Assembly (NCBI GenBank): GCA_018696395.1
Contig: JABHQR010000006.1
Span: forward strand, 1-64,000
Direction of reading: 5' to 3'
Origin: an archaeon
Lineage (GTDB): Archaea; Nanobdellota; Nanobdellia; Woesearchaeales; GW2011-AR9
Length of the DNA: 64,000 bases
Shown here: positions 1 to 64,000 of the stretch, piece after piece
Numbering within the stretch: the first letter of the stretch is position 1
How the letters are laid out: each line of letters starts with the position of its first letter
Position numbers and translations under genes: made by a program
Notes under the pieces: model-generated
What the model was told of the DNA's origin: nothing
Database searches by the model: none
What the model saw: only the letters and a program-made list of their open reading frames with translations

Positions 1-1
1 A

Positions 2-148
2 AGTAGGTTTAGAGGATTAAGAAGTAAAATACCTTATATGAAAAAAAGAGAATTTGGATGGAAAGTAATAACTTATAACTTAGAAAAGTTAGCTAAAGTT
101 ATTCGGTGGATCATAGCTAATCTCTTTTGGGACAGCGCCTTACATTGA
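2..148 (+). pseudogene. Transposase C-terminal fragment (5' end outside window)
   Basis: An open frame enters from the left edge and ends at TGA 146-148, giving 48 residues. The segment FGWKVITYNLEKLAKVI resembles the last helix of DDE transposases, which often end with a YNL...LAK pattern. The frame runs into the following FG-GAP gene, whose 5' end is missing, so this looks like the inner edge of an insertion sequence. Most of the gene lies outside the window, so the family cannot be named. It could also be another protein with a similar C-terminal helix. Confidence 0.45.
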
Positions 149-1602
149 TATTTTCTAGCTCAGTATCAGCAATATCTTTAAACATGGACTATGATGATGC
201 TAATTGGAGTATGATTGCAGCAACAGATAGTTGGGGATACCTAGGGGAGACGATAGCTAATGCAGGTGACATTAATAATGACACTTATGATGATTATTTA
301 ATCTCAAGTGACGACCCGGATGTTGTTCATTTAATGTATGGTCAATCAGATTTACAAGGTGAGATTATAAATGCAACATTCACAGGAGGAAACGGTTTAG
401 GAGCTATGATGACTGGAATGGGGGATGTCAATGGTGATGGGTATGATGATTTTGGGATAATAAACAGCAATAGTAATTCATTATCTATTTATTTTGGAAG
501 AAATGGAACCCCTTGGCTAGGGGAAACACTTTATAATGATTCGGCAAACGTAACAATAGGGTCTAATATTGGGTCTGGAGATTTTGTAAGTAATTGTGAC
601 ATTAACAACGATGGATATAATGACTTTTTAATTTCAAATTCACTAGCAACAGGATTTAAAACAGGGATGGGTGTTATCTCGGGTGCTGGAAAGACATGGG
701 TTTATCTCGGATCTAGCCATATTGAAGATGGTGCGAGTAATAATGTTAGTTTTTCAGGCACAGTTATTAATCAAAATGCAGGTAGGGCATTAGAATGTGA
801 TGACCTTAATGGTGATGGATATGATGACATATTGATTACAAATAATGAAGCATCAATACCTGGATATAACTCAGGGGGAGTATTTATCTTCTATGGTGGG
901 ACTTCTGCAGAAGTAATGATATGGGGAGAAAATTATAATATAAACACCACAAATGCTAATGTGACAATTTACGAAAATGATTATAGTAATTCTAATTTTG
1001 GCACATCATTAGCAATAGGGGACATAAATAATGATTCAAATAAAGATATTTTAATTGGAGAATATAGCAGAGATAGGTTGTATATAGTTAATTTTAACAC
1101 AAGTATGGAACCAATGTATGATGCATCAAATAGTTATTATATTGGTGGTGATCCAACTGATATTTGGCCAGGTGAAATAGCCACAGGAGATATGAATAAT
1201 GATAATTATGATGATTTTATAATCACTGTGAGCAATTCAACACATGATAAAATTTTAATGTTTTATGGAAAAGAGACATACGATTGGCAAAATGGAACAA
1301 CCTCTGCAAATGCAAGTGTAATTGTTTCAGAGGGTGGCAACCTTTATTCTATTTCAACAGGAGATTTTAATGGAGATAATAGTAATGACATACTTACTTC
1401 AGCACCTGATTACTTAGATTGGAATGAAGATGGTCGTGTTGATATGTTTTTAGGTATTTCAGGCAGTTCAAGTTCATCATCCAGTTCTTCAAGTAGTTCA
1501 GGCGGTGGTGAAGATGTTCCTGAATTTAGTGATTACGCAATCGCGTTCTTGTTAATGACTGTAGCAGGCGGATTCATTTACATGCGAAAGAAAGAAGAGT
1601 AA
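127..1602 (+). CDS. FG-GAP/VCBS repeat surface protein with VPEF C-terminal sorting tag, 5' truncated
   Basis: The protein carries about seven calcium-binding DxNxDxxxD repeats (GDINNDTYDDY, GDVNGDGYDDF, CDINNDGYNDF, DDLNGDGYDDI and others), typical of integrin-alpha-like beta-propellers on cell surfaces. The C terminus has a polyserine linker, a Gly-rich stretch, VPEFSDY, one hydrophobic helix and the basic end RKKEE. This is the tripartite layout of an archaeosortase substrate. The only start in frame is TTG 127, inside the end of the upstream transposase frame. Residues 8-16 (IFSSSVSAI) look like the end of a signal peptide whose beginning is lost. The gene is therefore probably truncated and may no longer be exported. 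The archaeosortase is the next gene. Confidence 0.75.
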   Translation: MGQRLTLIFSSSVSAISLNMDYDDANWSMIAATDSWGYLGETIANAGDINNDTYDDYLISSDDPDVVHLMYGQSDLQGEIINATFTGGNGLGAMMTGMGDVNGDGYDDFGIINSNSNSLSIYFGRNGTPWLGETLYNDSANVTIGSNIGSGDFVSNCDINNDGYNDFLISNSLATGFKTGMGVISGAGKTWVYLGSSHIEDGASNNVSFSGTVINQNAGRALECDDLNGDGYDDILITNNEASIPGYNSGGVFIFYGGTSAEVMIWGENYNINTTNANVTIYENDYSNSNFGTSLAIGDINNDSNKDILIGEYSRDRLYIVNFNTSMEPMYDASNSYYIGGDPTDIWPGEIATGDMNNDNYDDFIITVSNSTHDKILMFYGKETYDWQNGTTSANASVIVSEGGNLYSISTGDFNGDNSNDILTSAPDYLDWNEDGRVDMFLGISGSSSSSSSSSSSSGGGEDVPEFSDYAIAFLLMTVAGGFIYMRKKEE

Positions 1603-1604
1603 AG

Positions 1605-1627
1605 TTATTTTTTTTCTTTTTTTGTTT
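1605..1627 (+). terminator. T-rich candidate transcription terminator
   Basis: A run of thymines broken by single C and G residues directly follows the FG-GAP stop codon. Archaeal RNA polymerase terminates on such oligo-T tracts without a hairpin. The call rests only on base composition and position. Confidence 0.4.
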
Positions 1628-1736
1628 ACTTTATTCAACAATATTCTTAACAAATTTAACTTAAAAAAAAGATGTAAGATTAAAGTACCATAACAAAAGA
1701 TTATTAAATAAGTTAATAATTGTGGGAATATTAAAG

Positions 1737-2660
1737 ATGAATTGGGAAAAAGAATTGAATTTTGTTAAAAAAAATAAGCATGTTTTAACTAGATTAACTA
1801 TTTGGTCAATATTAGTAGTTTTGATACCATATCTTATTGGCAAAGCTCTTTACACTAATTTACAATATAATTTTTTTAGTTTTTACAGTTTTCTGATTGC
1901 AGCAGTAGTTGTTTATTTGATCACCACTTGGAAAACTTTCAAACATGCTCACCCGACACATAGTGATAAAATTTTATTCTGGCCATTAGCAATATTAGCA
2001 GGGGCAATTTATATTTACTTAAAATATTTTGCAGGATTAAATGAAACCTATACTTTATTACACATTGTAATTGCTATGAACACAATTTATGTCATACTGA
2101 TAAGTTTAGCTTTATTTGGAAGGAAAATATTTTCAAGAACAATAGATTCAGTAGTATTTTTATTTGGATCAATTTATATGTTTTTCATATTTACTTTAAT
2201 TAGTTGGGAACATTGGCAATTATTTTCTAAAACTGTAACAATTGCTTCAGCTAAAATATTAAGTATATTCTTTGACAATGTATCATATAGTCTGTTAGGA
2301 GACCACATTTTAATGTTAAATGATTTTCAGATCATTATCGGACCACCTTGTTCAGGAATTGAAAGTTTATCATTCTTTGCTTCATTATTCGTTTTAATGG
2401 TAATTTTAGATTATGAAAAGTTACATAAATGGATAACTTTCGTAATTTTCTTTGTAGGATTTATCGGTTCATATATCTTAAACATTTTTAGAATTACAAC
2501 TTTAATGGTAATTGGTAATTGGTGGCCTAATTTTGCAATGGGACAGTTCCATTCTCAAGCAGCATGGTTATTATTATCTGTGTTTATATTAGGATTATAT
2601 TTAGTTACCAAAAGACACATGTACAAAAAAGAACATCAACATAGTAAAAAAGTAAAATAA
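1737..2660 (+). CDS. Archaeosortase/exosortase family transpeptidase
   Basis: This is a polytopic membrane protein of about 307 residues with roughly eight hydrophobic segments. Counting from ATG 1737, it carries the three signatures of the exosortase/archaeosortase family: Cys205 in PPCSGIESL, Arg252 in NIFRITTLM and His272 in FHSQAAW. These residues are the known catalytic triad. The enzyme cleaves C-terminal tripartite tags and is thought to attach the protein to a lipid. The gene immediately upstream encodes a VPEF-tagged substrate, which fits the usual one-substrate, one-sortase pairing. GTG 1722 is an alternative start; ATG 1737 gives a more typical N terminus. The subfamily cannot be assigned by eye. 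Confidence 0.88.
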   Translation: MNWEKELNFVKKNKHVLTRLTIWSILVVLIPYLIGKALYTNLQYNFFSFYSFLIAAVVVYLITTWKTFKHAHPTHSDKILFWPLAILAGAIYIYLKYFAGLNETYTLLHIVIAMNTIYVILISLALFGRKIFSRTIDSVVFLFGSIYMFFIFTLISWEHWQLFSKTVTIASAKILSIFFDNVSYSLLGDHILMLNDFQIIIGPPCSGIESLSFFASLFVLMVILDYEKLHKWITFVIFFVGFIGSYILNIFRITTLMVIGNWWPNFAMGQFHSQAAWLLLSVFILGLYLVTKRHMYKKEHQHSKKVK

Positions 2661-2747
2661 CCTATAGATAAAAATTAAATTAATCTTTAAAAAAACAATA
2701 AATGTAAATAATTGCTTATTTTTGTCAATTCTAAGTTAAATTTTTAA

Positions 2748-2885
2748 GTTAGGCTAGAGATTAAAGTAAAGTTTAGAACATTAAGAGATTATGAAAAATA
2801 TGCAAAAAGTGCCCCACCTTACTTTAAAAGAAGAAGTATGTACGTATGATTTGCAGATTTTTGTGATACTAAAAATTTAAAATGA
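2748..2885 (+). pseudogene. Decayed gene relic upstream of lhr
   Basis: A frame open from 2748 encodes a protein-like stretch (KFRTLRDYEKYAKSAPPYF), is interrupted by TGA at 2847-2849, and continues as FADFCDTKNLK to a TGA at 2883-2885. That last stop overlaps the lhr start as ATGA, the arrangement of translationally coupled genes. Reading the internal TGA as a mutated TGG would restore a continuous frame. I do not recognise the family. Chance cannot be excluded at this length. Confidence 0.3.
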
Positions 2886-5872
2886 CAATTACAAAAAAAA
2901 GTAATAAACAGAAAATTATTTTCAAAGAGAAACCTGAAACTCAAACTACTGTTAAGAATATTTTAAATCCTTTAATGCAAAAATGGTTTTCAAAAAAATT
3001 TAAATCGTTCTCGTTACCACAACTTTATGCAGTAAATGAAATTCATGCTAGAAAAAACGTGTTAGTAAGTGCACCCACTGGTGCAACAAAAACACTTACC
3101 GCGTTCATGGCAATACTTAACGAACTTACTGATTCTGCAATGAAAAATTGTTTAGAAGATAAGATTTATTGTGTTTATATTTCTCCACTTAAAGCCCTTA
3201 ATAGAGATATTCAGAAAAACCTTATTGAACCATTACAAGAAATTGAAGAGATCCATGGTAAAAGTTTAGGGATCAGAGTTATGACTAGAACTGGTGATAC
3301 TACCCAAGCTGAAAAAACTAAGATGTTGAAAACACCACCACATATATTAATCACAACACCAGAATCTTTAGCAATATTACTTAGTTCAATTAAGTTCAAA
3401 GAACACCTTAAAGAAGTTCAGTGGATGATTATTGATGAGATTCATGCATTGGCAGATAATAAACGTGGTGTCCACCTTAACTTAAGTGTGGAAAGAGTAG
3501 ATTATTTTAGTAGCCACTTATGTCGAATCGGTCTTTCTGCAACAGTAGCACCATTAGAAGAGATTGCTAAATATTTAGTTGGTGTTAATGGAGAATGTCA
3601 AGTTATTAATGTTCAACATATTAAAAAAAATGATATTAAAGTAATAAGTCCAGTGAAGGATTTCATTAACATAACTCATGAACAAATGCATGAAAAATTG
3701 TATCAATTAATTGACAAACTTATTCAAAAACATAAAAGCACACTTATTTTTACTAATACTAGGGCAGCCACTGAAAGGGTAGTTGACCATTTGAAAACTA
3801 AATTTCCAAAAAGTTACAATTCTGAAAATATTGGCGCTCATCATGGAAGTCTTAGTGCTGAACATCGTACTAATCTCGAACATCAACTTAAATTAGGTAA
3901 TATGAAAGTAGCAGTATGTTCTACCAGTTTAGAGTTAGGTATTGACATTGGATCAATTGATTTAGTAATCTGTTTAGGTTCTCCAAAATCTGTAGCCAGA
4001 GCATTACAAAGAATCGGTAGAGCAGGACATCAACTTAATTCTGTAACTAAAGGAAGAATTATTGTTCTTGATAGAGACGATTTAGTGGAATGTGCAGTGT
4101 TAGTTAAATCTGCATTAGAGAAAAAGATTGATAAAATCCATATCCCAAAAAATGCGCTTGATGTTTTAGCTCAACAAATATTTGGGATGGCACTTGATCA
4201 AGTTTGGGAAGAAAAAGAACTGTTTAAACTGATCAAAAAAACTTATTGTTATTCAGAACTTAAAAGAACCGAATTTGAAGAGATTTTAGCATATTTAGCA
4301 GGAGAGTTTGTATCTTTACAAGAGAGATATGTTTATGCCAAGATTTGGAGAAAAGAAGGCAAGATTGGTAAAAGAGGAAGATTGAGTCGAGTAATTTATA
4401 TGACTAATATTGGAACAATCCCTGATCAAACCGGCGTAAAAGTAAAAGTAGGAACCGTTATTGTAGGTAGTATTGACGAAATGTTTCTTGAAAAATTAAA
4501 AAGAGGAGACATTTTTGTTTTAGGTGGTAATTGTTATGAATTTAGGCACGCTAGAGGGATGGTAGCAAATGTTAGGTCAGCTATAGCCAGACCGCCAACT
4601 GTACCTTCATGGATTTCAGAGATGTTGCCATTAAGTTTTGATTTAGCTATGGAAATTAGTAAATTCAGAAGATTAATTTACGAAAAATTTGTTAGTTTTG
4701 AAAACAAAAATAAGAAAATATCACAAAAAGAGCTGAAAAAAACCACTGAAATAAATAAAAAAGAAATCATCAAATTCGTTCATGATTACCTTTATTTAGA
4801 TAACAATTCTGCAGAAGCAATTTATCAATATTTTTCTGAACAATATAGGTATGTTAAAGAGATCCCAAATGATAAATTAATTTTAGTTGAAAATTATAAA
4901 AATCAAAATGGAAATAAGCAGATTATATTTCATACTTTGTTTGGAAGAAGGGTTAATGATGTCTTGTCAAGATCAATAGCTTACGCAATTGGAAAATCTA
5001 AACATAAAGATGTAGAAATTGGAATTAATGATAATGGATTTTATTTAGGAGTTTCTAAAGAAGTTTCATTAGGCAAATCCTTACAATTAATCAAATCTAA
5101 TGAAGTTAGAAATTTGATGGAATTGGCAATTGAAGATTCTGAAGTTTTAAAACGAAGATTTAGACATTGTGCTGGAAGGGCAATGATGATATTAAGAAAT
5201 TATATGGGAAAAAAGAAAAAAGTTGGAAGACAACAAGTAAGTTCAATGATTTTGTTAAGTGCAGTGAAAAGAATATCTAAAGATTTTTCTATTTTAAAGG
5301 AAGCTAGAAGAGAAGTATTAGAAGACCAGATGGATATTGATAATGCCAAACTGATTTTTGAAAAAATAGAAAAAGGAGATATTAAAATAAAAGAGATAGA
5401 AACAGACATACCTTCACCTTTTGCATTCAAAATATCATTACAAGGAGTTATGGACATTGTTAAAATGGAAGATAGAATGCAATTCTTACAAAGAATGCAT
5501 CAAATGGTGATGGTAAAAATTGCTTTAAAAGAAGGGAAAAAACAAGGTAAAGGAAAAAATATTGTTAATGGCAGTAATAATGTTAAAGACAATTCTGGAA
5601 AAATAAATTTTGACTATCAAGAAGAGTGGAAAAAACAAGAATTAAAGCAGTTTGAAGAAAAAGATGAAGAATTAGAAGAACTTAAAATCCAAATACTAAA
5701 CTTAAAAAGAGTGCCAATGTTTGCCAAAAATGAAATTGTCAAATTAGTTCAAGATAATAAAAGTGTAAGGTCAGATGTAATTCAAGAACTTAAAAAACGT
5801 AAATCTTACATTAAAAAAACTTGGCCAAAAAAGTTAAGGGAGATTGTTCTTGAAAAAATTAAAGAGTATTGA
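2882..5872 (+). CDS. lhr: Lhr-family superfamily 2 DNA helicase
   Basis: The 996-residue protein has the SF2 helicase motifs of the Lhr family in order: Walker A APTGATKT (64-71), DEIH (about 185-188), LSAT, and QRIGRAGHQ (about 375-383). These are followed by the long Lhr-core C-terminal region. Lhr is a 3'-5' DNA helicase linked to repair. Walker A reads GATKT where most relatives have GSGKT; the invariant Lys and Thr remain. The C-terminal 120 residues are charged and probably coiled. ATG 2882 has no clear ribosome binding site, so translation may be leaderless or coupled to the relic upstream. The phosphoesterase gene follows after 21 nt. Confidence 0.93.
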   Translation: MTITKKSNKQKIIFKEKPETQTTVKNILNPLMQKWFSKKFKSFSLPQLYAVNEIHARKNVLVSAPTGATKTLTAFMAILNELTDSAMKNCLEDKIYCVYISPLKALNRDIQKNLIEPLQEIEEIHGKSLGIRVMTRTGDTTQAEKTKMLKTPPHILITTPESLAILLSSIKFKEHLKEVQWMIIDEIHALADNKRGVHLNLSVERVDYFSSHLCRIGLSATVAPLEEIAKYLVGVNGECQVINVQHIKKNDIKVISPVKDFINITHEQMHEKLYQLIDKLIQKHKSTLIFTNTRAATERVVDHLKTKFPKSYNSENIGAHHGSLSAEHRTNLEHQLKLGNMKVAVCSTSLELGIDIGSIDLVICLGSPKSVARALQRIGRAGHQLNSVTKGRIIVLDRDDLVECAVLVKSALEKKIDKIHIPKNALDVLAQQIFGMALDQVWEEKELFKLIKKTYCYSELKRTEFEEILAYLAGEFVSLQERYVYAKIWRKEGKIGKRGRLSRVIYMTNIGTIPDQTGVKVKVGTVIVGSIDEMFLEKLKRGDIFVLGGNCYEFRHARGMVANVRSAIARPPTVPSWISEMLPLSFDLAMEISKFRRLIYEKFVSFENKNKKISQKELKKTTEINKKEIIKFVHDYLYLDNNSAEAIYQYFSEQYRYVKEIPNDKLILVENYKNQNGNKQIIFHTLFGRRVNDVLSRSIAYAIGKSKHKDVEIGINDNGFYLGVSKEVSLGKSLQLIKSNEVRNLMELAIEDSEVLKRRFRHCAGRAMMILRNYMGKKKKVGRQQVSSMILLSAVKRISKDFSILKEARREVLEDQMDIDNAKLIFEKIEKGDIKIKEIETDIPSPFAFKISLQGVMDIVKMEDRMQFLQRMHQMVMVKIALKEGKKQGKGKNIVNGSNNVKDNSGKINFDYQEEWKKQELKQFEEKDEELEELKIQILNLKRVPMFAKNEIVKLVQDNKSVRSDVIQELKKRKSYIKKTWPKKLREIVLEKIKEY

Positions 5873-5893
5873 TTAATTTAATTAAAGTAATAA

Positions 5894-6688
5894 ATGGTAA
5901 GCAATAAAATAATATTGGAAGGAATTGAAATTGTTGATTTATGTTTATACTTAATAGAACAAAACACACTAATTTTAGGAGATTTACACATAGGTTATGA
6001 AGATACTTTAAAATCTAAAGGTTTTTTGGTTCCAAAACAACAGTTAAAACTAACTAAAACTAGAATTTTAAAAATAATTGAATTTATTAAAAAAAAGTAT
6101 TCAATTAATTTAATTGAAAAGATAATAATTAATGGTGACCTTAAACATGAATTTGGAATAATACAAAAATCTGAATGGAAAGAAACACTAGAACTTATCG
6201 ATTTATTAACAATAAAATGTCAAGAAGTTATCGTTATCAAAGGCAACCATGATAAAATAATTCAACCAATTTTAAGTAAAAGGAATATTAAAGTAAAAGA
6301 ATATTTTCTAATACAAAAGGCACACAAAGATCCCAAATCAAAAGATAATAATAAAATTTTACTTTGTCATGGAGATCAGGTACCTGAAGAAGCTGAAAAT
6401 GCACAGACAATTATAATAGGGCATGAACATCCTGCGATTAAACTCAAACAATACCCCCGAACCGAAGTGTATAAAATATTTGTTAAAACTAGATGGAATA
6501 ATAAGATATTAATTGTTATGCCTTCTTTTAATTTACTTAGTAAAGGTTCAAACATTTTAGAAATGAAATTTTTGAGCCCATTCTTAAACACAAACCATTC
6601 AAACAAAAAAGAGATAATAGAATTATTTGTTGTTAGTGATAAAAAAATATTTAATTTTCCAGATTTAAATTTTATCTCAATTGATTAG
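5894..6688 (+). CDS. SbcD/Mre11-related metallophosphoesterase (Lhr-associated)
   Basis: Calcineurin-like phosphoesterase motifs appear in order: GDLHIGYE, NGDLKHEFG, KGNHD, a CHGD motif and GHEHPAI. This order matches the archaeal SbcD-related family that is commonly encoded beside lhr. The protein probably acts as a metal-dependent nuclease or phosphoesterase together with the helicase. It is encoded 21 nt downstream of lhr on the same strand. Its 3' end overlaps the convergent MutS-like gene by 17 nt. The substrate is not evident from sequence. Confidence 0.88.
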   Translation: MVSNKIILEGIEIVDLCLYLIEQNTLILGDLHIGYEDTLKSKGFLVPKQQLKLTKTRILKIIEFIKKKYSINLIEKIIINGDLKHEFGIIQKSEWKETLELIDLLTIKCQEVIVIKGNHDKIIQPILSKRNIKVKEYFLIQKAHKDPKSKDNNKILLCHGDQVPEEAENAQTIIIGHEHPAIKLKQYPRTEVYKIFVKTRWNNKILIVMPSFNLLSKGSNILEMKFLSPFLNTNHSNKKEIIELFVVSDKKIFNFPDLNFISID

Positions 6689-8393
6689 AGTCAAGTTCAC
6701 CTTGCTCGATTCTTTTTTTAATTACCAAATCAATACCTTTACGACTAAGACCATAACTTTCTGCAATTAATTGAGCATAACTTTGACCGGCTCTTTCAGG
6801 GATAATTCTATGAGTAAAAATTAAATGATCATTTTTGACATAAGCTTCTACTTGCCAATTAGATACTTCTGGAAATTCACCTTGTTCTACATCTTCAGCT
6901 AACTGATGAAGGTGAGTATTCATTAACAAAGTAGTTCCTAATTTATGATGTCCATAAATTACATTCAATGCTGGTTCCCTTGCTTCTTGATAATTTGTTC
7001 CAGAACCAAAATCATCAATCAAAGATAAACTGTATGGAGTCATATGATACAACATTTCATCCATCCGAGAGATTTCATTTACCCAACGCCCACTTTCATT
7101 ATCAGCATTATCTCCAAAAACAAAATGAGTATAAATATTATCAATTAAACTTATTTCTGCTTCTTCTGCAGGAACATAAAATCCAGATTGTCCTAAAGCA
7201 AAAACTAAACCAAACCCAGTTGTTGCCCTTGTTTTACCCCCATTGTTAGGACCAGTAACAAGCCTAATATTTGAATCAGGGTCAGAAAGATAATCATTGG
7301 GTGTGATTTTAGATTCATAAATAACTTTACCAGAACAAGGATTTGAATGGTAATTAATTAATGGACTAAACATGTTTTTAATGCTGTGCTTTCTTTCTTT
7401 CATGTCTTTTATTTTTGGCCTTGTAGCAGGCAATTTATTCTTTAAAAAGATATCTCTTAATCTGGCTGCACTGTTATAAAATTCAATATCACCAATGAGA
7501 TAAGTTGTTTGTTCAATTTGTTTCATTGATTCTTCAATTAACCCATTTGAAACCATTACTAAAAGACCTTCATAAGAATTAGAATAATTATCATTTAAAT
7601 GTTCAGAAAAATGGAGGATTTTAAATTTTGCACTTAATTCTTTTAAAATCCCCCTATTAATTTTATTTTTTTCAACACCCAAATATTTGACTTTTGAGAT
7701 ATCATTAATACTATTTAAAGTAACACCTAATTCCACATATTGATCATTATTATAATCAGATAAAAATTCAGACAAAATTTTAAATTCTTCAGATTCAATA
7801 AGTTTAATTGAATAATCAAAAATTAAATTAAATCCATCAGAGTTAGAATCTTTAGTAATTTTAGCTAAAACATTAACAGATTCAACATATTCAGTTAACA
7901 AAGGAATGTTAAGAAATTCTAATTTTTGTCTTGATCTGTTCTTACTAAAATGTTCATAGTTACTCATATTACGATATTCATTCAACCTCTTAAATACTAC
8001 AGAAAGTTGTTCAGATACTAAATTTAATTGACCCATAAGTTCAGTTTTTTCTATTATTTCATCTAAAATGTTCCACCTATAATTTATTGTAGGGATATCA
8101 ACAGGGGGTCGACTTAAATTGTATAACTGAAAAGATGCTGAATGATTAGGTTGAAGAAAATCTCTAATTAAAACATCTAAACCTAAATCCTTAGGAAAAT
8201 TTATTGGTTTGAAAGTTACAACATTTGGAGAAAAGTTAGATATTAATTCCTTGTTTAATTGTACTGCTGCATCATCACTATATTTCAAAAAAGCTTTTTG
8301 TCTTTCTACTCTTTCGATATAGCTTAATTGAATTTTTTCTTTTACAATTTCTTCAATATTTTTTCTAAATAACAAATCAGGTTTAGTGATCAT
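6672..8393 (-). CDS. MutS-family ATPase, not canonical MutS
   Basis: The 573-residue protein ends in a MutS-type ABC ATPase domain. Walker A GPNNGGKT lies at about 381-388, followed by a Q-loop-like region, the Walker B region LIDDFGSGTN (about 457-466) and MNTHLHQLA. The N-terminal 370 residues look like the helical lever/clamp part. I see no mismatch-recognition domain with the FxE motif, and no C-terminal Smr domain. Most relatives have DE in Walker B, whereas this protein has DD, so the catalytic glutamate is replaced by aspartate. It may act in recombination or tRNA/ribosome processes rather than mismatch repair. Function is unknown. Confidence 0.8.
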   Translation of the reverse strand: MITKPDLLFRKNIEEIVKEKIQLSYIERVERQKAFLKYSDDAAVQLNKELISNFSPNVVTFKPINFPKDLGLDVLIRDFLQPNHSASFQLYNLSRPPVDIPTINYRWNILDEIIEKTELMGQLNLVSEQLSVVFKRLNEYRNMSNYEHFSKNRSRQKLEFLNIPLLTEYVESVNVLAKITKDSNSDGFNLIFDYSIKLIESEEFKILSEFLSDYNNDQYVELGVTLNSINDISKVKYLGVEKNKINRGILKELSAKFKILHFSEHLNDNYSNSYEGLLVMVSNGLIEESMKQIEQTTYLIGDIEFYNSAARLRDIFLKNKLPATRPKIKDMKERKHSIKNMFSPLINYHSNPCSGKVIYESKITPNDYLSDPDSNIRLVTGPNNGGKTRATTGFGLVFALGQSGFYVPAEEAEISLIDNIYTHFVFGDNADNESGRWVNEISRMDEMLYHMTPYSLSLIDDFGSGTNYQEAREPALNVIYGHHKLGTTLLMNTHLHQLAEDVEQGEFPEVSNWQVEAYVKNDHLIFTHRIIPERAGQSYAQLIAESYGLSRKGIDLVIKKRIEQGELDSNQLR

Positions 8394-8536
8394 AATTATT
8401 TTTCAAAAAAAATGATTTATATTGATTTAGATAACACAATAACATCAATGGTAAATAACAATTCATAAATATATTAACAAAAATTTAGAGCACTATAATC
8501 TTTTAGAAGAAATGTTTAACAATCAAAATTGTTAAA

Positions 8537-8833
8537 TCAAAGTTCCTGCTCCCCAGTAAGAGTAATTACCCTAGTATTTTCATCTAGCTTAACGCACAAA
8601 TGAACCAAGTTGTTAATTACTAAATCATTACCCATCAAATAAAAGGATACATTTGTAAGGTCCCTTAACCTAACTTTAATAATATCTTCATACTCAACTG
8701 TTTTGAAAGGCACTTTAGCTTTCAAATGAGGATTATTTTCATCAAACAAAGCTAATACAGCTGTCCATAACCCATCTTTGTCTTTACCTGGCTTTCTGCT
8801 AACCACAACACTCTTAGTTTCAAACTTTTCCAT
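8537..8833 (-). CDS. Conserved small protein of unknown function in the pseudo-M50 operon
   Basis: The 98-residue soluble protein has predicted mixed alpha/beta character, no membrane segment and no motif I recognise. It begins 4 nt after the stop codon of the 4-TM protein gene, so it is probably the third gene of the operon that starts at the M50-like gene. The 143-bp gap between it and the MutS-like gene downstream shows no other gene. Confidence 0.6.
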   Translation of the reverse strand: MEKFETKSVVVSRKPGKDKDGLWTAVLALFDENNPHLKAKVPFKTVEYEDIIKVRLRDLTNVSFYLMGNDLVINNLVHLCVKLDENTRVITLTGEQEL

Positions 8834-8837
8834 TATT

Positions 8838-9185
8838 TCACTTCATAAAGTCTTCACTTTTAAATATTTTGATAATTTTTCTCTTATGAAGTTGATATGA
8901 TACAGTAAACGATGTTAAGAAAAGTAGCAAAATAAGTAACCTACTAACAAAAAAAGTACCAATTAAATAACCTAAAGCTGTCGCAGAGATGATTAAAACA
9001 AAAGGTAAAATTGGTTCATTAAACCTTCTCTTATAGAAAAATCTTCCTAACATAAAACCTAAAATGATAATAGTGATAATACTAAAAAAGGAATTTCTCA
9101 TGAACATTGCAGCTATGAATCCTAAGAAAGCGGTTGCACCAGCAACATATTCTGGCCATTCATCTTCAAAAATTACTGATGACAT
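8838..9185 (-). CDS. Small membrane protein with four hydrophobic segments
   Basis: This 115-residue protein has about four closely spaced transmembrane helices and a basic C-terminal tail (LHKRKIIKIFKSEDF). It starts directly after the stop codon of the M50-like gene, so the two are co-translated. No family is recognised. The context suggests it works in a membrane complex with the M50-like protein. Confidence 0.65.
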   Translation of the reverse strand: MSSVIFEDEWPEYVAGATAFLGFIAAMFMRNSFFSIITIIILGFMLGRFFYKRRFNEPILPFVLIISATALGYLIGTFFVSRLLILLLFLTSFTVSYQLHKRKIIKIFKSEDFMK

Positions 9186-9923
9186 TTATGCACCCCACAA
9201 TAGATTTCCAATCAAATAAAATGCCCCTGCCAAAATAACAATAATTATTCCAATCTTTGTACCTGAAATAAGTAATAATGTGGATAATAACCAAGCAGAA
9301 AGTGCCACACCATAATAGAATCTTGAACCAAAAAATATTTGTAATCCTTCTAACCAAGGCAAAGGTACAAGAAAACAAATTCCCAAAATTATGTTCAAAT
9401 ACATCCCAGTAGTAAAAAAGAAATTCCCAGGATAGGCTAAATTAAGTATTGCGAAAATTGTTGCTAAATAAATATTCCCAATTAAACCCCATAAAGTTGC
9501 TATAGCGGTTTCTTCAAAATTGTAACCATATCTAAATTCGCCAATTCTTTGTCTAACCATAAAAATTAAACTTAATGAACCAGGAAACACCAAAGGTAAA
9601 GCACCCATACTTAGAAAAGAGAATACTAAAGATGCTGCCATACCTTCCCAAAATACTTTAAATTGAGCATAATAACCATACTTTAAAGCAATTATTTTCT
9701 GTAAAGTTAATCTTAAAAATAAACTTATCAAACCAACAATTGTTGCTAAAATAAAATATTTTGCCCAGTTAAGAAGTAATAAAGTATCTCCTAAATCTTG
9801 AGCCATTGAAAATATAAATCCTATAATGAAACCTACAATTACTAAAGATTGAAGTTCTGATCTTTTAAAACGAAGATACTGCTTTACCCTAGCATAATGT
9901 TCATAAAATCTATTGTAAGTCAT
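9186..9923 (-). CDS. Site-2 protease (M50) homologue lacking catalytic residues
   Basis: The 245-residue polytopic protein resembles archaeal M50 proteases: the stretch KIIALKYGYYAQFK matches the region after HExxH, a Gly/Pro-rich loop LPLVFPG follows, and FLVPLPWLEG sits where active enzymes have NLLPxPPLDG. The zinc-binding HExxH is replaced by RLTLQ (about 71-75 counted from ATG 9923), and the second-site Asp is Glu. It is therefore expected to be inactive as a protease and may bind substrates or partners. TTG 9926 is an alternative start. A TATA box about 27 nt upstream of ATG 9923 supports a leaderless transcript. It is the first gene of a three-gene operon. Confidence 0.65.
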   Translation of the reverse strand: MTYNRFYEHYARVKQYLRFKRSELQSLVIVGFIIGFIFSMAQDLGDTLLLLNWAKYFILATIVGLISLFLRLTLQKIIALKYGYYAQFKVFWEGMAASLVFSFLSMGALPLVFPGSLSLIFMVRQRIGEFRYGYNFEETAIATLWGLIGNIYLATIFAILNLAYPGNFFFTTGMYLNIILGICFLVPLPWLEGLQIFFGSRFYYGVALSAWLLSTLLLISGTKIGIIIVILAGAFYLIGNLLWGA

Positions 9924-9944
9924 CAAGCAGAGTTAAAACTTAAA

Positions 9945-9957
9945 GGTATATAAATTT
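9945..9957 (-). promoter_or_regulatory. TATA box of the pseudo-M50 operon
   Basis: On the minus strand AAATTTATATACC is centred about 27 nt upstream of ATG 9923. This is the distance at which archaeal TBP sets the start site, so the transcript would begin at or next to the start codon. Confidence 0.55.
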
Positions 9958-10047
9958 ATTGACAAGAACTTACAGAGAGATTATAATTAAATTAGAATTG
10001 ATTTAACTTGATTCATTTTAAATAATGAAAAAGAAATGAAAAAGATT

Positions 10048-10377
10048 TTAATCGTCTTCTTCCAAATCTGCACCGAAATCTTCTGTTTCTTCATATTTTT
10101 CAGAAGAATGATATTGATTTTCCATTAATTCATCTTTACTTATTTCCATAAATTTGCTTGGTCTTTTAGCTCGTTCAAGTCTTTCTACTACTTGACCAAA
10201 GGCAAGTTTAGGTAATACTTTAGTGATTTTAATTTTAACATAATCGCCTTTTTTTGTTTCTGGTATGAAAATCACAAATCCTTTAACTTTTGCAATACCA
10301 TCACCTTTACCCCCAACTGAGAGGATACTAACTGTATGTTCTTCACCATCATTAACTGGTGCCTGTTCTTGATTCAT
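10048..10377 (-). CDS. TRAM-domain RNA-binding protein
   Basis: The 109-residue protein has a TRAM domain at about residues 12-66 (VSILSVGGKGDGIAKVKGFV ... GDYVKIKITKVLPKLAFGQVV). Single-domain TRAM proteins are common in archaea and act as RNA-binding, cold-shock-like chaperones. The C-terminal 40 residues are acidic. The gene stands alone, with AT-rich gaps of 121 and 189 bp on either side in which I see no other gene. Confidence 0.85.
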   Translation of the reverse strand: MNQEQAPVNDGEEHTVSILSVGGKGDGIAKVKGFVIFIPETKKGDYVKIKITKVLPKLAFGQVVERLERAKRPSKFMEISKDELMENQYHSSEKYEETEDFGADLEEDD

Positions 10378-10566
10378 TATTTTTTAAACCTCGTAAGATA
10401 TTTTTATAGGTGATAAATTGATATAATACTATTTAAAACTTATTGAAAAATAATCAAGATAGAAGATTTAGTTGAAATTAAGAGGAGATCAATATAAAAA
10501 AAAGATTTGGAATTTAAATATAAGAAAAAATAATTAAAAAGAAAAAATATTATGAAAACTTAACAA

Positions 10567-11511
10567 TTAAACATCATTAAGTCCACCTTCTACAACTTCA
10601 AACACACATTCACCATCTGGCAAATTAGGTGCATCAATCAATTTAGCAACCCTTGTTCCTTTTTTACCTTTTCTAAGATAAATTCTAAAGGTGGAAGCGT
10701 GAGCTACAACATGCCCCCCAATTGCAGTAGTAGGATCACCAAAGAATTGGTCTGGTTTAGACATCACTTGATTAGTTACAAACACACACATATTATTTGA
10801 GCTTGATAATCTTCCTAAAGTATGCATATGTCTGTTAAGTTTTTGTTGTCGTTCAGCTAAAGTTCCTCTTCCTATAAATTCTGCTCTAAAATGAGCAGTA
10901 AGAGAATCCACGACTAACAATTTAACATCTTTACCTTGCTCTTTTATCAAACCATCAACTTTTTCTGCAAGCAACATTTGGTGATCAGAATTATATGCAC
11001 GGGCAACAATAATTTTACTTAAAGTATCTTCAACATCTAGTTCTGCAGCCCTTGCTAATTGTTCAATTCTTTCAGGCCTAAAAGTATTTTCAGTATCAAT
11101 ATAAACAACAGAAGCGTTAGGATATGCTTTTAATAGTTGTACCGCAAGAACATGGCCAATCTGAGTTTTACCAGAACCAAATTCTCCAAAACATTCTACA
11201 ATCGCACCGGTTTCAAAACCACCGCCTAACAAAGTGTTAAAACTTGAACACCCACAACTGATTTTAATTACTTGGCCCCTTCTTACCATAACCTCTGTCC
11301 CAGTTTCGAAACCCATATTCATATTATCTCTTGCAGCATTAATCATTTTTCTTGCAACTGCTTCAGAAACACCAGTAGAATCAACTAATTGACCTGGACT
11401 TGCAACTGCAATTGATAACATATCATGATAACCTGAACTAACCAATTTTTCAGCAGTAGCAGCACCAACACCAGGTAAATTTTGAACATCATTATTATTT
11501 TCTTCAGACAT
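10567..11511 (-). CDS. radA: DNA repair and recombination protein RadA
   Basis: This is an archaeal RecA/Rad51-family recombinase of 314 residues. It has an N-terminal helix-hairpin-helix domain (LPGVGAATAEKLVSSGY), Walker A GEFGSGKT at about 107-114, Walker B LLVVDSLTAHFRAEF, and the L2 region with QVMSKPDQFFGDP. It forms filaments on single-stranded DNA and carries out strand exchange. No intein is present. GAGGTG lies just upstream of the ATG. A small conserved gene precedes it by 35 bp on the same strand, so the two are probably co-transcribed. Confidence 0.97.
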   Translation of the reverse strand: MSEENNNDVQNLPGVGAATAEKLVSSGYHDMLSIAVASPGQLVDSTGVSEAVARKMINAARDNMNMGFETGTEVMVRRGQVIKISCGCSSFNTLLGGGFETGAIVECFGEFGSGKTQIGHVLAVQLLKAYPNASVVYIDTENTFRPERIEQLARAAELDVEDTLSKIIVARAYNSDHQMLLAEKVDGLIKEQGKDVKLLVVDSLTAHFRAEFIGRGTLAERQQKLNRHMHTLGRLSSSNNMCVFVTNQVMSKPDQFFGDPTTAIGGHVVAHASTFRIYLRKGKKGTRVAKLIDAPNLPDGECVFEVVEGGLNDV

Positions 11512-11546
11512 TTTTACACCTCATTTTATTATTTTATTTATCTTTA

Positions 11547-11912
11547 TCATTTGTTATTATTCTTAAACAAACTTTGTTCTTTAAGAACTAAATCAGAGTA
11601 TACTTTCTGCATTAACAATTGGACCTTGGGTAAATCGTTTAACCGGAAAGAATTTGTACTTTTCCAATTACCTTCTTTATCTTGGTAAACCCTAACTAAA
11701 GAAATAGTTTCATAACTAGAATCTTCACCATTAATTTTTTTACCCTTATTTTCCCAAACAGTAGCAGTTATGGCACCTGCCTTGTATTTTTTCTTAGGTA
11801 AATTACCTTGTTCTTTAACTTCTTCTTCTGAAATTATTAACTCACCTTCAGAAGCTTTTTTGTATCTGAAAAGATCATTTTCAGAATTTTTTTTTGTTTT
11901 TTGGTTGCTCAT
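11547..11912 (-). CDS. Small protein of unknown function encoded with radA
   Basis: The 121-residue protein has a charged N terminus and a beta-rich core: KAGAITATVWENKGK, then DKEGNWKSTNSFRLNDLPK and a C-terminal helix. The aromatic and basic strands with the SF..DLPK helix resemble small single-stranded nucleic-acid-binding folds, but I cannot name a family with certainty. GGAGG lies upstream of the ATG and a TATA-like element at about 11963-11975. Co-transcription with radA makes a role in recombination or ssDNA handling plausible (inference). Confidence 0.7.
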   Translation of the reverse strand: MSNQKTKKNSENDLFRYKKASEGELIISEEEVKEQGNLPKKKYKAGAITATVWENKGKKINGEDSSYETISLVRVYQDKEGNWKSTNSFRLNDLPKVQLLMQKVYSDLVLKEQSLFKNNNK

Positions 11913-12092
11913 TTTATCAACCCTCCATTCCTTTTCGGTTTTTATTTCAACAACTAATTAACTTAAAAATATAAATTTTAAGTGGCCAAATTAGTTGAGG
12001 AGTGTGATTTAACATATCCTAATTTGTATTTCATACAATCAGGCACTTCAAATTGATTAAATAAATTAAGTGATTTTTTAGCATCATTTACT

Positions 12093-12287
12093 TTAAAATA
12101 AAGGTAATACCAAATCATTCAATTTTAATGATTCTCTAATTATTGCAGATTTTTTCCTAATTTTTAACCTACTAGCCTTAATTCTAATGGCATTTGGAGA
12201 TTTTGGGATTATTTTTGATAATGTGTGATCTCCTCTGATTGGATATTCTTTTTTTAATAAATCAATTTCCTCTTCTGACCAAACCAT
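12093..12287 (-). CDS. Small HTH (SANT/Myb-like) DNA-binding protein
   Basis: From ATG 12287 the protein has 64 residues and begins MVWSEEEIDLLKKEYP, followed by LSKIIPKSPNAIRIKASRLKI. The WS-EE-DLLKK pattern with the helix NAIRIKASRL is that of a single homeodomain-like/SANT helix-turn-helix. Another start, ATG 12311, would add eight residues. It may be a small transcription regulator. A gap of 180 bp toward the radA partner gene shows nothing else. Confidence 0.6.
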   Translation of the reverse strand: MVWSEEEIDLLKKEYPIRGDHTLSKIIPKSPNAIRIKASRLKIRKKSAIIRESLKLNDLVLPLF

Positions 12288-12399
12288 TGCAATAACCTTG
12301 TAGTGTAACATCTTTATAAAGAATTTGTATACTTGACCAGTGGGTAAGTGGACAAAAAATTGAGGAAAGTTTATAATTAAAATATGTTTATTATTAAAT

Positions 12400-13173
12400 A
12401 TGGGAACTGATAAAAGAACTATTGAAGCCTATAATGAATATGCTAGAAAATGGGTAGAAATAAATGAAAAAGGATTAAATATTGCCCATGATTTTCTAGA
12501 AAAACCAGCAATGTATTCTAAATTGCCAAATTTAAAAAATAAAAAAGTTCTTTGTTTAGGTTGTGGATCAGGAGAAGAAACATCTTACCTTAAATCACTT
12601 GAGGCTAAGAAAGTTATTGGTATAGATATCTCAAAAGGGTTAATAAATATTGCAAAACAAAATTATCCAAATATTGAATTTCAAGTGATGGATATGGAAA
12701 AATTAATATTCCCAACAGAAACATTTGATTTTGTTTATTCTAGTTTAGTTATGCATTATGTTGACAATTGGACAAGAACATTAAATTCAGTAAAAAAAGT
12801 TTTGAAAAAAAATGGAAAATTTCTTTTTTCAACACATCACCCATCAATTTGGGGAGCAGAAAGAATAAGAGATAAAAATAAAAGATCTTCTTTGTTAGGT
12901 TATATTAAATTTCCAAAAAAGAATGATTGTAAAATTTATGGTGATTATTTAAACACAAGAAAAATAAAAGACATATGGTTTGGTGAATTTAAAGTGACCT
13001 ATTATCACAGATCGTTCTCTTCAATGATAAAGGACATAATTAAATCTGGTTTTGAAATCACAGATGTTTTAGAACCAAAGGCGTTAGATAAAATAAGAAA
13101 TAAACATAAAGTTTTTTGGGAGATTCGTCAAAAAATACCACTTTTCATAATATTTGAACTAAAGAAAAAATAA
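12400..13173 (+). CDS. Class I SAM-dependent methyltransferase
   Basis: The 257-residue protein has a Rossmann methyltransferase core. Motif I is VLCLGCGSGEETSYL, the acidic end of strand 2 is VIGIDISKG, and there is a DME motif and FDFVYSSLVMHYV at motif IV. This matches the methyltransferase type 11 family. The substrate cannot be told from sequence. The 3' end overlaps the convergent YdjM-like gene by 15 nt. It lies alone on this strand and has no obvious partner. Confidence 0.85.
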   Translation: MGTDKRTIEAYNEYARKWVEINEKGLNIAHDFLEKPAMYSKLPNLKNKKVLCLGCGSGEETSYLKSLEAKKVIGIDISKGLINIAKQNYPNIEFQVMDMEKLIFPTETFDFVYSSLVMHYVDNWTRTLNSVKKVLKKNGKFLFSTHHPSIWGAERIRDKNKRSSLLGYIKFPKKNDCKIYGDYLNTRKIKDIWFGEFKVTYYHRSFSSMIKDIIKSGFEITDVLEPKALDKIRNKHKVFWEIRQKIPLFIIFELKKK

Positions 13174-13629
13174 TAACAAAACTATCACACAAAATATAAA
13201 AAAACTGATTAATACTTCTGCAAAACTCCCTACTCTTAAAGGGCCTTTAATTCTAAATTTTAATGGATAAAATAATCTTACACCCATTTTACTGATACCA
13301 TCTCCCAAAATATGGGCAAATAAACCTAACAGTAACGCATACCCATAAGCATCTGAAAAAATGATTTTTACTAAAAATGAGATTATTAAAAAAAAGATTA
13401 ATGAATGTAAAAAACCCCTATGTTTGAATAATTTTTGAAAAATAATACCAATAAAACCAAACCATTTATTGATGGTAGTTCCTTTTTCATCAATATCTGG
13501 TAAAAGTGAACCTAACAATACTAACAAAAATATCACAAATATGTTGCCACCCGTAAAAATATCATCAAAAAAGTTGTAAGTTAACAAAAACACTAACATA
13601 CCAACCAATAAGTGACCATGAAATAACAT
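13159..13629 (-). CDS. YdjM/DUF457-like membrane-bound metal-dependent hydrolase
   Basis: The 156-residue membrane protein has the YdjM-like pattern: an early His pair in FHGHLLVG, LGSLLPDIDEKGT, KHRGFLHSL and LFAHILGDGISKMGV. The conserved His and Asp residues form the putative metal site. There are about four transmembrane helices. The biochemical role of this family is poorly known. It overlaps the convergent methyltransferase gene at its 3' end. Confidence 0.82.
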   Translation of the reverse strand: MLFHGHLLVGMLVFLLTYNFFDDIFTGGNIFVIFLLVLLGSLLPDIDEKGTTINKWFGFIGIIFQKLFKHRGFLHSLIFFLIISFLVKIIFSDAYGYALLLGLFAHILGDGISKMGVRLFYPLKFRIKGPLRVGSFAEVLISFFIFCVIVLLLFFL

Positions 13630-13720
13630 ATTAAAAAGAATTAAAAGGAAGTATAAAAAATTACCTCATTTAATCAATTAATTGATTGATCAAACAAATC
13701 AATTATTTTAACTTTTACTC

Positions 13721-14713
13721 CTAAACTACTTCTTCTACCCTAGCAATCTCTTTATCAGGGTTAGCCTTTTCTACAAAAGAGACACTGAATTCTAAACGAT
13801 CAAACATTTCATTTTTCTTCACACGACCTTTTAAAATAAATTGTTCACCTAACAGATCATTTTTCACATCTTCAAATGAACCAATATTATCTTTAAAATT
13901 TCCAAAATCACTTTCAGTCTTGTCTAACAATTTGTTTGATTGATCTTTCCAGAATACTGCTCTGATATTACTAGTGCCATCATCTAAAACCAAATTTAAT
14001 ACATAAGATAAATTTGGTGTTACTTCGTTATGTTCTGCACAGGTATAACTTTCACCACTTTCCACAACTCTCCTAGAACATTCGGGACACACATGAAAAA
14101 ATCTAGGATCAAACACTTGAACAATAGTTCCCATAATTTCAGCAGAATTTTCCCCACCTTGTAAATCTTGAATACTTTTTCTTTCAAAAGTGTTAGTTTG
14201 TCTTACTTCACCAATAGAAACTCCACTTGGATTAATATTAATGTGACCTAATTTACCTAAATGTAATTCTTTTCTTCCATTAAAACCTTCTTTAACGTAA
14301 GAATCTTGAATATGTAAAATGTCGCTTTCTTTCAGATTAGATATTAAATCGACTTGATCATTCCAAAATACAATTCTAAGAGATCCAGTTTCATCACCCG
14401 CTAATATGGAACATACTTTTCCTTTATTATCTCCCTTATTAAATTCTCTAACTTCATACTTTTGGATTACTTTAACGATAGTTTCAACATTCCTCATACC
14501 GGAATAAATATCTTTAACTGTCAATTTTTTGTTTTCAGATGAAACTAATTCAACTTCAAGTTCGTTAGCTATTATGTGTGCTGCACCTTCTTCACTAATC
14601 AAGCCAGAAAGTTCATTAATTTTAGCTTTAATTCTAGCGTTAAAATCTTCTTCAGAAATTTTACCTGAACTTAACAATTTCTCTTTAATTTCTTTTAATG
14701 GTATTTTAAGCAT
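13721..14713 (-). CDS. rpa: Replication protein A (ssDNA-binding, OB folds and zinc finger)
   Basis: The 330-residue protein has an OB fold at about 70-165 (VIQKYEVREFNKG ... GSLRIVFWNDQ), then a second OB region with a zinc finger (CPECSRRV ... YTCAEH). A related fold at about 225-315 also carries an AVFWKDQ motif. This layout fits archaeal RPA41/RPA-type proteins, which coat single-stranded DNA in replication and repair. It stands as a single gene. The 172-bp region upstream of its start is AT-rich and holds no gene. Confidence 0.92.
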   Translation of the reverse strand: MLKIPLKEIKEKLLSSGKISEEDFNARIKAKINELSGLISEEGAAHIIANELEVELVSSENKKLTVKDIYSGMRNVETIVKVIQKYEVREFNKGDNKGKVCSILAGDETGSLRIVFWNDQVDLISNLKESDILHIQDSYVKEGFNGRKELHLGKLGHININPSGVSIGEVRQTNTFERKSIQDLQGGENSAEIMGTIVQVFDPRFFHVCPECSRRVVESGESYTCAEHNEVTPNLSYVLNLVLDDGTSNIRAVFWKDQSNKLLDKTESDFGNFKDNIGSFEDVKNDLLGEQFILKGRVKKNEMFDRLEFSVSFVEKANPDKEIARVEEVV

Positions 14714-14885
14714 ATTATTTCACCCCAATTTTCCCCAGATTAATGTATAATATAATTAATCTTAATGATAAGTAAAATTAAAGGCATAGAAAATTCTTTA
14801 TAAGTATTTTGCTAATTAAAGATATATTAAAGATAAGATTTAGTAGAAAAATAAAATTTAAATTAAGAAAAAAAGAAAAATATAT

Positions 14886-15566
14886 TTACTTTGCTTCTGC
14901 CGTATAAGTAAATGTTGCAGTTTTTGTACCAGTTGGTGCTTCCTGAGGGATTCTAACAACATAATTAACTCTAAATTGATCTTGACCATCATTAGGCATC
15001 ATATTACCACATAATAATACTGAAGGGATAACGGTATTATGAGTTAAAAATGTACCCGCAGTAGTTTTTTCAAAACCAAAACAAGCATCAAAAGTAGAAT
15101 CAGCAATATATACTTTAACCCAAGAGTTATTCCCAGGACAAGTTGCACCAGTTGCATCACCACATAACCATTCATCAGCATTAGAAACACTAGCTGCAAC
15201 CGAAATGTTTACTGTAGTTGAACCAGTATTGTTTAATGTGTGACCGTCATTGATTGTATGAATACCATTAGTAGAATTTAACCACTGTGTTTCTACAGTC
15301 TCACCAGTATCAATGGTTGCAAAAGGAACACTACTATTAACATAACCGCTACCCAAATCAATACTAAAATCATCAACACTCAAACCTACATTAGCCAAAA
15401 TTTCTAACGTAGTATTGCCAGTATCAGTTGCACTGGATGTTACTGCGCCACTTATTACCAACCATTGTCCACCAACTTTACTAATTTCATTAACACTCAT
15501 GATTGTTCCAGTTAAGGAAACTACAAGTGCTACTGCAAGTAAAGCAACAATTGTTTTATTATTCAT
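14886..15566 (-). CDS. Secreted surface protein of unknown function
   Basis: The 226-residue protein has an N-terminal signal peptide or anchor (residues 5-25, TIVALLAVALVVSLTG). The ectodomain is rich in Thr, Ser and Asn, with several NxS/T sites and five cysteines, probably a beta-sandwich. It has no C-terminal anchor. GAGGT lies upstream of the ATG, and eight copies of TTTAA begin about 35 nt upstream. The simple N-terminal helix and its place beside the pilin-like block suggest it belongs to the cell envelope. Family unknown. Confidence 0.75.
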   Translation of the reverse strand: MNNKTIVALLAVALVVSLTGTIMSVNEISKVGGQWLVISGAVTSSATDTGNTTLEILANVGLSVDDFSIDLGSGYVNSSVPFATIDTGETVETQWLNSTNGIHTINDGHTLNNTGSTTVNISVAASVSNADEWLCGDATGATCPGNNSWVKVYIADSTFDACFGFEKTTAGTFLTHNTVIPSVLLCGNMMPNDGQDQFRVNYVVRIPQEAPTGTKTATFTYTAEAK

Positions 15567-15600
15567 TTTCTATCTAACCTCTTTTATAATGATAAAATAA

Positions 15601-15640
15601 TTTAATTTAATTTAATTTAATTTAATTTAATTTAATTTAA
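15601..15640. repeat. Perfect pentanucleotide tandem repeat (TTTAA x8)
   Basis: Eight exact copies of TTTAA lie 35 nt upstream of the start codon of the secreted protein gene, with partial copies at both ends. The tract could change length by slippage and alter promoter spacing, although no such effect can be shown from one sequence. Confidence 0.95.
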
Positions 15641-15742
15641 GTTAAATCATTATTTAAATGTATCTGTTGTAGACTGATTGATAGGAAACATATTTTTGAG
15701 GGATTAAGTTAGTTCAACTAATAATTGAAAAAGTAAAAATAA

Positions 15743-17011
15743 TTAATTTAACAAATTGAAAGAAATGATATCTGATTCTTGGTTATTGCTTGAAACAGTA
15801 ACAGCAAAATAATTCTCAGAGGATAGATCCAATTCATTTGAATCTAAAACATAAACACCATAAGAAATACCTGGTAACGCCCCATCACAAGTATAAATTT
15901 CACCTGCTTCAAAATCAGAAGGGCAATCAGATTCAATTTCATAATTATAAAAATCTTTAACGTCATAATAATTAGTACTGTATAAATAATAATTTTCAAA
16001 CTCATCAACAGACCCAGAATAAGTTCCAGCATTATTATTGTCGGTTAAATAAATATTGTACTTTTCAGCAAATTCATTAAGTTCAAAGTAAATTAAAAAA
16101 TAATCAGTACTGGAATCAGAATCAGAATAAAGTTCAGTTACAGAAAATGGTTTACTTGGACTAAAATCTAACGCAAATTTGTAATTGATAGGGATTAGTT
16201 CAGCAGATAAATTATAAAGAGAATAATCGTTTGGACTTTCTACACAAAATTTTACTGACCGATCAAATTCTAAATAATTATCATTATTACAATCAGTGAA
16301 ATGCCAATAGGCAAGCATATTGTTATCAATGCAAGATTCTAAATTTTGATCTGATAAACACAATGACAAAAGGTTATTAACATCATTATTTAATTGATAA
16401 AAATCAGACATTAAATTGTAAGTTATATCTAAAGTAAAAGAAGAAGTTATTGAATATTCAATATCACCATTTCCTTCTACAAAACGAAATAAGTTATCAC
16501 TTTTACCTTTAAATTCTGGGCCATCTAACAAATATTCATAATCTACTTCAGGAATTGCTATTTTTACATGTTTTTCAACTTGATCACCTAAATAATTTTC
16601 ATATTTATAATCACGATAATGAAATTTAGGCACATTTTGTAAATAGTTAGTAAAACTAGTTTTTAAGTTATTATCAAATTCATTCAAAAAAATATTTTCA
16701 TAATCTGGAAAACAGTTTTGTCCATTAAAATACCAATAATTATAATTATCAATATTACCACAATTAGAGTTAGTATCTAAAAAACCATTTTCAGACAGTT
16801 CAATTACTGTTTGCCAAGAAGTAGATCTTACCACTTGATCAAAATAAAGTTGTGCTTCTTTAACTTCTTCATGAAAATATAATAAATTAAATTCATAATC
16901 TCCTTTCTCCAAATTCATGGACATGTCAATAGTTACATAAGCCACAACACCTAAACAACCTATAATAGCAAAGATAATCCAATGAAATATTGCAGCTTTT
17001 TTATTTATCAT
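15743..17011 (-). CDS. Pilin-like secreted protein, 422 residues
   Basis: The N terminus MINKKAAIFHW fits a class III (prepilin-type) signal: basic residues, then KA|AI, then one hydrophobic helix (about 8-28). The rest is an aromatic, Asp/Asn-rich ectodomain with nine or more cysteines; the last 90 residues look like an Ig-like beta-sandwich (CPSDFEAGEIYTCDG...). No family is recognised. It is the last gene of the minus-strand surface block, 11 nt after the preceding gene, so it is probably made with the others and placed on the outer face of the membrane. Confidence 0.7.
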   Translation of the reverse strand: MINKKAAIFHWIIFAIIGCLGVVAYVTIDMSMNLEKGDYEFNLLYFHEEVKEAQLYFDQVVRSTSWQTVIELSENGFLDTNSNCGNIDNYNYWYFNGQNCFPDYENIFLNEFDNNLKTSFTNYLQNVPKFHYRDYKYENYLGDQVEKHVKIAIPEVDYEYLLDGPEFKGKSDNLFRFVEGNGDIEYSITSSFTLDITYNLMSDFYQLNNDVNNLLSLCLSDQNLESCIDNNMLAYWHFTDCNNDNYLEFDRSVKFCVESPNDYSLYNLSAELIPINYKFALDFSPSKPFSVTELYSDSDSSTDYFLIYFELNEFAEKYNIYLTDNNNAGTYSGSVDEFENYYLYSTNYYDVKDFYNYEIESDCPSDFEAGEIYTCDGALPGISYGVYVLDSNELDLSSENYFAVTVSSNNQESDIISFNLLN

Positions 17012-17022
17012 TTTATTTTTAT

Positions 17023-17550
17023 TTAATAAGTTTCATAAACTAAGTTTATTTCTTTATTATTCATATCGTTAAAAAACATCTGGCCATAATGAACAGGTTC
17101 AACATAAGTTGAATAACCAGAGTAAGGATCTAAATCACTGTAATACACTTCTAAATTTGCATTAAGCCAACATTTGCCAATTAAACCATTAGATTCTTCA
17201 AAACAGATATAAATTGACCAGCCCTTAGAACCATGAATATTATCTAAAACATTAGCAGTAGGAGAATAAAATAAATCTGGTTTATCTTCAATTTCTATAT
17301 TCTGAGAGTAAGTTATAAATTCATAATAAGACATAGTTAATTCTTCTTTTTCAATTGGCATTGACATTAAACTTAACACATTATCATCACCCAACCAATT
17401 ATCAACTTGATCAGCCATACTTTCTTGTTCCTGTTCAAGCTGACCAGAAAAAATTGATCCAGCAAATAAGAAAATGAAAAACATAGCTACAATAGTAAAA
17501 ATGTAATCAAACCAATCATCCATCATTGCTTTACGACCAAGTTTCATCAT
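17023..17550 (-). CDS. Pilin-like membrane protein, 175 residues
   Basis: The leader GRKAMMDDW precedes a hydrophobic helix at about residues 15-33. K-A-M-M matches the class III cleavage pattern. The remaining 140 residues are polar with two Cys and many Tyr. The start codon overlaps the end of the upstream gene by 20 nt, a sign of translational coupling. No known domain is seen. Confidence 0.65.
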   Translation of the reverse strand: MMKLGRKAMMDDWFDYIFTIVAMFFIFLFAGSIFSGQLEQEQESMADQVDNWLGDDNVLSLMSMPIEKEELTMSYYEFITYSQNIEIEDKPDLFYSPTANVLDNIHGSKGWSIYICFEESNGLIGKCWLNANLEVYYSDLDPYSGYSTYVEPVHYGQMFFNDMNNKEINLVYETY

Positions 17551-18043
17551 GCCTACTAGTCTCCATATTTTCTTGTATGTAAATTATTAAGTTTGTAGAA
17601 TAAATTTCAGTCCCGTTCTTAATGTTAATTTGTTTAAAATAAGTATGATCAACCATACCATAATATTCATTAGTATTAAAAGAAAGATTAATTTCAGGAA
17701 AATAAAGTTCAAAATTAGGATAATTGTACCCTTTACTCTCTCCAGTAAAATAACAGAGATCCATTCTTTCTTCATTAAGTTTGTTAATATCTAATGTGTT
17801 TACTAGAACCTTACCATTAAAACTGTCTTGGTAAGCAAAACAATCTGGATTTTCTAAAAATCTTAAAGTTATGAATTGTAATTCCAATTCAGGAGGAGTA
17901 TCTGCAAGATGAGAGATATAATTTTGAATGATGTAAGTAAAAGATAAAACTGCAACTACAACTACTAACCCCATAAATATCCAAAATATTTGTTTTCTAG
18001 CAATTTCAAATGCACTTTGAGCTTTTTTGTTTGACATTTTCAT
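17531..18043 (-). CDS. Pilin-like membrane protein with KKAQ leader, 170 residues
   Basis: The N terminus MKMSNKKAQSAFEIARK is followed by a helix at about 19-40. NKKAQ is the motif shared across this block and fits a prepilin peptidase site (K-A-Q-S). The ectodomain has two Cys and a beta-rich look, with no recognised family. It overlaps the next gene by 20 nt. Confidence 0.7.
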   Translation of the reverse strand: MKMSNKKAQSAFEIARKQIFWIFMGLVVVVAVLSFTYIIQNYISHLADTPPELELQFITLRFLENPDCFAYQDSFNGKVLVNTLDINKLNEERMDLCYFTGESKGYNYPNFELYFPEINLSFNTNEYYGMVDHTYFKQINIKNGTEIYSTNLIIYIQENMETSRHDETWS

Positions 18044-18091
18044 CTTTTTAGTTTTATTTTTTATTATGTTTAAGTTTAATAATTAATTATT

Positions 18092-18550
18092 TTAACAACC
18101 TTCCAAAGTGATACTTTTTCCTTGTTTAGTTAAACAAATTCTTTCTTTTTGTTCTGCAATACCAATCGCAGTATATCCAGTTGGTAAAAATAAAGTTCTT
18201 TTAGAGTCAAGCAAACTTACTTCTCCACCAATACTAACTTTTAGTTCAGCATCATTAGTACCAGTACCATCAACATTAGAACTGGTAAGTACAATTTCAT
18301 ATGCAGAAATATTTTTAGAAGAGTTTTGTAAAGGATATTTTAATATTATATCTCCGGAAACAGAAGCCATGTAATTAATCATCATATTCAAATCTTCGGC
18401 AATCAAATTTTTATGAACTGATTCTGAATCATTAAGTTTTTTAGAAACTAACATTAGCATTGAAACTATTAGTACCACTGCCATTAATTCAAAGACCATC
18501 ATTAAAATGCTAGAAGCCTTTTTTGATTTGAATAATTTCATATTTATCAT
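18092..18550 (-). CDS. Pilin-like membrane protein, 152 residues
   Basis: The leader FKSKKASSILMMV precedes a hydrophobic helix at about 14-34. The ectodomain of some 115 residues includes a predicted beta-strand region and a final Cys pair (ERICLTKQGKSITLEGC). KKAS departs slightly from the KKAQ seen in its neighbours. ATG codons at residues 1 and 4 are both possible starts. Function unknown. Confidence 0.65.
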   Translation of the reverse strand: MINMKLFKSKKASSILMMVFELMAVVLIVSMLMLVSKKLNDSESVHKNLIAEDLNMMINYMASVSGDIILKYPLQNSSKNISAYEIVLTSSNVDGTGTNDAELKVSIGGEVSLLDSKRTLFLPTGYTAIGIAEQKERICLTKQGKSITLEGC

Positions 18551-18579
18551 AATATTTTTAGTATTTTTATTTATGGTAA

Positions 18580-19212
18580 TTAATAACTTAGCAAAATCTT
18601 ATATTCAAATTTCTTAACGCTAAATCCAGTTCTTCGATCAATTTCAAAATAAGAGTCAAACCCTTCCTCTTTAGCCATCCCCCTTTCTATCATAAAACCA
18701 TTATTACAAGTATAAGAACTTACTTCAAAAGGAGATCCGACATTACACGAATTAATTTGGATAGTATAATTAATACTTTCACATTTTGTCATATAATCTG
18801 TCCTTATTCTTAATTCTTGATTAATAATCCCATTATCTTCAATTTCAGGATTGCTTAGTAAGCATACACAATTTAAAGTTTCATCACAAATAGAAGGTTT
18901 TTCAATTACAATTTGATAACTGTCATCATTAATACCACCTGCTCCTTTAACATCAACAATAACTTCAGTAGCACCAGCATTAAAGTAAACAAAAGTAGTT
19001 TGATCATCTAATATTAATATAACAGAATCCATGTAACCTACTTTTTCTTGATTAACTTCTTCAATTGTTGAAAATACATCGTCAAAATTTTCTTTAGCTT
19101 GAGCACTTACCCTCATCATTTCAGAAGCAAACATGCAAGTAGGAATGAAAATAATTAAAGCTAAAATAGTTACCATCAAGAAAGGCACCATTATGTTAGC
19201 TTTTTTTCCCAT
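18580..19212 (-). CDS. Pilin-like membrane protein, 210 residues
   Basis: A very short leader, MGKKANIMVPF, is followed by a helix at about 8-30. The ectodomain has eight or so Cys (including CDETLNCVCLL and SCNVGSPFEVSSYTC), which suggests disulfide bonds outside the cell. KKAN is a variant of the KKAQ motif. It lies 29 nt before the next gene of the block. No family is recognised. Confidence 0.65.
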   Translation of the reverse strand: MGKKANIMVPFLMVTILALIIFIPTCMFASEMMRVSAQAKENFDDVFSTIEEVNQEKVGYMDSVILILDDQTTFVYFNAGATEVIVDVKGAGGINDDSYQIVIEKPSICDETLNCVCLLSNPEIEDNGIINQELRIRTDYMTKCESINYTIQINSCNVGSPFEVSSYTCNNGFMIERGMAKEEGFDSYFEIDRRTGFSVKKFEYKILLSY

Positions 19213-19245
19213 TTTTATTTTAATAATTTAAAATTAAATTTAACC

Positions 19246-19569
19246 TTATTTACATTCTTCTTTTTCTGCATCAGTACATTCTTTATTCTCATCAATATTC
19301 TCTTCAGTCACACTAGAAGGGCACCCAGGATAATCTTCATTATCAGTAGTCCCATACTTACAAGGACATTTATCGTAAAAGTCTGCAACATCATCACTAT
19401 CACAATCACCAAAAGAATCTAATGCGTCTCCTACCGTTTCCATACCTTTGCCACCTTTATCTGTAACAAACCATAATACTAATGCCATTACTACAATTGC
19501 TATGATTGCTGCAATAACAATCCACCAAGTTTGAGTTTGAGCTTTTTTAAAATTAAACATTTTGTTCAC
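19246..19569 (-). CDS. Small KKAQ pilin-like protein with Asp/Cys-rich tail, 107 residues
   Basis: FKKAQTQTWWIVIAAIIAI shows the KKAQ leader and helix (about 15-36). After a Gly-rich linker, the segment DCDSDDVADFYDKCPCKYG resembles a thrombospondin type 3/Ca-binding repeat, with paired Cys and dense Asp. It closely resembles the 88-residue protein at 21687-21953 in layout, so the two may be paralogous small subunits. Confidence 0.7.
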   Translation of the reverse strand: MNKMFNFKKAQTQTWWIVIAAIIAIVVMALVLWFVTDKGGKGMETVGDALDSFGDCDSDDVADFYDKCPCKYGTTDNEDYPGCPSSVTEENIDENKECTDAEKEECK

Positions 19570-19610
19570 CTCTTTGATAATGATTGTTTTATTATTTTGA
19601 TCATATTATT

Positions 19611-20537
19611 TTATTCTCCAGCAACATCAGTGATCACACAATCAGCCATTTGTGCAGATTCTAAACTAGAAACCCATACCATACTCACTGCTCTTTCTTC
19701 ACTGTATAACTGACTGATTATTTCATTAATTGCATGTACCTCAAGATAACCAATACTAGCTGCTGTAGCTGTAGAAGCTGCAATACCCCCAGTAAGAAGT
19801 AAACCAGTTCCGATTATTGCACCACAAGGTTCTAAAATAATACATGCAATAGTTCCAACTGTTACTGCAGTTCCAACTCCAATTGCAACTACTGCTGCCC
19901 AGTCTCCGATTGCCCAACTATTATCATCAGTAGATTTTGATAAAAAAGTTATAGCATAAGCTTCTTCCGGGTTTATATCCCCCATAACCATTGCTGCACC
20001 AGGACCACCATAACTTTGGATATAATCTATATAAGTTCCATTAACTTTGTAATATTGATTGTTAAGCAAATATTCAAACATTTCAGTTTTAGTTATTGTA
20101 CCACCTTCAATCTCTTCTTCATTAATCATAGCAGAATAACATATGAAACATTTATTTTGATAGTCTTCCCAACCGAAAATATTAGATAATTCATTAGAAT
20201 CAAGTACATCATCATACCTTCCTTCATTAAACATCCACCAACAACGCGCCATCTTGTCAGCTATTTGTTTTTTAATTTCTTCCCGATCTCCTTCAACTTT
20301 TAGGTCGATAGTTTTACATAAAGAAGGAGTCAAAGAAATTTCTGTCCCTGCAATTTGAAAATAACTTGCTGCCCGCATAGCCATACTATCATGACATAAT
20401 TCTTCTGCAGCAACATCATTGATGTCAGTCATAAATCTTCCGAGAACCATAGCAATAAAAACAAATGCTAAGATAACAAGAACTAGCTGAGGTAAAAATG
20501 AAGTTACTTGTCCTTTTTTATTTTTATTTATGTACAT
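19611..20537 (-). CDS. KKGQ pilin-like protein with a hydrophobic glycine-rich hairpin, 308 residues
   Basis: NKKGQVTSFLPQLVLVILAF provides the leader and first helix (about 13-33). The middle has several Cys (CWWMF, CFIC). At about 215-268 a second long hydrophobic stretch rich in Gly and Ala (VAIGVGTAVTVGTIACIIL, EPCGAIIGTGLLLTGGI) forms a likely helical hairpin, unlike any other member of the block. Such stretches occur in pore-forming or membrane-inserting proteins, but no family is recognised. The start overlaps the preceding gene by 10 nt. Confidence 0.65.
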   Translation of the reverse strand: MYINKNKKGQVTSFLPQLVLVILAFVFIAMVLGRFMTDINDVAAEELCHDSMAMRAASYFQIAGTEISLTPSLCKTIDLKVEGDREEIKKQIADKMARCWWMFNEGRYDDVLDSNELSNIFGWEDYQNKCFICYSAMINEEEIEGGTITKTEMFEYLLNNQYYKVNGTYIDYIQSYGGPGAAMVMGDINPEEAYAITFLSKSTDDNSWAIGDWAAVVAIGVGTAVTVGTIACIILEPCGAIIGTGLLLTGGIAASTATAASIGYLEVHAINEIISQLYSEERAVSMVWVSSLESAQMADCVITDVAGE

Positions 20538-21307
20538 TTGTTTAACATACCATGATTGACTTTGTAAGGTATTGAAGTTGTTTCAGTTGTGTCAATTAAA
20601 CAATCATCATCCAAAAATCCGTTATCACCATCACAGCCTAAATTACCATCTTTTGTAGGAAAAAAACAGACATGTTTATTGTCTGGAGTAAATAACCATT
20701 CATGACCCTCAAAATCAATAAAATCACTGCCAAATTTGATTCTATTTTCATTAAGACCATCAGTATTAAAAGTGATTACAATTGAATTAACAGCAGAATA
20801 ATAATCTGAACTTGCAGAACCTTCCATATTAAGAAATTTATTATCAAAATTTTGTGTTACTAATGAAGAACCTGCAATAACACAAGGAACCATACCTTCA
20901 ACAAAGAAATTTTCTGAACTAATAAATTGAGCAGTACTAGCACCACCTTTTACTAAAACATTTGTCCCAGAACCATTATAAGAAAAAGAAATTTCTAAAT
21001 TATCATCTTTACCAAAATCTGTCAAACCCGAATATTTAAGAAAACTATTGCTCCCACAATAAGTAGGGTTCACCATTTTTTGTAAGGCATTTTTTAAGTT
21101 TGATAGTTCAGTTTTTTGATTACTTGTAACAGATGCCTGAGCGGAGATTTCTTCTTTACCAATATCAACAAATTTATCAGCAAAATTTAATATTTTTTCT
21201 TTAGCATCATTTAATGCGCCAGTACCACCATACATGTAAATCATTAGAAATACTAAAACTGCAATAGGGATAACATAACCTACTATTTTCTCTATTGAGC
21301 CCATCAT
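20528..21307 (-). CDS. Membrane-anchored secreted protein in surface block, 259 residues
   Basis: The N terminus MMGSIEKIVGYVIPIAVLVF has one helix (about 8-26) but lacks the KKAQ motif. A coiled segment (about 30-75) follows, then a beta-rich domain with four or more Cys and a final DGDNGFLDDDC acidic patch. It overlaps the following gene by 10 nt and belongs to the same transcription unit. No known domain. Confidence 0.6.
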   Translation of the reverse strand: MMGSIEKIVGYVIPIAVLVFLMIYMYGGTGALNDAKEKILNFADKFVDIGKEEISAQASVTSNQKTELSNLKNALQKMVNPTYCGSNSFLKYSGLTDFGKDDNLEISFSYNGSGTNVLVKGGASTAQFISSENFFVEGMVPCVIAGSSLVTQNFDNKFLNMEGSASSDYYSAVNSIVITFNTDGLNENRIKFGSDFIDFEGHEWLFTPDNKHVCFFPTKDGNLGCDGDNGFLDDDCLIDTTETTSIPYKVNHGMLNKCT

Positions 21308-21348
21308 TTTAATTTATTCCTCTTTTTAATGAAAATATTTTCAATATT

Positions 21349-21489
21349 TCACATCAACATCTTTAAAGTTCCAAATAAATCGCCAAGTTTATCTGAAATA
21401 CCACCATAAAATAAAAATCCAAAAAAGATTAGTAATAGCATAAGTATCATTAAAACAATTTGCCACATTTCCATTCCTTTCTTATTCAT
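21349..21489 (-). CDS. 46-residue pilin-like microprotein
   Basis: ATG 21489 opens a 46-codon frame encoding MNKKGMEMWQIVLMILM..., with a KKGM leader, one hydrophobic helix (about 10-28) and a short polar tail ending at TGA 21349-21351. It has the layout of a minimal pilin. The frame sits in the surface block on the same strand, in an otherwise unexplained gap, together with a second microprotein frame. Confidence 0.6.
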   Translation of the reverse strand: MNKKGMEMWQIVLMILMLLLIFFGFLFYGGISDKLGDLFGTLKMLM

Positions 21490-21512
21490 TTTAAAATACC
21501 TACATCATCAAA

Positions 21513-21638
21513 TTAATTCATAATCAGACCATTTTTATTCAAAAACATAATAAAAGCTAAAAACATCATAATAGCAAGTATGATTATAACTATCATACTT
21601 AATGTTGCTTCTGACGCTGCTTGTTTGTTAAATTTCAT
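21513..21638 (-). CDS. 41-residue membrane microprotein
   Basis: ATG 21638 opens a 41-codon frame encoding MKFNKQAASEATLSMIVIII..., one hydrophobic helix (about 13-33) and the short end NKNGLIMN, closed by TAA. The leader NKQAAS resembles the NKKAQ motif imperfectly. Its position between two pilin-like genes and its single-helix layout support a real small subunit. Confidence 0.55.
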   Translation of the reverse strand: MKFNKQAASEATLSMIVIIILAIMMFLAFIMFLNKNGLIMN

Positions 21639-21686
21639 TTTCAAAATTTTGTTTCATAATTAAAATTAAATTGTAAAAAATAATAA

Positions 21687-21953
21687 TTATTCATTTATTG
21701 TTGGCGTTCCTAAACAACATACATAATCTCCACCGTAAGTATCACAGGTGAATACAGATTGTTTGGACGTACCATCTGGACAAACACTATTAGAGTAACA
21801 TACACCACCTTTAGCTTCACAATCCATGATGCCTTTTTCTAGAACATTAGTCTTTCCAGTGAACATTAACAATAATACGATCATTACAATTAAAGCAATA
21901 ACTGCAGCAATAATTATCCAGAAAGTGCTACCTTGAGCTTTTTTATTTTGCAT
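21687..21953 (-). CDS. Small KKAQ pilin-like protein with Cys-rich tail, 88 residues
   Basis: QNKKAQGSTFWIIIAAVIAL shows the KKAQ leader and helix (about 10-29). The 45-residue tail carries six Cys (CEAKGGVCYSNSVC, CDTYGGDYVCC), probably forming a compact disulfide domain outside the cell. GAGG lies upstream of the start. The layout matches the 107-residue protein at 19246-19569. Confidence 0.7.
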   Translation of the reverse strand: MQNKKAQGSTFWIIIAAVIALIVMIVLLLMFTGKTNVLEKGIMDCEAKGGVCYSNSVCPDGTSKQSVFTCDTYGGDYVCCLGTPTINE

Positions 21954-22028
21954 CTTCTTCCTCCTTGAATAAAAAATAATTTTTATAAAAATTAAATTTA
22001 AAAAATTAATAAAAAATTAATAATTGAC

Positions 22029-22382
22029 TTATTCCCAATCACAACCAGTAGATATGCAATTACTTGAATCAGTACCTTCGCCCCTGCATCTACTTATTTC
22101 AGATTTTAAAGTTGACCTAGTTTCATCAGTTACTGAACTATCTTCACTTTGCATTCCTGAAAGGAAATTATTCTCTGCGCTTTGAGTAGGATGACATGAA
22201 CCATAAGTTATTTTTAATGCAGTAAGTTCAGTAGTACCTTCTTTACTGATATCTTCATTGAATGAAGCCATTCTTCCAGAAAAGATTATTGCCAAAATCA
22301 CTAATACTATTAAAGCGAGTGCCGCAACAATAATCACAGTTAACGAAAGACCTTGTCCTTTTTTATCTTTAAAAAAATTCAT
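22029..22382 (-). CDS. KKGQ pilin-like protein, 117 residues, first gene of the distal unit
   Basis: KDKKGQGLSLTVIIVAALAL gives the KKGQ leader and helix (about 11-31). The polar ectodomain has four Cys (GSCHPTQ, SRCRGEG, NCIS, GCDWE). AGAGGTGA lies 6 nt before the ATG, one of the clearest ribosome binding sites in the block. The 228-bp gap upstream has its own TATA box, so this gene probably begins a transcript that runs to 15743. Confidence 0.7.
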   Translation of the reverse strand: MNFFKDKKGQGLSLTVIIVAALALIVLVILAIIFSGRMASFNEDISKEGTTELTALKITYGSCHPTQSAENNFLSGMQSEDSSVTDETRSTLKSEISRCRGEGTDSSNCISTGCDWE

Positions 22383-22410
22383 CTTAATTCACCTCTTGTT
22401 TATATCAAAT

Positions 22411-22426
22411 ATAAGCCCATGCTTAT
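22411..22426. promoter_or_regulatory. Inverted repeat at the promoter of the distal pilin-like unit
   Basis: ATAAGC and GCTTAT are separated by four bases and lie 29-44 nt upstream of ATG 22382. The right arm overlaps the TATA-like sequence TTTTATAAGC read on the minus strand (22421-22430). The repeat could be an operator that blocks TBP binding, or a weak terminator for the upstream unit. Confidence 0.45.
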
Positions 22427-22610
22427 AAAATATAATTATTATTACTTAATAAAAGAAATGTGTATTTAAAGATTACTAAATTTTCAAGGGAAAAAAGAGA
22501 TATTAATGCTATTTAAAACACCTCTTTTTAATATTATTAAATATATTGAAAAAACTGATTCAAATTGATTTTTAATTATTTTGTTAAAATTAAGAGAATT
22601 AATAAAATAT

Positions 22611-23180
22611 TCAATCACATAAATACAAAATACTTTCAATTAAACCTTGACCTTTGAGATATATAGCAAACTGTCCAGAAGTATCTCGTTCACTAGAATA
22701 AGTACATCCTCCATTGTCCACATAAATTAATTGATCTTCGTTAGTTCCAGATACAAAATTTGATTGAAGTTGATAATTTTTGTTCCATTGTCCTAATGTT
22801 TCGTTAAGAACATAACCAATTTGTTCTTGTAAAAAATCACATGAATGTAATCCGTCACACATATAATCAGAATAGATGTAACTTCCTTCCCTGCTGTTAT
22901 AATGTTCGGCACAATCTTCAAGCAGATCCAATTCCACACTTAACACTTTTGTAGAACCAGAACTTGAATCTTCACAAGTTAGTTCAGTTTTCATTATTGC
23001 ACTCATAGTACTAAAAGACAAACCTTTACGAGTAAATGTTTTTTTATCTTGATCCTGATTTAAAGCAAACTGGGCCATGAAAAGCATCCCAACTGTAATA
23101 AGAATTACAATAACAACTAAACCAATCATTTCTGCTTGAGCTTTTTTATTTGCACTTTTATTTCTTTGATATAATTCCAT
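22611..23180 (-). CDS. KKAQ pilin-like protein, 189 residues
   Basis: SANKKAQAEMIGLVVIVILI gives the motif and helix (about 17-38). K-A-Q-A fits the prepilin cleavage rule well. The ectodomain of about 150 residues has six or so Cys and many Tyr/Gln. The start codon directly follows the stop of the gene upstream with no gap. No family is recognised beyond the pilin-like N terminus. Confidence 0.7.
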   Translation of the reverse strand: MELYQRNKSANKKAQAEMIGLVVIVILITVGMLFMAQFALNQDQDKKTFTRKGLSFSTMSAIMKTELTCEDSSSGSTKVLSVELDLLEDCAEHYNSREGSYIYSDYMCDGLHSCDFLQEQIGYVLNETLGQWNKNYQLQSNFVSGTNEDQLIYVDNGGCTYSSERDTSGQFAIYLKGQGLIESILYLCD

Positions 23181-23744
23181 TTAAGAATATACCTCTACTG
23201 TGATATAACCAACACCATACATTCCTTTAATTTCTATACCCCTGGTAGTAGAACCAAAATTCCTGCCATGGGTTTCATCTTTCAAAGTTACAACAAAAAA
23301 AGTAGATTCTTTAAGTTGCCAACTAGAAACTTCTTCACCTTCTGCGTTGGTAGAAACTTTTTCTTTATCATATAAAACATAACTAATATTCCCAGGATAA
23401 ACTTCAGTTATAGATATTTTTGAAAAACCAAATATGTTAAAATAATAATCATTAATGTAATCTGATATTGTTTGATTAAAAGCTCTTAATTTTGACATAT
23501 CAATACAATTATCTTCTGATTCGGCACTACCCCGACTACACTGAAATTCTGGCATGAACAAAGCGGTTAATGTGATATCCATAGCATCATTAGCAAGAAG
23601 TTCTTCTTCTTTTTGTTCAAGACTAATTTGTTGAAATTTAAAATAAAAAATTAACCCAAATAATACTAATACAAAGAATATAAACAATACCCCTATGGTT
23701 TCCATCAGTTGCATCTGAGCTTTCTTATTTTTAGTGAATAACAT
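23181..23744 (-). CDS. KKAQ pilin-like protein, 187 residues
   Basis: TKNKKAQMQLMETIGVLFIF gives the motif (K-A-Q-M) and the helix at about 15-35, with a Glu near position 5 of the mature protein, as in true type IV pilins. The ectodomain has two Cys (FQCSRG, DNCID) and ends in beta strands. It abuts the next gene with no gap. Confidence 0.7.
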   Translation of the reverse strand: MLFTKNKKAQMQLMETIGVLFIFFVLVLFGLIFYFKFQQISLEQKEEELLANDAMDITLTALFMPEFQCSRGSAESEDNCIDMSKLRAFNQTISDYINDYYFNIFGFSKISITEVYPGNISYVLYDKEKVSTNAEGEEVSSWQLKESTFFVVTLKDETHGRNFGSTTRGIEIKGMYGVGYITVEVYS

Positions 23745-23785
23745 TTTATTTTTTATTTGAATTGGTTTTATTTAAATTAGCATAT

Positions 23786-24916
23786 TTAATAAATTGTAAC
23801 ACATAATTCTAAATCTAATAAGTCGTTCAATTGTTCTATTTCTGAAGCATAATTAATCAATGAAATACATTGACTATACCCTGAACTAGTACATACTTGG
23901 GCAGCTAAATGAATTCCATTAAATGGGTCATTAGTTTGTAATGCGGTTAAACATTCCGAATCGTAAGTTTCACTTCCTTCAGAATAATATTCCAACAATT
24001 CTTGATATTTTCCAGAATAAACTTCTGAAATTATTTCTAATCTTTCAAACATTTTAATCATATTACATTTGTAAGTTTCATCATTATGAGTAAATATTGC
24101 GGCATATTTAGTTACGTCACGTTCATCAGGAGAATTACTTATGATTGGAATTACTTCGTTGTTAAGTTTTTCAAAATGATTTCCTTCTTTTTGATAATAA
24201 TTAATTCCCCCAGTTGACATAAAACTTATTGCAGAAACCTTACTATCATCTAAAGATTCTAAAGATTCAGGAATTGCACCATTATCTGTTACTTGTGAAC
24301 CAGAAAGTCCAGAATCAAAATCAACAATTCTAACTTGATAATTATCACCTGGATCAATATCATCAAAACTATCAATAAATTCAAAATTTAAATCTATAGT
24401 GGAATTTAATAATTCTTCTTTCAAAGCTTGTTCTGAACTATCACCAATAACAAAATATTTAGTGTTTGAAGAAGTTATCATTAAAACGTCCATTACTTTG
24501 AAAGGAAATTTGTATGGTAAACTCCACGTAATCATTTCTGCAGTTTGAATTTTTGCAGGAGCAAAAATAGGTTCAATAATAGTTTCTTCAGTAGCACTAG
24601 TATCTTCAACACCATAACCTGAAAAAATATCTTTAAATCCACCATAATCATCAAGTTCACAAGTAAATGTAAAAGTATAATCAGTTAAACTACTGGTATC
24701 AACAAAATTTTTTGTTTGTTCAGAAGCTGTAGCTGCAGTGATGATAGATTCTAAGATCCTAGTCACATCATAACTCAAATTATCTTCAGAGATAGATTTT
24801 TGTTTAACGGCGATACCAATAAAAAAAAGAAGAATTACTGCTCCAGCTATTAAAACATATATCCAGTTAAAGGTTAAAGTATATTGACCTTTTTTATTAT
24901 TTTTTAAATATGACAT
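23786..24916 (-). CDS. KKGQ pilin-like protein, 376 residues
   Basis: KNNKKGQYTLTFNWIYVLIA gives the motif and helix (about 16-36). The large ectodomain of about 335 residues is acidic, with Cys in CELDD, KCNM, SECL, QVCTSSGYSQC and LELCVTIY. No known domain is seen. A 117-bp AT-rich gap upstream could hold a promoter. It lies between the 190-residue and the 187-residue pilin-like genes. Confidence 0.7.
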   Translation of the reverse strand: MSYLKNNKKGQYTLTFNWIYVLIAGAVILLFFIGIAVKQKSISEDNLSYDVTRILESIITAATASEQTKNFVDTSSLTDYTFTFTCELDDYGGFKDIFSGYGVEDTSATEETIIEPIFAPAKIQTAEMITWSLPYKFPFKVMDVLMITSSNTKYFVIGDSSEQALKEELLNSTIDLNFEFIDSFDDIDPGDNYQVRIVDFDSGLSGSQVTDNGAIPESLESLDDSKVSAISFMSTGGINYYQKEGNHFEKLNNEVIPIISNSPDERDVTKYAAIFTHNDETYKCNMIKMFERLEIISEVYSGKYQELLEYYSEGSETYDSECLTALQTNDPFNGIHLAAQVCTSSGYSQCISLINYASEIEQLNDLLDLELCVTIY

Positions 24917-25033
24917 GGAAAATATAACCCAAGTTATTAATATAAAGATAATTTAATATGTCTTTTAATTTTATTTAATTTTCATTTGATAACTTTAATT
25001 ATTTAAAAACAAAAAAGTAAATAAATCAACCAA

Positions 25034-25606
25034 TTATTCATAAACTGCTTCTGACAATTTTGTTCTTGAACCTAACCCTTCTAATCTTAATGAAAATGAA
25101 CCACTATTAATGTTCATACAAATAAAACCTTCATCAATACTAACCTTGTAAACTTTCATGGCCACAGGAGCACTAGGTTTTAGGAAAACATTTTCATCAG
25201 CACTATCATAACCATCCCCTGAATAAGATGCAGTTTCCCAAACATCACAAGCGATAGCATCGTAATTGCACAGTTCTTCATTATATTCTGAATCTAGGTC
25301 TACAAAACAGATTTGAGAATATTCCCTAGGTAATTGATAATCTTCTTGCCTTACTGACCCATATTCAGAATAAATTCTTTTAATACTATTTTCAATCTCA
25401 GATTTAAATTGATAAAATTCTACAGCTTCTCCTTTTTCTAAAAAATCACCTATTGCACTATACCCAAAAATCATAATGAAAGCAAAAGTAATAGCAGTTA
25501 CCATAAAAACAAATACTTGTTGGATCCCCATTGCTTTTTTGTTTAATTTGTTTGATTTTTTGAAATTAATTTTTTTAGAAATCAAGTTAAGTTTTAACAA
25601 ACCCAT
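25034..25606 (-). CDS. Pilin-like protein with KKAM leader, 190 residues
   Basis: A long basic leader ending in NKLNKKAMGIQQV precedes the helix at about 33-52, so the cleaved part would be about 26 residues. The ectodomain has four Cys (QICFVD, LCNYDAIACD, FICMNI). The ATG is only 2 nt after the stop of the 2141-residue protein gene, so the two are translationally coupled and probably act together. Confidence 0.7.
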   Translation of the reverse strand: MGLLKLNLISKKINFKKSNKLNKKAMGIQQVFVFMVTAITFAFIMIFGYSAIGDFLEKGEAVEFYQFKSEIENSIKRIYSEYGSVRQEDYQLPREYSQICFVDLDSEYNEELCNYDAIACDVWETASYSGDGYDSADENVFLKPSAPVAMKVYKVSIDEGFICMNINSGSFSLRLEGLGSRTKLSEAVYE

Positions 25607-25608
25607 TT

Positions 25609-28600
25609 TTACTTACCTCTTTTACCACTGATTTTTTTTAGTTTATTGAATATATTATTAGCATCTTTTTTAGTTATAATATCTTGTAAACTTTTAGTTT
25701 TTGATTTTTTAGATATTTCATCTAATTTATTGAAAAGAGATTCTTCTCCTTTTTTCATATTACCCCTGATTTCTTCCCGGTTCTTTTGATAGGTATTAAC
25801 TATATTTTTAACTTTTTCATGAGAGTCGGCCCCCTCATTTTCAAACACGTTCTTGAAATGAGAAGATACATTTGAAGAAGAACCAGAAAAACCAGAAAAT
25901 AATTTTTTTCTTTCACTAGATTTAGATCTTTGTAAATGCATTTTACTTAATTCTTTCAGTTTATCACCTAACCCTTTTAATCCAGAAAACATTGTTTGGC
26001 CAGAAGAGTTATTTGATCTTGAACTAGATCTGGTTTGTCCTACTTGTTGATAATAAGAACCTCTTGGCATTTGATTCTGGCCCGCTGGTGAATTAGTTCT
26101 CCCAAAACGATTGCCCATACCATTACCTAAAATCTTTTTACCTTGAAGAGTATTTAGATAAAAATAAACTAAATAACCAATACCACCACCAGTAAGTAAA
26201 ATACCAAGTATTAATAATACTAAACCGATTAATTTCAACCCATTATTTTCTGGTTCAGTAATGGATGTATCTAGGTTAGTTGTTGTTGAAGTGTTAGAAC
26301 TTTCTGCCATATCATTATCAGTATCGCCTCGTTCATCTGCAACACAAGGATCATAACCATTTTTATATTCTTCATAATTAGTGTAACCATCCCCGTCATT
26401 ATCATCATAACCATCAATAATACCATCATTATCTGTATCTTCACTTAAATAATTAAATTCACAAGATGTTTGATCAAATAATTTTTCCCAATAATCAGGT
26501 AAACCATCTTCATCTTTATCATTACCTTCTTCTTCATCAGGTACTTGACCATATGCACAACCATCACTATCAACAACTTTACCATCTGAAGTGTCTGAAC
26601 AGGTATCACAAGTATCGCCAACTTCATCAGAATCGTCATCACTAAAAGTCACTTTTTTCAAACCAGTTTTGTTATTACCATTAACATCTTCAACATAATA
26701 ACAGATCCAACCAGATTCACTAAAAGTTAATTGATTACCATAATAATCACCATCTGCACTACAAGTAGAAGATGAACTAGAGATACCGTACTTAAATTCT
26801 GAACAACCATTTTCATCTTCACAGATTAATTCCGCATAAGTCGCAGTACAAGTTTCATTAGTTTCTAATGTAATGCTAGGGGCTTCTTCATCTTCTGCAC
26901 AAGAGCTATAATTTGATCCTACCGCAATAAAACCATCACTGAGAGTATATTCACCCCAATTCCCTGCTGCATCTACTGCTAAAACTTGAACATAATAAGT
27001 TTCATTTTCAGTAAAAGTTGCAGAGATAGTTGTTTCATTATTTGCAGGTAAAGTCCCATTACTTAACAAGATAGTATCAGAACTATTTGAAGTTGTAGAT
27101 GAACTACTACTTGAAAAAGAACTGCTAGAACTTGAACTACTTGAAGATTCAGGCTCACCTTGATACAATTCATAATAATAACTGGAAATGTTTGATTCAT
27201 CTGTATAAACTAATAATTTTACTTCACTCAAACCACAAGTGTAAATCCCATCATCGATGCTAGAAACTGTTGGAGCAGTTAAATCAATATTAAAATCAAT
27301 TTCTCCATCACGATTATTTTCTCCCACAAGGCAAGTTATCAAATAATGATATTCTCCTTCATCTAAAGTACCCATACCCTGGATATGTGAAGTTCCACCA
27401 GTAGTTTCAAAATCAGTACTGTCATAATAACAGTACGCATTTTTGTTAGTTTCAACACCTAAACTTACGTTAGTATAAGATATGTAACCCCCTGGACTGA
27501 CACTTACAATATAACCTGAAGCAGAATAATCTACAGAAAAAGTAATTTCACTAACTTCACTCAAATCACCAGCACCATTCATACATTGAACGTTAAGAGT
27601 ATAATCTTTTTGTGCACCATCAAAACTAAATGAAAAAGTAGTTTCATGATCAGTATAAAAAATATTATCAGTACTAGAACTATCATCTTCATAACCTGGG
27701 AAAGAATATTCCATAGTATCAAATTCTACACTACCAGCACCATCAGAATTGTCACTATATTTACATGCAGTTTTATCATCGGTACTTACATACAAGTTAG
27801 TGTTTATACCTTCCATAACATCACTTGGGTCTGCATAAGCTGAACTGATACTAGGTGCAATAGGGTCATATTCTAAATAAATTTTTTGTGAAGGACTAAT
27901 ATCACCTAATTGGTCTTCACATTTAACATAAATTGTTTTTGAACTTCCATCAGTATCAAAATCACTAAGTACATCCGCAGGGAAATTTTCTATTATATAA
28001 TAATCATCAGTTGTAGAATCATCAAAAGTTCTTAAACTTGGAACTGAATCATAATCAAATTCTGAATTGAAATCAAATTTACATTGTTCAGTTTCTAATT
28101 TACTCATAATTTCCCAATCAAAAGTAGCAGTGTTACTTACACCCCATAATTCATCTTCATAATAAAAACCATCTGGATTAACTTGTTTAATTCCAAATCC
28201 TTCAATAATAATATCCCCACATTCAGGATAAGCGTATGAACCAGATTCATCAGTAGAATAATAACAAATTTGAATAGTTTCAGCAGTTGTAACAGTTTCA
28301 GAATATTCAGTATAATTTGTTGAAGTTGAATATTCACAACCTTCACCTAAACAATAATAGGTATATTGACATTCAAACCCATCAGAATCGCATTCAAAGT
28401 CAATTGAAACTTCTTCCACAAAGTAAGTTTCCCAACCATAACTAGTAGGTTCTTCTGTTCTTTCACCTTCAGTTAAAATTATTTGTGTATTGGGTGCAGT
28501 AAAATCTACATTGAAATAAAAGTAATCTTCAAGATAGTCATCAGTCAAAGATTCAACACATACAACTTTCACAGTTCCGGCATATTCACCTTCATAAAAA

Positions 28601-31600
28601 CCACTAATTGATTCAGTTTTATGTTCTTTATTATCTTCATCTTGATTAATAAAATCAGTCACATAATCATAACTTAAAGTTCCTTCATCATATAAGTATA
28701 ATTCACAACTTGCAGATACTGCAGTTTCTATTTGAAATTCAATACTAGTTTCGTCTACAGGTTGTTCATAAGCAGGATATAATAAAGTTATATCTTGTTC
28801 TTGATCAAATACTAAAGTTTCTGTTTCAGTGTTAACATTGGCATGGTCATCCATACAGTTAATAGTAATATCATAAATAACGCCAGTAAGACCAGTATAT
28901 TCTTTTTCTTTATCTTCTTCTCTCCCCAGGCTTGAAGTGGAATTACTTCCTTCAGGTAAAATTGGACTTAAAGTAAAATCACAATCCATCATTTCATTCA
29001 TATCGCTCAAGTAAACTGTTAAATCAGTACTATCTGCTTCAATAGTGTATTCAGTTTCAATTTGAAATTCTGGCAATTTATTGTCAATAAAAACATAAGT
29101 TTCTTTAACAGATTCTTGATTATAATATTTATCTTTAGAATAAAATCTAAGTAAGTAAGTTTCACCAGAGACAATAGTTGAAGACAAGTATGAACTGTTA
29201 ATTAAATCAACTTCAACTGATTCTTCATTAACTACACCATCATAAGATACTGATTCAAAATTGTTACATGAACTAGAATCTGAACTTGACAAACAATAAT
29301 ATAATTCACCTAATGAACTGGATTGATCAATACTATTAAAGGTTACATTTGGATAAGTTACAGAGATTATTGAAAAACTTTCACTTTCAACATTTGTTTC
29401 AGGCGCGTCATTATCAACTTCACAAGAACTGTATTCACCTGCACTAAAAACAGAACAATCTTCAACACCATCAGCATCACCATCTTTAATACAATATCCT
29501 GTTGACAAATTACTATCTGCAGCAACCCAAGAACATCTTCCCCAAGAACATCTATCTTCAGACAACATAATTTCACCATAACTATTTTCAATGTTTTGTT
29601 CGGAGATACATTCTAATTCAGAATTATATTCATAACAATTTGCATCGTCACTCGAAATTTCACCACATTCATTACATACAGTTAAGTCATCTTCAGAGAA
29701 ACATCTTCCTAAATTTGTACAGATGTAAGGAGTACAATAACTATTTTCAAACAGATTAGCATCAGGACCACATGAATAACATTGATCATCTTCTTCATAT
29801 TCATCTTCAATACAATAACCTTGACCAGTTTCAAAAGTTGTTTCATAAAGTACAGAATAATCTAACATCTCTTCATCGGATGAACTAGACCCAGAAGCAC
29901 TTACGCCTTCAGCAGTAGCATCAATCCAATTACAACCGATACCTAAACAATTATTAGATGTACAAGCATCTTCACTAACATAATCAAAACAATTATCAAA
30001 CTCATCGCAAGAATAACATTTATCTGATACTGTTTCAGTAAAGTCATAATAACAATAATTTTCATAACCGCTTGTTGATGAGTATTCACCATAACAGGTG
30101 TCACGATCATAATAAAGTCCGAAAGGATCTGCCCCTTGTTGTAAAACATTACAATTACCAGCATTTTTACATACTGCATAACCTGAACTTGCTTCAGTAC
30201 AATACCAATCACTATCAGAATCATCTAAACTACTACAATCTGAACTAGTAACTAAATTATTTTCATTATCACAAGTATAAATATATTTTTTCTCGTTACT
30301 TTCAGTACTAGAATCATCACTCATACAAAAATATTGGCCACTTTCAAACCCTTCACAATAATCACTACCTAAAGTAATAGTTGCAGAAGCACCTTCACTA
30401 GATAATCTTGATTGTGGATCACCAGTACTATTGTCCACTGGACCATCAATGTAAACTGCCCAGATTTCGTAAGTATAAGTGTTACCCCATTCAACATCTT
30501 CATCAGAATAAGATATTGCAATTGGAGATAAAGTTAAAATTAAAACATCGTCCCTATAAAGATAATACCCACTAACTTCTGAACAAGGTTTATCCCATTC
30601 TAAATCAACTATCAATTCTCCGCTGACAATATTTGCAATGAGTTCTTCAACAGGTTTTTGATCATTTTCTTGACCGTAACTACATTCACCGATATATTTG
30701 GTCATCAATAAATCAATATCTTCAGTTCCGCCATCACTGATTGTAATTTCATAATCTTCAGAACCATAATCTTGATATGTTGCGCTAACATTATAAGTAC
30801 CAGATCCTAAGTTAATTTCAAAGTCACCATCAGGATAATCTGAACTTCCTTTGTAAACACCATCAACATAAATTTTTGCACCATAAACTAAATCATCAGC
30901 TAAACTGTCACCATTTTCGTCTACCCAAGTATTACCAGTAATTCCTTGAAAATCAATTTCACTTAAAGTTAAGTCTTGTTCATTGTCTCCTTCAGCTAAA
31001 ATAAGTTCAATTTCAGTTGTAGAGTAAGAATATTTACTTAAAGTAATACTGTAATCGCCAGTATAGATGTTAGTAACATTATAAAAACCATCACTTCCAG
31101 AAGTCACACAAGATATTGAAGTTCCATCATAGCAAATAGTTACAGAACTTACTGTGTTACCTTCAGAATCATAGATGTAACCAAACAAGTTAGAATATTC
31201 ATCTGCAATGGATAAAGTAATGTTAAATTCTTCTACTTCACTTGATGATAAAGATACCGAACTAGAATCAGAATAATATCCTTCTGCAGAAGTTTTTACA
31301 ACATAAGATCCTGGGTTAACATTTGAAAAGGAATAATAACCATCTGAACTAGTAGTATAAGAATTTGAACTAGTTAATTCAATATCAGCACCACTTATTG
31401 GACTTCCAGTTTCGTTAAGTACATAACCAGAAACACTAGCATAACTTAATTCCACACCACATATATCTGTTTGACAGGAATCAGGATCAATATTATCAGT
31501 GATATAATATAAATCTTCTAAGTCATAACCTCTTTGTTCAGCATTTTCCAAACATTCATATTTTGTACTAACATAATTACAAAAATCAGCTACTTGACAA

Positions 31601-32034
31601 CAACCTTCATTACACCATAGACCATATTCATCATCAGATACAGCTTCACCGCCAAGATCTTCACAAACAGTTAAAGCGTGGTAATCACAATCAACAGAAC
31701 AAACAACTTCTTCACAAACTTCATCAAATTCACTTGATGAACATAATTTCCCAGAATAAAAATAATCATCAAAATTGTCACAATTATCATAAGATTCACA
31801 ATCTGATTGAGCTTCACTTTTCAAGGTATTATCTTGACATACTAAATCTTCACTTCCGCTAGGAAAGATATAACATCCTTCCGTATCAGCATAAGAAAAA
31901 TTGTTAGGTGCAATCAAGGCGATTAAGATTAAAATAAGTAAAATAAAGGAGAGTTTAGTAAAGTTATTTAATTTAGGAGGATTACTGATAGGTTTAACAT
32001 CTACATCTGATAATCCTCTTTTTCTTAATTTCAT
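25609..32034 (-). CDS. Giant Cys-rich multidomain surface protein, 2141 residues
   Basis: After an N-terminal helix (about 29-50) comes a Cys-rich module (about 54-195) that is shared with the 396-residue neighbour. Next are three carboxypeptidase-regulatory/CnaB-like beta domains (about 198-450; e.g. VSGYVLNETGSPISGADI) and an FN3-like domain (about 465-560). Long Cys-rich and Ig-like repeats follow, then a polyserine linker (about 1628-1650) and an Asp-rich thrombospondin type 3/EF-hand-like stretch (DTDNDGIIDGYDDNDGDGY, about 1860). A transmembrane helix (about 1932-1960) precedes a 178-residue basic, Ser-rich cytosolic tail. It is probably an adhesin or a scaffold for the pilin-like proteins. 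The N terminus has KRGLSDV but no adjacent helix. Confidence 0.8.
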   Translation of the reverse strand: MKLRKRGLSDVDVKPISNPPKLNNFTKLSFILLILILIALIAPNNFSYADTEGCYIFPSGSEDLVCQDNTLKSEAQSDCESYDNCDNFDDYFYSGKLCSSSEFDEVCEEVVCSVDCDYHALTVCEDLGGEAVSDDEYGLWCNEGCCQVADFCNYVSTKYECLENAEQRGYDLEDLYYITDNIDPDSCQTDICGVELSYASVSGYVLNETGSPISGADIELTSSNSYTTSSDGYYSFSNVNPGSYVVKTSAEGYYSDSSSVSLSSSEVEEFNITLSIADEYSNLFGYIYDSEGNTVSSVTICYDGTSISCVTSGSDGFYNVTNIYTGDYSITLSKYSYSTTEIELILAEGDNEQDLTLSEIDFQGITGNTWVDENGDSLADDLVYGAKIYVDGVYKGSSDYPDGDFEINLGSGTYNVSATYQDYGSEDYEITISDGGTEDIDLLMTKYIGECSYGQENDQKPVEELIANIVSGELIVDLEWDKPCSEVSGYYLYRDDVLILTLSPIAISYSDEDVEWGNTYTYEIWAVYIDGPVDNSTGDPQSRLSSEGASATITLGSDYCEGFESGQYFCMSDDSSTESNEKKYIYTCDNENNLVTSSDCSSLDDSDSDWYCTEASSGYAVCKNAGNCNVLQQGADPFGLYYDRDTCYGEYSSTSGYENYCYYDFTETVSDKCYSCDEFDNCFDYVSEDACTSNNCLGIGCNWIDATAEGVSASGSSSSDEEMLDYSVLYETTFETGQGYCIEDEYEEDDQCYSCGPDANLFENSYCTPYICTNLGRCFSEDDLTVCNECGEISSDDANCYEYNSELECISEQNIENSYGEIMLSEDRCSWGRCSWVAADSNLSTGYCIKDGDADGVEDCSVFSAGEYSSCEVDNDAPETNVESESFSIISVTYPNVTFNSIDQSSSLGELYYCLSSSDSSSCNNFESVSYDGVVNEESVEVDLINSSYLSSTIVSGETYLLRFYSKDKYYNQESVKETYVFIDNKLPEFQIETEYTIEADSTDLTVYLSDMNEMMDCDFTLSPILPEGSNSTSSLGREEDKEKEYTGLTGVIYDITINCMDDHANVNTETETLVFDQEQDITLLYPAYEQPVDETSIEFQIETAVSASCELYLYDEGTLSYDYVTDFINQDEDNKEHKTESISGFYEGEYAGTVKVVCVESLTDDYLEDYFYFNVDFTAPNTQIILTEGERTEEPTSYGWETYFVEEVSIDFECDSDGFECQYTYYCLGEGCEYSTSTNYTEYSETVTTAETIQICYYSTDESGSYAYPECGDIIIEGFGIKQVNPDGFYYEDELWGVSNTATFDWEIMSKLETEQCKFDFNSEFDYDSVPSLRTFDDSTTDDYYIIENFPADVLSDFDTDGSSKTIYVKCEDQLGDISPSQKIYLEYDPIAPSISSAYADPSDVMEGINTNLYVSTDDKTACKYSDNSDGAGSVEFDTMEYSFPGYEDDSSSTDNIFYTDHETTFSFSFDGAQKDYTLNVQCMNGAGDLSEVSEITFSVDYSASGYIVSVSPGGYISYTNVSLGVETNKNAYCYYDSTDFETTGGTSHIQGMGTLDEGEYHYLITCLVGENNRDGEIDFNIDLTAPTVSSIDDGIYTCGLSEVKLLVYTDESNISSYYYELYQGEPESSSSSSSSSSFSSSSSSTTSNSSDTILLSNGTLPANNETTISATFTENETYYVQVLAVDAAGNWGEYTLSDGFIAVGSNYSSCAEDEEAPSITLETNETCTATYAELICEDENGCSEFKYGISSSSSTCSADGDYYGNQLTFSESGWICYYVEDVNGNNKTGLKKVTFSDDDSDEVGDTCDTCSDTSDGKVVDSDGCAYGQVPDEEEGNDKDEDGLPDYWEKLFDQTSCEFNYLSEDTDNDGIIDGYDDNDGDGYTNYEEYKNGYDPCVADERGDTDNDMAESSNTSTTTNLDTSITEPENNGLKLIGLVLLILGILLTGGGIGYLVYFYLNTLQGKKILGNGMGNRFGRTNSPAGQNQMPRGSYYQQVGQTRSSSRSNNSSGQTMFSGLKGLGDKLKELSKMHLQRSKSSERKKLFSGFSGSSSNVSSHFKNVFENEGADSHEKVKNIVNTYQKNREEIRGNMKKGEESLFNKLDEISKKSKTKSLQDIITKKDANNIFNKLKKISGKRGK

Positions 32035-32064
32035 GCTGTTACTGTAATAGAAGAAAGCTTATGC

Positions 32065-32074
32065 ATTTATAAAT
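32065..32074 (-). promoter_or_regulatory. TATA box of the 2141-residue protein gene
   Basis: ATTTATAAAT is centred 36 nt upstream of the ATG, which predicts a very short leader of about 10 nt. The sequence is nearly palindromic, so the direction is inferred from the gene. Confidence 0.5.
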
Positions 32075-32154
32075 GTTATTTTTTAATATATAATTAATAA
32101 AGTTATTTTAAATAAATAATGGTATTAAATATATTAATGATAAAGAATAATTAT

Positions 32155-33345
32155 TTATTTTTCAACCATATTTTTTAACTTTTCTAAATAAGATTTTTCT
32201 TTTTTAAGTTTAGATTTATCTTTTAGTTCTTTATCAAGAACATTATTTAAATGAGAATGTTTAGATTGTTTATGTTTCAAATGTTGTTTTTTACTTTTTC
32301 TGTGGTGTTTAGTCACTAAATGTTTCAATTTATCAAGGTAATTATTTTTTATTAAAATTTTATTTCCTGGAAAATTTTCTTCCAAAAAAGCTTCTTTTTT
32401 TCGTATGGAATGTTTGGCATGAACATTTTTAATTTTTTTAAAAAGATGTTTTGGATGAGCATATTTTAAAGTGTTTGGAAGATACAGTTTAGTTAAAGAT
32501 TTTGAGTTAAAATTATCTTTAGATAAAGGTATTTCTGGAGTGTACTCTCGATTAAAGATATGTTTAGAATAATGTTTCCAATGATTTTTTAATAATAGCA
32601 TAAATAAGCACACCATTAAAAAAGCTAACAATACAATAAGTAACCCAAACCTAAATAATAATTTTTTATTTTCTGGAGATAAAAAATTTGTTAAAAAAGT
32701 TGAAGAGTTATTATTTGAAATGTTTAATTCATTTGTTTTTTCCGCCCCAGAAGATATGTCTAAATTATCATAAATATTTTCAACATTAGATTTTTCTAGA
32801 TCAAAATCTTCCCTTCCTAAGGTAAAAATTTCTGTATCAAAACTATCTGCACAACTGGAACTACAAGCAGATTCTGAAAATCCGAGATCCCAATTTAACA
32901 TACTAGTTTCATACGATTCTGCAAGTAACATACATTCAAATTTAGTTTCAAGATATTGACAAACATTACCTTCATTAGAATTTAATCTACAACAACCAGA
33001 ACCACACCAATTATAAGTATCTTCTTCAGGGATTTCACCATAAGGGCATTGGCCATAAAATTCGATATCACAATTACTTTGACAATAAATAGCATTACAT
33101 TGTTCAAAATTGTCACAACCCACACCAAAAAAAAAATCTGAATCTAACTCACAACCTCCTAACACATCACATTCATCTTCTACTTGTTGCAAAGTTATTT
33201 CTTGACAATAATCATCACTTTCTAAATTTAAAAAACAACCAGTAGACGCTAATAAAATTGTTGACAATGATAGTAAGAAGATAAATGATATTAATAAAAG
33301 TACAATTAGTTTTAAGATATTATTTTCTGGATTAAAATTTAACAT
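32155..33345 (-). CDS. Membrane protein with Cys-rich ectodomain and His/Lys-rich cytosolic tail, 396 residues
   Basis: An N-terminal helix (about 10-33) is followed by a Cys-rich ectodomain (about 37-170). Its Cys pattern (CQSNCD ... WCGSGCCRLN ... CQYLETKFECMLLAE) parallels the first module of the 2141-residue protein (CSVDCD ... WCNEGCCQVA ... CNYVSTKYECLENAE). A second helix lies at about 229-252. The remaining 144 residues form a basic tail with many His and Lys (KHHRKSKKQHLKHKQSKHSH), predicted to be inside the cell. Function unknown; perhaps a signalling or anchoring partner. Confidence 0.75.
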   Translation of the reverse strand: MLNFNPENNILKLIVLLLISFIFLLSLSTILLASTGCFLNLESDDYCQEITLQQVEDECDVLGGCELDSDFFFGVGCDNFEQCNAIYCQSNCDIEFYGQCPYGEIPEEDTYNWCGSGCCRLNSNEGNVCQYLETKFECMLLAESYETSMLNWDLGFSESACSSSCADSFDTEIFTLGREDFDLEKSNVENIYDNLDISSGAEKTNELNISNNNSSTFLTNFLSPENKKLLFRFGLLIVLLAFLMVCLFMLLLKNHWKHYSKHIFNREYTPEIPLSKDNFNSKSLTKLYLPNTLKYAHPKHLFKKIKNVHAKHSIRKKEAFLEENFPGNKILIKNNYLDKLKHLVTKHHRKSKKQHLKHKQSKHSHLNNVLDKELKDKSKLKKEKSYLEKLKNMVEK

Positions 33346-33370
33346 TGAGATGATAGGATTATTTCAAGAC

Positions 33371-33379
33371 TTATAAAGT
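33371..33379 (-). promoter_or_regulatory. TATA box of the 396-residue protein gene
   Basis: On the minus strand ACTTTATAAG is centred about 30 nt before ATG 33345, giving a nearly leaderless transcript. With its own promoter, this gene need not depend on the lipoprotein gene upstream. Confidence 0.5.
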
Positions 33380-33445
33380 TTGTTTGTCATTTAGTTTGTA
33401 AATAAAATCACAGGTGCAATTTAAAAGATTAAATTAAACAATTGT

Positions 33446-36400
33446 TTATTCTTGAGCGTACCTTAACCTACCAACTAAATTTGGCCACCAGAAATCAGTG
33501 TTAGTTGCAGTAATTACTTCATACACTCCCTCATCGTTTAAACTACAGTTAACTAAATAGTTTGGTTCTGCAGGCCATTGTTCAACGATAACATATTCTT
33601 CATTAATATTATTAACATAATCACATACTGGAACATTAAATCCATCGTATTCTGCAATTAAAGTAGTAGCATTAACATTCTTTTCTTCAATTGCTCTAAC
33701 AACATAATTTCCATTGTCCATGCTCATCATGTAAAGTTTGTTAAAGTTAGTAGCTTCGTCTAAGAAATCTTCATTATCTTGTAAAGTTGAACTACTGAAC
33801 AAACTACCGAACCAGTCAAAGATTTCATCAACTAAATTTGATTCAATACTAATCCCATCTTTAGCATAAATTAAAGAATTAATTTCTGGTGCATACCACA
33901 ACTCTTCACTACATTCTTGGAAATCACTACTATTATCACCACTTGCACAAAATTCTTCTTTGTCTGAACTAGAAATACCTAGTGGTATTAAGAAAGAATT
34001 GTCTGCCGAAGTGTTCCTATTCATACTAGTTGCAAATGCAGTTGCGAAATCATTACCAGATTCATATTTTAAAACACAGACATTGTTAATGCAAGTATTT
34101 TCTTCAGTATCAACTAATCTTCGACCAGTTTCACTATTTTCTAAAGCAGAGAAACAAATAGAAGTAGTATCTGAACTACTGGATGAAGTAGTAGTATTAG
34201 TTACAGAATCACCTAAACTAGATTCAGTTTCAACTTCACCCGAACTTTCACCCATAATATAATTTATATAATTGTAACCAGAAACAGCATAATCTAAATA
34301 ATTTGTTTCTAAATCAGTACAGTACATCACATAATCTTGACTATCTGCATAATTCAATAATTTAGTTGCTAAATATTTTGTTCTACTACTCCACTCACCA
34401 TCTTCACAGTAATGATCTAAAATGTATTCACTGGAATTAACACAAGTAGGATAATTTCCATCATAAAAATCGTTAGGCGTAGCACCAGAATCTGCACCTT
34501 CAGACAAACTGCTGGTTACAAAACATTGATTATCATTGCTACAAAAACCATATTCATCAAAGTTCCAATCATATTTTGGATCCATATGTGTCCATTGACC
34601 ATCAATACAACGATAATCAACTTCCCCAGACTGTTCAGTCATGTAAGTGTAAGGTGCCATGTTATTCACACACACATACCCGTTCCAACACATATCTTCA
34701 GGACAACACGCTGCACCTTTCCTTAATTGAAATTCATTATCATAATTATAATCTTGTGCACCCATATCATCAACTAACTGAATCATAGGTCCATGAAATG
34801 AACATTCGCCAGGAACTTCAATAACAGCATAAGTATAACTTCCTGAATTGAAACTTAACGAAGAACTGGTTGTATAAACTGTTTCAGCATCGTTAGTATC
34901 ATAAAGGTAAAAATTAACTGAACATGACGAATTTTGACTAAACTGATAATCCATTTCTGAGTATAATGCAATTTTTTCTGACCACAAAATATTTCCTGAT
35001 TCTATTGTAAAAATATTATCATTAACATGATAATCTTCATCTTCAGATAATTGATTATTGGAATCTCTCAATTTCCAAGCAACGACATCGTCACCATTTT
35101 GATTACTAAAATCTGAATTTGAAACAAAATTTCTTCCAGGCACAACTGAAGTAGAATAATTTCTATCAGTAGCAGCACAATCATCTGCAGAATTGCACGA
35201 TGCTAATTCAAATTCCATATCTTCTTCATATTCAGCAATTTCTTCATAACCAGTTTCATTAATCCCATTATTACTCCAAGTACTTACCAAATAATTATTA
35301 TCTTGATATGCACAATAATAAGAACCTTGAATGTCACAATAACTTAAATCTTCACCTTCATAATCTGTGAAAATGTTAGTATTTGTAATGTAATCTGCTG
35401 CATTACATCCCCAGAAACTTTGGTTATAATGTAATACTTGTTGAGACAATTTTTTTACAACTAAGTTAGCATCTTCTGTGTACTCTTGAGCTATTGAAGT
35501 AATCAATATCTCATCTTCATCATTATCACCAAACCGATAATATAATTCGTACAAGCCGGGATGTAAGTTAGTTACTTTGTAAGGTGGATTACCTGGCAAA
35601 GCATAAACACATTCATCTTGTAAGCAAGGATAATTGAAAGTGGAGTCAGTAGTTGTTTCGTAAGCAGTGCTTTCGAGGATGTTAGTTTCCGCGATAAGTT
35701 GGATTGTAAATTTTTGAAGTAATTCTGAATCATCAATAGTAATAGTAACATCATCACCAAGATAATTTTGTTCCTTTGCATCAAATAGATATAAACTTAC
35801 AGTTTCATTTTCAGTCCAGTTGAGAACTATTTCAATGTCTGAATAACTAGAAGCACTATTCCAAGTATAAATGTCATCAAGCAAACCATAATAAGTTGCA
35901 ATAACTTTAGGAGATTCATTATAATTGATATTAACTGGTCCTGAAGTAATAGGAACAGAATATATACCACCAATACCCAAACTAGAGGTTAAACTAGGGT
36001 TATTGACTTGAGAAATACTTGTTAAATCATAAGAGTTATAATTATAATCTGTAAGATCCAGCCATGAGAATACAAGAGCAACACCATACTCAAACTCTTG
36101 ATCAGGATAATCCATAGTAAAATCTTGTACTTCGTATTCAACTTTGTACTCAACATTCATTACAGTTTGATCATTCTCAATAACTTTTGAATTCCAACAA
36201 CCTAACCCAGAATCATCAGCAGACTTACCAGCATAATATTCATTTTCATCATCACCACAACAAGATGCAGTTTCATCATCAATCTCTAATTCACCATAAG
36301 AACCTAACCAAGCATTAGCCCCAAAATGATTTTGACAAATTTTTTCACCAATCACAGGATTATGTTCATCAGATTGATCAAAATCTTCAATCCAAGAATT

Positions 36401-38695
36401 GTATCCATGTTCAGTATCTTTAGTACTATAACCTGAACAGTAATAATTGATATCATTCTCAGTCTTAGTTAAGTGTAAATTTTTAACAGTAAATTCATTA
36501 CCTTCTGATCCATCTGCAGTGAAATCAAGAATACTTACATCTAACCAATCGCCAACAGGTACTTTAACATGTATTGGATCAGAACCACTTAAATCAGGAG
36601 AAGTTATTGCATAACCTAATACATTTTCATCAAAGTATACAACATCTTCAGAATAACTATCCTGTCCGAACCCATTAATTTTAAGATGAACATCAGCAGG
36701 ATAAACTAAATCTTCTGGATTTGTGAATTCAACAAAAAAGTCTAAGTAATCATAATTTGTAAAATCAACAGAATAATCTAATTCACGATATTGATCATAA
36801 TAATTACTTCCACCACCATAATCACCTTCTAAGTTTATGTTCGTCCCACCAGACATCAAATTGAAAAACCCATCACCAGGATTCCTAAATTTAACAGTAT
36901 CTTGATTTGGAGGAGATAATCCTTCAATTGCTTCTGGGTCAGCACATTCTACCCAAACATTTCTATCTCCTTGATCATAACAAATAAACCTATTTGCAGT
37001 ATAACGATAATCATCAATATTATCTCCAGATATGGTAGTTTCAGGTTTTTCTAAAGTTCCTAAGATATTATCATCATTACAAGTAAACCAATTTTCTGAG
37101 TTAGAAACTATGTCCCAACTTTTTTCACCATTAATTTTTAATGTTAAAATTTCAAATATATTTGTTTGAGGATCTACCCAACACCAATCACTATTTTTAT
37201 CGCAACTTGTAACATCTTCACTATCAGAACTACTTTCACCACTTTTTGAACCAACTACTTTATCATCACCAACTTTCAAACAAGCTTTGTTAGAACCTGA
37301 ATCTGATTCTATTATAACACCTAAATCATCAATTTGATCTGCACCACAACAATAACCCTCATCAGTTTCAATATCATCAGTTTCAGCACCCTCATCAGTT
37401 TCAGAATAATCAATATAATCACATTCTCTTTCTGATTCTAAACAGTTATGTTCACAAGCGTAAGGATTTTCATCACAAGTATCTATTTCATCTGTTGTTA
37501 GTTGACCTACATCATAACCCAAATTAATATAATAATCTGCCAAATTAGTGTATAACTCTGAATCTGGACATTTATTACTTTTACCATCGCCGCAAATCTC
37601 AACTGATAAATCATCCTCTTCAAAACCATCAAAGATACCTAAATCAGTGTATGTAAATCTACTATCTGAATCACAATCCCAATCTTCAGAAAAGTCAGGA
37701 GCATCATCATAATCAGAATCTAAATCTGAGTTCATACTTAAATCAGAATCAATTTTTATCCATTCATTACCATCACAGTAAAATGCTTTTAGTTTGATGA
37801 TTGGACTTCCATCTTCATTTTCACCAACATTAACTTCTTGAGTTACAATTAATTCATTTGTTACAGAATCTTCATCATCATCATATAAATCAAATTTTTC
37901 ACCGTTCCCATTATGTCCGCCACTATCAGTTACAGAATCAAAACATTTTAACATTAATGGTAGCGAGTCAGCACCTAATGTTTCAGTAAGTTTACTTAAA
38001 TCCTTAGGATCAAACCCATATTGTTTTGTTGAATCTAATTCGTTTAATTTTATTGAATAAATATCAGTGCAAGGATAAATTGCATGGGCTTGAGATTCAT
38101 AATCAGCACCACCATCATCATGGATATCCCCTCCAAAACCATCACCATCTTCACAATCATCTTCTTCACAATATATATCATCTCCAAAAAAGTGATCAGC
38201 ACAGATTGCACCTGATTCTAAAGAGTCGTGCCATTCCCAAGTATCAGACATACCGGATAAGGCATCTTCCCCCTTGTCCCATACATCATAAAAAATTTCT
38301 GCAAACATTTGATTAATAATTTTATTTGTTTCAAAATCATAAATATAATCATTACTTACTTTTGTAGTAGTTTGTACGGTTACAAAACCATTTGTAATTT
38401 CAAGACCTTCTAAATCTCTAAAACAAACTTCTCCCTCAAAATCATTACTTGATTCCGCAGAAGAGTAGGGTTTTACACAAAGATAAGACTCGTCATCATC
38501 AAGTATGTATGTTTCATCTGCTGTCGAACAATCTTTAAAACCATCAATAACTTCATCACTAGCACACCCACTTAACAATAAGCCAGAGATGAATATGGAG
38601 AATAGTAGTACATATAAGAAAATGCTGTAATTTTTGTTAAACGCACTCTTAAATGCACTTTTAGAACTATTAACATCTATTCCTCTTTTCCCCAT
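33446..38695 (-). CDS. Giant lipobox protein, 1749 residues
   Basis: The N terminus carries a basic region of about 23 residues, a hydrophobic helix (about 24-41) and the lipobox LLSGC with Cys44, followed by Ala-Ser-Asp. This is a textbook lipoprotein signal. The mature part is acidic, Tyr/Asp/Ser-rich and Cys-rich, with no C-terminal membrane helix. Near the C terminus two short repeats share C-x-D-G-x-W-(T/S), and a Ser/Thr-rich linker lies at about 1475-1500. No known catalytic domain is seen. It heads the surface block; lgt, which would lipidate it, is encoded about 670 bp upstream on the other strand. MGKRGIDV at the start echoes RKRGLSDV of the 2141-residue protein. Confidence 0.78.
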   Translation of the reverse strand: MGKRGIDVNSSKSAFKSAFNKNYSIFLYVLLFSIFISGLLLSGCASDEVIDGFKDCSTADETYILDDDESYLCVKPYSSAESSNDFEGEVCFRDLEGLEITNGFVTVQTTTKVSNDYIYDFETNKIINQMFAEIFYDVWDKGEDALSGMSDTWEWHDSLESGAICADHFFGDDIYCEEDDCEDGDGFGGDIHDDGGADYESQAHAIYPCTDIYSIKLNELDSTKQYGFDPKDLSKLTETLGADSLPLMLKCFDSVTDSGGHNGNGEKFDLYDDDEDSVTNELIVTQEVNVGENEDGSPIIKLKAFYCDGNEWIKIDSDLSMNSDLDSDYDDAPDFSEDWDCDSDSRFTYTDLGIFDGFEEDDLSVEICGDGKSNKCPDSELYTNLADYYINLGYDVGQLTTDEIDTCDENPYACEHNCLESERECDYIDYSETDEGAETDDIETDEGYCCGADQIDDLGVIIESDSGSNKACLKVGDDKVVGSKSGESSSDSEDVTSCDKNSDWCWVDPQTNIFEILTLKINGEKSWDIVSNSENWFTCNDDNILGTLEKPETTISGDNIDDYRYTANRFICYDQGDRNVWVECADPEAIEGLSPPNQDTVKFRNPGDGFFNLMSGGTNINLEGDYGGGSNYYDQYRELDYSVDFTNYDYLDFFVEFTNPEDLVYPADVHLKINGFGQDSYSEDVVYFDENVLGYAITSPDLSGSDPIHVKVPVGDWLDVSILDFTADGSEGNEFTVKNLHLTKTENDINYYCSGYSTKDTEHGYNSWIEDFDQSDEHNPVIGEKICQNHFGANAWLGSYGELEIDDETASCCGDDENEYYAGKSADDSGLGCWNSKVIENDQTVMNVEYKVEYEVQDFTMDYPDQEFEYGVALVFSWLDLTDYNYNSYDLTSISQVNNPSLTSSLGIGGIYSVPITSGPVNINYNESPKVIATYYGLLDDIYTWNSASSYSDIEIVLNWTENETVSLYLFDAKEQNYLGDDVTITIDDSELLQKFTIQLIAETNILESTAYETTTDSTFNYPCLQDECVYALPGNPPYKVTNLHPGLYELYYRFGDNDEDEILITSIAQEYTEDANLVVKKLSQQVLHYNQSFWGCNAADYITNTNIFTDYEGEDLSYCDIQGSYYCAYQDNNYLVSTWSNNGINETGYEEIAEYEEDMEFELASCNSADDCAATDRNYSTSVVPGRNFVSNSDFSNQNGDDVVAWKLRDSNNQLSEDEDYHVNDNIFTIESGNILWSEKIALYSEMDYQFSQNSSCSVNFYLYDTNDAETVYTTSSSLSFNSGSYTYAVIEVPGECSFHGPMIQLVDDMGAQDYNYDNEFQLRKGAACCPEDMCWNGYVCVNNMAPYTYMTEQSGEVDYRCIDGQWTHMDPKYDWNFDEYGFCSNDNQCFVTSSLSEGADSGATPNDFYDGNYPTCVNSSEYILDHYCEDGEWSSRTKYLATKLLNYADSQDYVMYCTDLETNYLDYAVSGYNYINYIMGESSGEVETESSLGDSVTNTTTSSSSSDTTSICFSALENSETGRRLVDTEENTCINNVCVLKYESGNDFATAFATSMNRNTSADNSFLIPLGISSSDKEEFCASGDNSSDFQECSEELWYAPEINSLIYAKDGISIESNLVDEIFDWFGSLFSSSTLQDNEDFLDEATNFNKLYMMSMDNGNYVVRAIEEKNVNATTLIAEYDGFNVPVCDYVNNINEEYVIVEQWPAEPNYLVNCSLNDEGVYEVITATNTDFWWPNLVGRLRYAQE

Positions 38696-38714
38696 TTTAG
38701 TATCTCTTGCTTTT

Positions 38715-38724
38715 GTTAGCTAAC
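38715..38724. promoter_or_regulatory. 10-bp palindrome at the predicted start site of the giant lipoprotein gene
   Basis: GTTAGCTAAC is a perfect palindrome, followed by a second overlapping one (GCTAACTAGC, imperfect). It lies about 20 nt before the ATG and about 25 nt after the TATA-like ATATTTATAC at 38741-38750. A repressor bound here would cover the transcription start. Confidence 0.4.
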
Positions 38725-38740
38725 TAGCTTTAATTTTAAA

Positions 38741-38750
38741 GTATAAATAT
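38741..38750 (-). promoter_or_regulatory. TATA box of the giant lipoprotein gene
   Basis: On the minus strand ATATTTATAC lies in the 96-bp gap between the RNase P gene and the lipoprotein gene, which places the start site near 38720, inside the palindrome. Confidence 0.45.
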
Positions 38751-38791
38751 TTTACCTATTTAACCTTTTCCTTATTTTAATAATAAGATAA

Positions 38792-39331
38792 TTATATTTC
38801 CAAAGCATTTTTAGTACAATTTAGAACTTTTAAGATTGCTCTTAACTCTTTTGGAGCACGCATTTGCATAGCACTCTTAGAAAAATTACCAAAATAAATT
38901 TTCACACCAAACTTTTTACACAATTTCAAATTAAACCTAATTCTGTTTAATAATTTAGCCCTTTCAAACCCAGGTTTGGATTTCAGAATGTCATAAAAAG
39001 AAAATCCAATAATTTTTTCATGCTTAACAGCTAATTTACAAACTATTTGATCCAACCCACCACGAACAAAATGAACATTATCTTTAGGATTAATTTTCTC
39101 AATACCTAAAATAATATCAACTTTAGTTTTTTCAATTAAATATCTTAAAGTATCTTCGTCCTTAACATTAACTATCACCAACACACCTTTCTTTTTAGCT
39201 AAATCAATATCTTTACGAACTTTATTTTTGTTATCAGCTTCCAAAATAATGAAATCTTTACCAGAAATTAAAGTTTTAGTAAAACCTAAATCAAGTCCAA
39301 AATCTTTCATAACTAAATTAACATTACCCAT
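38792..39331 (-). CDS. rnp3: RNase P protein subunit p30 (Rpp30/Rnp3)
   Basis: The 179-residue protein has the PHP-like TIM-barrel pattern of Rpp30: RGGLDQIVCKLAVKHEK, IGFSFYDIL, RIRFNLKLCKKFGVKIYFGN and SKSAMQMRAPKEL. These match archaeal p30 subunits, which bind the specificity/catalytic RNA of RNase P in tRNA 5' processing. It is somewhat shorter than the typical 210-240 residues. It is divergent from lgt with 36 bp between the starts. Confidence 0.88.
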   Translation of the reverse strand: MGNVNLVMKDFGLDLGFTKTLISGKDFIILEADNKNKVRKDIDLAKKKGVLVIVNVKDEDTLRYLIEKTKVDIILGIEKINPKDNVHFVRGGLDQIVCKLAVKHEKIIGFSFYDILKSKPGFERAKLLNRIRFNLKLCKKFGVKIYFGNFSKSAMQMRAPKELRAILKVLNCTKNALEI

Positions 39332-39367
39332 TAAACTTAAATAAATTCATTATATTATAAAAACTTA

Positions 39368-40123
39368 ATGATAAATCCTATTGCTTTCCAAACAAGTTTC
39401 TTTTCAATTAGATGGTATGGCATAATGATGTTGATAGGTTTATTTTTAGGTTTTTTAGTTTGGAAATATCTTTGCAAAGAATACCTTAACAAAAAAGAAG
39501 TGATTGAATTATACATAATCATTATGGTAGGATTATTTATTGGAGCAAGATTGTTCCATGTAATATTTTACAATTGGTCATACTTTTCAACAGATCCTAT
39601 AAAAATATTATTTATCTGGAATGGTGGAGTTTCTTCTCATGGAGCGATTGTAGGTTCATTTACATCTTATTATATTGGGAGTAAAATTAAAAAGATTGAT
39701 ACTTGGAAAATTTTAGATCAAGCAATTATAGGTATTGCATTAGCAGTAGGATTTGTAAGAATAGGAAATTTCTTAAATAGTGAATTGGTAGGAAAAATCA
39801 CAGATTTACCTTGGTGTGTGAAATTCAATAACAAAGATTGCAGACACCCAGTCCAATTATATGATGCAATTAAAAATTTTACCATATTCATAATTTTATA
39901 CTCAATCAATCAATCAAAAAAGATAAATTTACCAAAAGGTACAATTTTTTGGTTATTCATATTTACATACAGTTCATCAAGGTTCGTGACAGAATATTTT
40001 AAAGAATATATTATTTTTAATTCAGGATTAACAATAGGTCAGTACTTATCAATACCATTCATAATAATTTCTTTTTCAGCTTTAATTTTGATTTTAATTA
40101 AATCACTACCAACTAGACAATAA
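39368..40123 (+). CDS. lgt: Prolipoprotein diacylglyceryl transferase, bacterial type
   Basis: The 251-residue polytopic membrane protein has the Lgt residues in order: Tyr17 in RWYG, the GARLFHVIFYN segment (about 59-69), His91-Gly92 in VSSHGA, Arg131 and Asn134 in the signature RIGNFLNSE, HPVQLYD (160-166), and Tyr201 with Arg205 in YSSSRF. In bacteria this enzyme transfers diacylglyceryl from phosphatidylglycerol to a lipobox cysteine. It is rare in archaea, whose lipids are ether-linked, so the donor here is uncertain. The nearby 1749-residue lipobox protein is the likely substrate. Confidence 0.93.
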   Translation: MINPIAFQTSFFSIRWYGIMMLIGLFLGFLVWKYLCKEYLNKKEVIELYIIIMVGLFIGARLFHVIFYNWSYFSTDPIKILFIWNGGVSSHGAIVGSFTSYYIGSKIKKIDTWKILDQAIIGIALAVGFVRIGNFLNSELVGKITDLPWCVKFNNKDCRHPVQLYDAIKNFTIFIILYSINQSKKINLPKGTIFWLFIFTYSSSRFVTEYFKEYIIFNSGLTIGQYLSIPFIIISFSALILILIKSLPTRQ

Positions 40124-40133
40124 ATCTAAAAAC

Positions 40134-40142
40134 ATTTATAAA
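40134..40142 (+). promoter_or_regulatory. TATA box of the sulfur-carrier operon
   Basis: ATTTATAAA lies 11 nt after the lgt stop and about 70 nt before the first gene, giving a leader of about 45 nt that contains the hairpin at 40176-40192. Confidence 0.5.
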
Positions 40143-40175
40143 GCTCCCTTTAAAATATAATGTTAACCTAAAATT

Positions 40176-40192
40176 ATGCTTATTAGAAGCAT
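40176..40192 (+). promoter_or_regulatory. Hairpin in the leader of the sulfur-carrier operon
   Basis: ATGCTT and AAGCAT form a six-base stem around a five-base loop, ending just before the strong ribosome binding site GGAGGGAAAGG. It may affect translation; it is too small for a known riboswitch. Confidence 0.4.
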
Positions 40193-40209
40193 CTTGGAGG
40201 GAAAGGAAA

Positions 40210-40413
40210 ATGAAAATAACTGTATTTAATGAAAAAAAACAGGAAGAACTGGAAATTGAATTTCAGGAGAAAACTGTAAAAGAACTGTTGAAACAAATTA
40301 AAGTTAATTCTGAAACTGTTTTAATAATAAAAAATGATGAAGTTGTTACATTAGATGAAATCCTCCAAGATAATGATAAGTTAAAATTATTAAGTGTCAT
40401 ATCTGGTGGATAA
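40210..40413 (+). CDS. Ubiquitin-like sulfur carrier protein (SAMP/ThiS/MoaD family)
   Basis: The 67-residue beta-grasp protein ends in SVISGG, the diglycine needed for adenylation and thiocarboxylate formation. Members carry sulfur for tRNA thiolation or are attached to proteins (sampylation). NcsA and an E1-like enzyme follow in the same operon (2-nt gap, then an overlap), so delivery of sulfur to tRNA wobble uridine is the most likely role. GGAGGGAAAGG lies upstream of the ATG. Confidence 0.88.
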   Translation: MKITVFNEKKQEELEIEFQEKTVKELLKQIKVNSETVLIIKNDEVVTLDEILQDNDKLKLLSVISGG

Positions 40414-40415
40414 GA

Positions 40416-41387
40416 ATGAATTGTAATAAATGTCAAGATAAAGCAGTAATCAAATTACAACACGGATCATTATGTAAAAAGCATTTTATAGATTATTTTG
40501 AATCTAAAGTATTCCAAACAATTAACAAATTTGAATTAATCAGAAGAGATGATAAAGTTTGCGTGGCAGCATCAGGCGGAAAAGATTCCCTTAGTGCATT
40601 ATACTTAACAAAAAAATATTTTCTAAAATATAATATTCCTTTACAAAACCTCAACGCACTGATTATCAATGAGGGGATATATGGTTACCGAGAAAAAACA
40701 TTACAAGATTTACAAGATTTCTGTAAAGATCAAGATATTAATCTAAAAATACTTTCCTTTAAAGAGTTTTATGGGAAAGATTTAGATCAAGCATATCCAA
40801 TTATCAACAAAATAACAGGGAAAAAACCATGCAACATTTGTGGGGTATGGAGAAGACAATTGATTAATATTGGTGCAAGAGAATTAGGTGCCACAAAATT
40901 AGTTACTGGGCACAATTTAGATGATGAATCTCAAGTAGTTTTAATGAATATGTTCAAAGCTAATGTTAAAATATCTGCTAAATTAGGACCAATGTCAGGT
41001 ATAAGTAACCATGAAAATTTCGTTAGAAGAGTTAAACCATTATATTTATGTTCAGAAAAAGAAACTAGACTTTATGCTTTACTTAAAAAATGGAAAGTTG
41101 AATTTACAGAATGCCCTTACGTTACTGAAAGTTATCGAGCAGAAGTTAGAGAGATGTTAAATAACATGGAAGAAAAATATCCTGGAACTAAAACAGGAAT
41201 AATTAATTCATTTTTAGACACATTACCTTTACTTAAAGAAAAATTCAAAGATGATAAAAATAATCATCAAACAACAAACAAACCTAACGTATGTGAAATT
41301 TGTTCAGAACCAACTAATAAAAAAGTGTGTAATGCTTGTGAATTGAAAAAGATTATAATAAACAATGATACAACAAAAACAAAATAA
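40416..41387 (+). CDS. ncsA: tRNA 2-thiolation protein NcsA/TtuA (Ncs6 family)
   Basis: The 323-residue protein has an N-terminal zinc ribbon (Cys3, Cys6, Cys20, His23), PP-loop SGGKDS (53-58), PCNICG with Cys139 and Cys142, TGHNLDDE, TECPY with Cys233, and a C-terminal zinc motif (CEICSEPTNKKVCNAC). The three central cysteines match those binding the Fe-S cluster in TtuA. It activates tRNA uridine by adenylation and accepts sulfur from the ubiquitin-like carrier. Genes on both sides supply the carrier and its E1. Confidence 0.93.
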   Translation: MNCNKCQDKAVIKLQHGSLCKKHFIDYFESKVFQTINKFELIRRDDKVCVAASGGKDSLSALYLTKKYFLKYNIPLQNLNALIINEGIYGYREKTLQDLQDFCKDQDINLKILSFKEFYGKDLDQAYPIINKITGKKPCNICGVWRRQLINIGARELGATKLVTGHNLDDESQVVLMNMFKANVKISAKLGPMSGISNHENFVRRVKPLYLCSEKETRLYALLKKWKVEFTECPYVTESYRAEVREMLNNMEEKYPGTKTGIINSFLDTLPLLKEKFKDDKNNHQTTNKPNVCEICSEPTNKKVCNACELKKIIINNDTTKTK

Positions 41388-42126
41388 TTGTAATAAAGAG
41401 TTATTAGAACGTTATTCTAGACAGATTGCTTCATCAGTATTTAACTTAAATGGACAAGAAGCATTATCAAACACTAAAATTGCAATCGTTGGCCAGGGGG
41501 CGTTAGGTACAAGCACATCAGAATTGTTAGTAAGGGCAGGAATAAAAAAACTTATTCTTATTGATAATGATAAAATAGAATTAAGTAACCTACAAAGACA
41601 ATGTTTATTTGAAGAAAAGGATATCAATAAAAATAAGGTAATTACTGCAAAACATAAACTTAACAAAATAAATTCTAATGTTAAAATAAAAACATATAAC
41701 TTAAAATTAAGTCAAGATAATATTAATCATATAAATGAACTTAAAAATGTTGATTTAATCTTAGATTGTACTGACAATTTTGAGATTAGATTTATAATTA
41801 ACAATTTTTGTAAAATAAACAAAATCCCCTGGATTTTTTCATCAGCAATTAATATTGAAGGAATGATAATTTTTATTCACCCAGAAGGACCTTGTTTAAA
41901 ATGTATTTTTCCAGATAAAGTACAAAACCAGTTTTGCAGTTCAGAAGGGATATTAAATACTACAACCAGAATAATTTCATCATTACAAATAAATCTAGCT
42001 TTAAATTATATTTTAACAAAAACATACAAAACAGAATTAATTAAAGTAAATTCTTGGAATATGAAAATTGATAAATATAAAGTCAATAAGAATAAAAAAT
42101 GTAAATTATGTCAAAATAATTCTTAA
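41365..42126 (+). CDS. E1-like ubiquitin/SAMP-activating enzyme (UbaA/ThiF/MoeB family)
   Basis: The 253-residue protein has the nucleotide site GQGALGTSTSE (43-53), IDNDKIELSNLQRQ, a zinc site with CLKC (177-180) and CKLC (246-249), and Cys191 in FCSSEGIL where active E1-like enzymes have the catalytic Cys. It adenylates the C-terminal diglycine of the sulfur carrier. The start overlaps ncsA by 23 nt, which indicates coupled translation. Confidence 0.9.
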   Translation: MIQQKQNNCNKELLERYSRQIASSVFNLNGQEALSNTKIAIVGQGALGTSTSELLVRAGIKKLILIDNDKIELSNLQRQCLFEEKDINKNKVITAKHKLNKINSNVKIKTYNLKLSQDNINHINELKNVDLILDCTDNFEIRFIINNFCKINKIPWIFSSAINIEGMIIFIHPEGPCLKCIFPDKVQNQFCSSEGILNTTTRIISSLQINLALNYILTKTYKTELIKVNSWNMKIDKYKVNKNKKCKLCQNNS

Positions 42127-42127
42127 C

Positions 42128-43015
42128 TTAACAATCTTCAAATTCTTTCAATCTACTTTCAATTTCTTCATTACTAAAAGCAATTAATGGTCTAAGAATA
42201 ATTAATTGTTTATTTTCTTCTAATTTTTCTAAAGGGGTTAATTCATTAAAATTTTGTCCCACAACAAAAACTGAATTTTTTCCATTTAACATATCTAAAT
42301 TAATTTCAGAGATATTAGAAATTTTAACAAGATCAATTGGTTTTGGAGAAAATTTTTGTAGTAAAGATATATCTAATTTATCTTTTAAAGTTAACACATC
42401 TAAACTAACTCCTCTTCTCATCATTAGCAAACCAGCCAATAGATCACTTTTATCTTGACATAATAAATTTACTTTACCTTCAACCCCTGAAGGAAGTCCA
42501 CCAAAACAATTAATTTTATTAATAAATAAGTAAGCTGCTTCTTGATTAATTTCAACATTAATTTCAATTTCAAACTCTTTCAAACTAAATTCTAAATGTT
42601 CAAAATGAGATTCTATAAATTGGCCAATTTTCATATTAACATCAGGAGATTTTATTGGAAATCTTTTATCTGAACGTTTAGTTGATACTTTAAATTTAAT
42701 CTTTTTATCACCTAAATTATTAAACACATTATCATTAAGTATTATTTTTTCAACACCTTTCTTCATTGAATCTAAATCTTTATCAACTTGTAAAGCTAAA
42801 GAATATGAAACTAATCCAAAAACTCTCTTGATCATATTGTGATTAGAAAAAGAATCAATAATGTATCTTGATCTAAGTCTAACTACCTTTTCAACCCCAG
42901 TTAACTTCTTAACATTTCTGACTAAAATATTTTCAAAATAATTCCTATTTTTACCCTTAAGGAAGATTTCGCCATACCTTAACAAAATTTTATCATAAAG
43001 TTCTTCTGAGCCCAT
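42128..43015 (-). CDS. ThiI-like THUMP protein with degenerate PP-loop
   Basis: The N terminus matches ThiI (LLRYGEIFLKGKNRNYFE, a ferredoxin-like domain, then THUMP at about 60-165, GGLPSGVEGKVNLL). Where ThiI has the ATP-binding SGGxDS, this protein reads LLCQDKSDLL (about 181-190), so the PP-loop is lost. The helix after it (LLMMRRGVSLDVLTL) is still recognisable. At 295 residues it is also shorter than full ThiI. It may bind tRNA without catalysing thiolation. It is convergent with the E1 gene, with 1 nt between them. Confidence 0.8.
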   Translation of the reverse strand: MGSEELYDKILLRYGEIFLKGKNRNYFENILVRNVKKLTGVEKVVRLRSRYIIDSFSNHNMIKRVFGLVSYSLALQVDKDLDSMKKGVEKIILNDNVFNNLGDKKIKFKVSTKRSDKRFPIKSPDVNMKIGQFIESHFEHLEFSLKEFEIEINVEINQEAAYLFINKINCFGGLPSGVEGKVNLLCQDKSDLLAGLLMMRRGVSLDVLTLKDKLDISLLQKFSPKPIDLVKISNISEINLDMLNGKNSVFVVGQNFNELTPLEKLEENKQLIILRPLIAFSNEEIESRLKEFEDC

Positions 43016-43151
43016 ATTACTAACAATTCTAAGTTTAAGTTAAAAAAGTTTCCAAAATAAATGTCTAAATTGAGTTTGATTTCTGATGTAAGGAAAAAAA
43101 TAAATTTTACTTAAAAGCACTTATAAACTGTTTAAAAAGGCAATATAATAA

Positions 43152-43175
43152 TTCCAAAGGAAGTAAAGGTCTAAC
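43152..43175 (+). promoter_or_regulatory. ORB-like element upstream of tbp
   Basis: TTCCAAAGGAA is identical to the core of the right-hand origin element at 48581-48591 and is followed by AAAGG. It lies about 60 bp before the tbp TATA box. It lacks the full G-rich extension, so it could be a weaker initiator-binding site or a regulatory site. Confidence 0.4.
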
Positions 43176-43212
43176 CTTTTTAAATGGATAAAATGAACAT
43201 TTATAAAGGCAA

Positions 43213-43222
43213 TATTTAAATA
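43213..43222 (+). promoter_or_regulatory. TATA box of tbp
   Basis: ATTTAAATAG lies about 63 nt upstream of ATG 43281. A second candidate, TTTATAAAG, lies at 43200-43208. The stretch AAGGCAATAT occurs twice here (about 43138 and 43206), which could mark an autoregulatory site. Confidence 0.5.
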
Positions 43223-43280
43223 GTTAAGTTAATAATTACAAAATAAGTCTTATTTAATACAAATTGAGAGGGATTATTTT

Positions 43281-43844
43281 ATGGCTGCAAAAAAAATTAA
43301 AGGAAAAAAGGAAATTAAAATTGTTAATATTGTTGTATCAACTGCTTTAGAAAAAGATGTACCATTAGAAAAAATGGCTGCGACCTTACCTAACACAGAA
43401 TATAATCCAGAACAGTTTCCAGGATTGGTACTAAGAATTAAAGACCCAAAAACATCAGCTTTAATTTTTTCTAGTGGAAAAGTTGTTTGTACTGGGGCAA
43501 AAACATTAGAAGATGTTAGTAAAAGTATTCTAAGTATTATTAAAAGTCTAAAGAAATTAAATATTATAGTTACAATTAAACCAGAAATTACTGTTCAAAA
43601 TATTGTAGCTTCAGGATCTATTGGGATGTCATTAAACTTGAATTATTTAGGTTTAAATTTACCAAATACTGAATATGAACCAGAACAATTTCCAGGATTA
43701 GTGCATAAATTAAAAGGTACTAGAGCAACATTCTTATTATTTAGTAATGGAAAAATTGTTTGTACAGGTACAAGAACAGAAGAAGAAGTTCACGAAGCTA
43801 CAGATAAACTTATTGAAAATCTTACAAAGTTGTTAAATAAGTAA
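43281..43844 (+). CDS. tbp: TATA-box binding protein
   Basis: The 187-residue protein has the two imperfect repeats of TBP: YNPEQFPGLVLRIKDPKTSA with SSGKVVCTGAKT, and YEPEQFPGLVHKLKGTRATF with SNGKIVCTGTRT. It binds promoter TATA boxes and recruits TFB and RNA polymerase. The basic N-terminal extension of about 10 residues is a minor departure. GAGAGGG upstream serves as ribosome binding site. Confidence 0.97.
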   Translation: MAAKKIKGKKEIKIVNIVVSTALEKDVPLEKMAATLPNTEYNPEQFPGLVLRIKDPKTSALIFSSGKVVCTGAKTLEDVSKSILSIIKSLKKLNIIVTIKPEITVQNIVASGSIGMSLNLNYLGLNLPNTEYEPEQFPGLVHKLKGTRATFLLFSNGKIVCTGTRTEEEVHEATDKLIENLTKLLNK

Positions 43845-43914
43845 ATTTAATTTTTTATTACTATTTTTTAATTATATTCCTGAAAACATATTTTTCATAA
43901 TACTAATGATTATC

Positions 43915-43926
43915 TAGCTTAAGCTA
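43915..43926. promoter_or_regulatory. 12-bp palindrome upstream of mcm
   Basis: TAGCTTAAGCTA is a perfect palindrome ending 14 nt before the mcm start codon, in a gap of only 96 bp. Its place suggests an operator or start-site element. Confidence 0.4.
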
Positions 43927-43940
43927 AATTTAAAATAAAG

Positions 43941-45962
43941 ATGGAAGTTGATGAACAAATAAAATTATTTAGAGATTTTATTGAGCAAAATTATCATGCT
44001 CAATTGCTTGAAGCTGTTCGTAAAGGTCAAAATTCATTAAAATTAGATTTCTCAGAATTAATTAAATTTAATACAGAACTTATTGAAGAACTTATTGAAC
44101 AACCAGAAGATTTACTTAAAGCTGCAGAGATTGCAATTAAAGAATTTGATCTTCCTAAAAAAGTTGATAAGTTCAATGTCAGATTAAAAAATTTACCAGA
44201 ATCATTAAGAGTTAACATAAGTGAAATTAGAAGTAAACATTTAGGAAAATTTATTTGGACAGAAGGTATTATTAGACAAAAATCTGATGTAAGACCTCAT
44301 GTTACTGCAGCTAAATTTGAATGTCCAAGTTGTGGTAATGTTCTTAACGTACTTCAATTAGATAAAAAATTTAAAGAACCTAGTAGATGTTCATGTGGAA
44401 GAAAAGGTAAATTTATTGAAAGATCAAAAGAATTAATTGATGGGCAAGGATTAGTTTTAGAAGAATCACCCGATGATTTAGATGGTGGATCACAACCTAA
44501 AAGAATTAATGTATTCTTAAAGGGAGATTTAGTTAGCCCAATTTCTGAAAGAAGAAGTAGCCCTGGAACAAAAGCTAAATTATTTGGTTGGATTTCAGAA
44601 GTACCAATTAATTTACGCACGGGTGGAAGGTCAATTAAATATGATTTAATTTTAGAAGCAAATAATGTAGAAGCAAGTTCAGATGATCCAAGTGAAATGA
44701 AAATAACTACAGAAGAAGAAAGAAAAATTAAAGAGCTTGCTAAAAATCCTAATGTATTAAACATTATTGCAAACAATATTGCCCCTTCAATTTATGGTCA
44801 CGATAAAATTAAAATAGCGTTAGCATTACAATTAGCTGGTGGTTGTAGAAAAGAACGACCAGATGGAGTTGTTACAAGAGGAGATATGCATATCTTAATG
44901 ATTGGAGATCCTGGATCAGGAAAATCACAATTGTTGAAAAGAATTTCTAAAGTTGCACCAAAAGCAAGATTTACTAGTGGTAAAGGTGCAAGTGCAGCAG
45001 GTTTAACTGCAAGTGTAGTTAAAGATGAATTTTTAGGTGGTTGGAGCCTAGAAGCAGGTACATTAGTTCTTGCAAATAAAGGTTTTGCAATCATTGATGA
45101 GTTAGATAAAATGACTAAAGAAGATAGATCATCTTTACACGAAGCAATGGAACAGCAAACTGTAAGTATATCTAAAGCTAATATTCAAGCAACATTAAAA
45201 TGTGAAACTACATTACTAGCAGCAGCAAATCCTAAATTTGGTAGGTTTGATCCATATGATTTAGTTGCTAACCAAATTAATTTACCCCCTACATTAATTA
45301 ACAGGTTTGATTTGATTTTCCCAGTAAAAGATTTACCTAGCAGAGAAAAAGATGAAAGAACTGCAGCATTTATTTTAAGTTTACATCAAAAACCAGAAAG
45401 AGCAGCTTCAGAAATTGATTCAGATTTATTAAGAAAATTCTTTATGTATGTTAGAAGAGGAAATCCAAAATTATCAGATGGGGCAATTGAAGAAATTAAA
45501 CAATATTATATCACTATGAGAAATATGGGAAGTAATGAGGAAGGTGGAATTACTAGCATACCTATTACCGCAAGACAATTAGAAGCTTTAGTTAGGTTAG
45601 CTGAAGCAGCAGCTAAAATAAGATTAGCAAAAACAGTTACTAAAAAAGATGCTCAAAAAGGAATTGAATTAGTTGATTATAGTCTTAACCAAATTGCTAA
45701 AGATAAAGAAACTGGTAAAATTGATATTGATAGAATTAGTAGTAGAATTACTGCCAGTCAAAGAAGCCAAATAAGTGTTGTTAAAGAATTAATTCATAGT
45801 TTAGAAAAAGAGTTAGGTGAAAAAATATTACCAGTTGAACAATTAGCAGAAATAGCTAAAAATAAAAATGTATCACAAGAACAATTAGATGAAGTTCTGA
45901 GTAAATTAAGAAGAACAGGAGATATATTTGAACCTAAAAGAGGGTTTATTCAAAGATTATAA
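43941..45962 (+). CDS. mcm: Replicative helicase MCM
   Basis: The 673-residue protein has an N-terminal domain with a zinc finger (CPSCGNV ... CSCGRKG, about 133-160), Walker A GDPGSGKSQ (about 323-331), Walker B AIIDELDKM, the arginine finger in LINRFDLIF (about 452) and a C-terminal winged helix. It is the hexameric helicase that unwinds origin DNA. No intein is present. It follows tbp by 96 bp and is followed by an OB-fold gene. Confidence 0.97.
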   Translation: MEVDEQIKLFRDFIEQNYHAQLLEAVRKGQNSLKLDFSELIKFNTELIEELIEQPEDLLKAAEIAIKEFDLPKKVDKFNVRLKNLPESLRVNISEIRSKHLGKFIWTEGIIRQKSDVRPHVTAAKFECPSCGNVLNVLQLDKKFKEPSRCSCGRKGKFIERSKELIDGQGLVLEESPDDLDGGSQPKRINVFLKGDLVSPISERRSSPGTKAKLFGWISEVPINLRTGGRSIKYDLILEANNVEASSDDPSEMKITTEEERKIKELAKNPNVLNIIANNIAPSIYGHDKIKIALALQLAGGCRKERPDGVVTRGDMHILMIGDPGSGKSQLLKRISKVAPKARFTSGKGASAAGLTASVVKDEFLGGWSLEAGTLVLANKGFAIIDELDKMTKEDRSSLHEAMEQQTVSISKANIQATLKCETTLLAAANPKFGRFDPYDLVANQINLPPTLINRFDLIFPVKDLPSREKDERTAAFILSLHQKPERAASEIDSDLLRKFFMYVRRGNPKLSDGAIEEIKQYYITMRNMGSNEEGGITSIPITARQLEALVRLAEAAAKIRLAKTVTKKDAQKGIELVDYSLNQIAKDKETGKIDIDRISSRITASQRSQISVVKELIHSLEKELGEKILPVEQLAEIAKNKNVSQEQLDEVLSKLRRTGDIFEPKRGFIQRL

Positions 45963-46037
45963 TCTAGAGAATAGACTTTCAAAAATAATTATTAAACTTA
46001 AGGAATTATTAAAACAAATAGTTATCTTAAAAATAAT

Positions 46038-46877
46038 ATGAATGATAAAGATAAATTTAAACGTTTAGTAGCAGTAAAAACTGATATTAATAACTTAAAT
46101 TCTGCAGAATATATTGAAGAAGATACAAATGAGTCTAATTATCTTCTAACAAAAAAACAAAATAGAATTTATAGAATTAATTTAATATCAATTATTCTTA
46201 AAATTGAACATATTGGAAATATTACAAATATACTAATTGATGATGGGTCAGGAAATATTATTATGAGAATTTTTGAAGATAATAATATTATTAAAAATTT
46301 ACAAGTAAGTGATTCAATTTTGATTATAGGAAGAGTTAGAACATATAATAAAGAAAAATATATTTATCCTGAAATAATTAAAAAGATATCATCTAAATGG
46401 TTGAAATTAAGGTCGATAGAATTAGGAGTTAACAAATTTAATAATAAAAATGAAGATAATAATAAAGATACAAATGAAATTATTGAATTGAATGAAGAAT
46501 TAACAAATCAAAAACCAGAAGATAACAATAAAGAAGATGATAATGTAATAAATGATGCATCATTAAATATACATATTGAGGAAAAAGAAAATATTGAAGT
46601 TAAAAAAAATAGTTCAGAAATTGAATTAATTGATTTAGCTGAAAATAATTCTGAAAGTGATTCTAAAGAAAATATTGTTGATGAAGAACAACCAGACATA
46701 TTTAATCCATCAGATAAAATCATTTATTTAATAAAAGAATTAGATGAAGGAAGTGGGGCAATGATTGAAGATATTATTGAAAAGTCCAATATTGAAGGAA
46801 GTGAAAAAATTATTAAAAACATGATTGAAACAGGAGAAATTTATCAAAATTTACCTGGCAAAGTTAAAATTTTATAA
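46038..46877 (+). CDS. OB-fold nucleic-acid-binding protein with C-terminal winged helix (RPA-associated type)
   Basis: The 279-residue protein has an OB fold at about 45-125 (RINLISIILKIEHIGNITNI, IDDGSGNIIMRIFED). An acidic, low-complexity linker (about 135-225) follows, then a likely winged helix (DKIIYLIKELDEGSGAMI to the end). This order resembles RPA-associated proteins and RPA2/RPA32 of other archaea and eukaryotes. It is 75 nt downstream of mcm on the same strand, so a role in replication is likely. Confidence 0.7.
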   Translation: MNDKDKFKRLVAVKTDINNLNSAEYIEEDTNESNYLLTKKQNRIYRINLISIILKIEHIGNITNILIDDGSGNIIMRIFEDNNIIKNLQVSDSILIIGRVRTYNKEKYIYPEIIKKISSKWLKLRSIELGVNKFNNKNEDNNKDTNEIIELNEELTNQKPEDNNKEDDNVINDASLNIHIEEKENIEVKKNSSEIELIDLAENNSESDSKENIVDEEQPDIFNPSDKIIYLIKELDEGSGAMIEDIIEKSNIEGSEKIIKNMIETGEIYQNLPGKVKIL

Positions 46878-46928
46878 TTATAATAATATCTCACTTTTGA
46901 AATAAAAAAAATAAGTTATTAAAAAAAA

Positions 46929-47774
46929 TTAATAGAAAAATATAGGTGTTATGTATACTTCAAAAACACAACTCACAAATAATACCGCTATACTTATAAA
47001 AATTAGATCTAAAGCATCATATAATACTCTTTCATCTTCTAAATGATGTTTTATAACAGCAATAGAAATTATTCCACCTGCTAAACCAGCAATGAAATAA
47101 GCCGCAATTTCTATAATTCCATGAGATAAATATCTTAATAGACTCATAGCAGTAATACTAAAATAACTAGCAATAGTTTCAAATCCTAATCCTGCACTAA
47201 TAACAGAAATTTTAGTTTTAATTAGATTTCCAATTGCAGCAGAAACTACTGAAGCGTTCCAAGTTAAAATAAATAATGCTCCAATCCCATATAAAAATGA
47301 AAATATTAAACAGAAAAATAAAACCCTCATATTATTAAAGAAAATTCCTTTAAATATTCCAAATTGAGTTAAACTACCAGTTGTGACAGCACGATTTATA
47401 TCACCAATTGCAACTGTTTGACTTGCAAAAACAATACTTACTAAAGTTGCAGGTAAAAAAACATAAGCAAGAGTATAACTTGCCACAGAACCTAAAAAGA
47501 AAAATAGTAAAAAATAAAGAACTTTTGAATGTTCTTTTAATAGAGTTATTTCACCACTTAAATTAAGATCTAATTCTTCTTCATTTTTAATAGTATTATA
47601 AACAATAGGCGTAGCTGCAATAACAGTAAAAAATACCATCAATAAACCAGCCATATCTTGAAAAACTAAAATAGATAATAGTAAACCAATAGATGAATAT
47701 AAGAAACCTGCAAAAAACATTTCCCAAGGTTTCTTTTTAACAACAAAAGGATTAAATAAAGATTCTAAAACCAT
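46929..47774 (-). CDS. SpoIIM/DUF95-family membrane protein
   Basis: The 281-residue protein has about six to seven transmembrane helices and the signature of the family: LTWNASVVSAAIGNL and, near the end, LLRYLSHGIIEIAAYFIAGLAGGIIS. In archaea its function is not known; in spore formers SpoIIM acts in cell-envelope remodelling. It is transcribed away from the origin and borders the origin region. Confidence 0.82.
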   Translation of the reverse strand: MVLESLFNPFVVKKKPWEMFFAGFLYSSIGLLLSILVFQDMAGLLMVFFTVIAATPIVYNTIKNEEELDLNLSGEITLLKEHSKVLYFLLFFFLGSVASYTLAYVFLPATLVSIVFASQTVAIGDINRAVTTGSLTQFGIFKGIFFNNMRVLFFCLIFSFLYGIGALFILTWNASVVSAAIGNLIKTKISVISAGLGFETIASYFSITAMSLLRYLSHGIIEIAAYFIAGLAGGIISIAVIKHHLEDERVLYDALDLIFISIAVLFVSCVFEVYITPIFFY

Positions 47775-48050
47775 TTCATTAAAGAAACAATTGGCCTTTT
47801 TAAACTTTTTTATATTAACTTGATTAGTTTAAGTGATATATTAATTTATAATTGTTGACATAGTATGTTTTCATACACCAATGATTCATTGTTAAATGTA
47901 TTTATTAATTTTCATTTAATATTAATTAGATTATTAATATAATAATAGGTGCATAATGACAATATTACGTTTAACTAATTAAAAAGGTAATAAAATAAAA
48001 AATTGTAAGTAATCAGAACACATATTTTATTATTTAGTAAGTTAAAACTA

Positions 48051-48082
48051 TACACCTACCCCCTTATTTCTTATGGAAGTTG
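48051..48082 (-). promoter_or_regulatory. Origin recognition box, left (inverted)
   Basis: Read on the minus strand, this element has TTCCA, GAAAT and the G-string GGGGGTAGG in order. It matches the right-hand element at 25 of 32 positions, counted by eye. The G-rich end points away from the AT-rich region, as in other archaeal origins. Confidence 0.8.
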
Positions 48083-48330
48083 AAAAATTAAAGAAAAGTG
48101 AAGGTATTGTTTAAATTAATTAATGAGATAGTTGTTAGTTATGAATTAATATAATAATTAATATTAATAATAAAATATATGATGGTGATTGAAGGTAAAA
48201 AAATATAATGAAAATTATTTAATATTAAAAATGTTTGAATCATATTGATTTCATTCAACATTAAAAAAATCTAACACTGTTTTAATTAAATAATTCTGAT
48301 TTTTGATTTTTATAGAGATATAATATAATA

Positions 48331-48398
<68 letters not shown>

Positions 48399-48526
48399 CA
48401 TTGAAAGTTATAAATTTAAAAAAAGTTAGAAACTACAAAATGTTAAAAAAGTACATTTAACAACAAAAAGCTATTTAATTATATATCCTAATATATCTGT
48501 TACCATATCCTTTAATGTAAAAAACA

Positions 48527-48540
48527 ATATTTAAATATAA
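48527..48540 (+). promoter_or_regulatory. TATA box of orc1/cdc6
   Basis: ATATTTAAATATAA lies about 75 nt before the start codon and about 40 nt before the right-hand origin box. The transcript would begin near 48560, so the origin box would lie in the 5' leader. Confidence 0.45.
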
Positions 48541-48576
48541 CTTAATCAAACAATATCATTATTTTTTTATTATTAA

Positions 48577-48608
48577 CAATTTCCAAAGGAAATCAAGGGG
48601 TAGGGGTG
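48577..48608 (+). promoter_or_regulatory. Origin recognition box, right, overlapping the orc1/cdc6 ribosome binding site
   Basis: The element has the dyad TTTCCAAAGGAAAT followed by CAAGGGGTAGGGG. It resembles the Orc1/Cdc6-binding ORB of Pyrococcus and Sulfolobus (TTCCA-GGAAA-G-string). The last G-run is also the ribosome binding site GGGGTGA for ATG 48615, so the initiator may control its own expression. Confidence 0.85.
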
Positions 48609-48614
48609 AAATTA

Positions 48615-49817
48615 ATGAAGGTTAGTAATTTTTTTGAAAACTTTTTGAAAAAAGATTCATTGTTTGAAGATAAAAAATATCTTTTATCTTCATATATACC
48701 TGATGAAGTGATTTTTCGTGAAGAACAAATTCAAGAGGTAGCAAATATCTTAGCTCCAGCTCTAAGGGTAGAGAAACCTTCAAACTTATTAATATATGGT
48801 AAAACTGGTACTGGAAAGACATTATCAATTAAATATGTATTAAAATCTATGGAAAATATTGCAATTAAAAATAATATAGCTTTAAAAACAATTTTTCTAA
48901 ACTGTAAATTGAAAAGAATAGCTGATACTGAATATCGTTTAATAGCTCAATTAGCTAAAGAATTTGGAAGAGCAGTCCCTCCAACAGGATTACCAACTGA
49001 TGAAGTTTACAATATTTTTTATTCATTAGTTGATAAAAAGAAATTAGTAATTTTATTAGTTCTTGATGAAATTGATCAATTAACTAAAAAAATAGGAGAT
49101 GAGATGTTATATAATTTAACAAGAATTAATGCTGAACTTAAAAATGCTCAAATAAGTATAATTGGTATTTCTAATAATTTGATTTTTGCAGAAAATTTAG
49201 ATCCAAGAGTTAAATCATCATTATCTCAAGAAGAGATTATTTTTCCATCATATAATGCTTTACAAATTCAAGATATTTTAAGAGGAAGATCAGATAAAGC
49301 TTTTAGATCAGGTAGTTTAGGTCCTGGTTTAGTGGAGAAATGTGCTGCATTTGCAGCTAGAGAGCATGGTGACGCAAGAAGGGCAATTGATTTGTTAAGA
49401 GTTGCAGGTGAATTAGCAGAAAGATCTGGTTCAAAATTAGTTGAAATTAAACATCTTGATGAAGCTGAAAGTAAAATTGAATCAGATAAAATAGTTAATA
49501 CTATAATTAGTCAGCCAAAACAATTTCAAGCAGTATTATATTCTATTATGTTATTATCTCCTGAGAAAAAAAAGATTTTTACTGGTGAGATATATGAATT
49601 GTATAGAAATATTTGTAATAAAATCAAATTTAATGTTTTGACACAAAGAAGAGTTTCAGACATTTTAGCTGAGTTTGATATGTTGGGTATAATTAACGCA
49701 AAAATAATATCTAAGGGTAGATATGGAAGAACTAGGGAAGTTTCAATATCTTTAGATGATAGGTTGCAAACTAAATTAAAAGAAATTATTGAAAAATCAA
49801 TTCAATTAAGTGATTAA
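48615..49817 (+). CDS. cdc6: Orc1/Cdc6 replication initiator
   Basis: From ATG 48615 the protein has 400 residues. It has an AAA+ domain with Walker A YGKTGTGKT (about 62-70), Walker B VLDEIDQL (about 150-157), sensor 1 (GISNNL), the initiator-specific helix region, and a C-terminal winged helix that recognises origin DNA. GTG 48606 is an alternative in-frame start; GGGGTGA spaced five bases from ATG favours the latter. Only one copy lies in the window, immediately beside its presumed binding sites. Confidence 0.95.
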   Translation: MKVSNFFENFLKKDSLFEDKKYLLSSYIPDEVIFREEQIQEVANILAPALRVEKPSNLLIYGKTGTGKTLSIKYVLKSMENIAIKNNIALKTIFLNCKLKRIADTEYRLIAQLAKEFGRAVPPTGLPTDEVYNIFYSLVDKKKLVILLVLDEIDQLTKKIGDEMLYNLTRINAELKNAQISIIGISNNLIFAENLDPRVKSSLSQEEIIFPSYNALQIQDILRGRSDKAFRSGSLGPGLVEKCAAFAAREHGDARRAIDLLRVAGELAERSGSKLVEIKHLDEAESKIESDKIVNTIISQPKQFQAVLYSIMLLSPEKKKIFTGEIYELYRNICNKIKFNVLTQRRVSDILAEFDMLGIINAKIISKGRYGRTREVSISLDDRLQTKLKEIIEKSIQLSD

Positions 49818-49885
49818 AAGGATAAATTAATTTTTTAAATATAAAAAATGATTTATTGTTAATAATGTTTTTTTAGAGGGTGAGC

Positions 49886-51607
49886 ATGAGTTTAGACCAA
49901 GAAAAACTAATTGAAAAATTATTTGAGAAAGGTATTTTAGTAAATAAGGAACTATTAGAATTAGGGTTAAAAGATGAATTAATTGAAAAAGTTGTAAATG
50001 AAGGTGATTTATTAGTTTTAAATAAAGATTATTCAGATATTTTAAATTCTCCTGAACAATTAGTTGATTGGTATGAAGTTGACCAACATAGAGTTGATTT
50101 TGAGAAAAAAGGAGATAATGAACTTTATCAAACTCAATTACAAGAATTTAAAATTGTGAAAGTTAATATAACTAATGTAAGTAATAATTCTAAAGATTTT
50201 TCAAAAGAATCTAATATTGAAAGTTTTGAAACAGAATTAAAAAACAACAATTCTTCAGTTAAATTTGAATCAAATATTGATATTACAAAAGATAATGAAA
50301 TTAATGATATTGAAAGTTCAATAATAAATAATAATAATAAAATTAATAATCTTAATTATGAAATTTTATGTTCTTATGTTAACAATCCCTTCAAATATAC
50401 AGTAAAAGATTTTGCTAAACAATTTAGATCAAGGTATCAATTTTTAGAGAAAGTTATTAGGCAAAGATCTGAAATTAAAAATTTGTTAAGTATTAATCGT
50501 TTATTTGCTAAAAAAGAGAGAGATAACGTTTCTATTATTGGAATTATTACTGAAATTAATGAGACAAGGAATGGAAATCTTATAATTGAAGTTGAAGATC
50601 CAACTGGACAAATTAAAATTTTAATAAATAAATCTAAGAAAGATTTATTCAAAAAAGGTAAAGACTTGGTTCCTGATGAAATTGTAGGGATAATAGGTGT
50701 TAATGGTGATAATATTATTTTTGTTGAAGATTTAGTTTGGCCAGATATCCCAATTACCAATGAAATGAAAAAAATAGATAAAGATGAATATGCAGTTTTC
50801 TTGTCTGATGTTCACGTTGGTTCAACATATTTTTTAGAGGAAGAATTTAATAAATTTTTACGATGGTTATCTGGAAAAACAGGTAATCAATCTCAAAAAG
50901 AAGTTGCTAGTAAAGTTAAGTATATATTTATTGCAGGAGATTTAGTTGATGGTATTGGTATTTATCCAGCACAAGAATCTGAACTTACTATCACTGATAT
51001 CAATAAGCAATATACTGAGTTTACAAGATTATTATCTCAAGTGCCTAAAGATAAAACTTTTTTTATTTGTCCAGGAAACCATGATGCAGTTCATTTAGCT
51101 GAACCACAACCAAATTTTTTCAAAGAATATTCTGAAAGTTTATTTGATATTGATAATTTAATATTGTTAAGTAACCCTAGTGTTGTAAATATTGGGAAAA
51201 GTGATGAATCTAATGGTTTAAATATTTTAATGTATCATGGATATAGTTTTGATTATTATGTTTCTAATGTTGATAGTATCAGAAATGGAGGTGGTTACGA
51301 AAGAGCAGATTTGATAATGAAATTTTTATTACAAAGAAGACATTTAGCACCAAGTTTTAAATCAACTCCTTATTTACCTTCACATAGTGAAGATCCACTT
51401 TTAATCAAAAATATACCTGATATAATTATCACAGGACATATACATTATTCTTCTGTAGCAAATTATAGGGGTGTTACTATGATTAGTGGTTCTTGTTGGC
51501 AAGGACAAACAAAGTTTCAAGAAAAATTAGGCCATAATCCTCAACCAGGTAGGGTACCTATTGTTAATTTAAAAACTAGGGAAGTTAAAGTATTGAAATT
51601 TGTATGA
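49886..51607 (+). CDS. polB: DNA polymerase D small subunit DP1
   Basis: From ATG 49886 the protein has 573 residues. It has an N-terminal helical region, a low-complexity linker (about 80-150), an OB fold (about 205-285), and the Mre11-like phosphoesterase with SDVHVGST, GDLVDGIG, CPGNHDAVH and GHIHYSS. The metal-binding residues are all present, so the 3'-5' proofreading nuclease is probably active. GAGGGTGAG precedes the start; GTG 49880 is less likely. It is encoded between the initiator and DP2. Confidence 0.95.
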   Translation: MSLDQEKLIEKLFEKGILVNKELLELGLKDELIEKVVNEGDLLVLNKDYSDILNSPEQLVDWYEVDQHRVDFEKKGDNELYQTQLQEFKIVKVNITNVSNNSKDFSKESNIESFETELKNNNSSVKFESNIDITKDNEINDIESSIINNNNKINNLNYEILCSYVNNPFKYTVKDFAKQFRSRYQFLEKVIRQRSEIKNLLSINRLFAKKERDNVSIIGIITEINETRNGNLIIEVEDPTGQIKILINKSKKDLFKKGKDLVPDEIVGIIGVNGDNIIFVEDLVWPDIPITNEMKKIDKDEYAVFLSDVHVGSTYFLEEEFNKFLRWLSGKTGNQSQKEVASKVKYIFIAGDLVDGIGIYPAQESELTITDINKQYTEFTRLLSQVPKDKTFFICPGNHDAVHLAEPQPNFFKEYSESLFDIDNLILLSNPSVVNIGKSDESNGLNILMYHGYSFDYYVSNVDSIRNGGGYERADLIMKFLLQRRHLAPSFKSTPYLPSHSEDPLLIKNIPDIIITGHIHYSSVANYRGVTMISGSCWQGQTKFQEKLGHNPQPGRVPIVNLKTREVKVLKFV

Positions 51608-51778
51608 TTTATTGTTATAATTTCTTCTACCTTGTTATTTATACTTATTTTTCATGGTGATAACTTCAATGATAATTCTTACTCATTCATTGCAACAAAA
51701 AGAATATAAAACATCTATTGAAAGAGATAAGTCTAAGTAGAACAATACTTAAAAACAAAAGAAGGTGGTATTATTTTT

Positions 51779-54700
51779 ATGGACATTAAAGCTTCTCCTG
51801 AAATTAAGAAATATTTTTTACAATTAGGTAAAGAAGTAGATAAATGTTATTCTATTGCTGAAAAAGCTAGAAAAAAAAATCTTGATCCAGAACCAAATGT
51901 TGAAATCATGTTAGCACGTAATATGGCGGAACGTGTAATCGGTCTTGTTTCAATGGTTGCACCTCAATTATTGAAAACAAAAATACCTGAACGTATACAA
52001 GAATTAGAAGAAGAGTATGGTGTACTTGATTGGAGAGTTGGATTTAAACTTGCAGAAGAGGTTGCTAAAGAACAATTTTGTAAATTTAAAGATAAACAAG
52101 AAGCAATTGAAATAGGAATTAGAACTGGTTTTGCTTATTTAACATTAGGTATTGTGGCAGCACCTTTAGAAGGGTTTATTGGTATAGAAATTAAAAAAAG
52201 AAAAGATGGTAAAGAGTACTTTGCATTAAAATATGCTGGGCCTATTAGGGGTGCTGGTGGTACAGCTTCTTCTACTTCAGTAATATTATCTGATTATGTT
52301 AGGGTGAAAATGGGCTATGCTTCTTATGATCCTGATGAGACCGAAGTTAAACGTTATACTGCAGAAATTAATGATTATCATGAAAGAATAACTAATTTAC
52401 AATATCGCCCATCTGAAGAAGAATTAAAATTTATGGTATCTCATTTACCAGTAGAAGTTGATGGTGATCCTACTGAAAAAATTGAAGTTTCTAACTTTAA
52501 AGATTTACCTAGGATTAGTACTAATTTAATTAGGGGTGGTGTTGCATTAGTTTTAGCAGAAGGTCTTTGTCAGAAAGCTCCTAAACTATGGAAACGATTA
52601 TCTAAATGGGGTAAAGATTTTGATTTAGAATGGGAATTTATGGGTGAATTTATTAAATTAAAAGAAAAAATTCATGCGCAACATAGTGGGAAAAAAGAAT
52701 CAAAAAGTGGAGATAATAATGAAGAAGTTAAAGTTCAACCTAACGATACTTTTATTGCTGATTTAGTTGCTGGAAGACCAGTTTTGACTCATCCATTAGC
52801 TGAAGGTGGTTTTAGGTTAAGATATGGTAGAGGAAGAACTTCTGGTTTTTCTGCTGCTGCAGCACATCCTGCTACTCTTATAGCTCTTGATAAATATATT
52901 GCTATTGGAACACAATTAAAAGTAGAAAGGCCAGGTAAAGCAGCTACAATTACTTTGTGTGATGATATTGAACCTCCAATTGTAAAATTGAACACAGGAG
53001 AACTAATTAAATTAAAAACTAGTGAAGAAGCTAAAAAACATGTTAAAAATATAGCTGAAATTGTTTTTTTAGGTGATATTCTATTTAATTATGGGGATTT
53101 TTCTGAGAACGGTCAAAAATTAGTCCCTGCAGGTTATTGTCCTGAATGGTGGTCATTACATCTTAATAGGTCAATATTAGAACATTTTGATAAAGATGTT
53201 AATAGTAAAATTAGTGATAATATGATTACTAAAATTTCAAATCAATTAAAAATAGATATAAACATACTATTTGATTGTTTAAATGAACCATTAAATTTCA
53301 TACCATTATTTGAAGATGCAGTATCTTTAAGTAAATTATTGGCAATACCAATTCATCCAGAATATACTCATTATTGGAAATTAATGCCATTTGATGATTT
53401 AATCACATTATTAAAATATTTAAAGTTAGGAAAAATAAAAAAAGATGATAAAGGATTAAGAAAAATAGTTCTACCTTATTTATTAACAAGTGAAAATAAA
53501 GATTTTTTTGAGAAAAGTAAAAGAGTTTTAGAATTTTTAGGTGTTCAACATAAAGTTGTTAATAATGAAAGTATTGTAATTGAAAGAATTGAAACTAAAT
53601 CAATGTTACTTGCATTAAATATTAAAGATCAAGATTCAATTAATAATTTTGATATTCCTAACTTTGAAAATTCTTCATATAAAAATGTTTTAGATTATAT
53701 TAATAAAAATATACTTAAAGATAAAAATTTTATTATAAAAGATAAAGCTGGAACTTTTATTGGAGCAAGAATGGGCAGGCCTGAAAAGGCCAAGATGAGA
53801 TCAATGAAAGGAAAACCACATTCTTTGTTTCCAGTTGGTGAGGAAGGTGGAAGGTTAAGATGTTTTCAATCTTCAATGAAAGCTGGAAAAGTAACTTCAA
53901 ATTTTCCGTTATATAATTGTTCTGAATGTAAAAAAGAAACAATTTATAAAATTTGTGAGACTTGTGGTAATGAATGCAATAAAAAATATTATTGTCGTGA
54001 ATGTGGTGATTTAGATAAAGAAACTTGCAGGCATGGAAATACCATCTCTTATAAAAATAAAGAGATAGATATTAATTATTATTTTGATGTAGCTTTAAAA
54101 AATGTTAAAGAAAAAATATATCCTGATTTAATTAAAGGTATTAAAGGAACTTCTAATAAAGAACATTTAATAGAAAATTTATCTAAAGGTATTTTAAGAG
54201 CTAAACACAACATTTATGTAAATAAAGATGGAACTACTAGGTATGATTGTACTGAATTACCATTAACACATTTTAAACCTAAAGAAGTTAGAACATCTGT
54301 TGAAAAATTAATTAAATTAGGTTATACTCAAGATATTTTTGGTAATGAATTAGAAAATAATAATCAAATATTGGAATTAAAACCTCAAGATTTAGTATTG
54401 CCTGGTTTAAATCTTTTAGAAGAATCTTCTGCTACAGTAATGAAAAATGTAGCAAATTATGTGGATAATATTTTAAAAAGTTTTTATGGATTAAAACCTT
54501 ATTATAATATCAAAAGTGAAGAAGATTTAGCTGGACATTTAGTAATTGGTTTAGCACCACATATCTCTGCTGGTACAGTTGGAAGAATTATTGGATTTTC
54601 TGAAACACAGGGATTATTGGCACATCCTATGTTTCATGCTGGATTAAGACGTGATTGTGATGGTGATGAGGCAGCAGTTTTGTTATTGTTAGATGGGCTG

Positions 54701-55429
54701 TTAAATTTTTCAAAAAAGTTTTTACCTTCAAGCAGAGGTTCTACTATGGATGCCCCTTTAGTACTTACTGCAACATTATCTCCTGCTGAAGTTGATGATC
54801 AAGTATTAGGTATTGATGTTATGTGGAAATATCCTTTGGAATTTTATGAAGCTGCAGAAAAAATGAAAGCACCGTGGGATGTTAAATGGGGTCCAGAAAA
54901 TAAGAAAATTGAACAATTAGCAGATAGGCTCGATACTGAAAAACAATATGAAGATTTTGGGTTTACACATAATGTTGATAATTTTAATGATGGTATTTTA
55001 TGTTCAGATTATAAAATTTTACCCAGTATGAAAGAAAAATTATTTGGTCAGATGGAAATTGCAAGAAAAGTAAGAGCTGTTGATATGGACCATGTTGCTC
55101 AAATGGTTATTCAAAAACATTTTTTGAGTGATCTTAAAGGTAATTTTAGAAAATTTTCAATGCAAGATTTTCGTTGTCCAAAATGTAATACTAAATATCG
55201 AAGACCACCATTGTCTAATAAGTGTTTACAATGTAATAATCCAAAATTAATATTTACTATCTCTGAAGGTTCAGTAGTAAAATATTTGGGACCTTCATTA
55301 GAGCTGACTGATGCCTATGATTTTTCACCATACCTTAAACAAACTATTTTTATGTTAAAAAGAAGTATTGATGCAGTATTTGGTAAAGATAAAGATAAAC
55401 AAGTTGGTTTAGGTTCTTTTATGACCTAA
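51779..55429 (+). CDS. polC: DNA polymerase D large subunit DP2
   Basis: The 1216-residue protein is collinear with archaeal DP2: N-terminal helices, RGAGGTASS, GRPVLTHPLAEGGFRLRYGR, GARMGRPEKAKMR, zinc clusters (CSECKK, CETCGNECNKKYYCREC), and the catalytic RDCDGDEAAV with the two aspartates. A further zinc site is CPKCNTKY...CLQC. The C-terminal QVGLGSFM looks like a PIP box for PCNA. No intein interrupts it, although inteins are common at this gene. GGTGG lies upstream of ATG 51779. The 171-bp gap after DP1 holds no obvious gene. Confidence 0.97.
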   Translation: MDIKASPEIKKYFLQLGKEVDKCYSIAEKARKKNLDPEPNVEIMLARNMAERVIGLVSMVAPQLLKTKIPERIQELEEEYGVLDWRVGFKLAEEVAKEQFCKFKDKQEAIEIGIRTGFAYLTLGIVAAPLEGFIGIEIKKRKDGKEYFALKYAGPIRGAGGTASSTSVILSDYVRVKMGYASYDPDETEVKRYTAEINDYHERITNLQYRPSEEELKFMVSHLPVEVDGDPTEKIEVSNFKDLPRISTNLIRGGVALVLAEGLCQKAPKLWKRLSKWGKDFDLEWEFMGEFIKLKEKIHAQHSGKKESKSGDNNEEVKVQPNDTFIADLVAGRPVLTHPLAEGGFRLRYGRGRTSGFSAAAAHPATLIALDKYIAIGTQLKVERPGKAATITLCDDIEPPIVKLNTGELIKLKTSEEAKKHVKNIAEIVFLGDILFNYGDFSENGQKLVPAGYCPEWWSLHLNRSILEHFDKDVNSKISDNMITKISNQLKIDINILFDCLNEPLNFIPLFEDAVSLSKLLAIPIHPEYTHYWKLMPFDDLITLLKYLKLGKIKKDDKGLRKIVLPYLLTSENKDFFEKSKRVLEFLGVQHKVVNNESIVIERIETKSMLLALNIKDQDSINNFDIPNFENSSYKNVLDYINKNILKDKNFIIKDKAGTFIGARMGRPEKAKMRSMKGKPHSLFPVGEEGGRLRCFQSSMKAGKVTSNFPLYNCSECKKETIYKICETCGNECNKKYYCRECGDLDKETCRHGNTISYKNKEIDINYYFDVALKNVKEKIYPDLIKGIKGTSNKEHLIENLSKGILRAKHNIYVNKDGTTRYDCTELPLTHFKPKEVRTSVEKLIKLGYTQDIFGNELENNNQILELKPQDLVLPGLNLLEESSATVMKNVANYVDNILKSFYGLKPYYNIKSEEDLAGHLVIGLAPHISAGTVGRIIGFSETQGLLAHPMFHAGLRRDCDGDEAAVLLLLDGLLNFSKKFLPSSRGSTMDAPLVLTATLSPAEVDDQVLGIDVMWKYPLEFYEAAEKMKAPWDVKWGPENKKIEQLADRLDTEKQYEDFGFTHNVDNFNDGILCSDYKILPSMKEKLFGQMEIARKVRAVDMDHVAQMVIQKHFLSDLKGNFRKFSMQDFRCPKCNTKYRRPPLSNKCLQCNNPKLIFTISEGSVVKYLGPSLELTDAYDFSPYLKQTIFMLKRSIDAVFGKDKDKQVGLGSFMT

Positions 55430-55472
55430 TTTTAATAAATCTATAAATTAAATATTTAAAAAAATTAATTTA

Positions 55473-55769
55473 TTATCCCATATAAACTTCTGCATGAGGA
55501 ATATCTTGTATTATCATGATTTTATTATTGTCTACTAAATTTAATTCTTTAAGAATTTTTAGTGATTCTTTACCAGTAAAATGAAGAATATAAGAACATT
55601 TTATTTTATCAATAATCTTCTTTTTATCAAACTCACAACCTTGAAAAAATTTAATACTTAAATCAATATCTATTTTATCATTACTAAGTTTTTTCCCAAT
55701 CAGTTCTTTATCTGTTACAACAAGAATAACACCATTATTAGTACTAATTTCATTAACAATAAATTTCAT
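55473..55769 (-). CDS. DUF424 family protein
   Basis: The 98-residue protein matches the archaeal DUF424 pattern: GVILVVTDKELIGKKLSN, SIKFFQG, a middle helix, and IIQDIPHAEVYMG at the end. The family is widespread in archaea but uncharacterised. It is often found with translation genes; here it follows aIF2-beta by 8 nt, which supports a role tied to translation (inference). Confidence 0.82.
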   Translation of the reverse strand: MKFIVNEISTNNGVILVVTDKELIGKKLSNDKIDIDLSIKFFQGCEFDKKKIIDKIKCSYILHFTGKESLKILKELNLVDNNKIMIIQDIPHAEVYMG

Positions 55770-55777
55770 TTTATAAT

Positions 55778-56188
55778 CTATTTAATATTTTTAACTGGTT
55801 TTTTTGTACCACAAGCTAAACATCTTAAATAAGAAATACCTTTCTCTTCAATTAATTGTGTTTCGGGCTTACCGCATTCTGAACAAAATACAAATTCACT
55901 AGCATATTTTTTAATTTTATTATTGAATTTACTTGCTGCAATTTTAGAATTAAATATTGCTCTATCTCCAAAAAATTTACCTGAACTAGCAGTTTCTCTT
56001 AAAATATATTTTATTAAATGAACTGGATCTCTTCCTAGATCTTTAGCGATTTTTTTAAGGTTTACAATAACTGTTTTGTTACCTTCAATATGACCTATTA
56101 CTTTATCTAATACAAACCTGTCTGAACTAGATAACTCTTCTGGTAACTCTTCTTGAGCTTTCTTTAGTAATTCTTCATAACTTTCCAT
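55778..56188 (-). CDS. eif2b: Translation initiation factor aIF2 beta subunit
   Basis: From ATG 56188 the protein has 136 residues, the usual size. MESYEELLKKAQEEL is the typical N terminus, followed by the alpha/beta core (LGRDPVHLIKYILRE) and a zinc ribbon (CSECGKPET ... CLACGTKKP). It is part of the heterotrimer that brings initiator tRNA to the ribosome. A longer in-frame start at 56254 is unlikely. Confidence 0.95.
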   Translation of the reverse strand: MESYEELLKKAQEELPEELSSSDRFVLDKVIGHIEGNKTVIVNLKKIAKDLGRDPVHLIKYILRETASSGKFFGDRAIFNSKIAASKFNNKIKKYASEFVFCSECGKPETQLIEEKGISYLRCLACGTKKPVKNIK

Positions 56189-56335
56189 TTTTAGTATTGT
56201 TTTATAGCTTATTTTATAAATCTTATTAGTTATATTTCTGTTTTGATTAACCAAACATTTAAATATTTAATAATATCTATTGTAGTATCAATAATCAAAT
56301 AATAATAACATAATAATTAGAGAGGTGTATAAAAT

Positions 56336-56560
56336 ATGGCAACATTATCTTTGTCTGAAGTAATTTTAGCTGTAATAATTGGAACTTTAGCAGCAATAGT
56401 ATACTCTTTGAGGGTTTTAATACTTTTAGAGAGAAGGGTAGCTGGTATGGAAAGTAACATTGAAAGAATGACCAATAGGGTTCTAAAAGAAGAAACTATC
56501 ATTGAAAAGGCTATACTTAAGAAACCTAAAAAAATCAAACGTAAAAAATCAAAAAGATAA
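56336..56560 (+). CDS. Small single-helix membrane protein with coiled coil and basic tail
   Basis: The 74-residue protein has a hydrophobic helix (about 7-30), a short amphipathic coil (about 33-55) and a Lys-rich tail (KKPKKIKRKKSKR). GAGAGGTG lies upstream of the ATG. It ends 2 nt from the convergent TFE gene. Function unknown; it could tether something to the membrane. Confidence 0.65.
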   Translation: MATLSLSEVILAVIIGTLAAIVYSLRVLILLERRVAGMESNIERMTNRVLKEETIIEKAILKKPKKIKRKKSKR

Positions 56561-56562
56561 AT

Positions 56563-57408
56563 TTATTTTTTCTTTTTAATATTTTTTTTCTTTACTTCTT
56601 TATTTTTAGTAATTTTTTTTTTCTTAGAATTTGTTTTTGATTTAGCAACTTTCTTCTTATCTTTAGTAACTGATTTTTTTATTTCTTTTTCAAGATTATT
56701 TTTCTTTTTAGAAACTTTTTTCTTAATTATAGTTTTTTTCTTTAAATTTGATTTGGCTGTTGTACTTTTCTTTTTCTTAGTTACTTTCTTTTTCTTAGTT
56801 GTTGTTACTTTTTTCTTTTCAACTTTTCTTTTTTTCACTTCTTTCTTTTCACTTTCAATTTTCTTTTTTCTTGCTTTTTTAGCTGCTTTTATTTTTTCTT
56901 CTTCTATTAATTTTAATTCTAAAGAGATCTCTTCAATTCTAGAATTTAATTCTTTAATTCTTTTTTCATTATTATCTTGTTCAAGTAATTTACCACATTC
57001 AGGACAATGAAAATCAAAATCACTAGAATCATCAAAATCTAATCTAACACATTCAGAAAGACAATAAAAGAAAATTTCGTTTTGTTCTTTATTAAGTAAA
57101 TGTTTAAGATTCATTAATAAAATTTTTCTTCTTTTAATGTATTCAAATTTTATACTTTCATTAATTAAGGTCCAATAATAAATATACCATCCTTTTTGTT
57201 TGTCCTTTTTTCTAGTAAATGAAACTAAATTATGGTTATAAAGAAGATAAAGCATTTTTCTAATTACTTTAATATCTTTGTTGAGTTTTTTAGCTAAATC
57301 AAATTCAGAAATGTTATCACTTTTTTTTAATAATGAAACTAAATCAAGTCCTACTTCACCTAGAATTTTAATAATCACTTCATCGATTTTTTTTTTAGTT
57401 AATCTCAT
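56563..57408 (-). CDS. tfe: Transcription factor E (TFE-alpha) with a long lysine-rich tail
   Basis: The N-terminal winged helix (about 1-115; FDLAKKLNKDIKVIRKMLYLL and GWYIYYWTL) and a zinc ribbon (YCLSEC ... CPECGKLLEQ, about 116-143) identify TFE. TFE helps open promoters. The first Cys pair has spacing C-x3-C rather than C-x2-C. After a short coil, residues from about 165 to 281 are overwhelmingly Lys with Thr, Ser and Val, like a histone H1 tail. Typical TFE is about 170-190 residues, so the tail is an addition. Confidence 0.88.
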   Translation of the reverse strand: MRLTKKKIDEVIIKILGEVGLDLVSLLKKSDNISEFDLAKKLNKDIKVIRKMLYLLYNHNLVSFTRKKDKQKGWYIYYWTLINESIKFEYIKRRKILLMNLKHLLNKEQNEIFFYCLSECVRLDFDDSSDFDFHCPECGKLLEQDNNEKRIKELNSRIEEISLELKLIEEEKIKAAKKARKKKIESEKKEVKKRKVEKKKVTTTKKKKVTKKKKSTTAKSNLKKKTIIKKKVSKKKNNLEKEIKKSVTKDKKKVAKSKTNSKKKKITKNKEVKKKNIKKKK

Positions 57409-57516
57409 TTTTAGTTAAAAACCTTTTAGTATTAGGTTATAGTAACAACATTTATTAAAGGTTAGACTTTTAAATCTTTCGCTTTTATCAGGATTTTCAA
57501 GGTTTTCATAAATGTT

Positions 57517-57909
57517 TTAATTTTTTAAAATCTCTTGCAGATTTAATCCTTTAATATTAGCAAGTTCCAATGAAGCTAAGTAAGAATTCTCTTTTTCTTC
57601 TAAATCTTCAATCATAAAAAATATCCATTCTTTACCTGGGAATTTTAAAGCTATCCAAGCTTCAGCTCCGAAATTATTAGCAAATATTTTTAATTGACTT
57701 ATTTCATCCCTACTAAGATATTTTTTCTTATCTTTTGTAGTTTTACATTCAATTGCAATCCGTCTATATCCATTTCCAGCTAGAACATCTGGGCTTGGGT
57801 ATTTAGAACTTCCAGAACCAGCAATTCTAACTGCACTCCAATTATTCTCATGAAGTAACTTAATTAGTTCTCGTTCTGCATTAGAACCTTTAGCTTTTCT
57901 ATTAATCAT
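57517..57909 (-). CDS. hjc: Holliday junction resolvase Hjc
   Basis: The 130-residue protein has the archaeal Hjc pattern: KGSNAERELIKLL with the catalytic Glu, RIAGSGSSKYPSPDVLAGN with Asp, and IAIECKTTKDKKKYL with the Glu-x-Lys motif. It cleaves four-way junctions in recombination. It is encoded 1 nt downstream of RNase Z on the same strand. Confidence 0.95.
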   Translation of the reverse strand: MINRKAKGSNAERELIKLLHENNWSAVRIAGSGSSKYPSPDVLAGNGYRRIAIECKTTKDKKKYLSRDEISQLKIFANNFGAEAWIALKFPGKEWIFFMIEDLEEKENSYLASLELANIKGLNLQEILKN

Positions 57910-57910
57910 T

Positions 57911-58804
57911 TTACAAGTTAACTTTCATAAAATCATGAGCAAAAATAGTCTCTTGGAAATAATTTTTAGCTTCTTCAACTAAAACATTAACATCTTTATA
58001 TCTTAAGCTAGGATGAGTTAAAATTAATTTTTTAACTCCATGTTGACTTGCAATTAGGGCAGCATCCTTGGCTGTCAAATGTAAATATTCCTCAGCTTTA
58101 TTTTCTTCATTAGAATGAAATGAACATTCAGAAACTAATAAATCTGAATCTTCTGCAAGTTTGTTTGCTCCATCACAATTAATGGTATCTGAAATATAAG
58201 AAAATTTTTTACCATAAACTTTGTAAGTTACATCTTTATGATTAATTTTTTGATTATTAAATTGAATATCTTTGCCTTCTTGCAATTTACCCAATTCTGG
58301 CCCTTCGTTTAATCCTAATCGTTTTGCTTTAGCCATATTAATTCTAAGTTTATCCTTTTCAGTAAAAGAGAAACCTATACAAGTAGTACCATGTTCTAGT
58401 TTAGCAGCTTCTAATCTGAACTCTTTGTTCTCAAAAATGATGCCTTCATTAACTTCATTAATTTCAAAATCGATAACGTCTTTACTGAAAAATGCTTTTA
58501 ACATATGTTCAATGTATTTTTTTGTACCTTTTGGACCATAAATTTCAACTTTTTTTGCGTATTGGTCGGTTCCCATAGTACTCATTAAACCTGGTAATCC
58601 CAATACATGGTCTCCATGCCAATGACTAATACAAATTTTAGTAATTTTACTTGGTTTAATTCCCCCAATTCTCATTTGTCTTTGAGTACCTTCACCGCAA
58701 TCAAATAAAATATTTTCAGATTTGTAAGTTAATAATATGCTTGGGTGATTTCTTTCTTTAGTTGGTTGCATACTACTAGTTCCTAAAAAAGTTATTTTTG
58801 TCAT
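57911..58804 (-). CDS. rnz: Ribonuclease Z
   Basis: The 297-residue metallo-beta-lactamase-fold protein has ITFLGTSSMQPTKERN, FDCGEGTQRQM and HWHGDH at 61-66, a later YISDT motif and a His near the C terminus (LTHPSLRYKD). It trims the 3' end of tRNA precursors. It forms a likely operon with hjc and the HAD gene. Confidence 0.95.
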   Translation of the reverse strand: MTKITFLGTSSMQPTKERNHPSILLTYKSENILFDCGEGTQRQMRIGGIKPSKITKICISHWHGDHVLGLPGLMSTMGTDQYAKKVEIYGPKGTKKYIEHMLKAFFSKDVIDFEINEVNEGIIFENKEFRLEAAKLEHGTTCIGFSFTEKDKLRINMAKAKRLGLNEGPELGKLQEGKDIQFNNQKINHKDVTYKVYGKKFSYISDTINCDGANKLAEDSDLLVSECSFHSNEENKAEEYLHLTAKDAALIASQHGVKKLILTHPSLRYKDVNVLVEEAKNYFQETIFAHDFMKVNL

Positions 58805-58822
58805 AGTTATATTCTCTTTATT

Positions 58823-59461
58823 TTATATGTTTAATACTTTTTCTAATTCTTTTAAATCTTTCACTTTTGGATGAAATTCTCTTGCATTTTTTCGATCAAT
58901 TAAAATAGATCTGATGTTATTTCTCTTTGCAGGTATAATATCACTTTGTATGCCATCACCTATCATAATACAATCTTCTGGTTTAATTTTTTCTTTTTCT
59001 AATATCAATTTAAAAAAATCTGGATCACTTTTAATAATTCCTAATTCGCAAGATAAATAAATCTTGTCAAAATATTTATTTAAATCATATTTATCTAAAA
59101 CATTTCTAACTGAAGATTTATCAGAATTTGAAACTAAAATTAATTTATATTTATCTTTGATTTTTTGTAATGATTCATTAACATCAGAATATGGTTCTGC
59201 TAACATCCAAGATTTATTCCATAAACCAATTGATTTTTCTATTTTTTCATTTTCAATAGGAATTTTAAATTCTTTACAAACATTTTCAAAAGATAATCTT
59301 AAATTTTCAAAACAAGTTGACATCATAGCCTTTTCCATCCTTACAATATAATCTTGGAATGGAATTTTAATGTTTAAAATGTTTTTAATTTGTTTTACAG
59401 GACTCCAAACTCCATTTTCTACAATTGTTCCCCAAAAATCTAATAAAATCACTTTTGCCAT
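58823..59461 (-). CDS. HAD-superfamily hydrolase
   Basis: From ATG 59461 the protein has 212 residues. Motifs are DFWGT at 7-11 (motif I), VSNSD (motif II), the conserved Lys in GIIKSDPDFF, and GDGIQSDI (motif IV). In motif I the acid/base Asp of DxDGT is Trp, so standard phosphatase activity may be weakened. The substrate is unknown. It lies 18 nt upstream of RNase Z. Confidence 0.82.
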   Translation of the reverse strand: MAKVILLDFWGTIVENGVWSPVKQIKNILNIKIPFQDYIVRMEKAMMSTCFENLRLSFENVCKEFKIPIENEKIEKSIGLWNKSWMLAEPYSDVNESLQKIKDKYKLILVSNSDKSSVRNVLDKYDLNKYFDKIYLSCELGIIKSDPDFFKLILEKEKIKPEDCIMIGDGIQSDIIPAKRNNIRSILIDRKNAREFHPKVKDLKELEKVLNI

Positions 59462-59517
59462 AATATCAGTTAATATACACAATAATTTTATAAATTATTA
59501 GGTTCATTTTGTAAGTT

Positions 59518-60555
59518 ATGGTAAATGATATTAATAATAAATTTAAATTAATTACATCTGATTTACAAGAAGTTATTGGTGAAGATAAGATTAAAGAAAT
59601 TCTTAAAGAAAGAGATTTAAAAATATATTGGGGTGCTGCTCCTACTGGGAAATTGCATATGGGTCATTTTGTTCCAATGATGAAAATTGCAGATTTCTTA
59701 GAAGCAGGTTGTCATGTTACAGTTCTCTTTGCTAATATACATGCTTATTTAGATAATATGAAAAGTACATGGGACTTATTAGATAAAAGAACAGAATATT
59801 ATGAATTTACAATTAAAGAAATGCTTAAATTAGTTGATGTTCCAATTGATAAATTAAAATTTGTAAGGGGTACAGATTTTCAATTAAGTGAGAAATATAC
59901 ATTAGATATGTATAAATTATCAGCCTTATCAAGTACTAGGGATACCCAAAGAGCAGGCGCAGAAGTTGTCAAACAAACTGAAACTCCAAAAATGAGTGGA
60001 CTTTTGTATCCTATTTTACAATCACTTGATGAAGAATATCTTGGAGTTGATGTTCAGTTTGGTGGTATTGACCAAAGAAAAATATTCATGTTTGCAAGAG
60101 AGTTCTTACCAAAAATAGGGTATAAAAAAAGAATTCATTTAATGAATCCTTTAGTTCCAGGTCTTGGTGAAAGTGGTAAAATGAGTTCTAGTGAACCTAA
60201 TTCTAAAATCGATTTTGATGACACTGATAAACAAATTAAAAAGAAAATAAATAAATCTTATTGTCAAGATGGTGTTGTAAATGGGAATGGTATTTTAGCA
60301 ATGTTAAAGTATATCTTATTTAAGAAAGTAAATAAAGAAAATAGAGAGTTTGTTATTGATAGGCCAGAAGAGTATGGTGGTAAAATTTCATTTAAAACAT
60401 ATGAAGAAGTTGAAAAATCATTTGCATCAAAAGAATTATCTTCAATTGATTTAAAACAAGGCATAATTATAGAAATGATTAATTTTATTACACCTTTAAG
60501 AACAATTTTAGAAGAAAATAAAAACTTATTTGATGGGGCGTATTCTCATAAATAA
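59518..60555 (+). CDS. tyrS: Tyrosyl-tRNA synthetase
   Basis: The 345-residue class I synthetase has GAAPTGKLHMGHF (HIGH motif at about 46-49), the Tyr-binding region around QFGGIDQRKIFMFARE and KMSSS at about 221-225. Its length and sequence fit the archaeal/eukaryotic TyrRS rather than TrpRS. It is a single gene, convergent with the M16 peptidase gene. Confidence 0.93.
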   Translation: MVNDINNKFKLITSDLQEVIGEDKIKEILKERDLKIYWGAAPTGKLHMGHFVPMMKIADFLEAGCHVTVLFANIHAYLDNMKSTWDLLDKRTEYYEFTIKEMLKLVDVPIDKLKFVRGTDFQLSEKYTLDMYKLSALSSTRDTQRAGAEVVKQTETPKMSGLLYPILQSLDEEYLGVDVQFGGIDQRKIFMFAREFLPKIGYKKRIHLMNPLVPGLGESGKMSSSEPNSKIDFDDTDKQIKKKINKSYCQDGVVNGNGILAMLKYILFKKVNKENREFVIDRPEEYGGKISFKTYEEVEKSFASKELSSIDLKQGIIIEMINFITPLRTILEENKNLFDGAYSHK

Positions 60556-60567
60556 ATTTTAGTAATA

Positions 60568-61794
60568 TTATTTATTAATCTTTTTTTTCTTTTTATCATA
60601 TAAAACAACCATTGTGTGTTGTTGAAAATATTTTTTAATTACTCTTTTTACATCTTTTTTAGTAACTTTCTTGATATTATTAATAAACTGTTGCATGACT
60701 TTTGCATTTTTACATTGTTCCCAATATAATATCTGATCAGCAAGTTTTTGGTTGTCTTCTAAGTCTAAATAATAATTCCCTTCAATATAACTTTTTGCTT
60801 CATTTAATTCTTGGTCAGAAATATTTTCTAATTTTTGAATATTTTCTAAAATTATTCTTTTAGCAAGATTAAGTTTATTTTTGTCTAATCCAACATAAAT
60901 AGCAAAATAACCAAAACTTGGTTCAGAAATATTTTCAGATCCAATTTCATATGCTAATCCTCTTTTAGTTCTGATCTCATTAAATAATTTTCCACTTTGG
61001 CCTCTCCCCAAAACTGCATCTATCACATCAAGAACGTAAGAATCTTTATTGTCTCTTTTAATTGTTTTGAATCCCATAACTGCATAAGTATTTGATATTG
61101 ATTTATGTTCTTTTTTAACTTTATTTTTAGTTTGTTTAGGTTCATTAATTTTTAACTTTTTAACTTTTTCACCTTTTTTAATATTAAAGGATTTAATTAT
61201 ATTATTTATCCAATCTTTTTTAATGTCTCCTACTACTGCTAAAACCATATTACTAGCAACATATTTCTTATTAAAAAATTTAATAATTTCATCTCTTTTG
61301 ATTTCTTGTATTACTTTTTTATCACCATAAGTAGGATATTTTACTGGGTGTTTTTCAAACAATTGATTTTGTAGTAATGTCCATTGATAATATCTTGGAT
61401 CATCATTAACCATATTAATCTCTTTCATGATGATCTCTTTTTCTTTTACAATATCCGCTTCATTAAATTTAGAATTTTTTATAATGTCTGATATTACATC
61501 TAAAGCTTTATTAAAATGTTTATTTAATACTTTAATATAAATACAAGTTCTTTCACTGCTAGTATAAGCGTTAAATTCTCCACCTATTTTTTCAATTTCA
61601 TTTGAAATATCCCAATTTTTCTTTCTTTTTTCAGTACCTTCAAAAAGTAAATGTTCAATTAAATGTGAAATACCTTTTTCATTAATTTTTTCGTTAACAC
61701 TACCTACTTTAATCATTAATTCAATTACTAAACTTTTTCCTGGTTTTTTTTCAATTAATAATGTCAAACCATTATCTAATACTAACTTTTGCAT
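60568..61794 (-). CDS. M16-family zinc peptidase
   Basis: The 408-residue protein has the inverted zinc motif HLIEH (His44, Glu47, His48) and the third ligand in EIIMKEI (about Glu125). GQSGKLFNEIRTKRGLAYEIG belongs to the C-terminal half that closes the chamber. This two-half architecture matches bacterial and organellar processing peptidases. It probably degrades peptides; the target is unknown. There is no signal peptide, so it acts in the cytosol. Confidence 0.9.
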   Translation of the reverse strand: MQKLVLDNGLTLLIEKKPGKSLVIELMIKVGSVNEKINEKGISHLIEHLLFEGTEKRKKNWDISNEIEKIGGEFNAYTSSERTCIYIKVLNKHFNKALDVISDIIKNSKFNEADIVKEKEIIMKEINMVNDDPRYYQWTLLQNQLFEKHPVKYPTYGDKKVIQEIKRDEIIKFFNKKYVASNMVLAVVGDIKKDWINNIIKSFNIKKGEKVKKLKINEPKQTKNKVKKEHKSISNTYAVMGFKTIKRDNKDSYVLDVIDAVLGRGQSGKLFNEIRTKRGLAYEIGSENISEPSFGYFAIYVGLDKNKLNLAKRIILENIQKLENISDQELNEAKSYIEGNYYLDLEDNQKLADQILYWEQCKNAKVMQQFINNIKKVTKKDVKRVIKKYFQQHTMVVLYDKKKKKINK

Positions 61795-61938
61795 GATTAT
61801 AAGCTTATTTTTGACCTTTATAATGCTTTCGAAGTATATTTTTTAGAAAATACAAATTATATTATATTTTTATAAATTATATCTTAAATACATTTAAATG
61901 AAGCTATTTATCCTCATTTCCTAAAAATAACCACAAAC

Positions 61939-61949
61939 CTTTTAAATCC
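61939..61949 (+). promoter_or_regulatory. Candidate TATA box of tRNA-Pro
   Basis: CTTTTAAATCC is centred about 42 nt before the tRNA, predicting a leader of about 15 nt. TTTATAAAT at 61969-61977 is a stronger match but lies too close to the tRNA to start transcription upstream of it. Confidence 0.35.
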
Positions 61950-61985
61950 GACCTTTTTCAACAAAATGTTTATAAATGGGATTAT

Positions 61986-62102
61986 GGGGCTGTAGTGTAG
62001 CCTGGTTCATATGGTAGGTTAATTAATTTTAATTTATATATGCAGCAACTATCACTAGTGGTTTGGGACCGCTGAACCCCGGTTCGAATCCGGGCAGCCC
62101 CA
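61986..62102 (+). tRNA. tRNA-Pro (UGG) with a noncanonical intron
   Basis: The acceptor stem GGGGCUG pairs with CAGCCCC, followed by the discriminator A at 62102. The T arm is CCCGG-UUCGAAU-CCGGG. The anticodon stem AGUGG/CCGCU (62057-62061/62069-62073) encloses the loop UUUGGGA with anticodon UGG. The precursor is 117 nt, about 43 nt longer than a mature tRNA. The extra bases lie before the anticodon stem, not at position 37/38. Two fits are possible: removal of about 62014-62056 (D stem GUGU/AUAU), or of about 62007-62050 (D stem GUG/CAC, keeping A21). Mature CCA is not encoded. Confidence 0.88.
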
Positions 62103-62141
62103 TTTGAAATTAAATTTATATAATTGGAGGAAATATTTTTT

Positions 62142-62336
62142 ATGCCAACTAAAAGATTTGGAGCTAGGTATGGAAGAAGACCTAAGAAAAGTTTCGCTAA
62201 GATTGAATCTAGTCAGAGATCTAAACACAAATGTCCTTATTGTAATAAATCCGCTGTAAAAAGAGTTGCAGTAGGAATTTGGGAATGTAGAAAGTGTTTA
62301 GTTAAATTTGCAGGTAAGGCTTATACTGCAAACTAA
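62142..62336 (+). CDS. rpl37ae: Large ribosomal subunit protein eL43 (L37Ae)
   Basis: From ATG 62142 the protein has 64 residues. MPTKRFGARYGRRP and the zinc ribbon CPYCNKSAVKRVAVGIWECRKC identify L37Ae. GGAGGAAA upstream is the ribosome binding site. It begins a short operon with rpoP and prefoldin, an arrangement well known in archaea. Confidence 0.95.
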   Translation: MPTKRFGARYGRRPKKSFAKIESSQRSKHKCPYCNKSAVKRVAVGIWECRKCLVKFAGKAYTAN

Positions 62337-62358
62337 TTTAATTAAAGGTATGTTAAAA

Positions 62359-62493
62359 ATGAACTATAAATGTTTCCATTGTGATAAAACTGTAGAAGAT
62401 AGTTATACTCAAACAAGAGTAAGATGTCCTTATTGTGGCGGTAAAATTTTATGTAAAGGAAGGAGTAATGTAACAAAAGTTAAAGCAAGGTAA
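62359..62493 (+). CDS. rpoP: RNA polymerase subunit P (Rpb12-like)
   Basis: From ATG 62359 the protein has 44 residues: MNYKCFHCDKTV, then RVRCPYCGGKIL and a basic end. The two Cys pairs form the zinc ribbon of Rpb12/RpoP. ATG 62350 would add three residues. It lies 22 nt after eL43. Confidence 0.94.
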   Translation: MNYKCFHCDKTVEDSYTQTRVRCPYCGGKILCKGRSNVTKVKAR

Positions 62494-62498
62494 AAATA

Positions 62499-62831
62499 AT
62501 GGATGATTCTAATAATTTAATTCAATTACAACTTTTACAACAAAATTTACAAAATATTTTAATGCAAAAACAACAATTTCAACAAGAATTAATTGAAGTT
62601 GAATCTGCATTAAATGAATTACCTAATTCTAAGGGTTCTTATCAAATTCATGGGAAATTAATGATATGTAAGAATACAGATGAATTAATTAAAGAATTAT
62701 CTGATAAAAAAGAGTTAATTAATTTAAGGTTTAAATCTATAGAAGATCAAGAGAAAAAAATCAAAGAAAACATTGAAAATGTACAGAAAAAGTTTTTATC
62801 TGAAGTAAATAATAATAAATCTGATTCTTAA
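62499..62831 (+). CDS. pfdB: Prefoldin beta subunit
   Basis: The 110-residue protein has two long helices (QLQLLQQNLQNILMQKQQFQ and the C-terminal coil) around a beta hairpin (SKGSYQIHGKLMICKNT). This is the layout of the archaeal beta subunit, which forms a hexamer with alpha to hold unfolded proteins. It follows rpoP by 5 nt. Confidence 0.92.
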   Translation: MDDSNNLIQLQLLQQNLQNILMQKQQFQQELIEVESALNELPNSKGSYQIHGKLMICKNTDELIKELSDKKELINLRFKSIEDQEKKIKENIENVQKKFLSEVNNNKSDS

Positions 62832-62885
62832 AATTAATTATTTATGTTTAATTGAATTTTTTTGAAATTATTTTAAAAAAGAAAT

Positions 62886-63431
62886 TTAATCTTTTTTAAT
62901 CCAAAATTTTGATCTTAAAAATAAGGCATTTGGTACATAAAGAATATCATCTAATTCAGTTTTAATCTCAGTTTCCAAATAACCAATTTTTTCAACAATA
63001 CCTTTGATTTCTTTAACTTCAATTCTTCTTCCCACTTTGATTTTTTCTTTTCTTTGGATAATTATCCATGCAATTAAGTTTGGTATTACATCCTTTAATC
63101 CTACTATAAAACTTAATACTATCAACATTAAAATCGCCCCTAGGAGTAAGTATAGTACTATTGAAGCAATTCCTAATATTCTTAGTACAAAAATTATTGT
63201 TATTAAATAAATCAGATATGATAAAATAGAACTGGCAATATTCTCAATATTATAATGTATCCCTACTCTTGCTAATACTTTATTAATTCCAATCTCTTTT
63301 AATCCTTTAAGAGATAATTTTTTAGCAAAGATACCAATAGTAAATCCTATTAATAAAGATATAAATCCAATTATTATATTCCAAAAATATGCCTTTAATA
63401 AATTAAATACATCTAACATTGATTCTATCAT
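62886..63431 (-). CDS. MscS-like mechanosensitive channel family protein, short form
   Basis: The 181-residue protein has about four transmembrane helices and then the start of the MscS beta domain (GLKDVIPNLIAWIIIQRKEKIKVGRRIEV, KGIVEKIGYLETEIKTELDDILYVPNALFL). It ends after the beta domain, without the usual C-terminal alpha/beta domain, so it is a short form. It probably forms a channel or a regulatory membrane protein. Confidence 0.78.
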   Translation of the reverse strand: MIESMLDVFNLLKAYFWNIIIGFISLLIGFTIGIFAKKLSLKGLKEIGINKVLARVGIHYNIENIASSILSYLIYLITIIFVLRILGIASIVLYLLLGAILMLIVLSFIVGLKDVIPNLIAWIIIQRKEKIKVGRRIEVKEIKGIVEKIGYLETEIKTELDDILYVPNALFLRSKFWIKKD

Positions 63432-63519
63432 TGTTAGTTATTGTTTTCTTTAGGTATATAAAAGTTTTCTCTAACATTTAATTTAATAATACATGTAAAA
63501 TATATATCATAAAAACATA

Positions 63520-64000
63520 TTATTTCCAAAATTTAAAGTTTCTTTTAATCCAACCTAATTTAAAATTACTTTCAGTAATAAAAACTCTTGCTGAACTAAG
63601 AATTATTGTTCCTGTAATAACTATGTATGTTACTTTTGAAAGGAATTCTGCATGAGGTATGGCCTCTTGAATTGCAAGTTGTGCAATAGCTGCTGCAGCT
63701 AAACCTCTCGCAAAAATAGAATTAATTAAAGATCTGTCTTTTTCTTCTTTACCTTTGGTAATTAAATTAGATATTAATCTGGCTAACATGATTAGGATAG
63801 ATAGTCCAATACCTAAAATTACAGCTTTAAAATCAGATATATCAATTAATATACCAATATACACAAAGAAGAAAGTTTTTAACATGAATGAAATTTGATG
63901 ATAAAAATATTCTTCTGAGGGGGTTGTAACAGATACTCCCAAATCACCAGTAATTGCTTTTTCTTTATCTTCGCTATGGTGTGATGATAATCCAATAATT
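63520..64000 (-). CDS. Cation/proton antiporter (CPA2-type), C-terminal part
   Basis: The frame stays open to the right edge of the window and continues upstream of the first start-like codon (residues IIGLSSHHSEDKEKAITGD), so the gene is cut by the window. The visible part has several membrane helices, including HQISFMLKTFFFVYIGILID and LINSIFARGLAAAAIAQLA, typical of the last part of the Na+/H+ or K+/H+ exchanger domain. Confidence 0.8.
   Translation of the reverse strand, partial: IIGLSSHHSEDKEKAITGDLGVSVTTPSEEYFYHQISFMLKTFFFVYIGILIDISDFKAVILGIGLSILIMLARLISNLITKGKEEKDRSLINSIFARGLAAAAIAQLAIQEAIPHAEFLSKVTYIVITGTIILSSARVFITESNFKLGWIKRNFKFWK

Follow-up and report, generated by a model that had tools for sequence, protein, structure and literature searches.

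Type IV pilus systems of archaea were defined by Makarova, Koonin and Albers (2016; PMC4858521), and some nanoarchaeal ATPases were left without pilins in that study. Motor loci of DPANN archaea were described by Hamm et al. (2024; PMC11291902); locus 2 of that description consists of a CpaF-like ATPase, a TadC-like platform and short, probably coiled-coil proteins, and no pilins are named for it. In the passages on DPANN dark-matter islands in Makarova et al. (2019; PMC6393860), unknown genes with signal peptides near FliI/TadC were proposed to encode diverse pilins, and NEQ255 was described as a secreted protein often adjoining S-layer-like genes. Pilins were not annotated in nanohaloarchaeal genomes (PMC9563170).

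The locus analyzed here lies on contig C3 of the 1.38-Mb genome (98.9% complete) of a tiny archaeon of the symbiont type, in a window of 64,000 nucleotides, which is the whole stretch that was studied. The locus and its genome have class III signal proteins, a VirB11/GspE-family ATPase, a putative TadC-type platform and an A24 peptidase in common with the archaeal type IV pili, of which the Pyrobaculum-type systems also contain two large proteins as well as numerous minor pilins rich in Cys (PMC4858521). Unlike in those systems, there are about 16 single-copy subunits without a match to known pilins, and the motor genes are unlinked. By gene content, with coiled coils read by eye, the surroundings of this genome's ATPase have a composition similar to that of motor locus 2 (PMC11291902), and the genes of the present locus are candidates for the subunits that are missing from systems of that type. 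For the islands, the passages cited above describe neither an ordered core with an extension nor a connection to a motor encoded elsewhere (PMC6393860). A search of the main texts of the open-access literature returned no paper describing the locus. The initial annotation, which called the locus undescribed, was nearly right: diverse DPANN pilins (proposed in the passages cited from PMC6393860) and a motor locus with no pilins named (PMC11291902) had already been noted.

All 19 open reading frames were confirmed as collinear genes on the minus strand between 15743 and 38695 (Table 1), in agreement with the roughly 19 genes annotated initially. Sixteen encode small proteins, each with a membrane helix at the N terminus, and their sizes (41/43 to 422 amino acids) agree with the range of 41 to 422 residues given before. 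The other three are the large Cys-rich surface proteins that had been noticed, with 17, 80 and 56 Cys in 396, 2141 and 1749 amino acids. The intergenic distances range from -20 to +120 bp, with a single exception of 228 bp. The 51-amino-acid reading frame at 22484 is no member of the gene set, which corrects the earlier account. Among the 19 genes, Pfam matches over the cut-off were only of the CarboxypepD_reg type and only in the 2141-amino-acid protein, in which SpaA was borderline; NCBIfam matches of the small subunits were noise. Two further claims stood: most members have no recognizable domain, and Pfam detected no ATPase, platform protein or enzyme in the locus.

Table 1. Genes and other features of the locus and its flanks (positions in the window; aa, amino acids; TM, transmembrane)
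Feature	Position	Strand	Remarks
RNase P p30-like gene	38792-39331		flank before first cluster gene
Giant Cys-rich secreted protein 1, 1749 aa, 56 Cys	33446..38695	(-)	first cluster gene; family in ~20 related loci
Cys-rich surface protein, 396 aa, 17 Cys	32155..33345	(-)	one TM helix, then Lys/His-rich tail
Giant Cys-rich surface protein 2, 2141 aa, 80 Cys	25609..32034	(-)	3 CarboxypepD_reg stretches
Core pilin-like subunit, 190 aa, 4 Cys	25034..25606	(-)	KKA-M site; family extends beyond the order, within the class
Core pilin-like subunit, 376 aa, 6 Cys	23786..24916	(-)	KKG-Q site
Core pilin-like subunit, 187 aa, 2 Cys	23181..23744	(-)	KKA-Q site
Core pilin-like subunit, 189 aa, 6 Cys	22611..23180	(-)	KKA-Q site; closes upstream core unit
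228-bp gap	22383..22610	(-)	probable boundary between two transcription units
Candidate major subunit (pilin-like), 117 aa, 4 Cys	22029..22382	(-)	KKG-Q site
Pilin-like subunit, 88 aa, 6 Cys	21687..21953	(-)	KKA-Q site; cross-matches 19246 family
Pilin-like mini-subunit, 41-43 aa	21513..21644	(-)	site NKQA
Pilin-like mini-subunit, 46 aa	21349..21489	(-)	site KKG-M
N-terminal-helix subunit without prepilin site, 259 aa	20528..21307	(-)	
Pilin-like subunit, 308 aa	19611..20537	(-)	conserved CFxCY and GGPG motifs; C-terminal hydrophobic segment
Pilin-like subunit, 107 aa, 6 Cys	19246..19569	(-)	KKA-Q site
Pilin-like subunit, 210 aa, 7 Cys	18580..19212	(-)	KKA-N site
Pilin-like subunit, 152 aa, 2 Cys	18092..18550	(-)	KKA-S site; conservation of Cys 95-100%
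Pilin-like subunit, 170 aa, 2 Cys	17531..18043	(-)	KKA-Q site; Glu5-like residue
Pilin-like subunit, 175 aa, least conserved	17023..17550	(-)	RKA-M site
Pilin-like subunit, 422 aa, 9 Cys, final cluster gene	15743..17011	(-)	KKA-A site; 8/9 Cys conserved
Secreted protein, apparently lineage-specific	14886-15566		between cluster and OB-fold gene, nearest the latter
OB-fold gene and YdjM-like membrane protein	13159-14713		other flank; both names read from sequence

The N termini were scanned with a strict FlaFind-like pattern of our own, which approximates FlaFind, and transmembrane helices, lipoboxes and coiled coils were read by eye. The strict pattern occurred in 12 of the 19 cluster genes compared with 1 of the 38 other genes of the window (Fisher p ~8e-7). 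In further parts of the genome, 5 of 93 genes carried it, and four of these resemble genuine class III proteins. By eye, a class III-type prepilin site of the K-K/R/Q-[AG] type was recognized in 15 of the 16 small proteins, so that the class III signals claimed for the cluster are borne out by both counts. The subunits 17023, 17531 and 18092, which are cited here like the others by their left coordinate in Table 1, have KKA or RKA sites beyond the strict matches, with charged residues in the helix. In 25034 the scan chose an upstream KKS, and a KKA site follows a few residues further on. Subunit 20528 has the helix and lacks the site, as do essentially all of its relatives. The claim of single-helix proteins is open to doubt for 19611-20537, in which another hydrophobic segment is present. 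Separate class III pilin-like genes (L004:6512-7093 and L143:17453-18025) are also present outside the locus in the same genome.

A confident AlphaFold2 model of the 376-amino-acid subunit (pLDDT 87.2) combines a helix of 47 residues (18-64) with a head rich in beta strands and a helical portion at the C terminus. The model thus predicts for this one of the sixteen subunits the pilin-type architecture of a long N-terminal helix with a globular head. The model of the 308-amino-acid subunit (pLDDT 72) was too weak for interpretation. Foldseek comparison of the two models with the PDB gave nothing below an E value of 0.001, and neither of two subunit profiles found a significant match when searched against PDB sequences; a weak hit to an archaeal flagellin at E 0.32 was ignored. 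In the Pfam, PDB and Foldseek searches, no subunit significantly matched a known pilin by sequence or fold. In most small subunits the Cys residues are more than 90% conserved, and all four are invariant in the 22029 family, whereas the mean column identity is merely 13-44%. Such Cys conservation is expected for disulfide-linked extracellular parts. A VKOR is encoded in the same genome.

A search with the 308-amino-acid subunit gave matches in 44 of 60 genomes, and ten neighborhoods from relatives contained largely the same genes, order and flanking genes. With iterated profiles, and with duplicate entries of one genome counted once, the gene order was found to hold in more than 20 genomes, nearly all of them Woesearchaeota. 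The synteny on which the initial annotation staked its proposal is therefore present, as judged by comparing the relatives' genomes at the sequence level. The named relatives that share the giant protein are, with few exceptions, MAGs of Woesearchaeota or Nanoarchaeota. Irregularities in the order were the profile cross-matches between 19246 and 21687 and a rearranged downstream part in G046 (L105), a member of another family of the order.

The cluster probably falls into two transcription units. The gap that separates 22029 from 22611 measures 46-4704 bp in 22 genomes, with an overlap in none, and in G008 and G020 it contains unrelated genes; in nearly every genome the neighboring core genes 22611 and 23181 either overlap or directly adjoin each other. 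In other orders (G121, G140, G159, G160, G155 and G152) the upstream core alone was found. It comprises the Cys-rich giants, a QVTIF-type protein of about 250-270 amino acids and homologues of 25034, 23786, 23181 and 22611, of which that of 25034 was undetected in G159. The remaining 12 subunits are a downstream extension of this core. In those examined, the core of the other orders adjoins a gene for a large surface protein. This gene matched S_layer_C (Pfam) in three genomes, with a score that exceeded the cut-off in G159 and G155 and fell short of it in G121. Its counterparts in G160 and G152 matched nothing in Pfam and are called S-layer-like by their N termini only. The 23786 family was found in 16/16 genomes of the family, 82/100 of a phylum-level sample and 52/112 class-wide. 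In G050 a reading frame beside the core genes has a near-cut-off match to the C-terminal domain of archaeal A24 peptidases.

The 2141-amino-acid protein ends in a C-terminal transmembrane helix with a basic cytoplasmic tail, and 78 of its 80 Cys are conserved in at least 80% of relatives. The 1749-amino-acid protein had no Pfam match and has no obvious C-terminal anchor; its N terminus, read by eye, resembles a lipobox (LLSGC) here and not in most relatives. The description of the giants as anchored thus fits the former and not, at the C terminus, the latter. The 396-amino-acid protein is variable, being replaced or absent in some relatives. No S_layer_N or S_layer_C match was obtained for the giants of the window (Pfam). 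In bacterial minor-pilin/PilY1 tip complexes, several minor pilins of different size are combined with a large surface protein. Unlike those complexes, the locus has many more subunits, and no DUF2341/PilY domain was reported for the giants of the window, two further giants or the QVTIF family. Absence of the QVTIF ('KGQVTIF') protein from this genome was ruled out, as its orthologue is displaced to contig C16. Elsewhere in the genome (C16, C22 and C24), there are three further pairs in which a large surface protein comes after a 'KKGQVTVF' protein, and in G050 one 2225-amino-acid protein bears a 'KKGQVTVF'-type N terminus. These pairs and the G050 protein may represent cassettes of surface proteins that are exchangeable and are attached through a class III anchor.

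Genes for a prepilin peptidase and a PilB-like protein and a candidate PilC-like gene, for which the initial annotation proposed to look elsewhere in the genome, were found there. One A24 prepilin peptidase is encoded on contig C12 (PF01478 over cut-off). Contig C24 encodes a 769-amino-acid GspE/FlaI-type ATPase (PF00437 over cut-off); phmmer matched it to the archaeal type II secretion ATPase 2OAP (3.9e-31), with CpaF and FlaI as the next solved relatives. ATPases of this type, of about 770 amino acids, occur in nearly all of 60 genomes searched. A PF00482 search of the genome itself gave no platform. A putative fused TadC-like platform of 727 amino acids, without Pfam match, was located on C24 through relatives (G045, G048 and G039) in which the genes of ATPase and platform are adjacent; the relatives' orthologues match PF00482 weakly and are strongly conserved. 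Assignment of the ATPase to an archaellum (FlaI NF058587, score 114.9, cut-off 550) or to a bindosome (BasE NF053672, score 39, cut-off 1000) was rejected.

In no genome examined were ATPase and platform linked to the locus. The core family and the full-length platform are found in the same part of the class: among the genomes that have the core family, 20 of 21 encode such a platform, compared with 10 of 29 among those that lack it, a difference (Fisher p ~1e-5) that is phylogenetically confounded. The single genome with the core and without a full platform is G094, and genomes without the full-length form had weaker matches or none; in ten genomes a full platform occurs without a detectable core subunit. 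As no second type IV pilus ATPase was detected in the genome, the cluster, if it is assembled by a type IV pilus motor, uses the 769-amino-acid ATPase. This ATPase with its divergent platform is therefore probably a dedicated motor of the cluster. The initial idea that the locus borrows the cell's pilin machinery holds in that the machinery is encoded elsewhere, but borrowing is hardly the word for what is probably its own motor.

On balance, the locus probably specifies the exported components of a machine of Woesearchaeota that resembles type IV filaments; its motor would be the one on C24, and the best reading is an unusually heteromeric machine for surface contact. In favor of this reading are the enrichment of prepilin-type sites, the conserved gene order, the Cys conservation, the motor genes and VKOR in the same genome, the distribution shared with the platform, the architecture of the 376-amino-acid model, the A24-like reading frame in G050 and the additional QVTIF pairs. 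About 15 single-copy prepilin-like subunits would be processed by the A24 peptidase from C12 and assembled by the 769-amino-acid ATPase and the fused platform into a heteromeric filament, a short pseudopilus or a tip complex. The giants (33446-38695 and 25609-32034), the 396-amino-acid protein and the QVTIF protein from C16 may be placed at the outer end or around the S-layer exit, where they could contact surfaces or partner cells. Several points count against this: no subunit significantly matches a known pilin, the motor genes were unlinked to the locus in every genome seen, core and full platform each occur without the other in some genomes, none of the subunits is repeated in the manner of a major pilin, and the pilin-like genes outside the locus could be the real main substrates of the motor. 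A more far-reaching version, which we regard as rather unlikely, is a new host-contact organelle with a fixed complex of about 16 pilins, giant disulfide-stapled caps and a dedicated divergent ATPase with fused platform. Such an organelle would go back to an ancestor of much of the class and would serve to attach to or breach partner cells.

Static single-helix anchors that tie the giants to membrane and S-layer would instead make the locus a non-filamentous envelope scaffold, the motor serving other pilins. The S-layer-like neighbors of the core in other orders, the transmembrane anchors and basic tails of the 2141- and 396-amino-acid proteins, the standalone class III proteins elsewhere in the genome and the single copy of every subunit in the locus would suit this explanation. 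It is nevertheless unlikely, as prepilin sites are retained in nearly all subunits together with the long pilin-type N-terminal helix, and the core shares its distribution with the platform. Many minor-pilin-like proteins of varied size without an obvious major pilin resemble pseudopilin sets, and the closest solved ATPase is that of archaeal type II secretion; a type II secretion-like pseudopilus or a DNA-uptake machine, with the giants as exported substrates or receptors, was therefore also considered. Against it, the 2141-amino-acid protein is membrane-anchored, the giants are linked and conserved parts, and no genes for a retraction ATPase, a DNA receptor or secreted enzymes were seen in the locus by Pfam, so that we give this explanation little weight. 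That the genes are unrelated small membrane proteins, neighbors by chance and without a common structure, would agree with the lack of a detectable common Pfam domain, but it is contradicted already by a gene order that many genera share and that persists in part between orders. The uniform N termini and the overlapping core genes also speak against it, and it is extremely improbable.

Cultivated DPANN archaea require direct contact with the host cell (PMC11291902), and how this contact is held is poorly understood. With the filament-like machine as the preferred reading, the locus provides a concrete and conserved candidate set of subunits, with defined genes, for the motor of Woesearchaeota, and the long-missing pilins of these archaea may be among its products.

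The C-terminal end of the giant Cys-rich protein 1 family (33446-38695) was conserved in most relatives, where it resembled FFWPQLTGKLRVE, and is possibly an attachment or sorting signal. The secreted protein at the cluster edge was not found at the corresponding position in the relatives examined and is therefore probably lineage-specific.

Three more class III proteins of the QVTIF type ('KKGQVTVF' N-terminus) were present in the same genome. A large surface protein came after each of them, and one of these pairs preceded a 190-aa class III pilin-like gene. About 10 kb separated the ATPase and platform genes, which adjoin in several relatives, and a tyrosine-recombinase-like gene adjoined the ATPase gene. 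The small membrane proteins near the ATPase had a comparable trio in relative G048 (L064), also close to the ATPase gene. The standalone class III-like protein is possibly a major pilin.

Positions of the features (L, sequence stretches; C, contigs of the own genome, G000)
Feature	Position	Strand	Location
Secreted protein, 226 aa	14886-15566	-	between cluster and OB-fold gene
QVTIF-type/large surface protein pairs	L141:6116-12232, L143:9428-18025, L144:4825-8617		C16, C22, C24
ATPase and platform genes	L003:8217-11345 and G000:C24:26083-28251		
Three small membrane proteins	L003:13625-15385	-	near ATPase
Standalone class III-like protein, 193 aa	L004:6512-7093	-	near prepilin peptidase

Follow-up and report, generated by a model that had tools for sequence, protein, structure and literature searches.

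Bacterial-type Lgt and LspA point to a probable lipoprotein pathway in most of a DPANN archaeal phylum

Introduction

The bacterial lipoprotein pathway, built on Lgt and LspA (signal peptidase II), has in Lnt an optional third step, present in diderms and some others. The structurally described member of the first enzyme family is E. coli Lgt (PF01790; 5AZB/5AZC), in which Y235 and E243 are part of a hydrogen-bond network at the attacked carbon; the Y235F/L/S and E243A/Q/R variants fail, as do G142V and R246K, and E243D is absent from the variants reported (PMC4728403). In archaea, lipobox proteins are served by the haloarchaeal AliA/AliB pathway, which makes lipoproteins in Haloferax volcanii (PMC12186497) and which, compared here by description only, is described as non-homologous to the bacterial enzymes (PMC13251419, PMC12186497). 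Lgt was called absent from archaea in a 2026 paper (statements of absence are found in PMC13251419, PMC12186497 and PMC2945643), and our literature search for Lgt or LspA in DPANN archaea found no report, although an earlier mention is possible. For Ca. Nanohaloarchaeum antarcticus, a DPANN cell without lipid synthesis, recruitment of lipids from the host is established (PMC11035636); this is another DPANN lineage, and the findings cited concern lipids rather than a lipoprotein enzyme.

Here we describe an Lgt encoded in a window of 64,000 nucleotides (the whole stretch of DNA analysed, from assembly GCA_018696395.1) and argue that it is very probably part of a two-step, bacterial-type lipoprotein pathway present in most of its DPANN phylum. 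In the proposed pathway, a protein whose signal peptide carries a lipobox would be exported, Lgt would transfer the glycerolipid moiety of a phospholipid of the phosphatidylglycerol type to the lipobox cysteine, and LspA would cut before the lipidated cysteine, such that the protein would stay anchored by its lipid.

Results

The window encodes a full-length bacterial-type Lgt

The following features of the window are central to the analysis (basis of assignment in brackets):

39368..40123, + strand: Lgt, extra copy, 251 aa (PF01790, 5AZB alignment, AlphaFold/Foldseek, residues)
33446..38695, − strand: giant Cys-rich secreted protein, 1749 aa, predicted lipoprotein (ORF)
38567..38695, − strand: signal peptide of the giant protein, residues 1–43 (sequence, lipobox scan)
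38564..38578, − strand: lipobox LLSGC of the giant protein, residues 40–44, predicted lipidation at Cys44 (sequence, G028 alignment)
38792..39331, − strand: RNase P p30-like gene between lgt and the giant gene (PF01876)

The window Lgt matches PF01790 along almost the entire profile (positions 1–239 of 240; E=1.2e-61, 208.6 bits against a cut-off of 24.9), and its sole sequence relative in the PDB is E. coli Lgt (5AZB). A preliminary description of this DNA had listed six key residues as all present in this Lgt, and alignment to 5AZB bears this out, with Y17, H91, R131, N134, Y201, and R205 falling at the E. coli catalytic positions Y26, H103, R143, N146, Y235, and R239; E139, G142, and E209 (E. 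coli E151, G154, and E243) are also kept. The AlphaFold model (mean pLDDT 93) has the seven-helix Lgt fold, and Foldseek pairs it with 5AZB (E=1.6e-13, TM 0.78 by query length), the next match having an E-value of 0.36. The ORF at 39368–40123 (+) is, as judged by sequence and predicted fold, a full-length bacterial-type Lgt and presumably an active one. Set against its place in a working pathway, the window copy has Val at the position of E. coli G142 and Lys at that of R246, changes that fail in the E. coli enzyme; its 22 nearest kin, some of them bacterial, all have Val or Ile at the former and Lys at the latter.

Directly 3′ of lgt, the segment 40210–43015 encodes a ThiS/SAMP2-like protein (67 aa, ending in SGG), a PP-loop ATPase of the TtuA/Ncs6 kind, and a ThiF-type E1, with a ThiI-like THUMP protein on the opposite strand; these genes form a tRNA-thiolation or ubiquitin-like module.

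Window and resident copies probably differ in origin and in their donor pockets

The source genome (1.38 Mb, 98.9% complete) holds a second lgt (L002) at C5:76726–77445. In a tree with bacterial sequences, a check that the preliminary description had proposed, L002 sits within a clade of 17 Lgts from the same family (support 98), while the window Lgt groups with Lgts from other families of the phylum (support 86), and that group adjoins a bacterial clade rich in Bacteroidota and Ignavibacteriota (support 96–97), the bacterial sequences being an unbalanced sample, picked because they matched the window Lgt best. Both the unconstrained tree and the combination of V/I with K residues place the window copy with Bacteroidota-type sequences. 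A single origin of the archaeal Lgts was not rejected by an AU test from which 10 divergent archaeal paralogues, 3 monoderm bacteria, and 1 duplicate had been left out (p=0.665). The position in the tree marks the window Lgt as an additional copy that probably came from another lineage, and the L002 type as the resident copy of the family.

The resident copies depart from the bacterial enzymes at the donor pocket. All 17 carry Glu or Asp at Y235 and Asp at E243 (E. coli numbering), whereas the 77 bacterial Lgts compared include no case of an acid at Y235 and invariably have Glu at E243. We infer that the pocket of the resident enzymes may be altered; an acid at a position where the E. coli substitutions fail also weighs against a pathway function for these copies. 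Across the phylum, 59 of 74 Lgt sequences keep all key residues when either Glu or Asp is accepted at E243, and the equivalents of R143, R239, H160, and P161 are retained in nearly all. Several relatives encode a divergent second Lgt-like paralogue (L135, L137, L140–L143, L145–L148) on a long branch, in some cases with Cys at N146.

Lgt and LspA co-occur across the phylum

The preliminary description had called for a search of the genome for Lsp, and this identified one LspA (C20:44476–44859; PF01252, E=1.9e-31), which aligns to a solved LspA (6RYO) through both Asp motifs and so resembles bacterial signal peptidase II in family and motifs; it differs in being archaeal and in the distance of its gene from lgt. 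Close paralogues (ISKVGGQW..ISGAVTSSATDTGN) occur at 14886–15566 of the window and at 1923–2537 (−) of L003, the latter beside lspA, and since this pair spans the window and the LspA contig, it ties the LspA contig to the source genome. Lnt was not found in the source genome and exceeded its cut-off in 3 of 138 genomes.

Lgt is present in 85 of 96 relatives and, in a phylum set of 279 genomes of at least 85% completeness, in 207 genomes distributed over 73 family codes (181/220 of those that are near-complete with low contamination). Such a spread across an archaeal phylum sets these enzymes apart from bacterial Lgt, and the rarity in archaea supposed by the preliminary description does not hold here, with about three-quarters of the phylum, and a second, resident gene in the source genome itself, on record. 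LspA is present in 199 of the same 279 genomes; 189 have both enzymes, 18 Lgt only, 10 LspA only, and 62 neither (Fisher p=9e-35, a value overstated because the genomes are related). The four archaea in the control set gave no match to Lgt or LspA, and the search of other archaeal phyla extended to these four.

Contamination is one rival source of this pattern, in that Lgt and LspA genes on bacterial contigs could have been misbinned into archaeal genomes; the genomes are mostly metagenome-assembled, and many bacterial Lgts are 33–40% identical to the window copy. The window lgt, however, is embedded in a contig that carries replication genes of archaeal type (RadA, MCM, PolD subunits, and Orc1/Cdc6, identified by eye from translations), and the neighbouring RNase P p30-like gene (34 bits against PF01876, for which the Pfam cut-off is 35) is likewise archaeal context, outside the lipoprotein pathway. 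The 17 family copies form one clade, the proportion of Lgt carriers is high among the low-contamination genomes, single-contig genomes carry Lgt (G058, G144, G147, and G125), and GenBank titles the Lgt contigs L034, L035, and L050 as Nanoarchaeota or archaeon, which makes the phylum Nanoarchaeota (Nanobdellota). The Lgt of L050 is identical to that of class member G156. Misbinning is, in our estimation, scarcely credible.

Lipobox proteins accompany Lgt

A simple N-terminal scan for lipoboxes, applied to samples rather than whole proteomes (394 kb of the source genome and stretches sampled from 17 others), gave 10 candidates in the 394 kb, 8 of them textbook; a further 40 kb of the source genome added none. 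Scaled up, the source genome would encode ~25 lipoproteins. The preliminary description had held that lipoboxes no more frequent than chance would undo its proposal. In the 394 kb, Cys follows a suitable hydrophobic stretch in 10 of 131 N-terminal cases but in none of 145 internal cases (p=5e-4), and lipobox genes make up 23 of 1,253 genes in nine genomes with Lgt against 1 of 788 in nine without (p=1.8e-4), with relatedness among genomes inflating the p-values. The single exception comes from G161, and other genomes of its family do carry Lgt. Given LspA in the source genome and an excess of lipobox proteins over chance, the bacterial-type pathway that the preliminary description had envisaged in a DPANN cell gains support.

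Candidates from the source and related genomes include cupredoxins, PEGA, amidohydrolase, cytochrome b5-like, and NosD-like β-helix proteins; one cupredoxin (149 aa, lipobox LLISC) is encoded on the strand of the second lgt, two genes downstream of it.

The pocket changes of the resident copies (Y235 to D/E, E243 to D), and the Cys at N146 in some divergent paralogues, would suit homologues engaged in another job, such as general phospholipid remodelling, with the lipoboxes as bystanders. We consider this unlikely, in that the lipoprotein pathway is all that Lgt and LspA have in common and the two co-occur, lipobox proteins track Lgt, and the R143, R239, H160, and P161 equivalents persist as noted above. 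A further reading starts from the Haloferax precedent and has these lipoproteins made by an AliA/AliB route, with Lgt a minor or decaying acquisition; we regard it as very unlikely, given that Lgt is widespread in the phylum, mostly full-length with its key residues retained, and that lipoboxes vanish where it is missing.

The giant neighbour is a plausible lipoprotein, with no support for a special link to Lgt

The preliminary description had singled out a 1749-residue protein near lgt with a textbook lipobox, and the ORF confirms it: the signal peptide ends in LLSGC, with Cys44 as the predicted lipidation site. The protein has no Pfam match, and a search of 36 other genomes of the same family gave relatives in 32. 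The two genes lie close together, 0.7 kb apart, and a sound lipobox is common to the giant protein and its closest relative found (G028, whose lipobox Cys aligns with Cys44), as would be expected of a dedicated enzyme–substrate pair. Yet a separate gene, that for the RNase P p30-like protein, stands between them, and in relatives the giant gene is either ~100 kb from lgt on the same contig (G028, G005, and G009) or on another contig. Of the 20 orthologues compared at the N-terminus, that of G028 alone has the lipobox, the other 19 having ordinary signal peptides without Cys; G028 itself has only a resident-type Lgt. A dedicated pair is thus highly improbable, the special link once suggested is not supported, and the adjacency is coincidental. 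By its sequence the giant protein remains a plausible lipoprotein in the source genome, and may as such be a substrate of Lgt.

Two further features were observed elsewhere in the window. Approximately 11 consecutive minus-strand genes (15743–25606), adjoining two very large secreted proteins, encode prepilin-like products with a short basic N-terminal segment and one hydrophobic helix (KKAQ/KKGQ motifs). A secreted protein of 2141 aa, encoded at 25609–32034 (−), contains carboxypeptidase-regulatory-like domains, a Ser-rich stretch, and, at its C-terminus, a membrane helix; it has no lipobox.

The donor lipid is most likely scavenged

GGGP synthase (PF01884), PlsY, and PlsC-type acyltransferases were not found in the source genome, and they appear in 5 of 279 (over cut-off), 8 of 195, and 66 of 195 genomes, respectively, the absence of PcrB, PlsY, and PlsC being called with Pfam models that could miss divergent enzymes. 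The scarcity of GGGP synthase agrees with a published Woesearchaeota group without GGGP and DGGGP synthase (PMC8421398). The source genome does have one CDP-alcohol phosphotransferase and CarS (CDP-archaeol synthase family, at G000:C9:48892–49431), the latter despite the missing GGGP synthase, as if the cell finished a scavenged backbone. Because the three synthesis enzymes were not found and these two were, we consider the donor most likely to be a phospholipid obtained by scavenging from another cell, or one that the cell completes on a scavenged backbone; in our judgement an ether lipid is somewhat favoured, with an ester lipid a serious contender.

CDP-alcohol phosphotransferase is missing in 86 of the 207 genomes with Lgt. 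Nine near-complete ones (G028, G096, G085, G099, G108, G111, G113, G117, and G121) lack all glycerolipid genes tested (CDP-alcohol phosphotransferase, CarS, PlsC, and PlsY), and a host-derived donor is therefore plausible. The suggestion in the preliminary description that lipid might be taken from a host fits the missing lipid genes and remains a reasonable idea.

A bolder reading, which we offer as a doubtful though conceivable one, is that the DPANN Lgts are an archaeal branch whose pocket was remodelled, through an acid at Tyr235 and Asp at Glu243, for building lipoproteins with host ether lipids, and that the imported, Bacteroidota-type window copy, which has the Tyr/Glu pair, takes a second donor. 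If this were true, one cell may anchor proteins with two foreign kinds of lipid.

Discussion

Both the enzyme family and the pathway proposed here are known; what differs is the domain of life and, probably, the source of lipid. As common archaeal equipment, Lgt and LspA contradict the published statements of absence cited above. Because these DPANN cells are mostly without a lipid synthesis of their own, the lipid attached to their lipoproteins would reveal whose membrane lipids the cells use. The dependence of DPANN archaea on their hosts thereby becomes testable by mass spectrometry.
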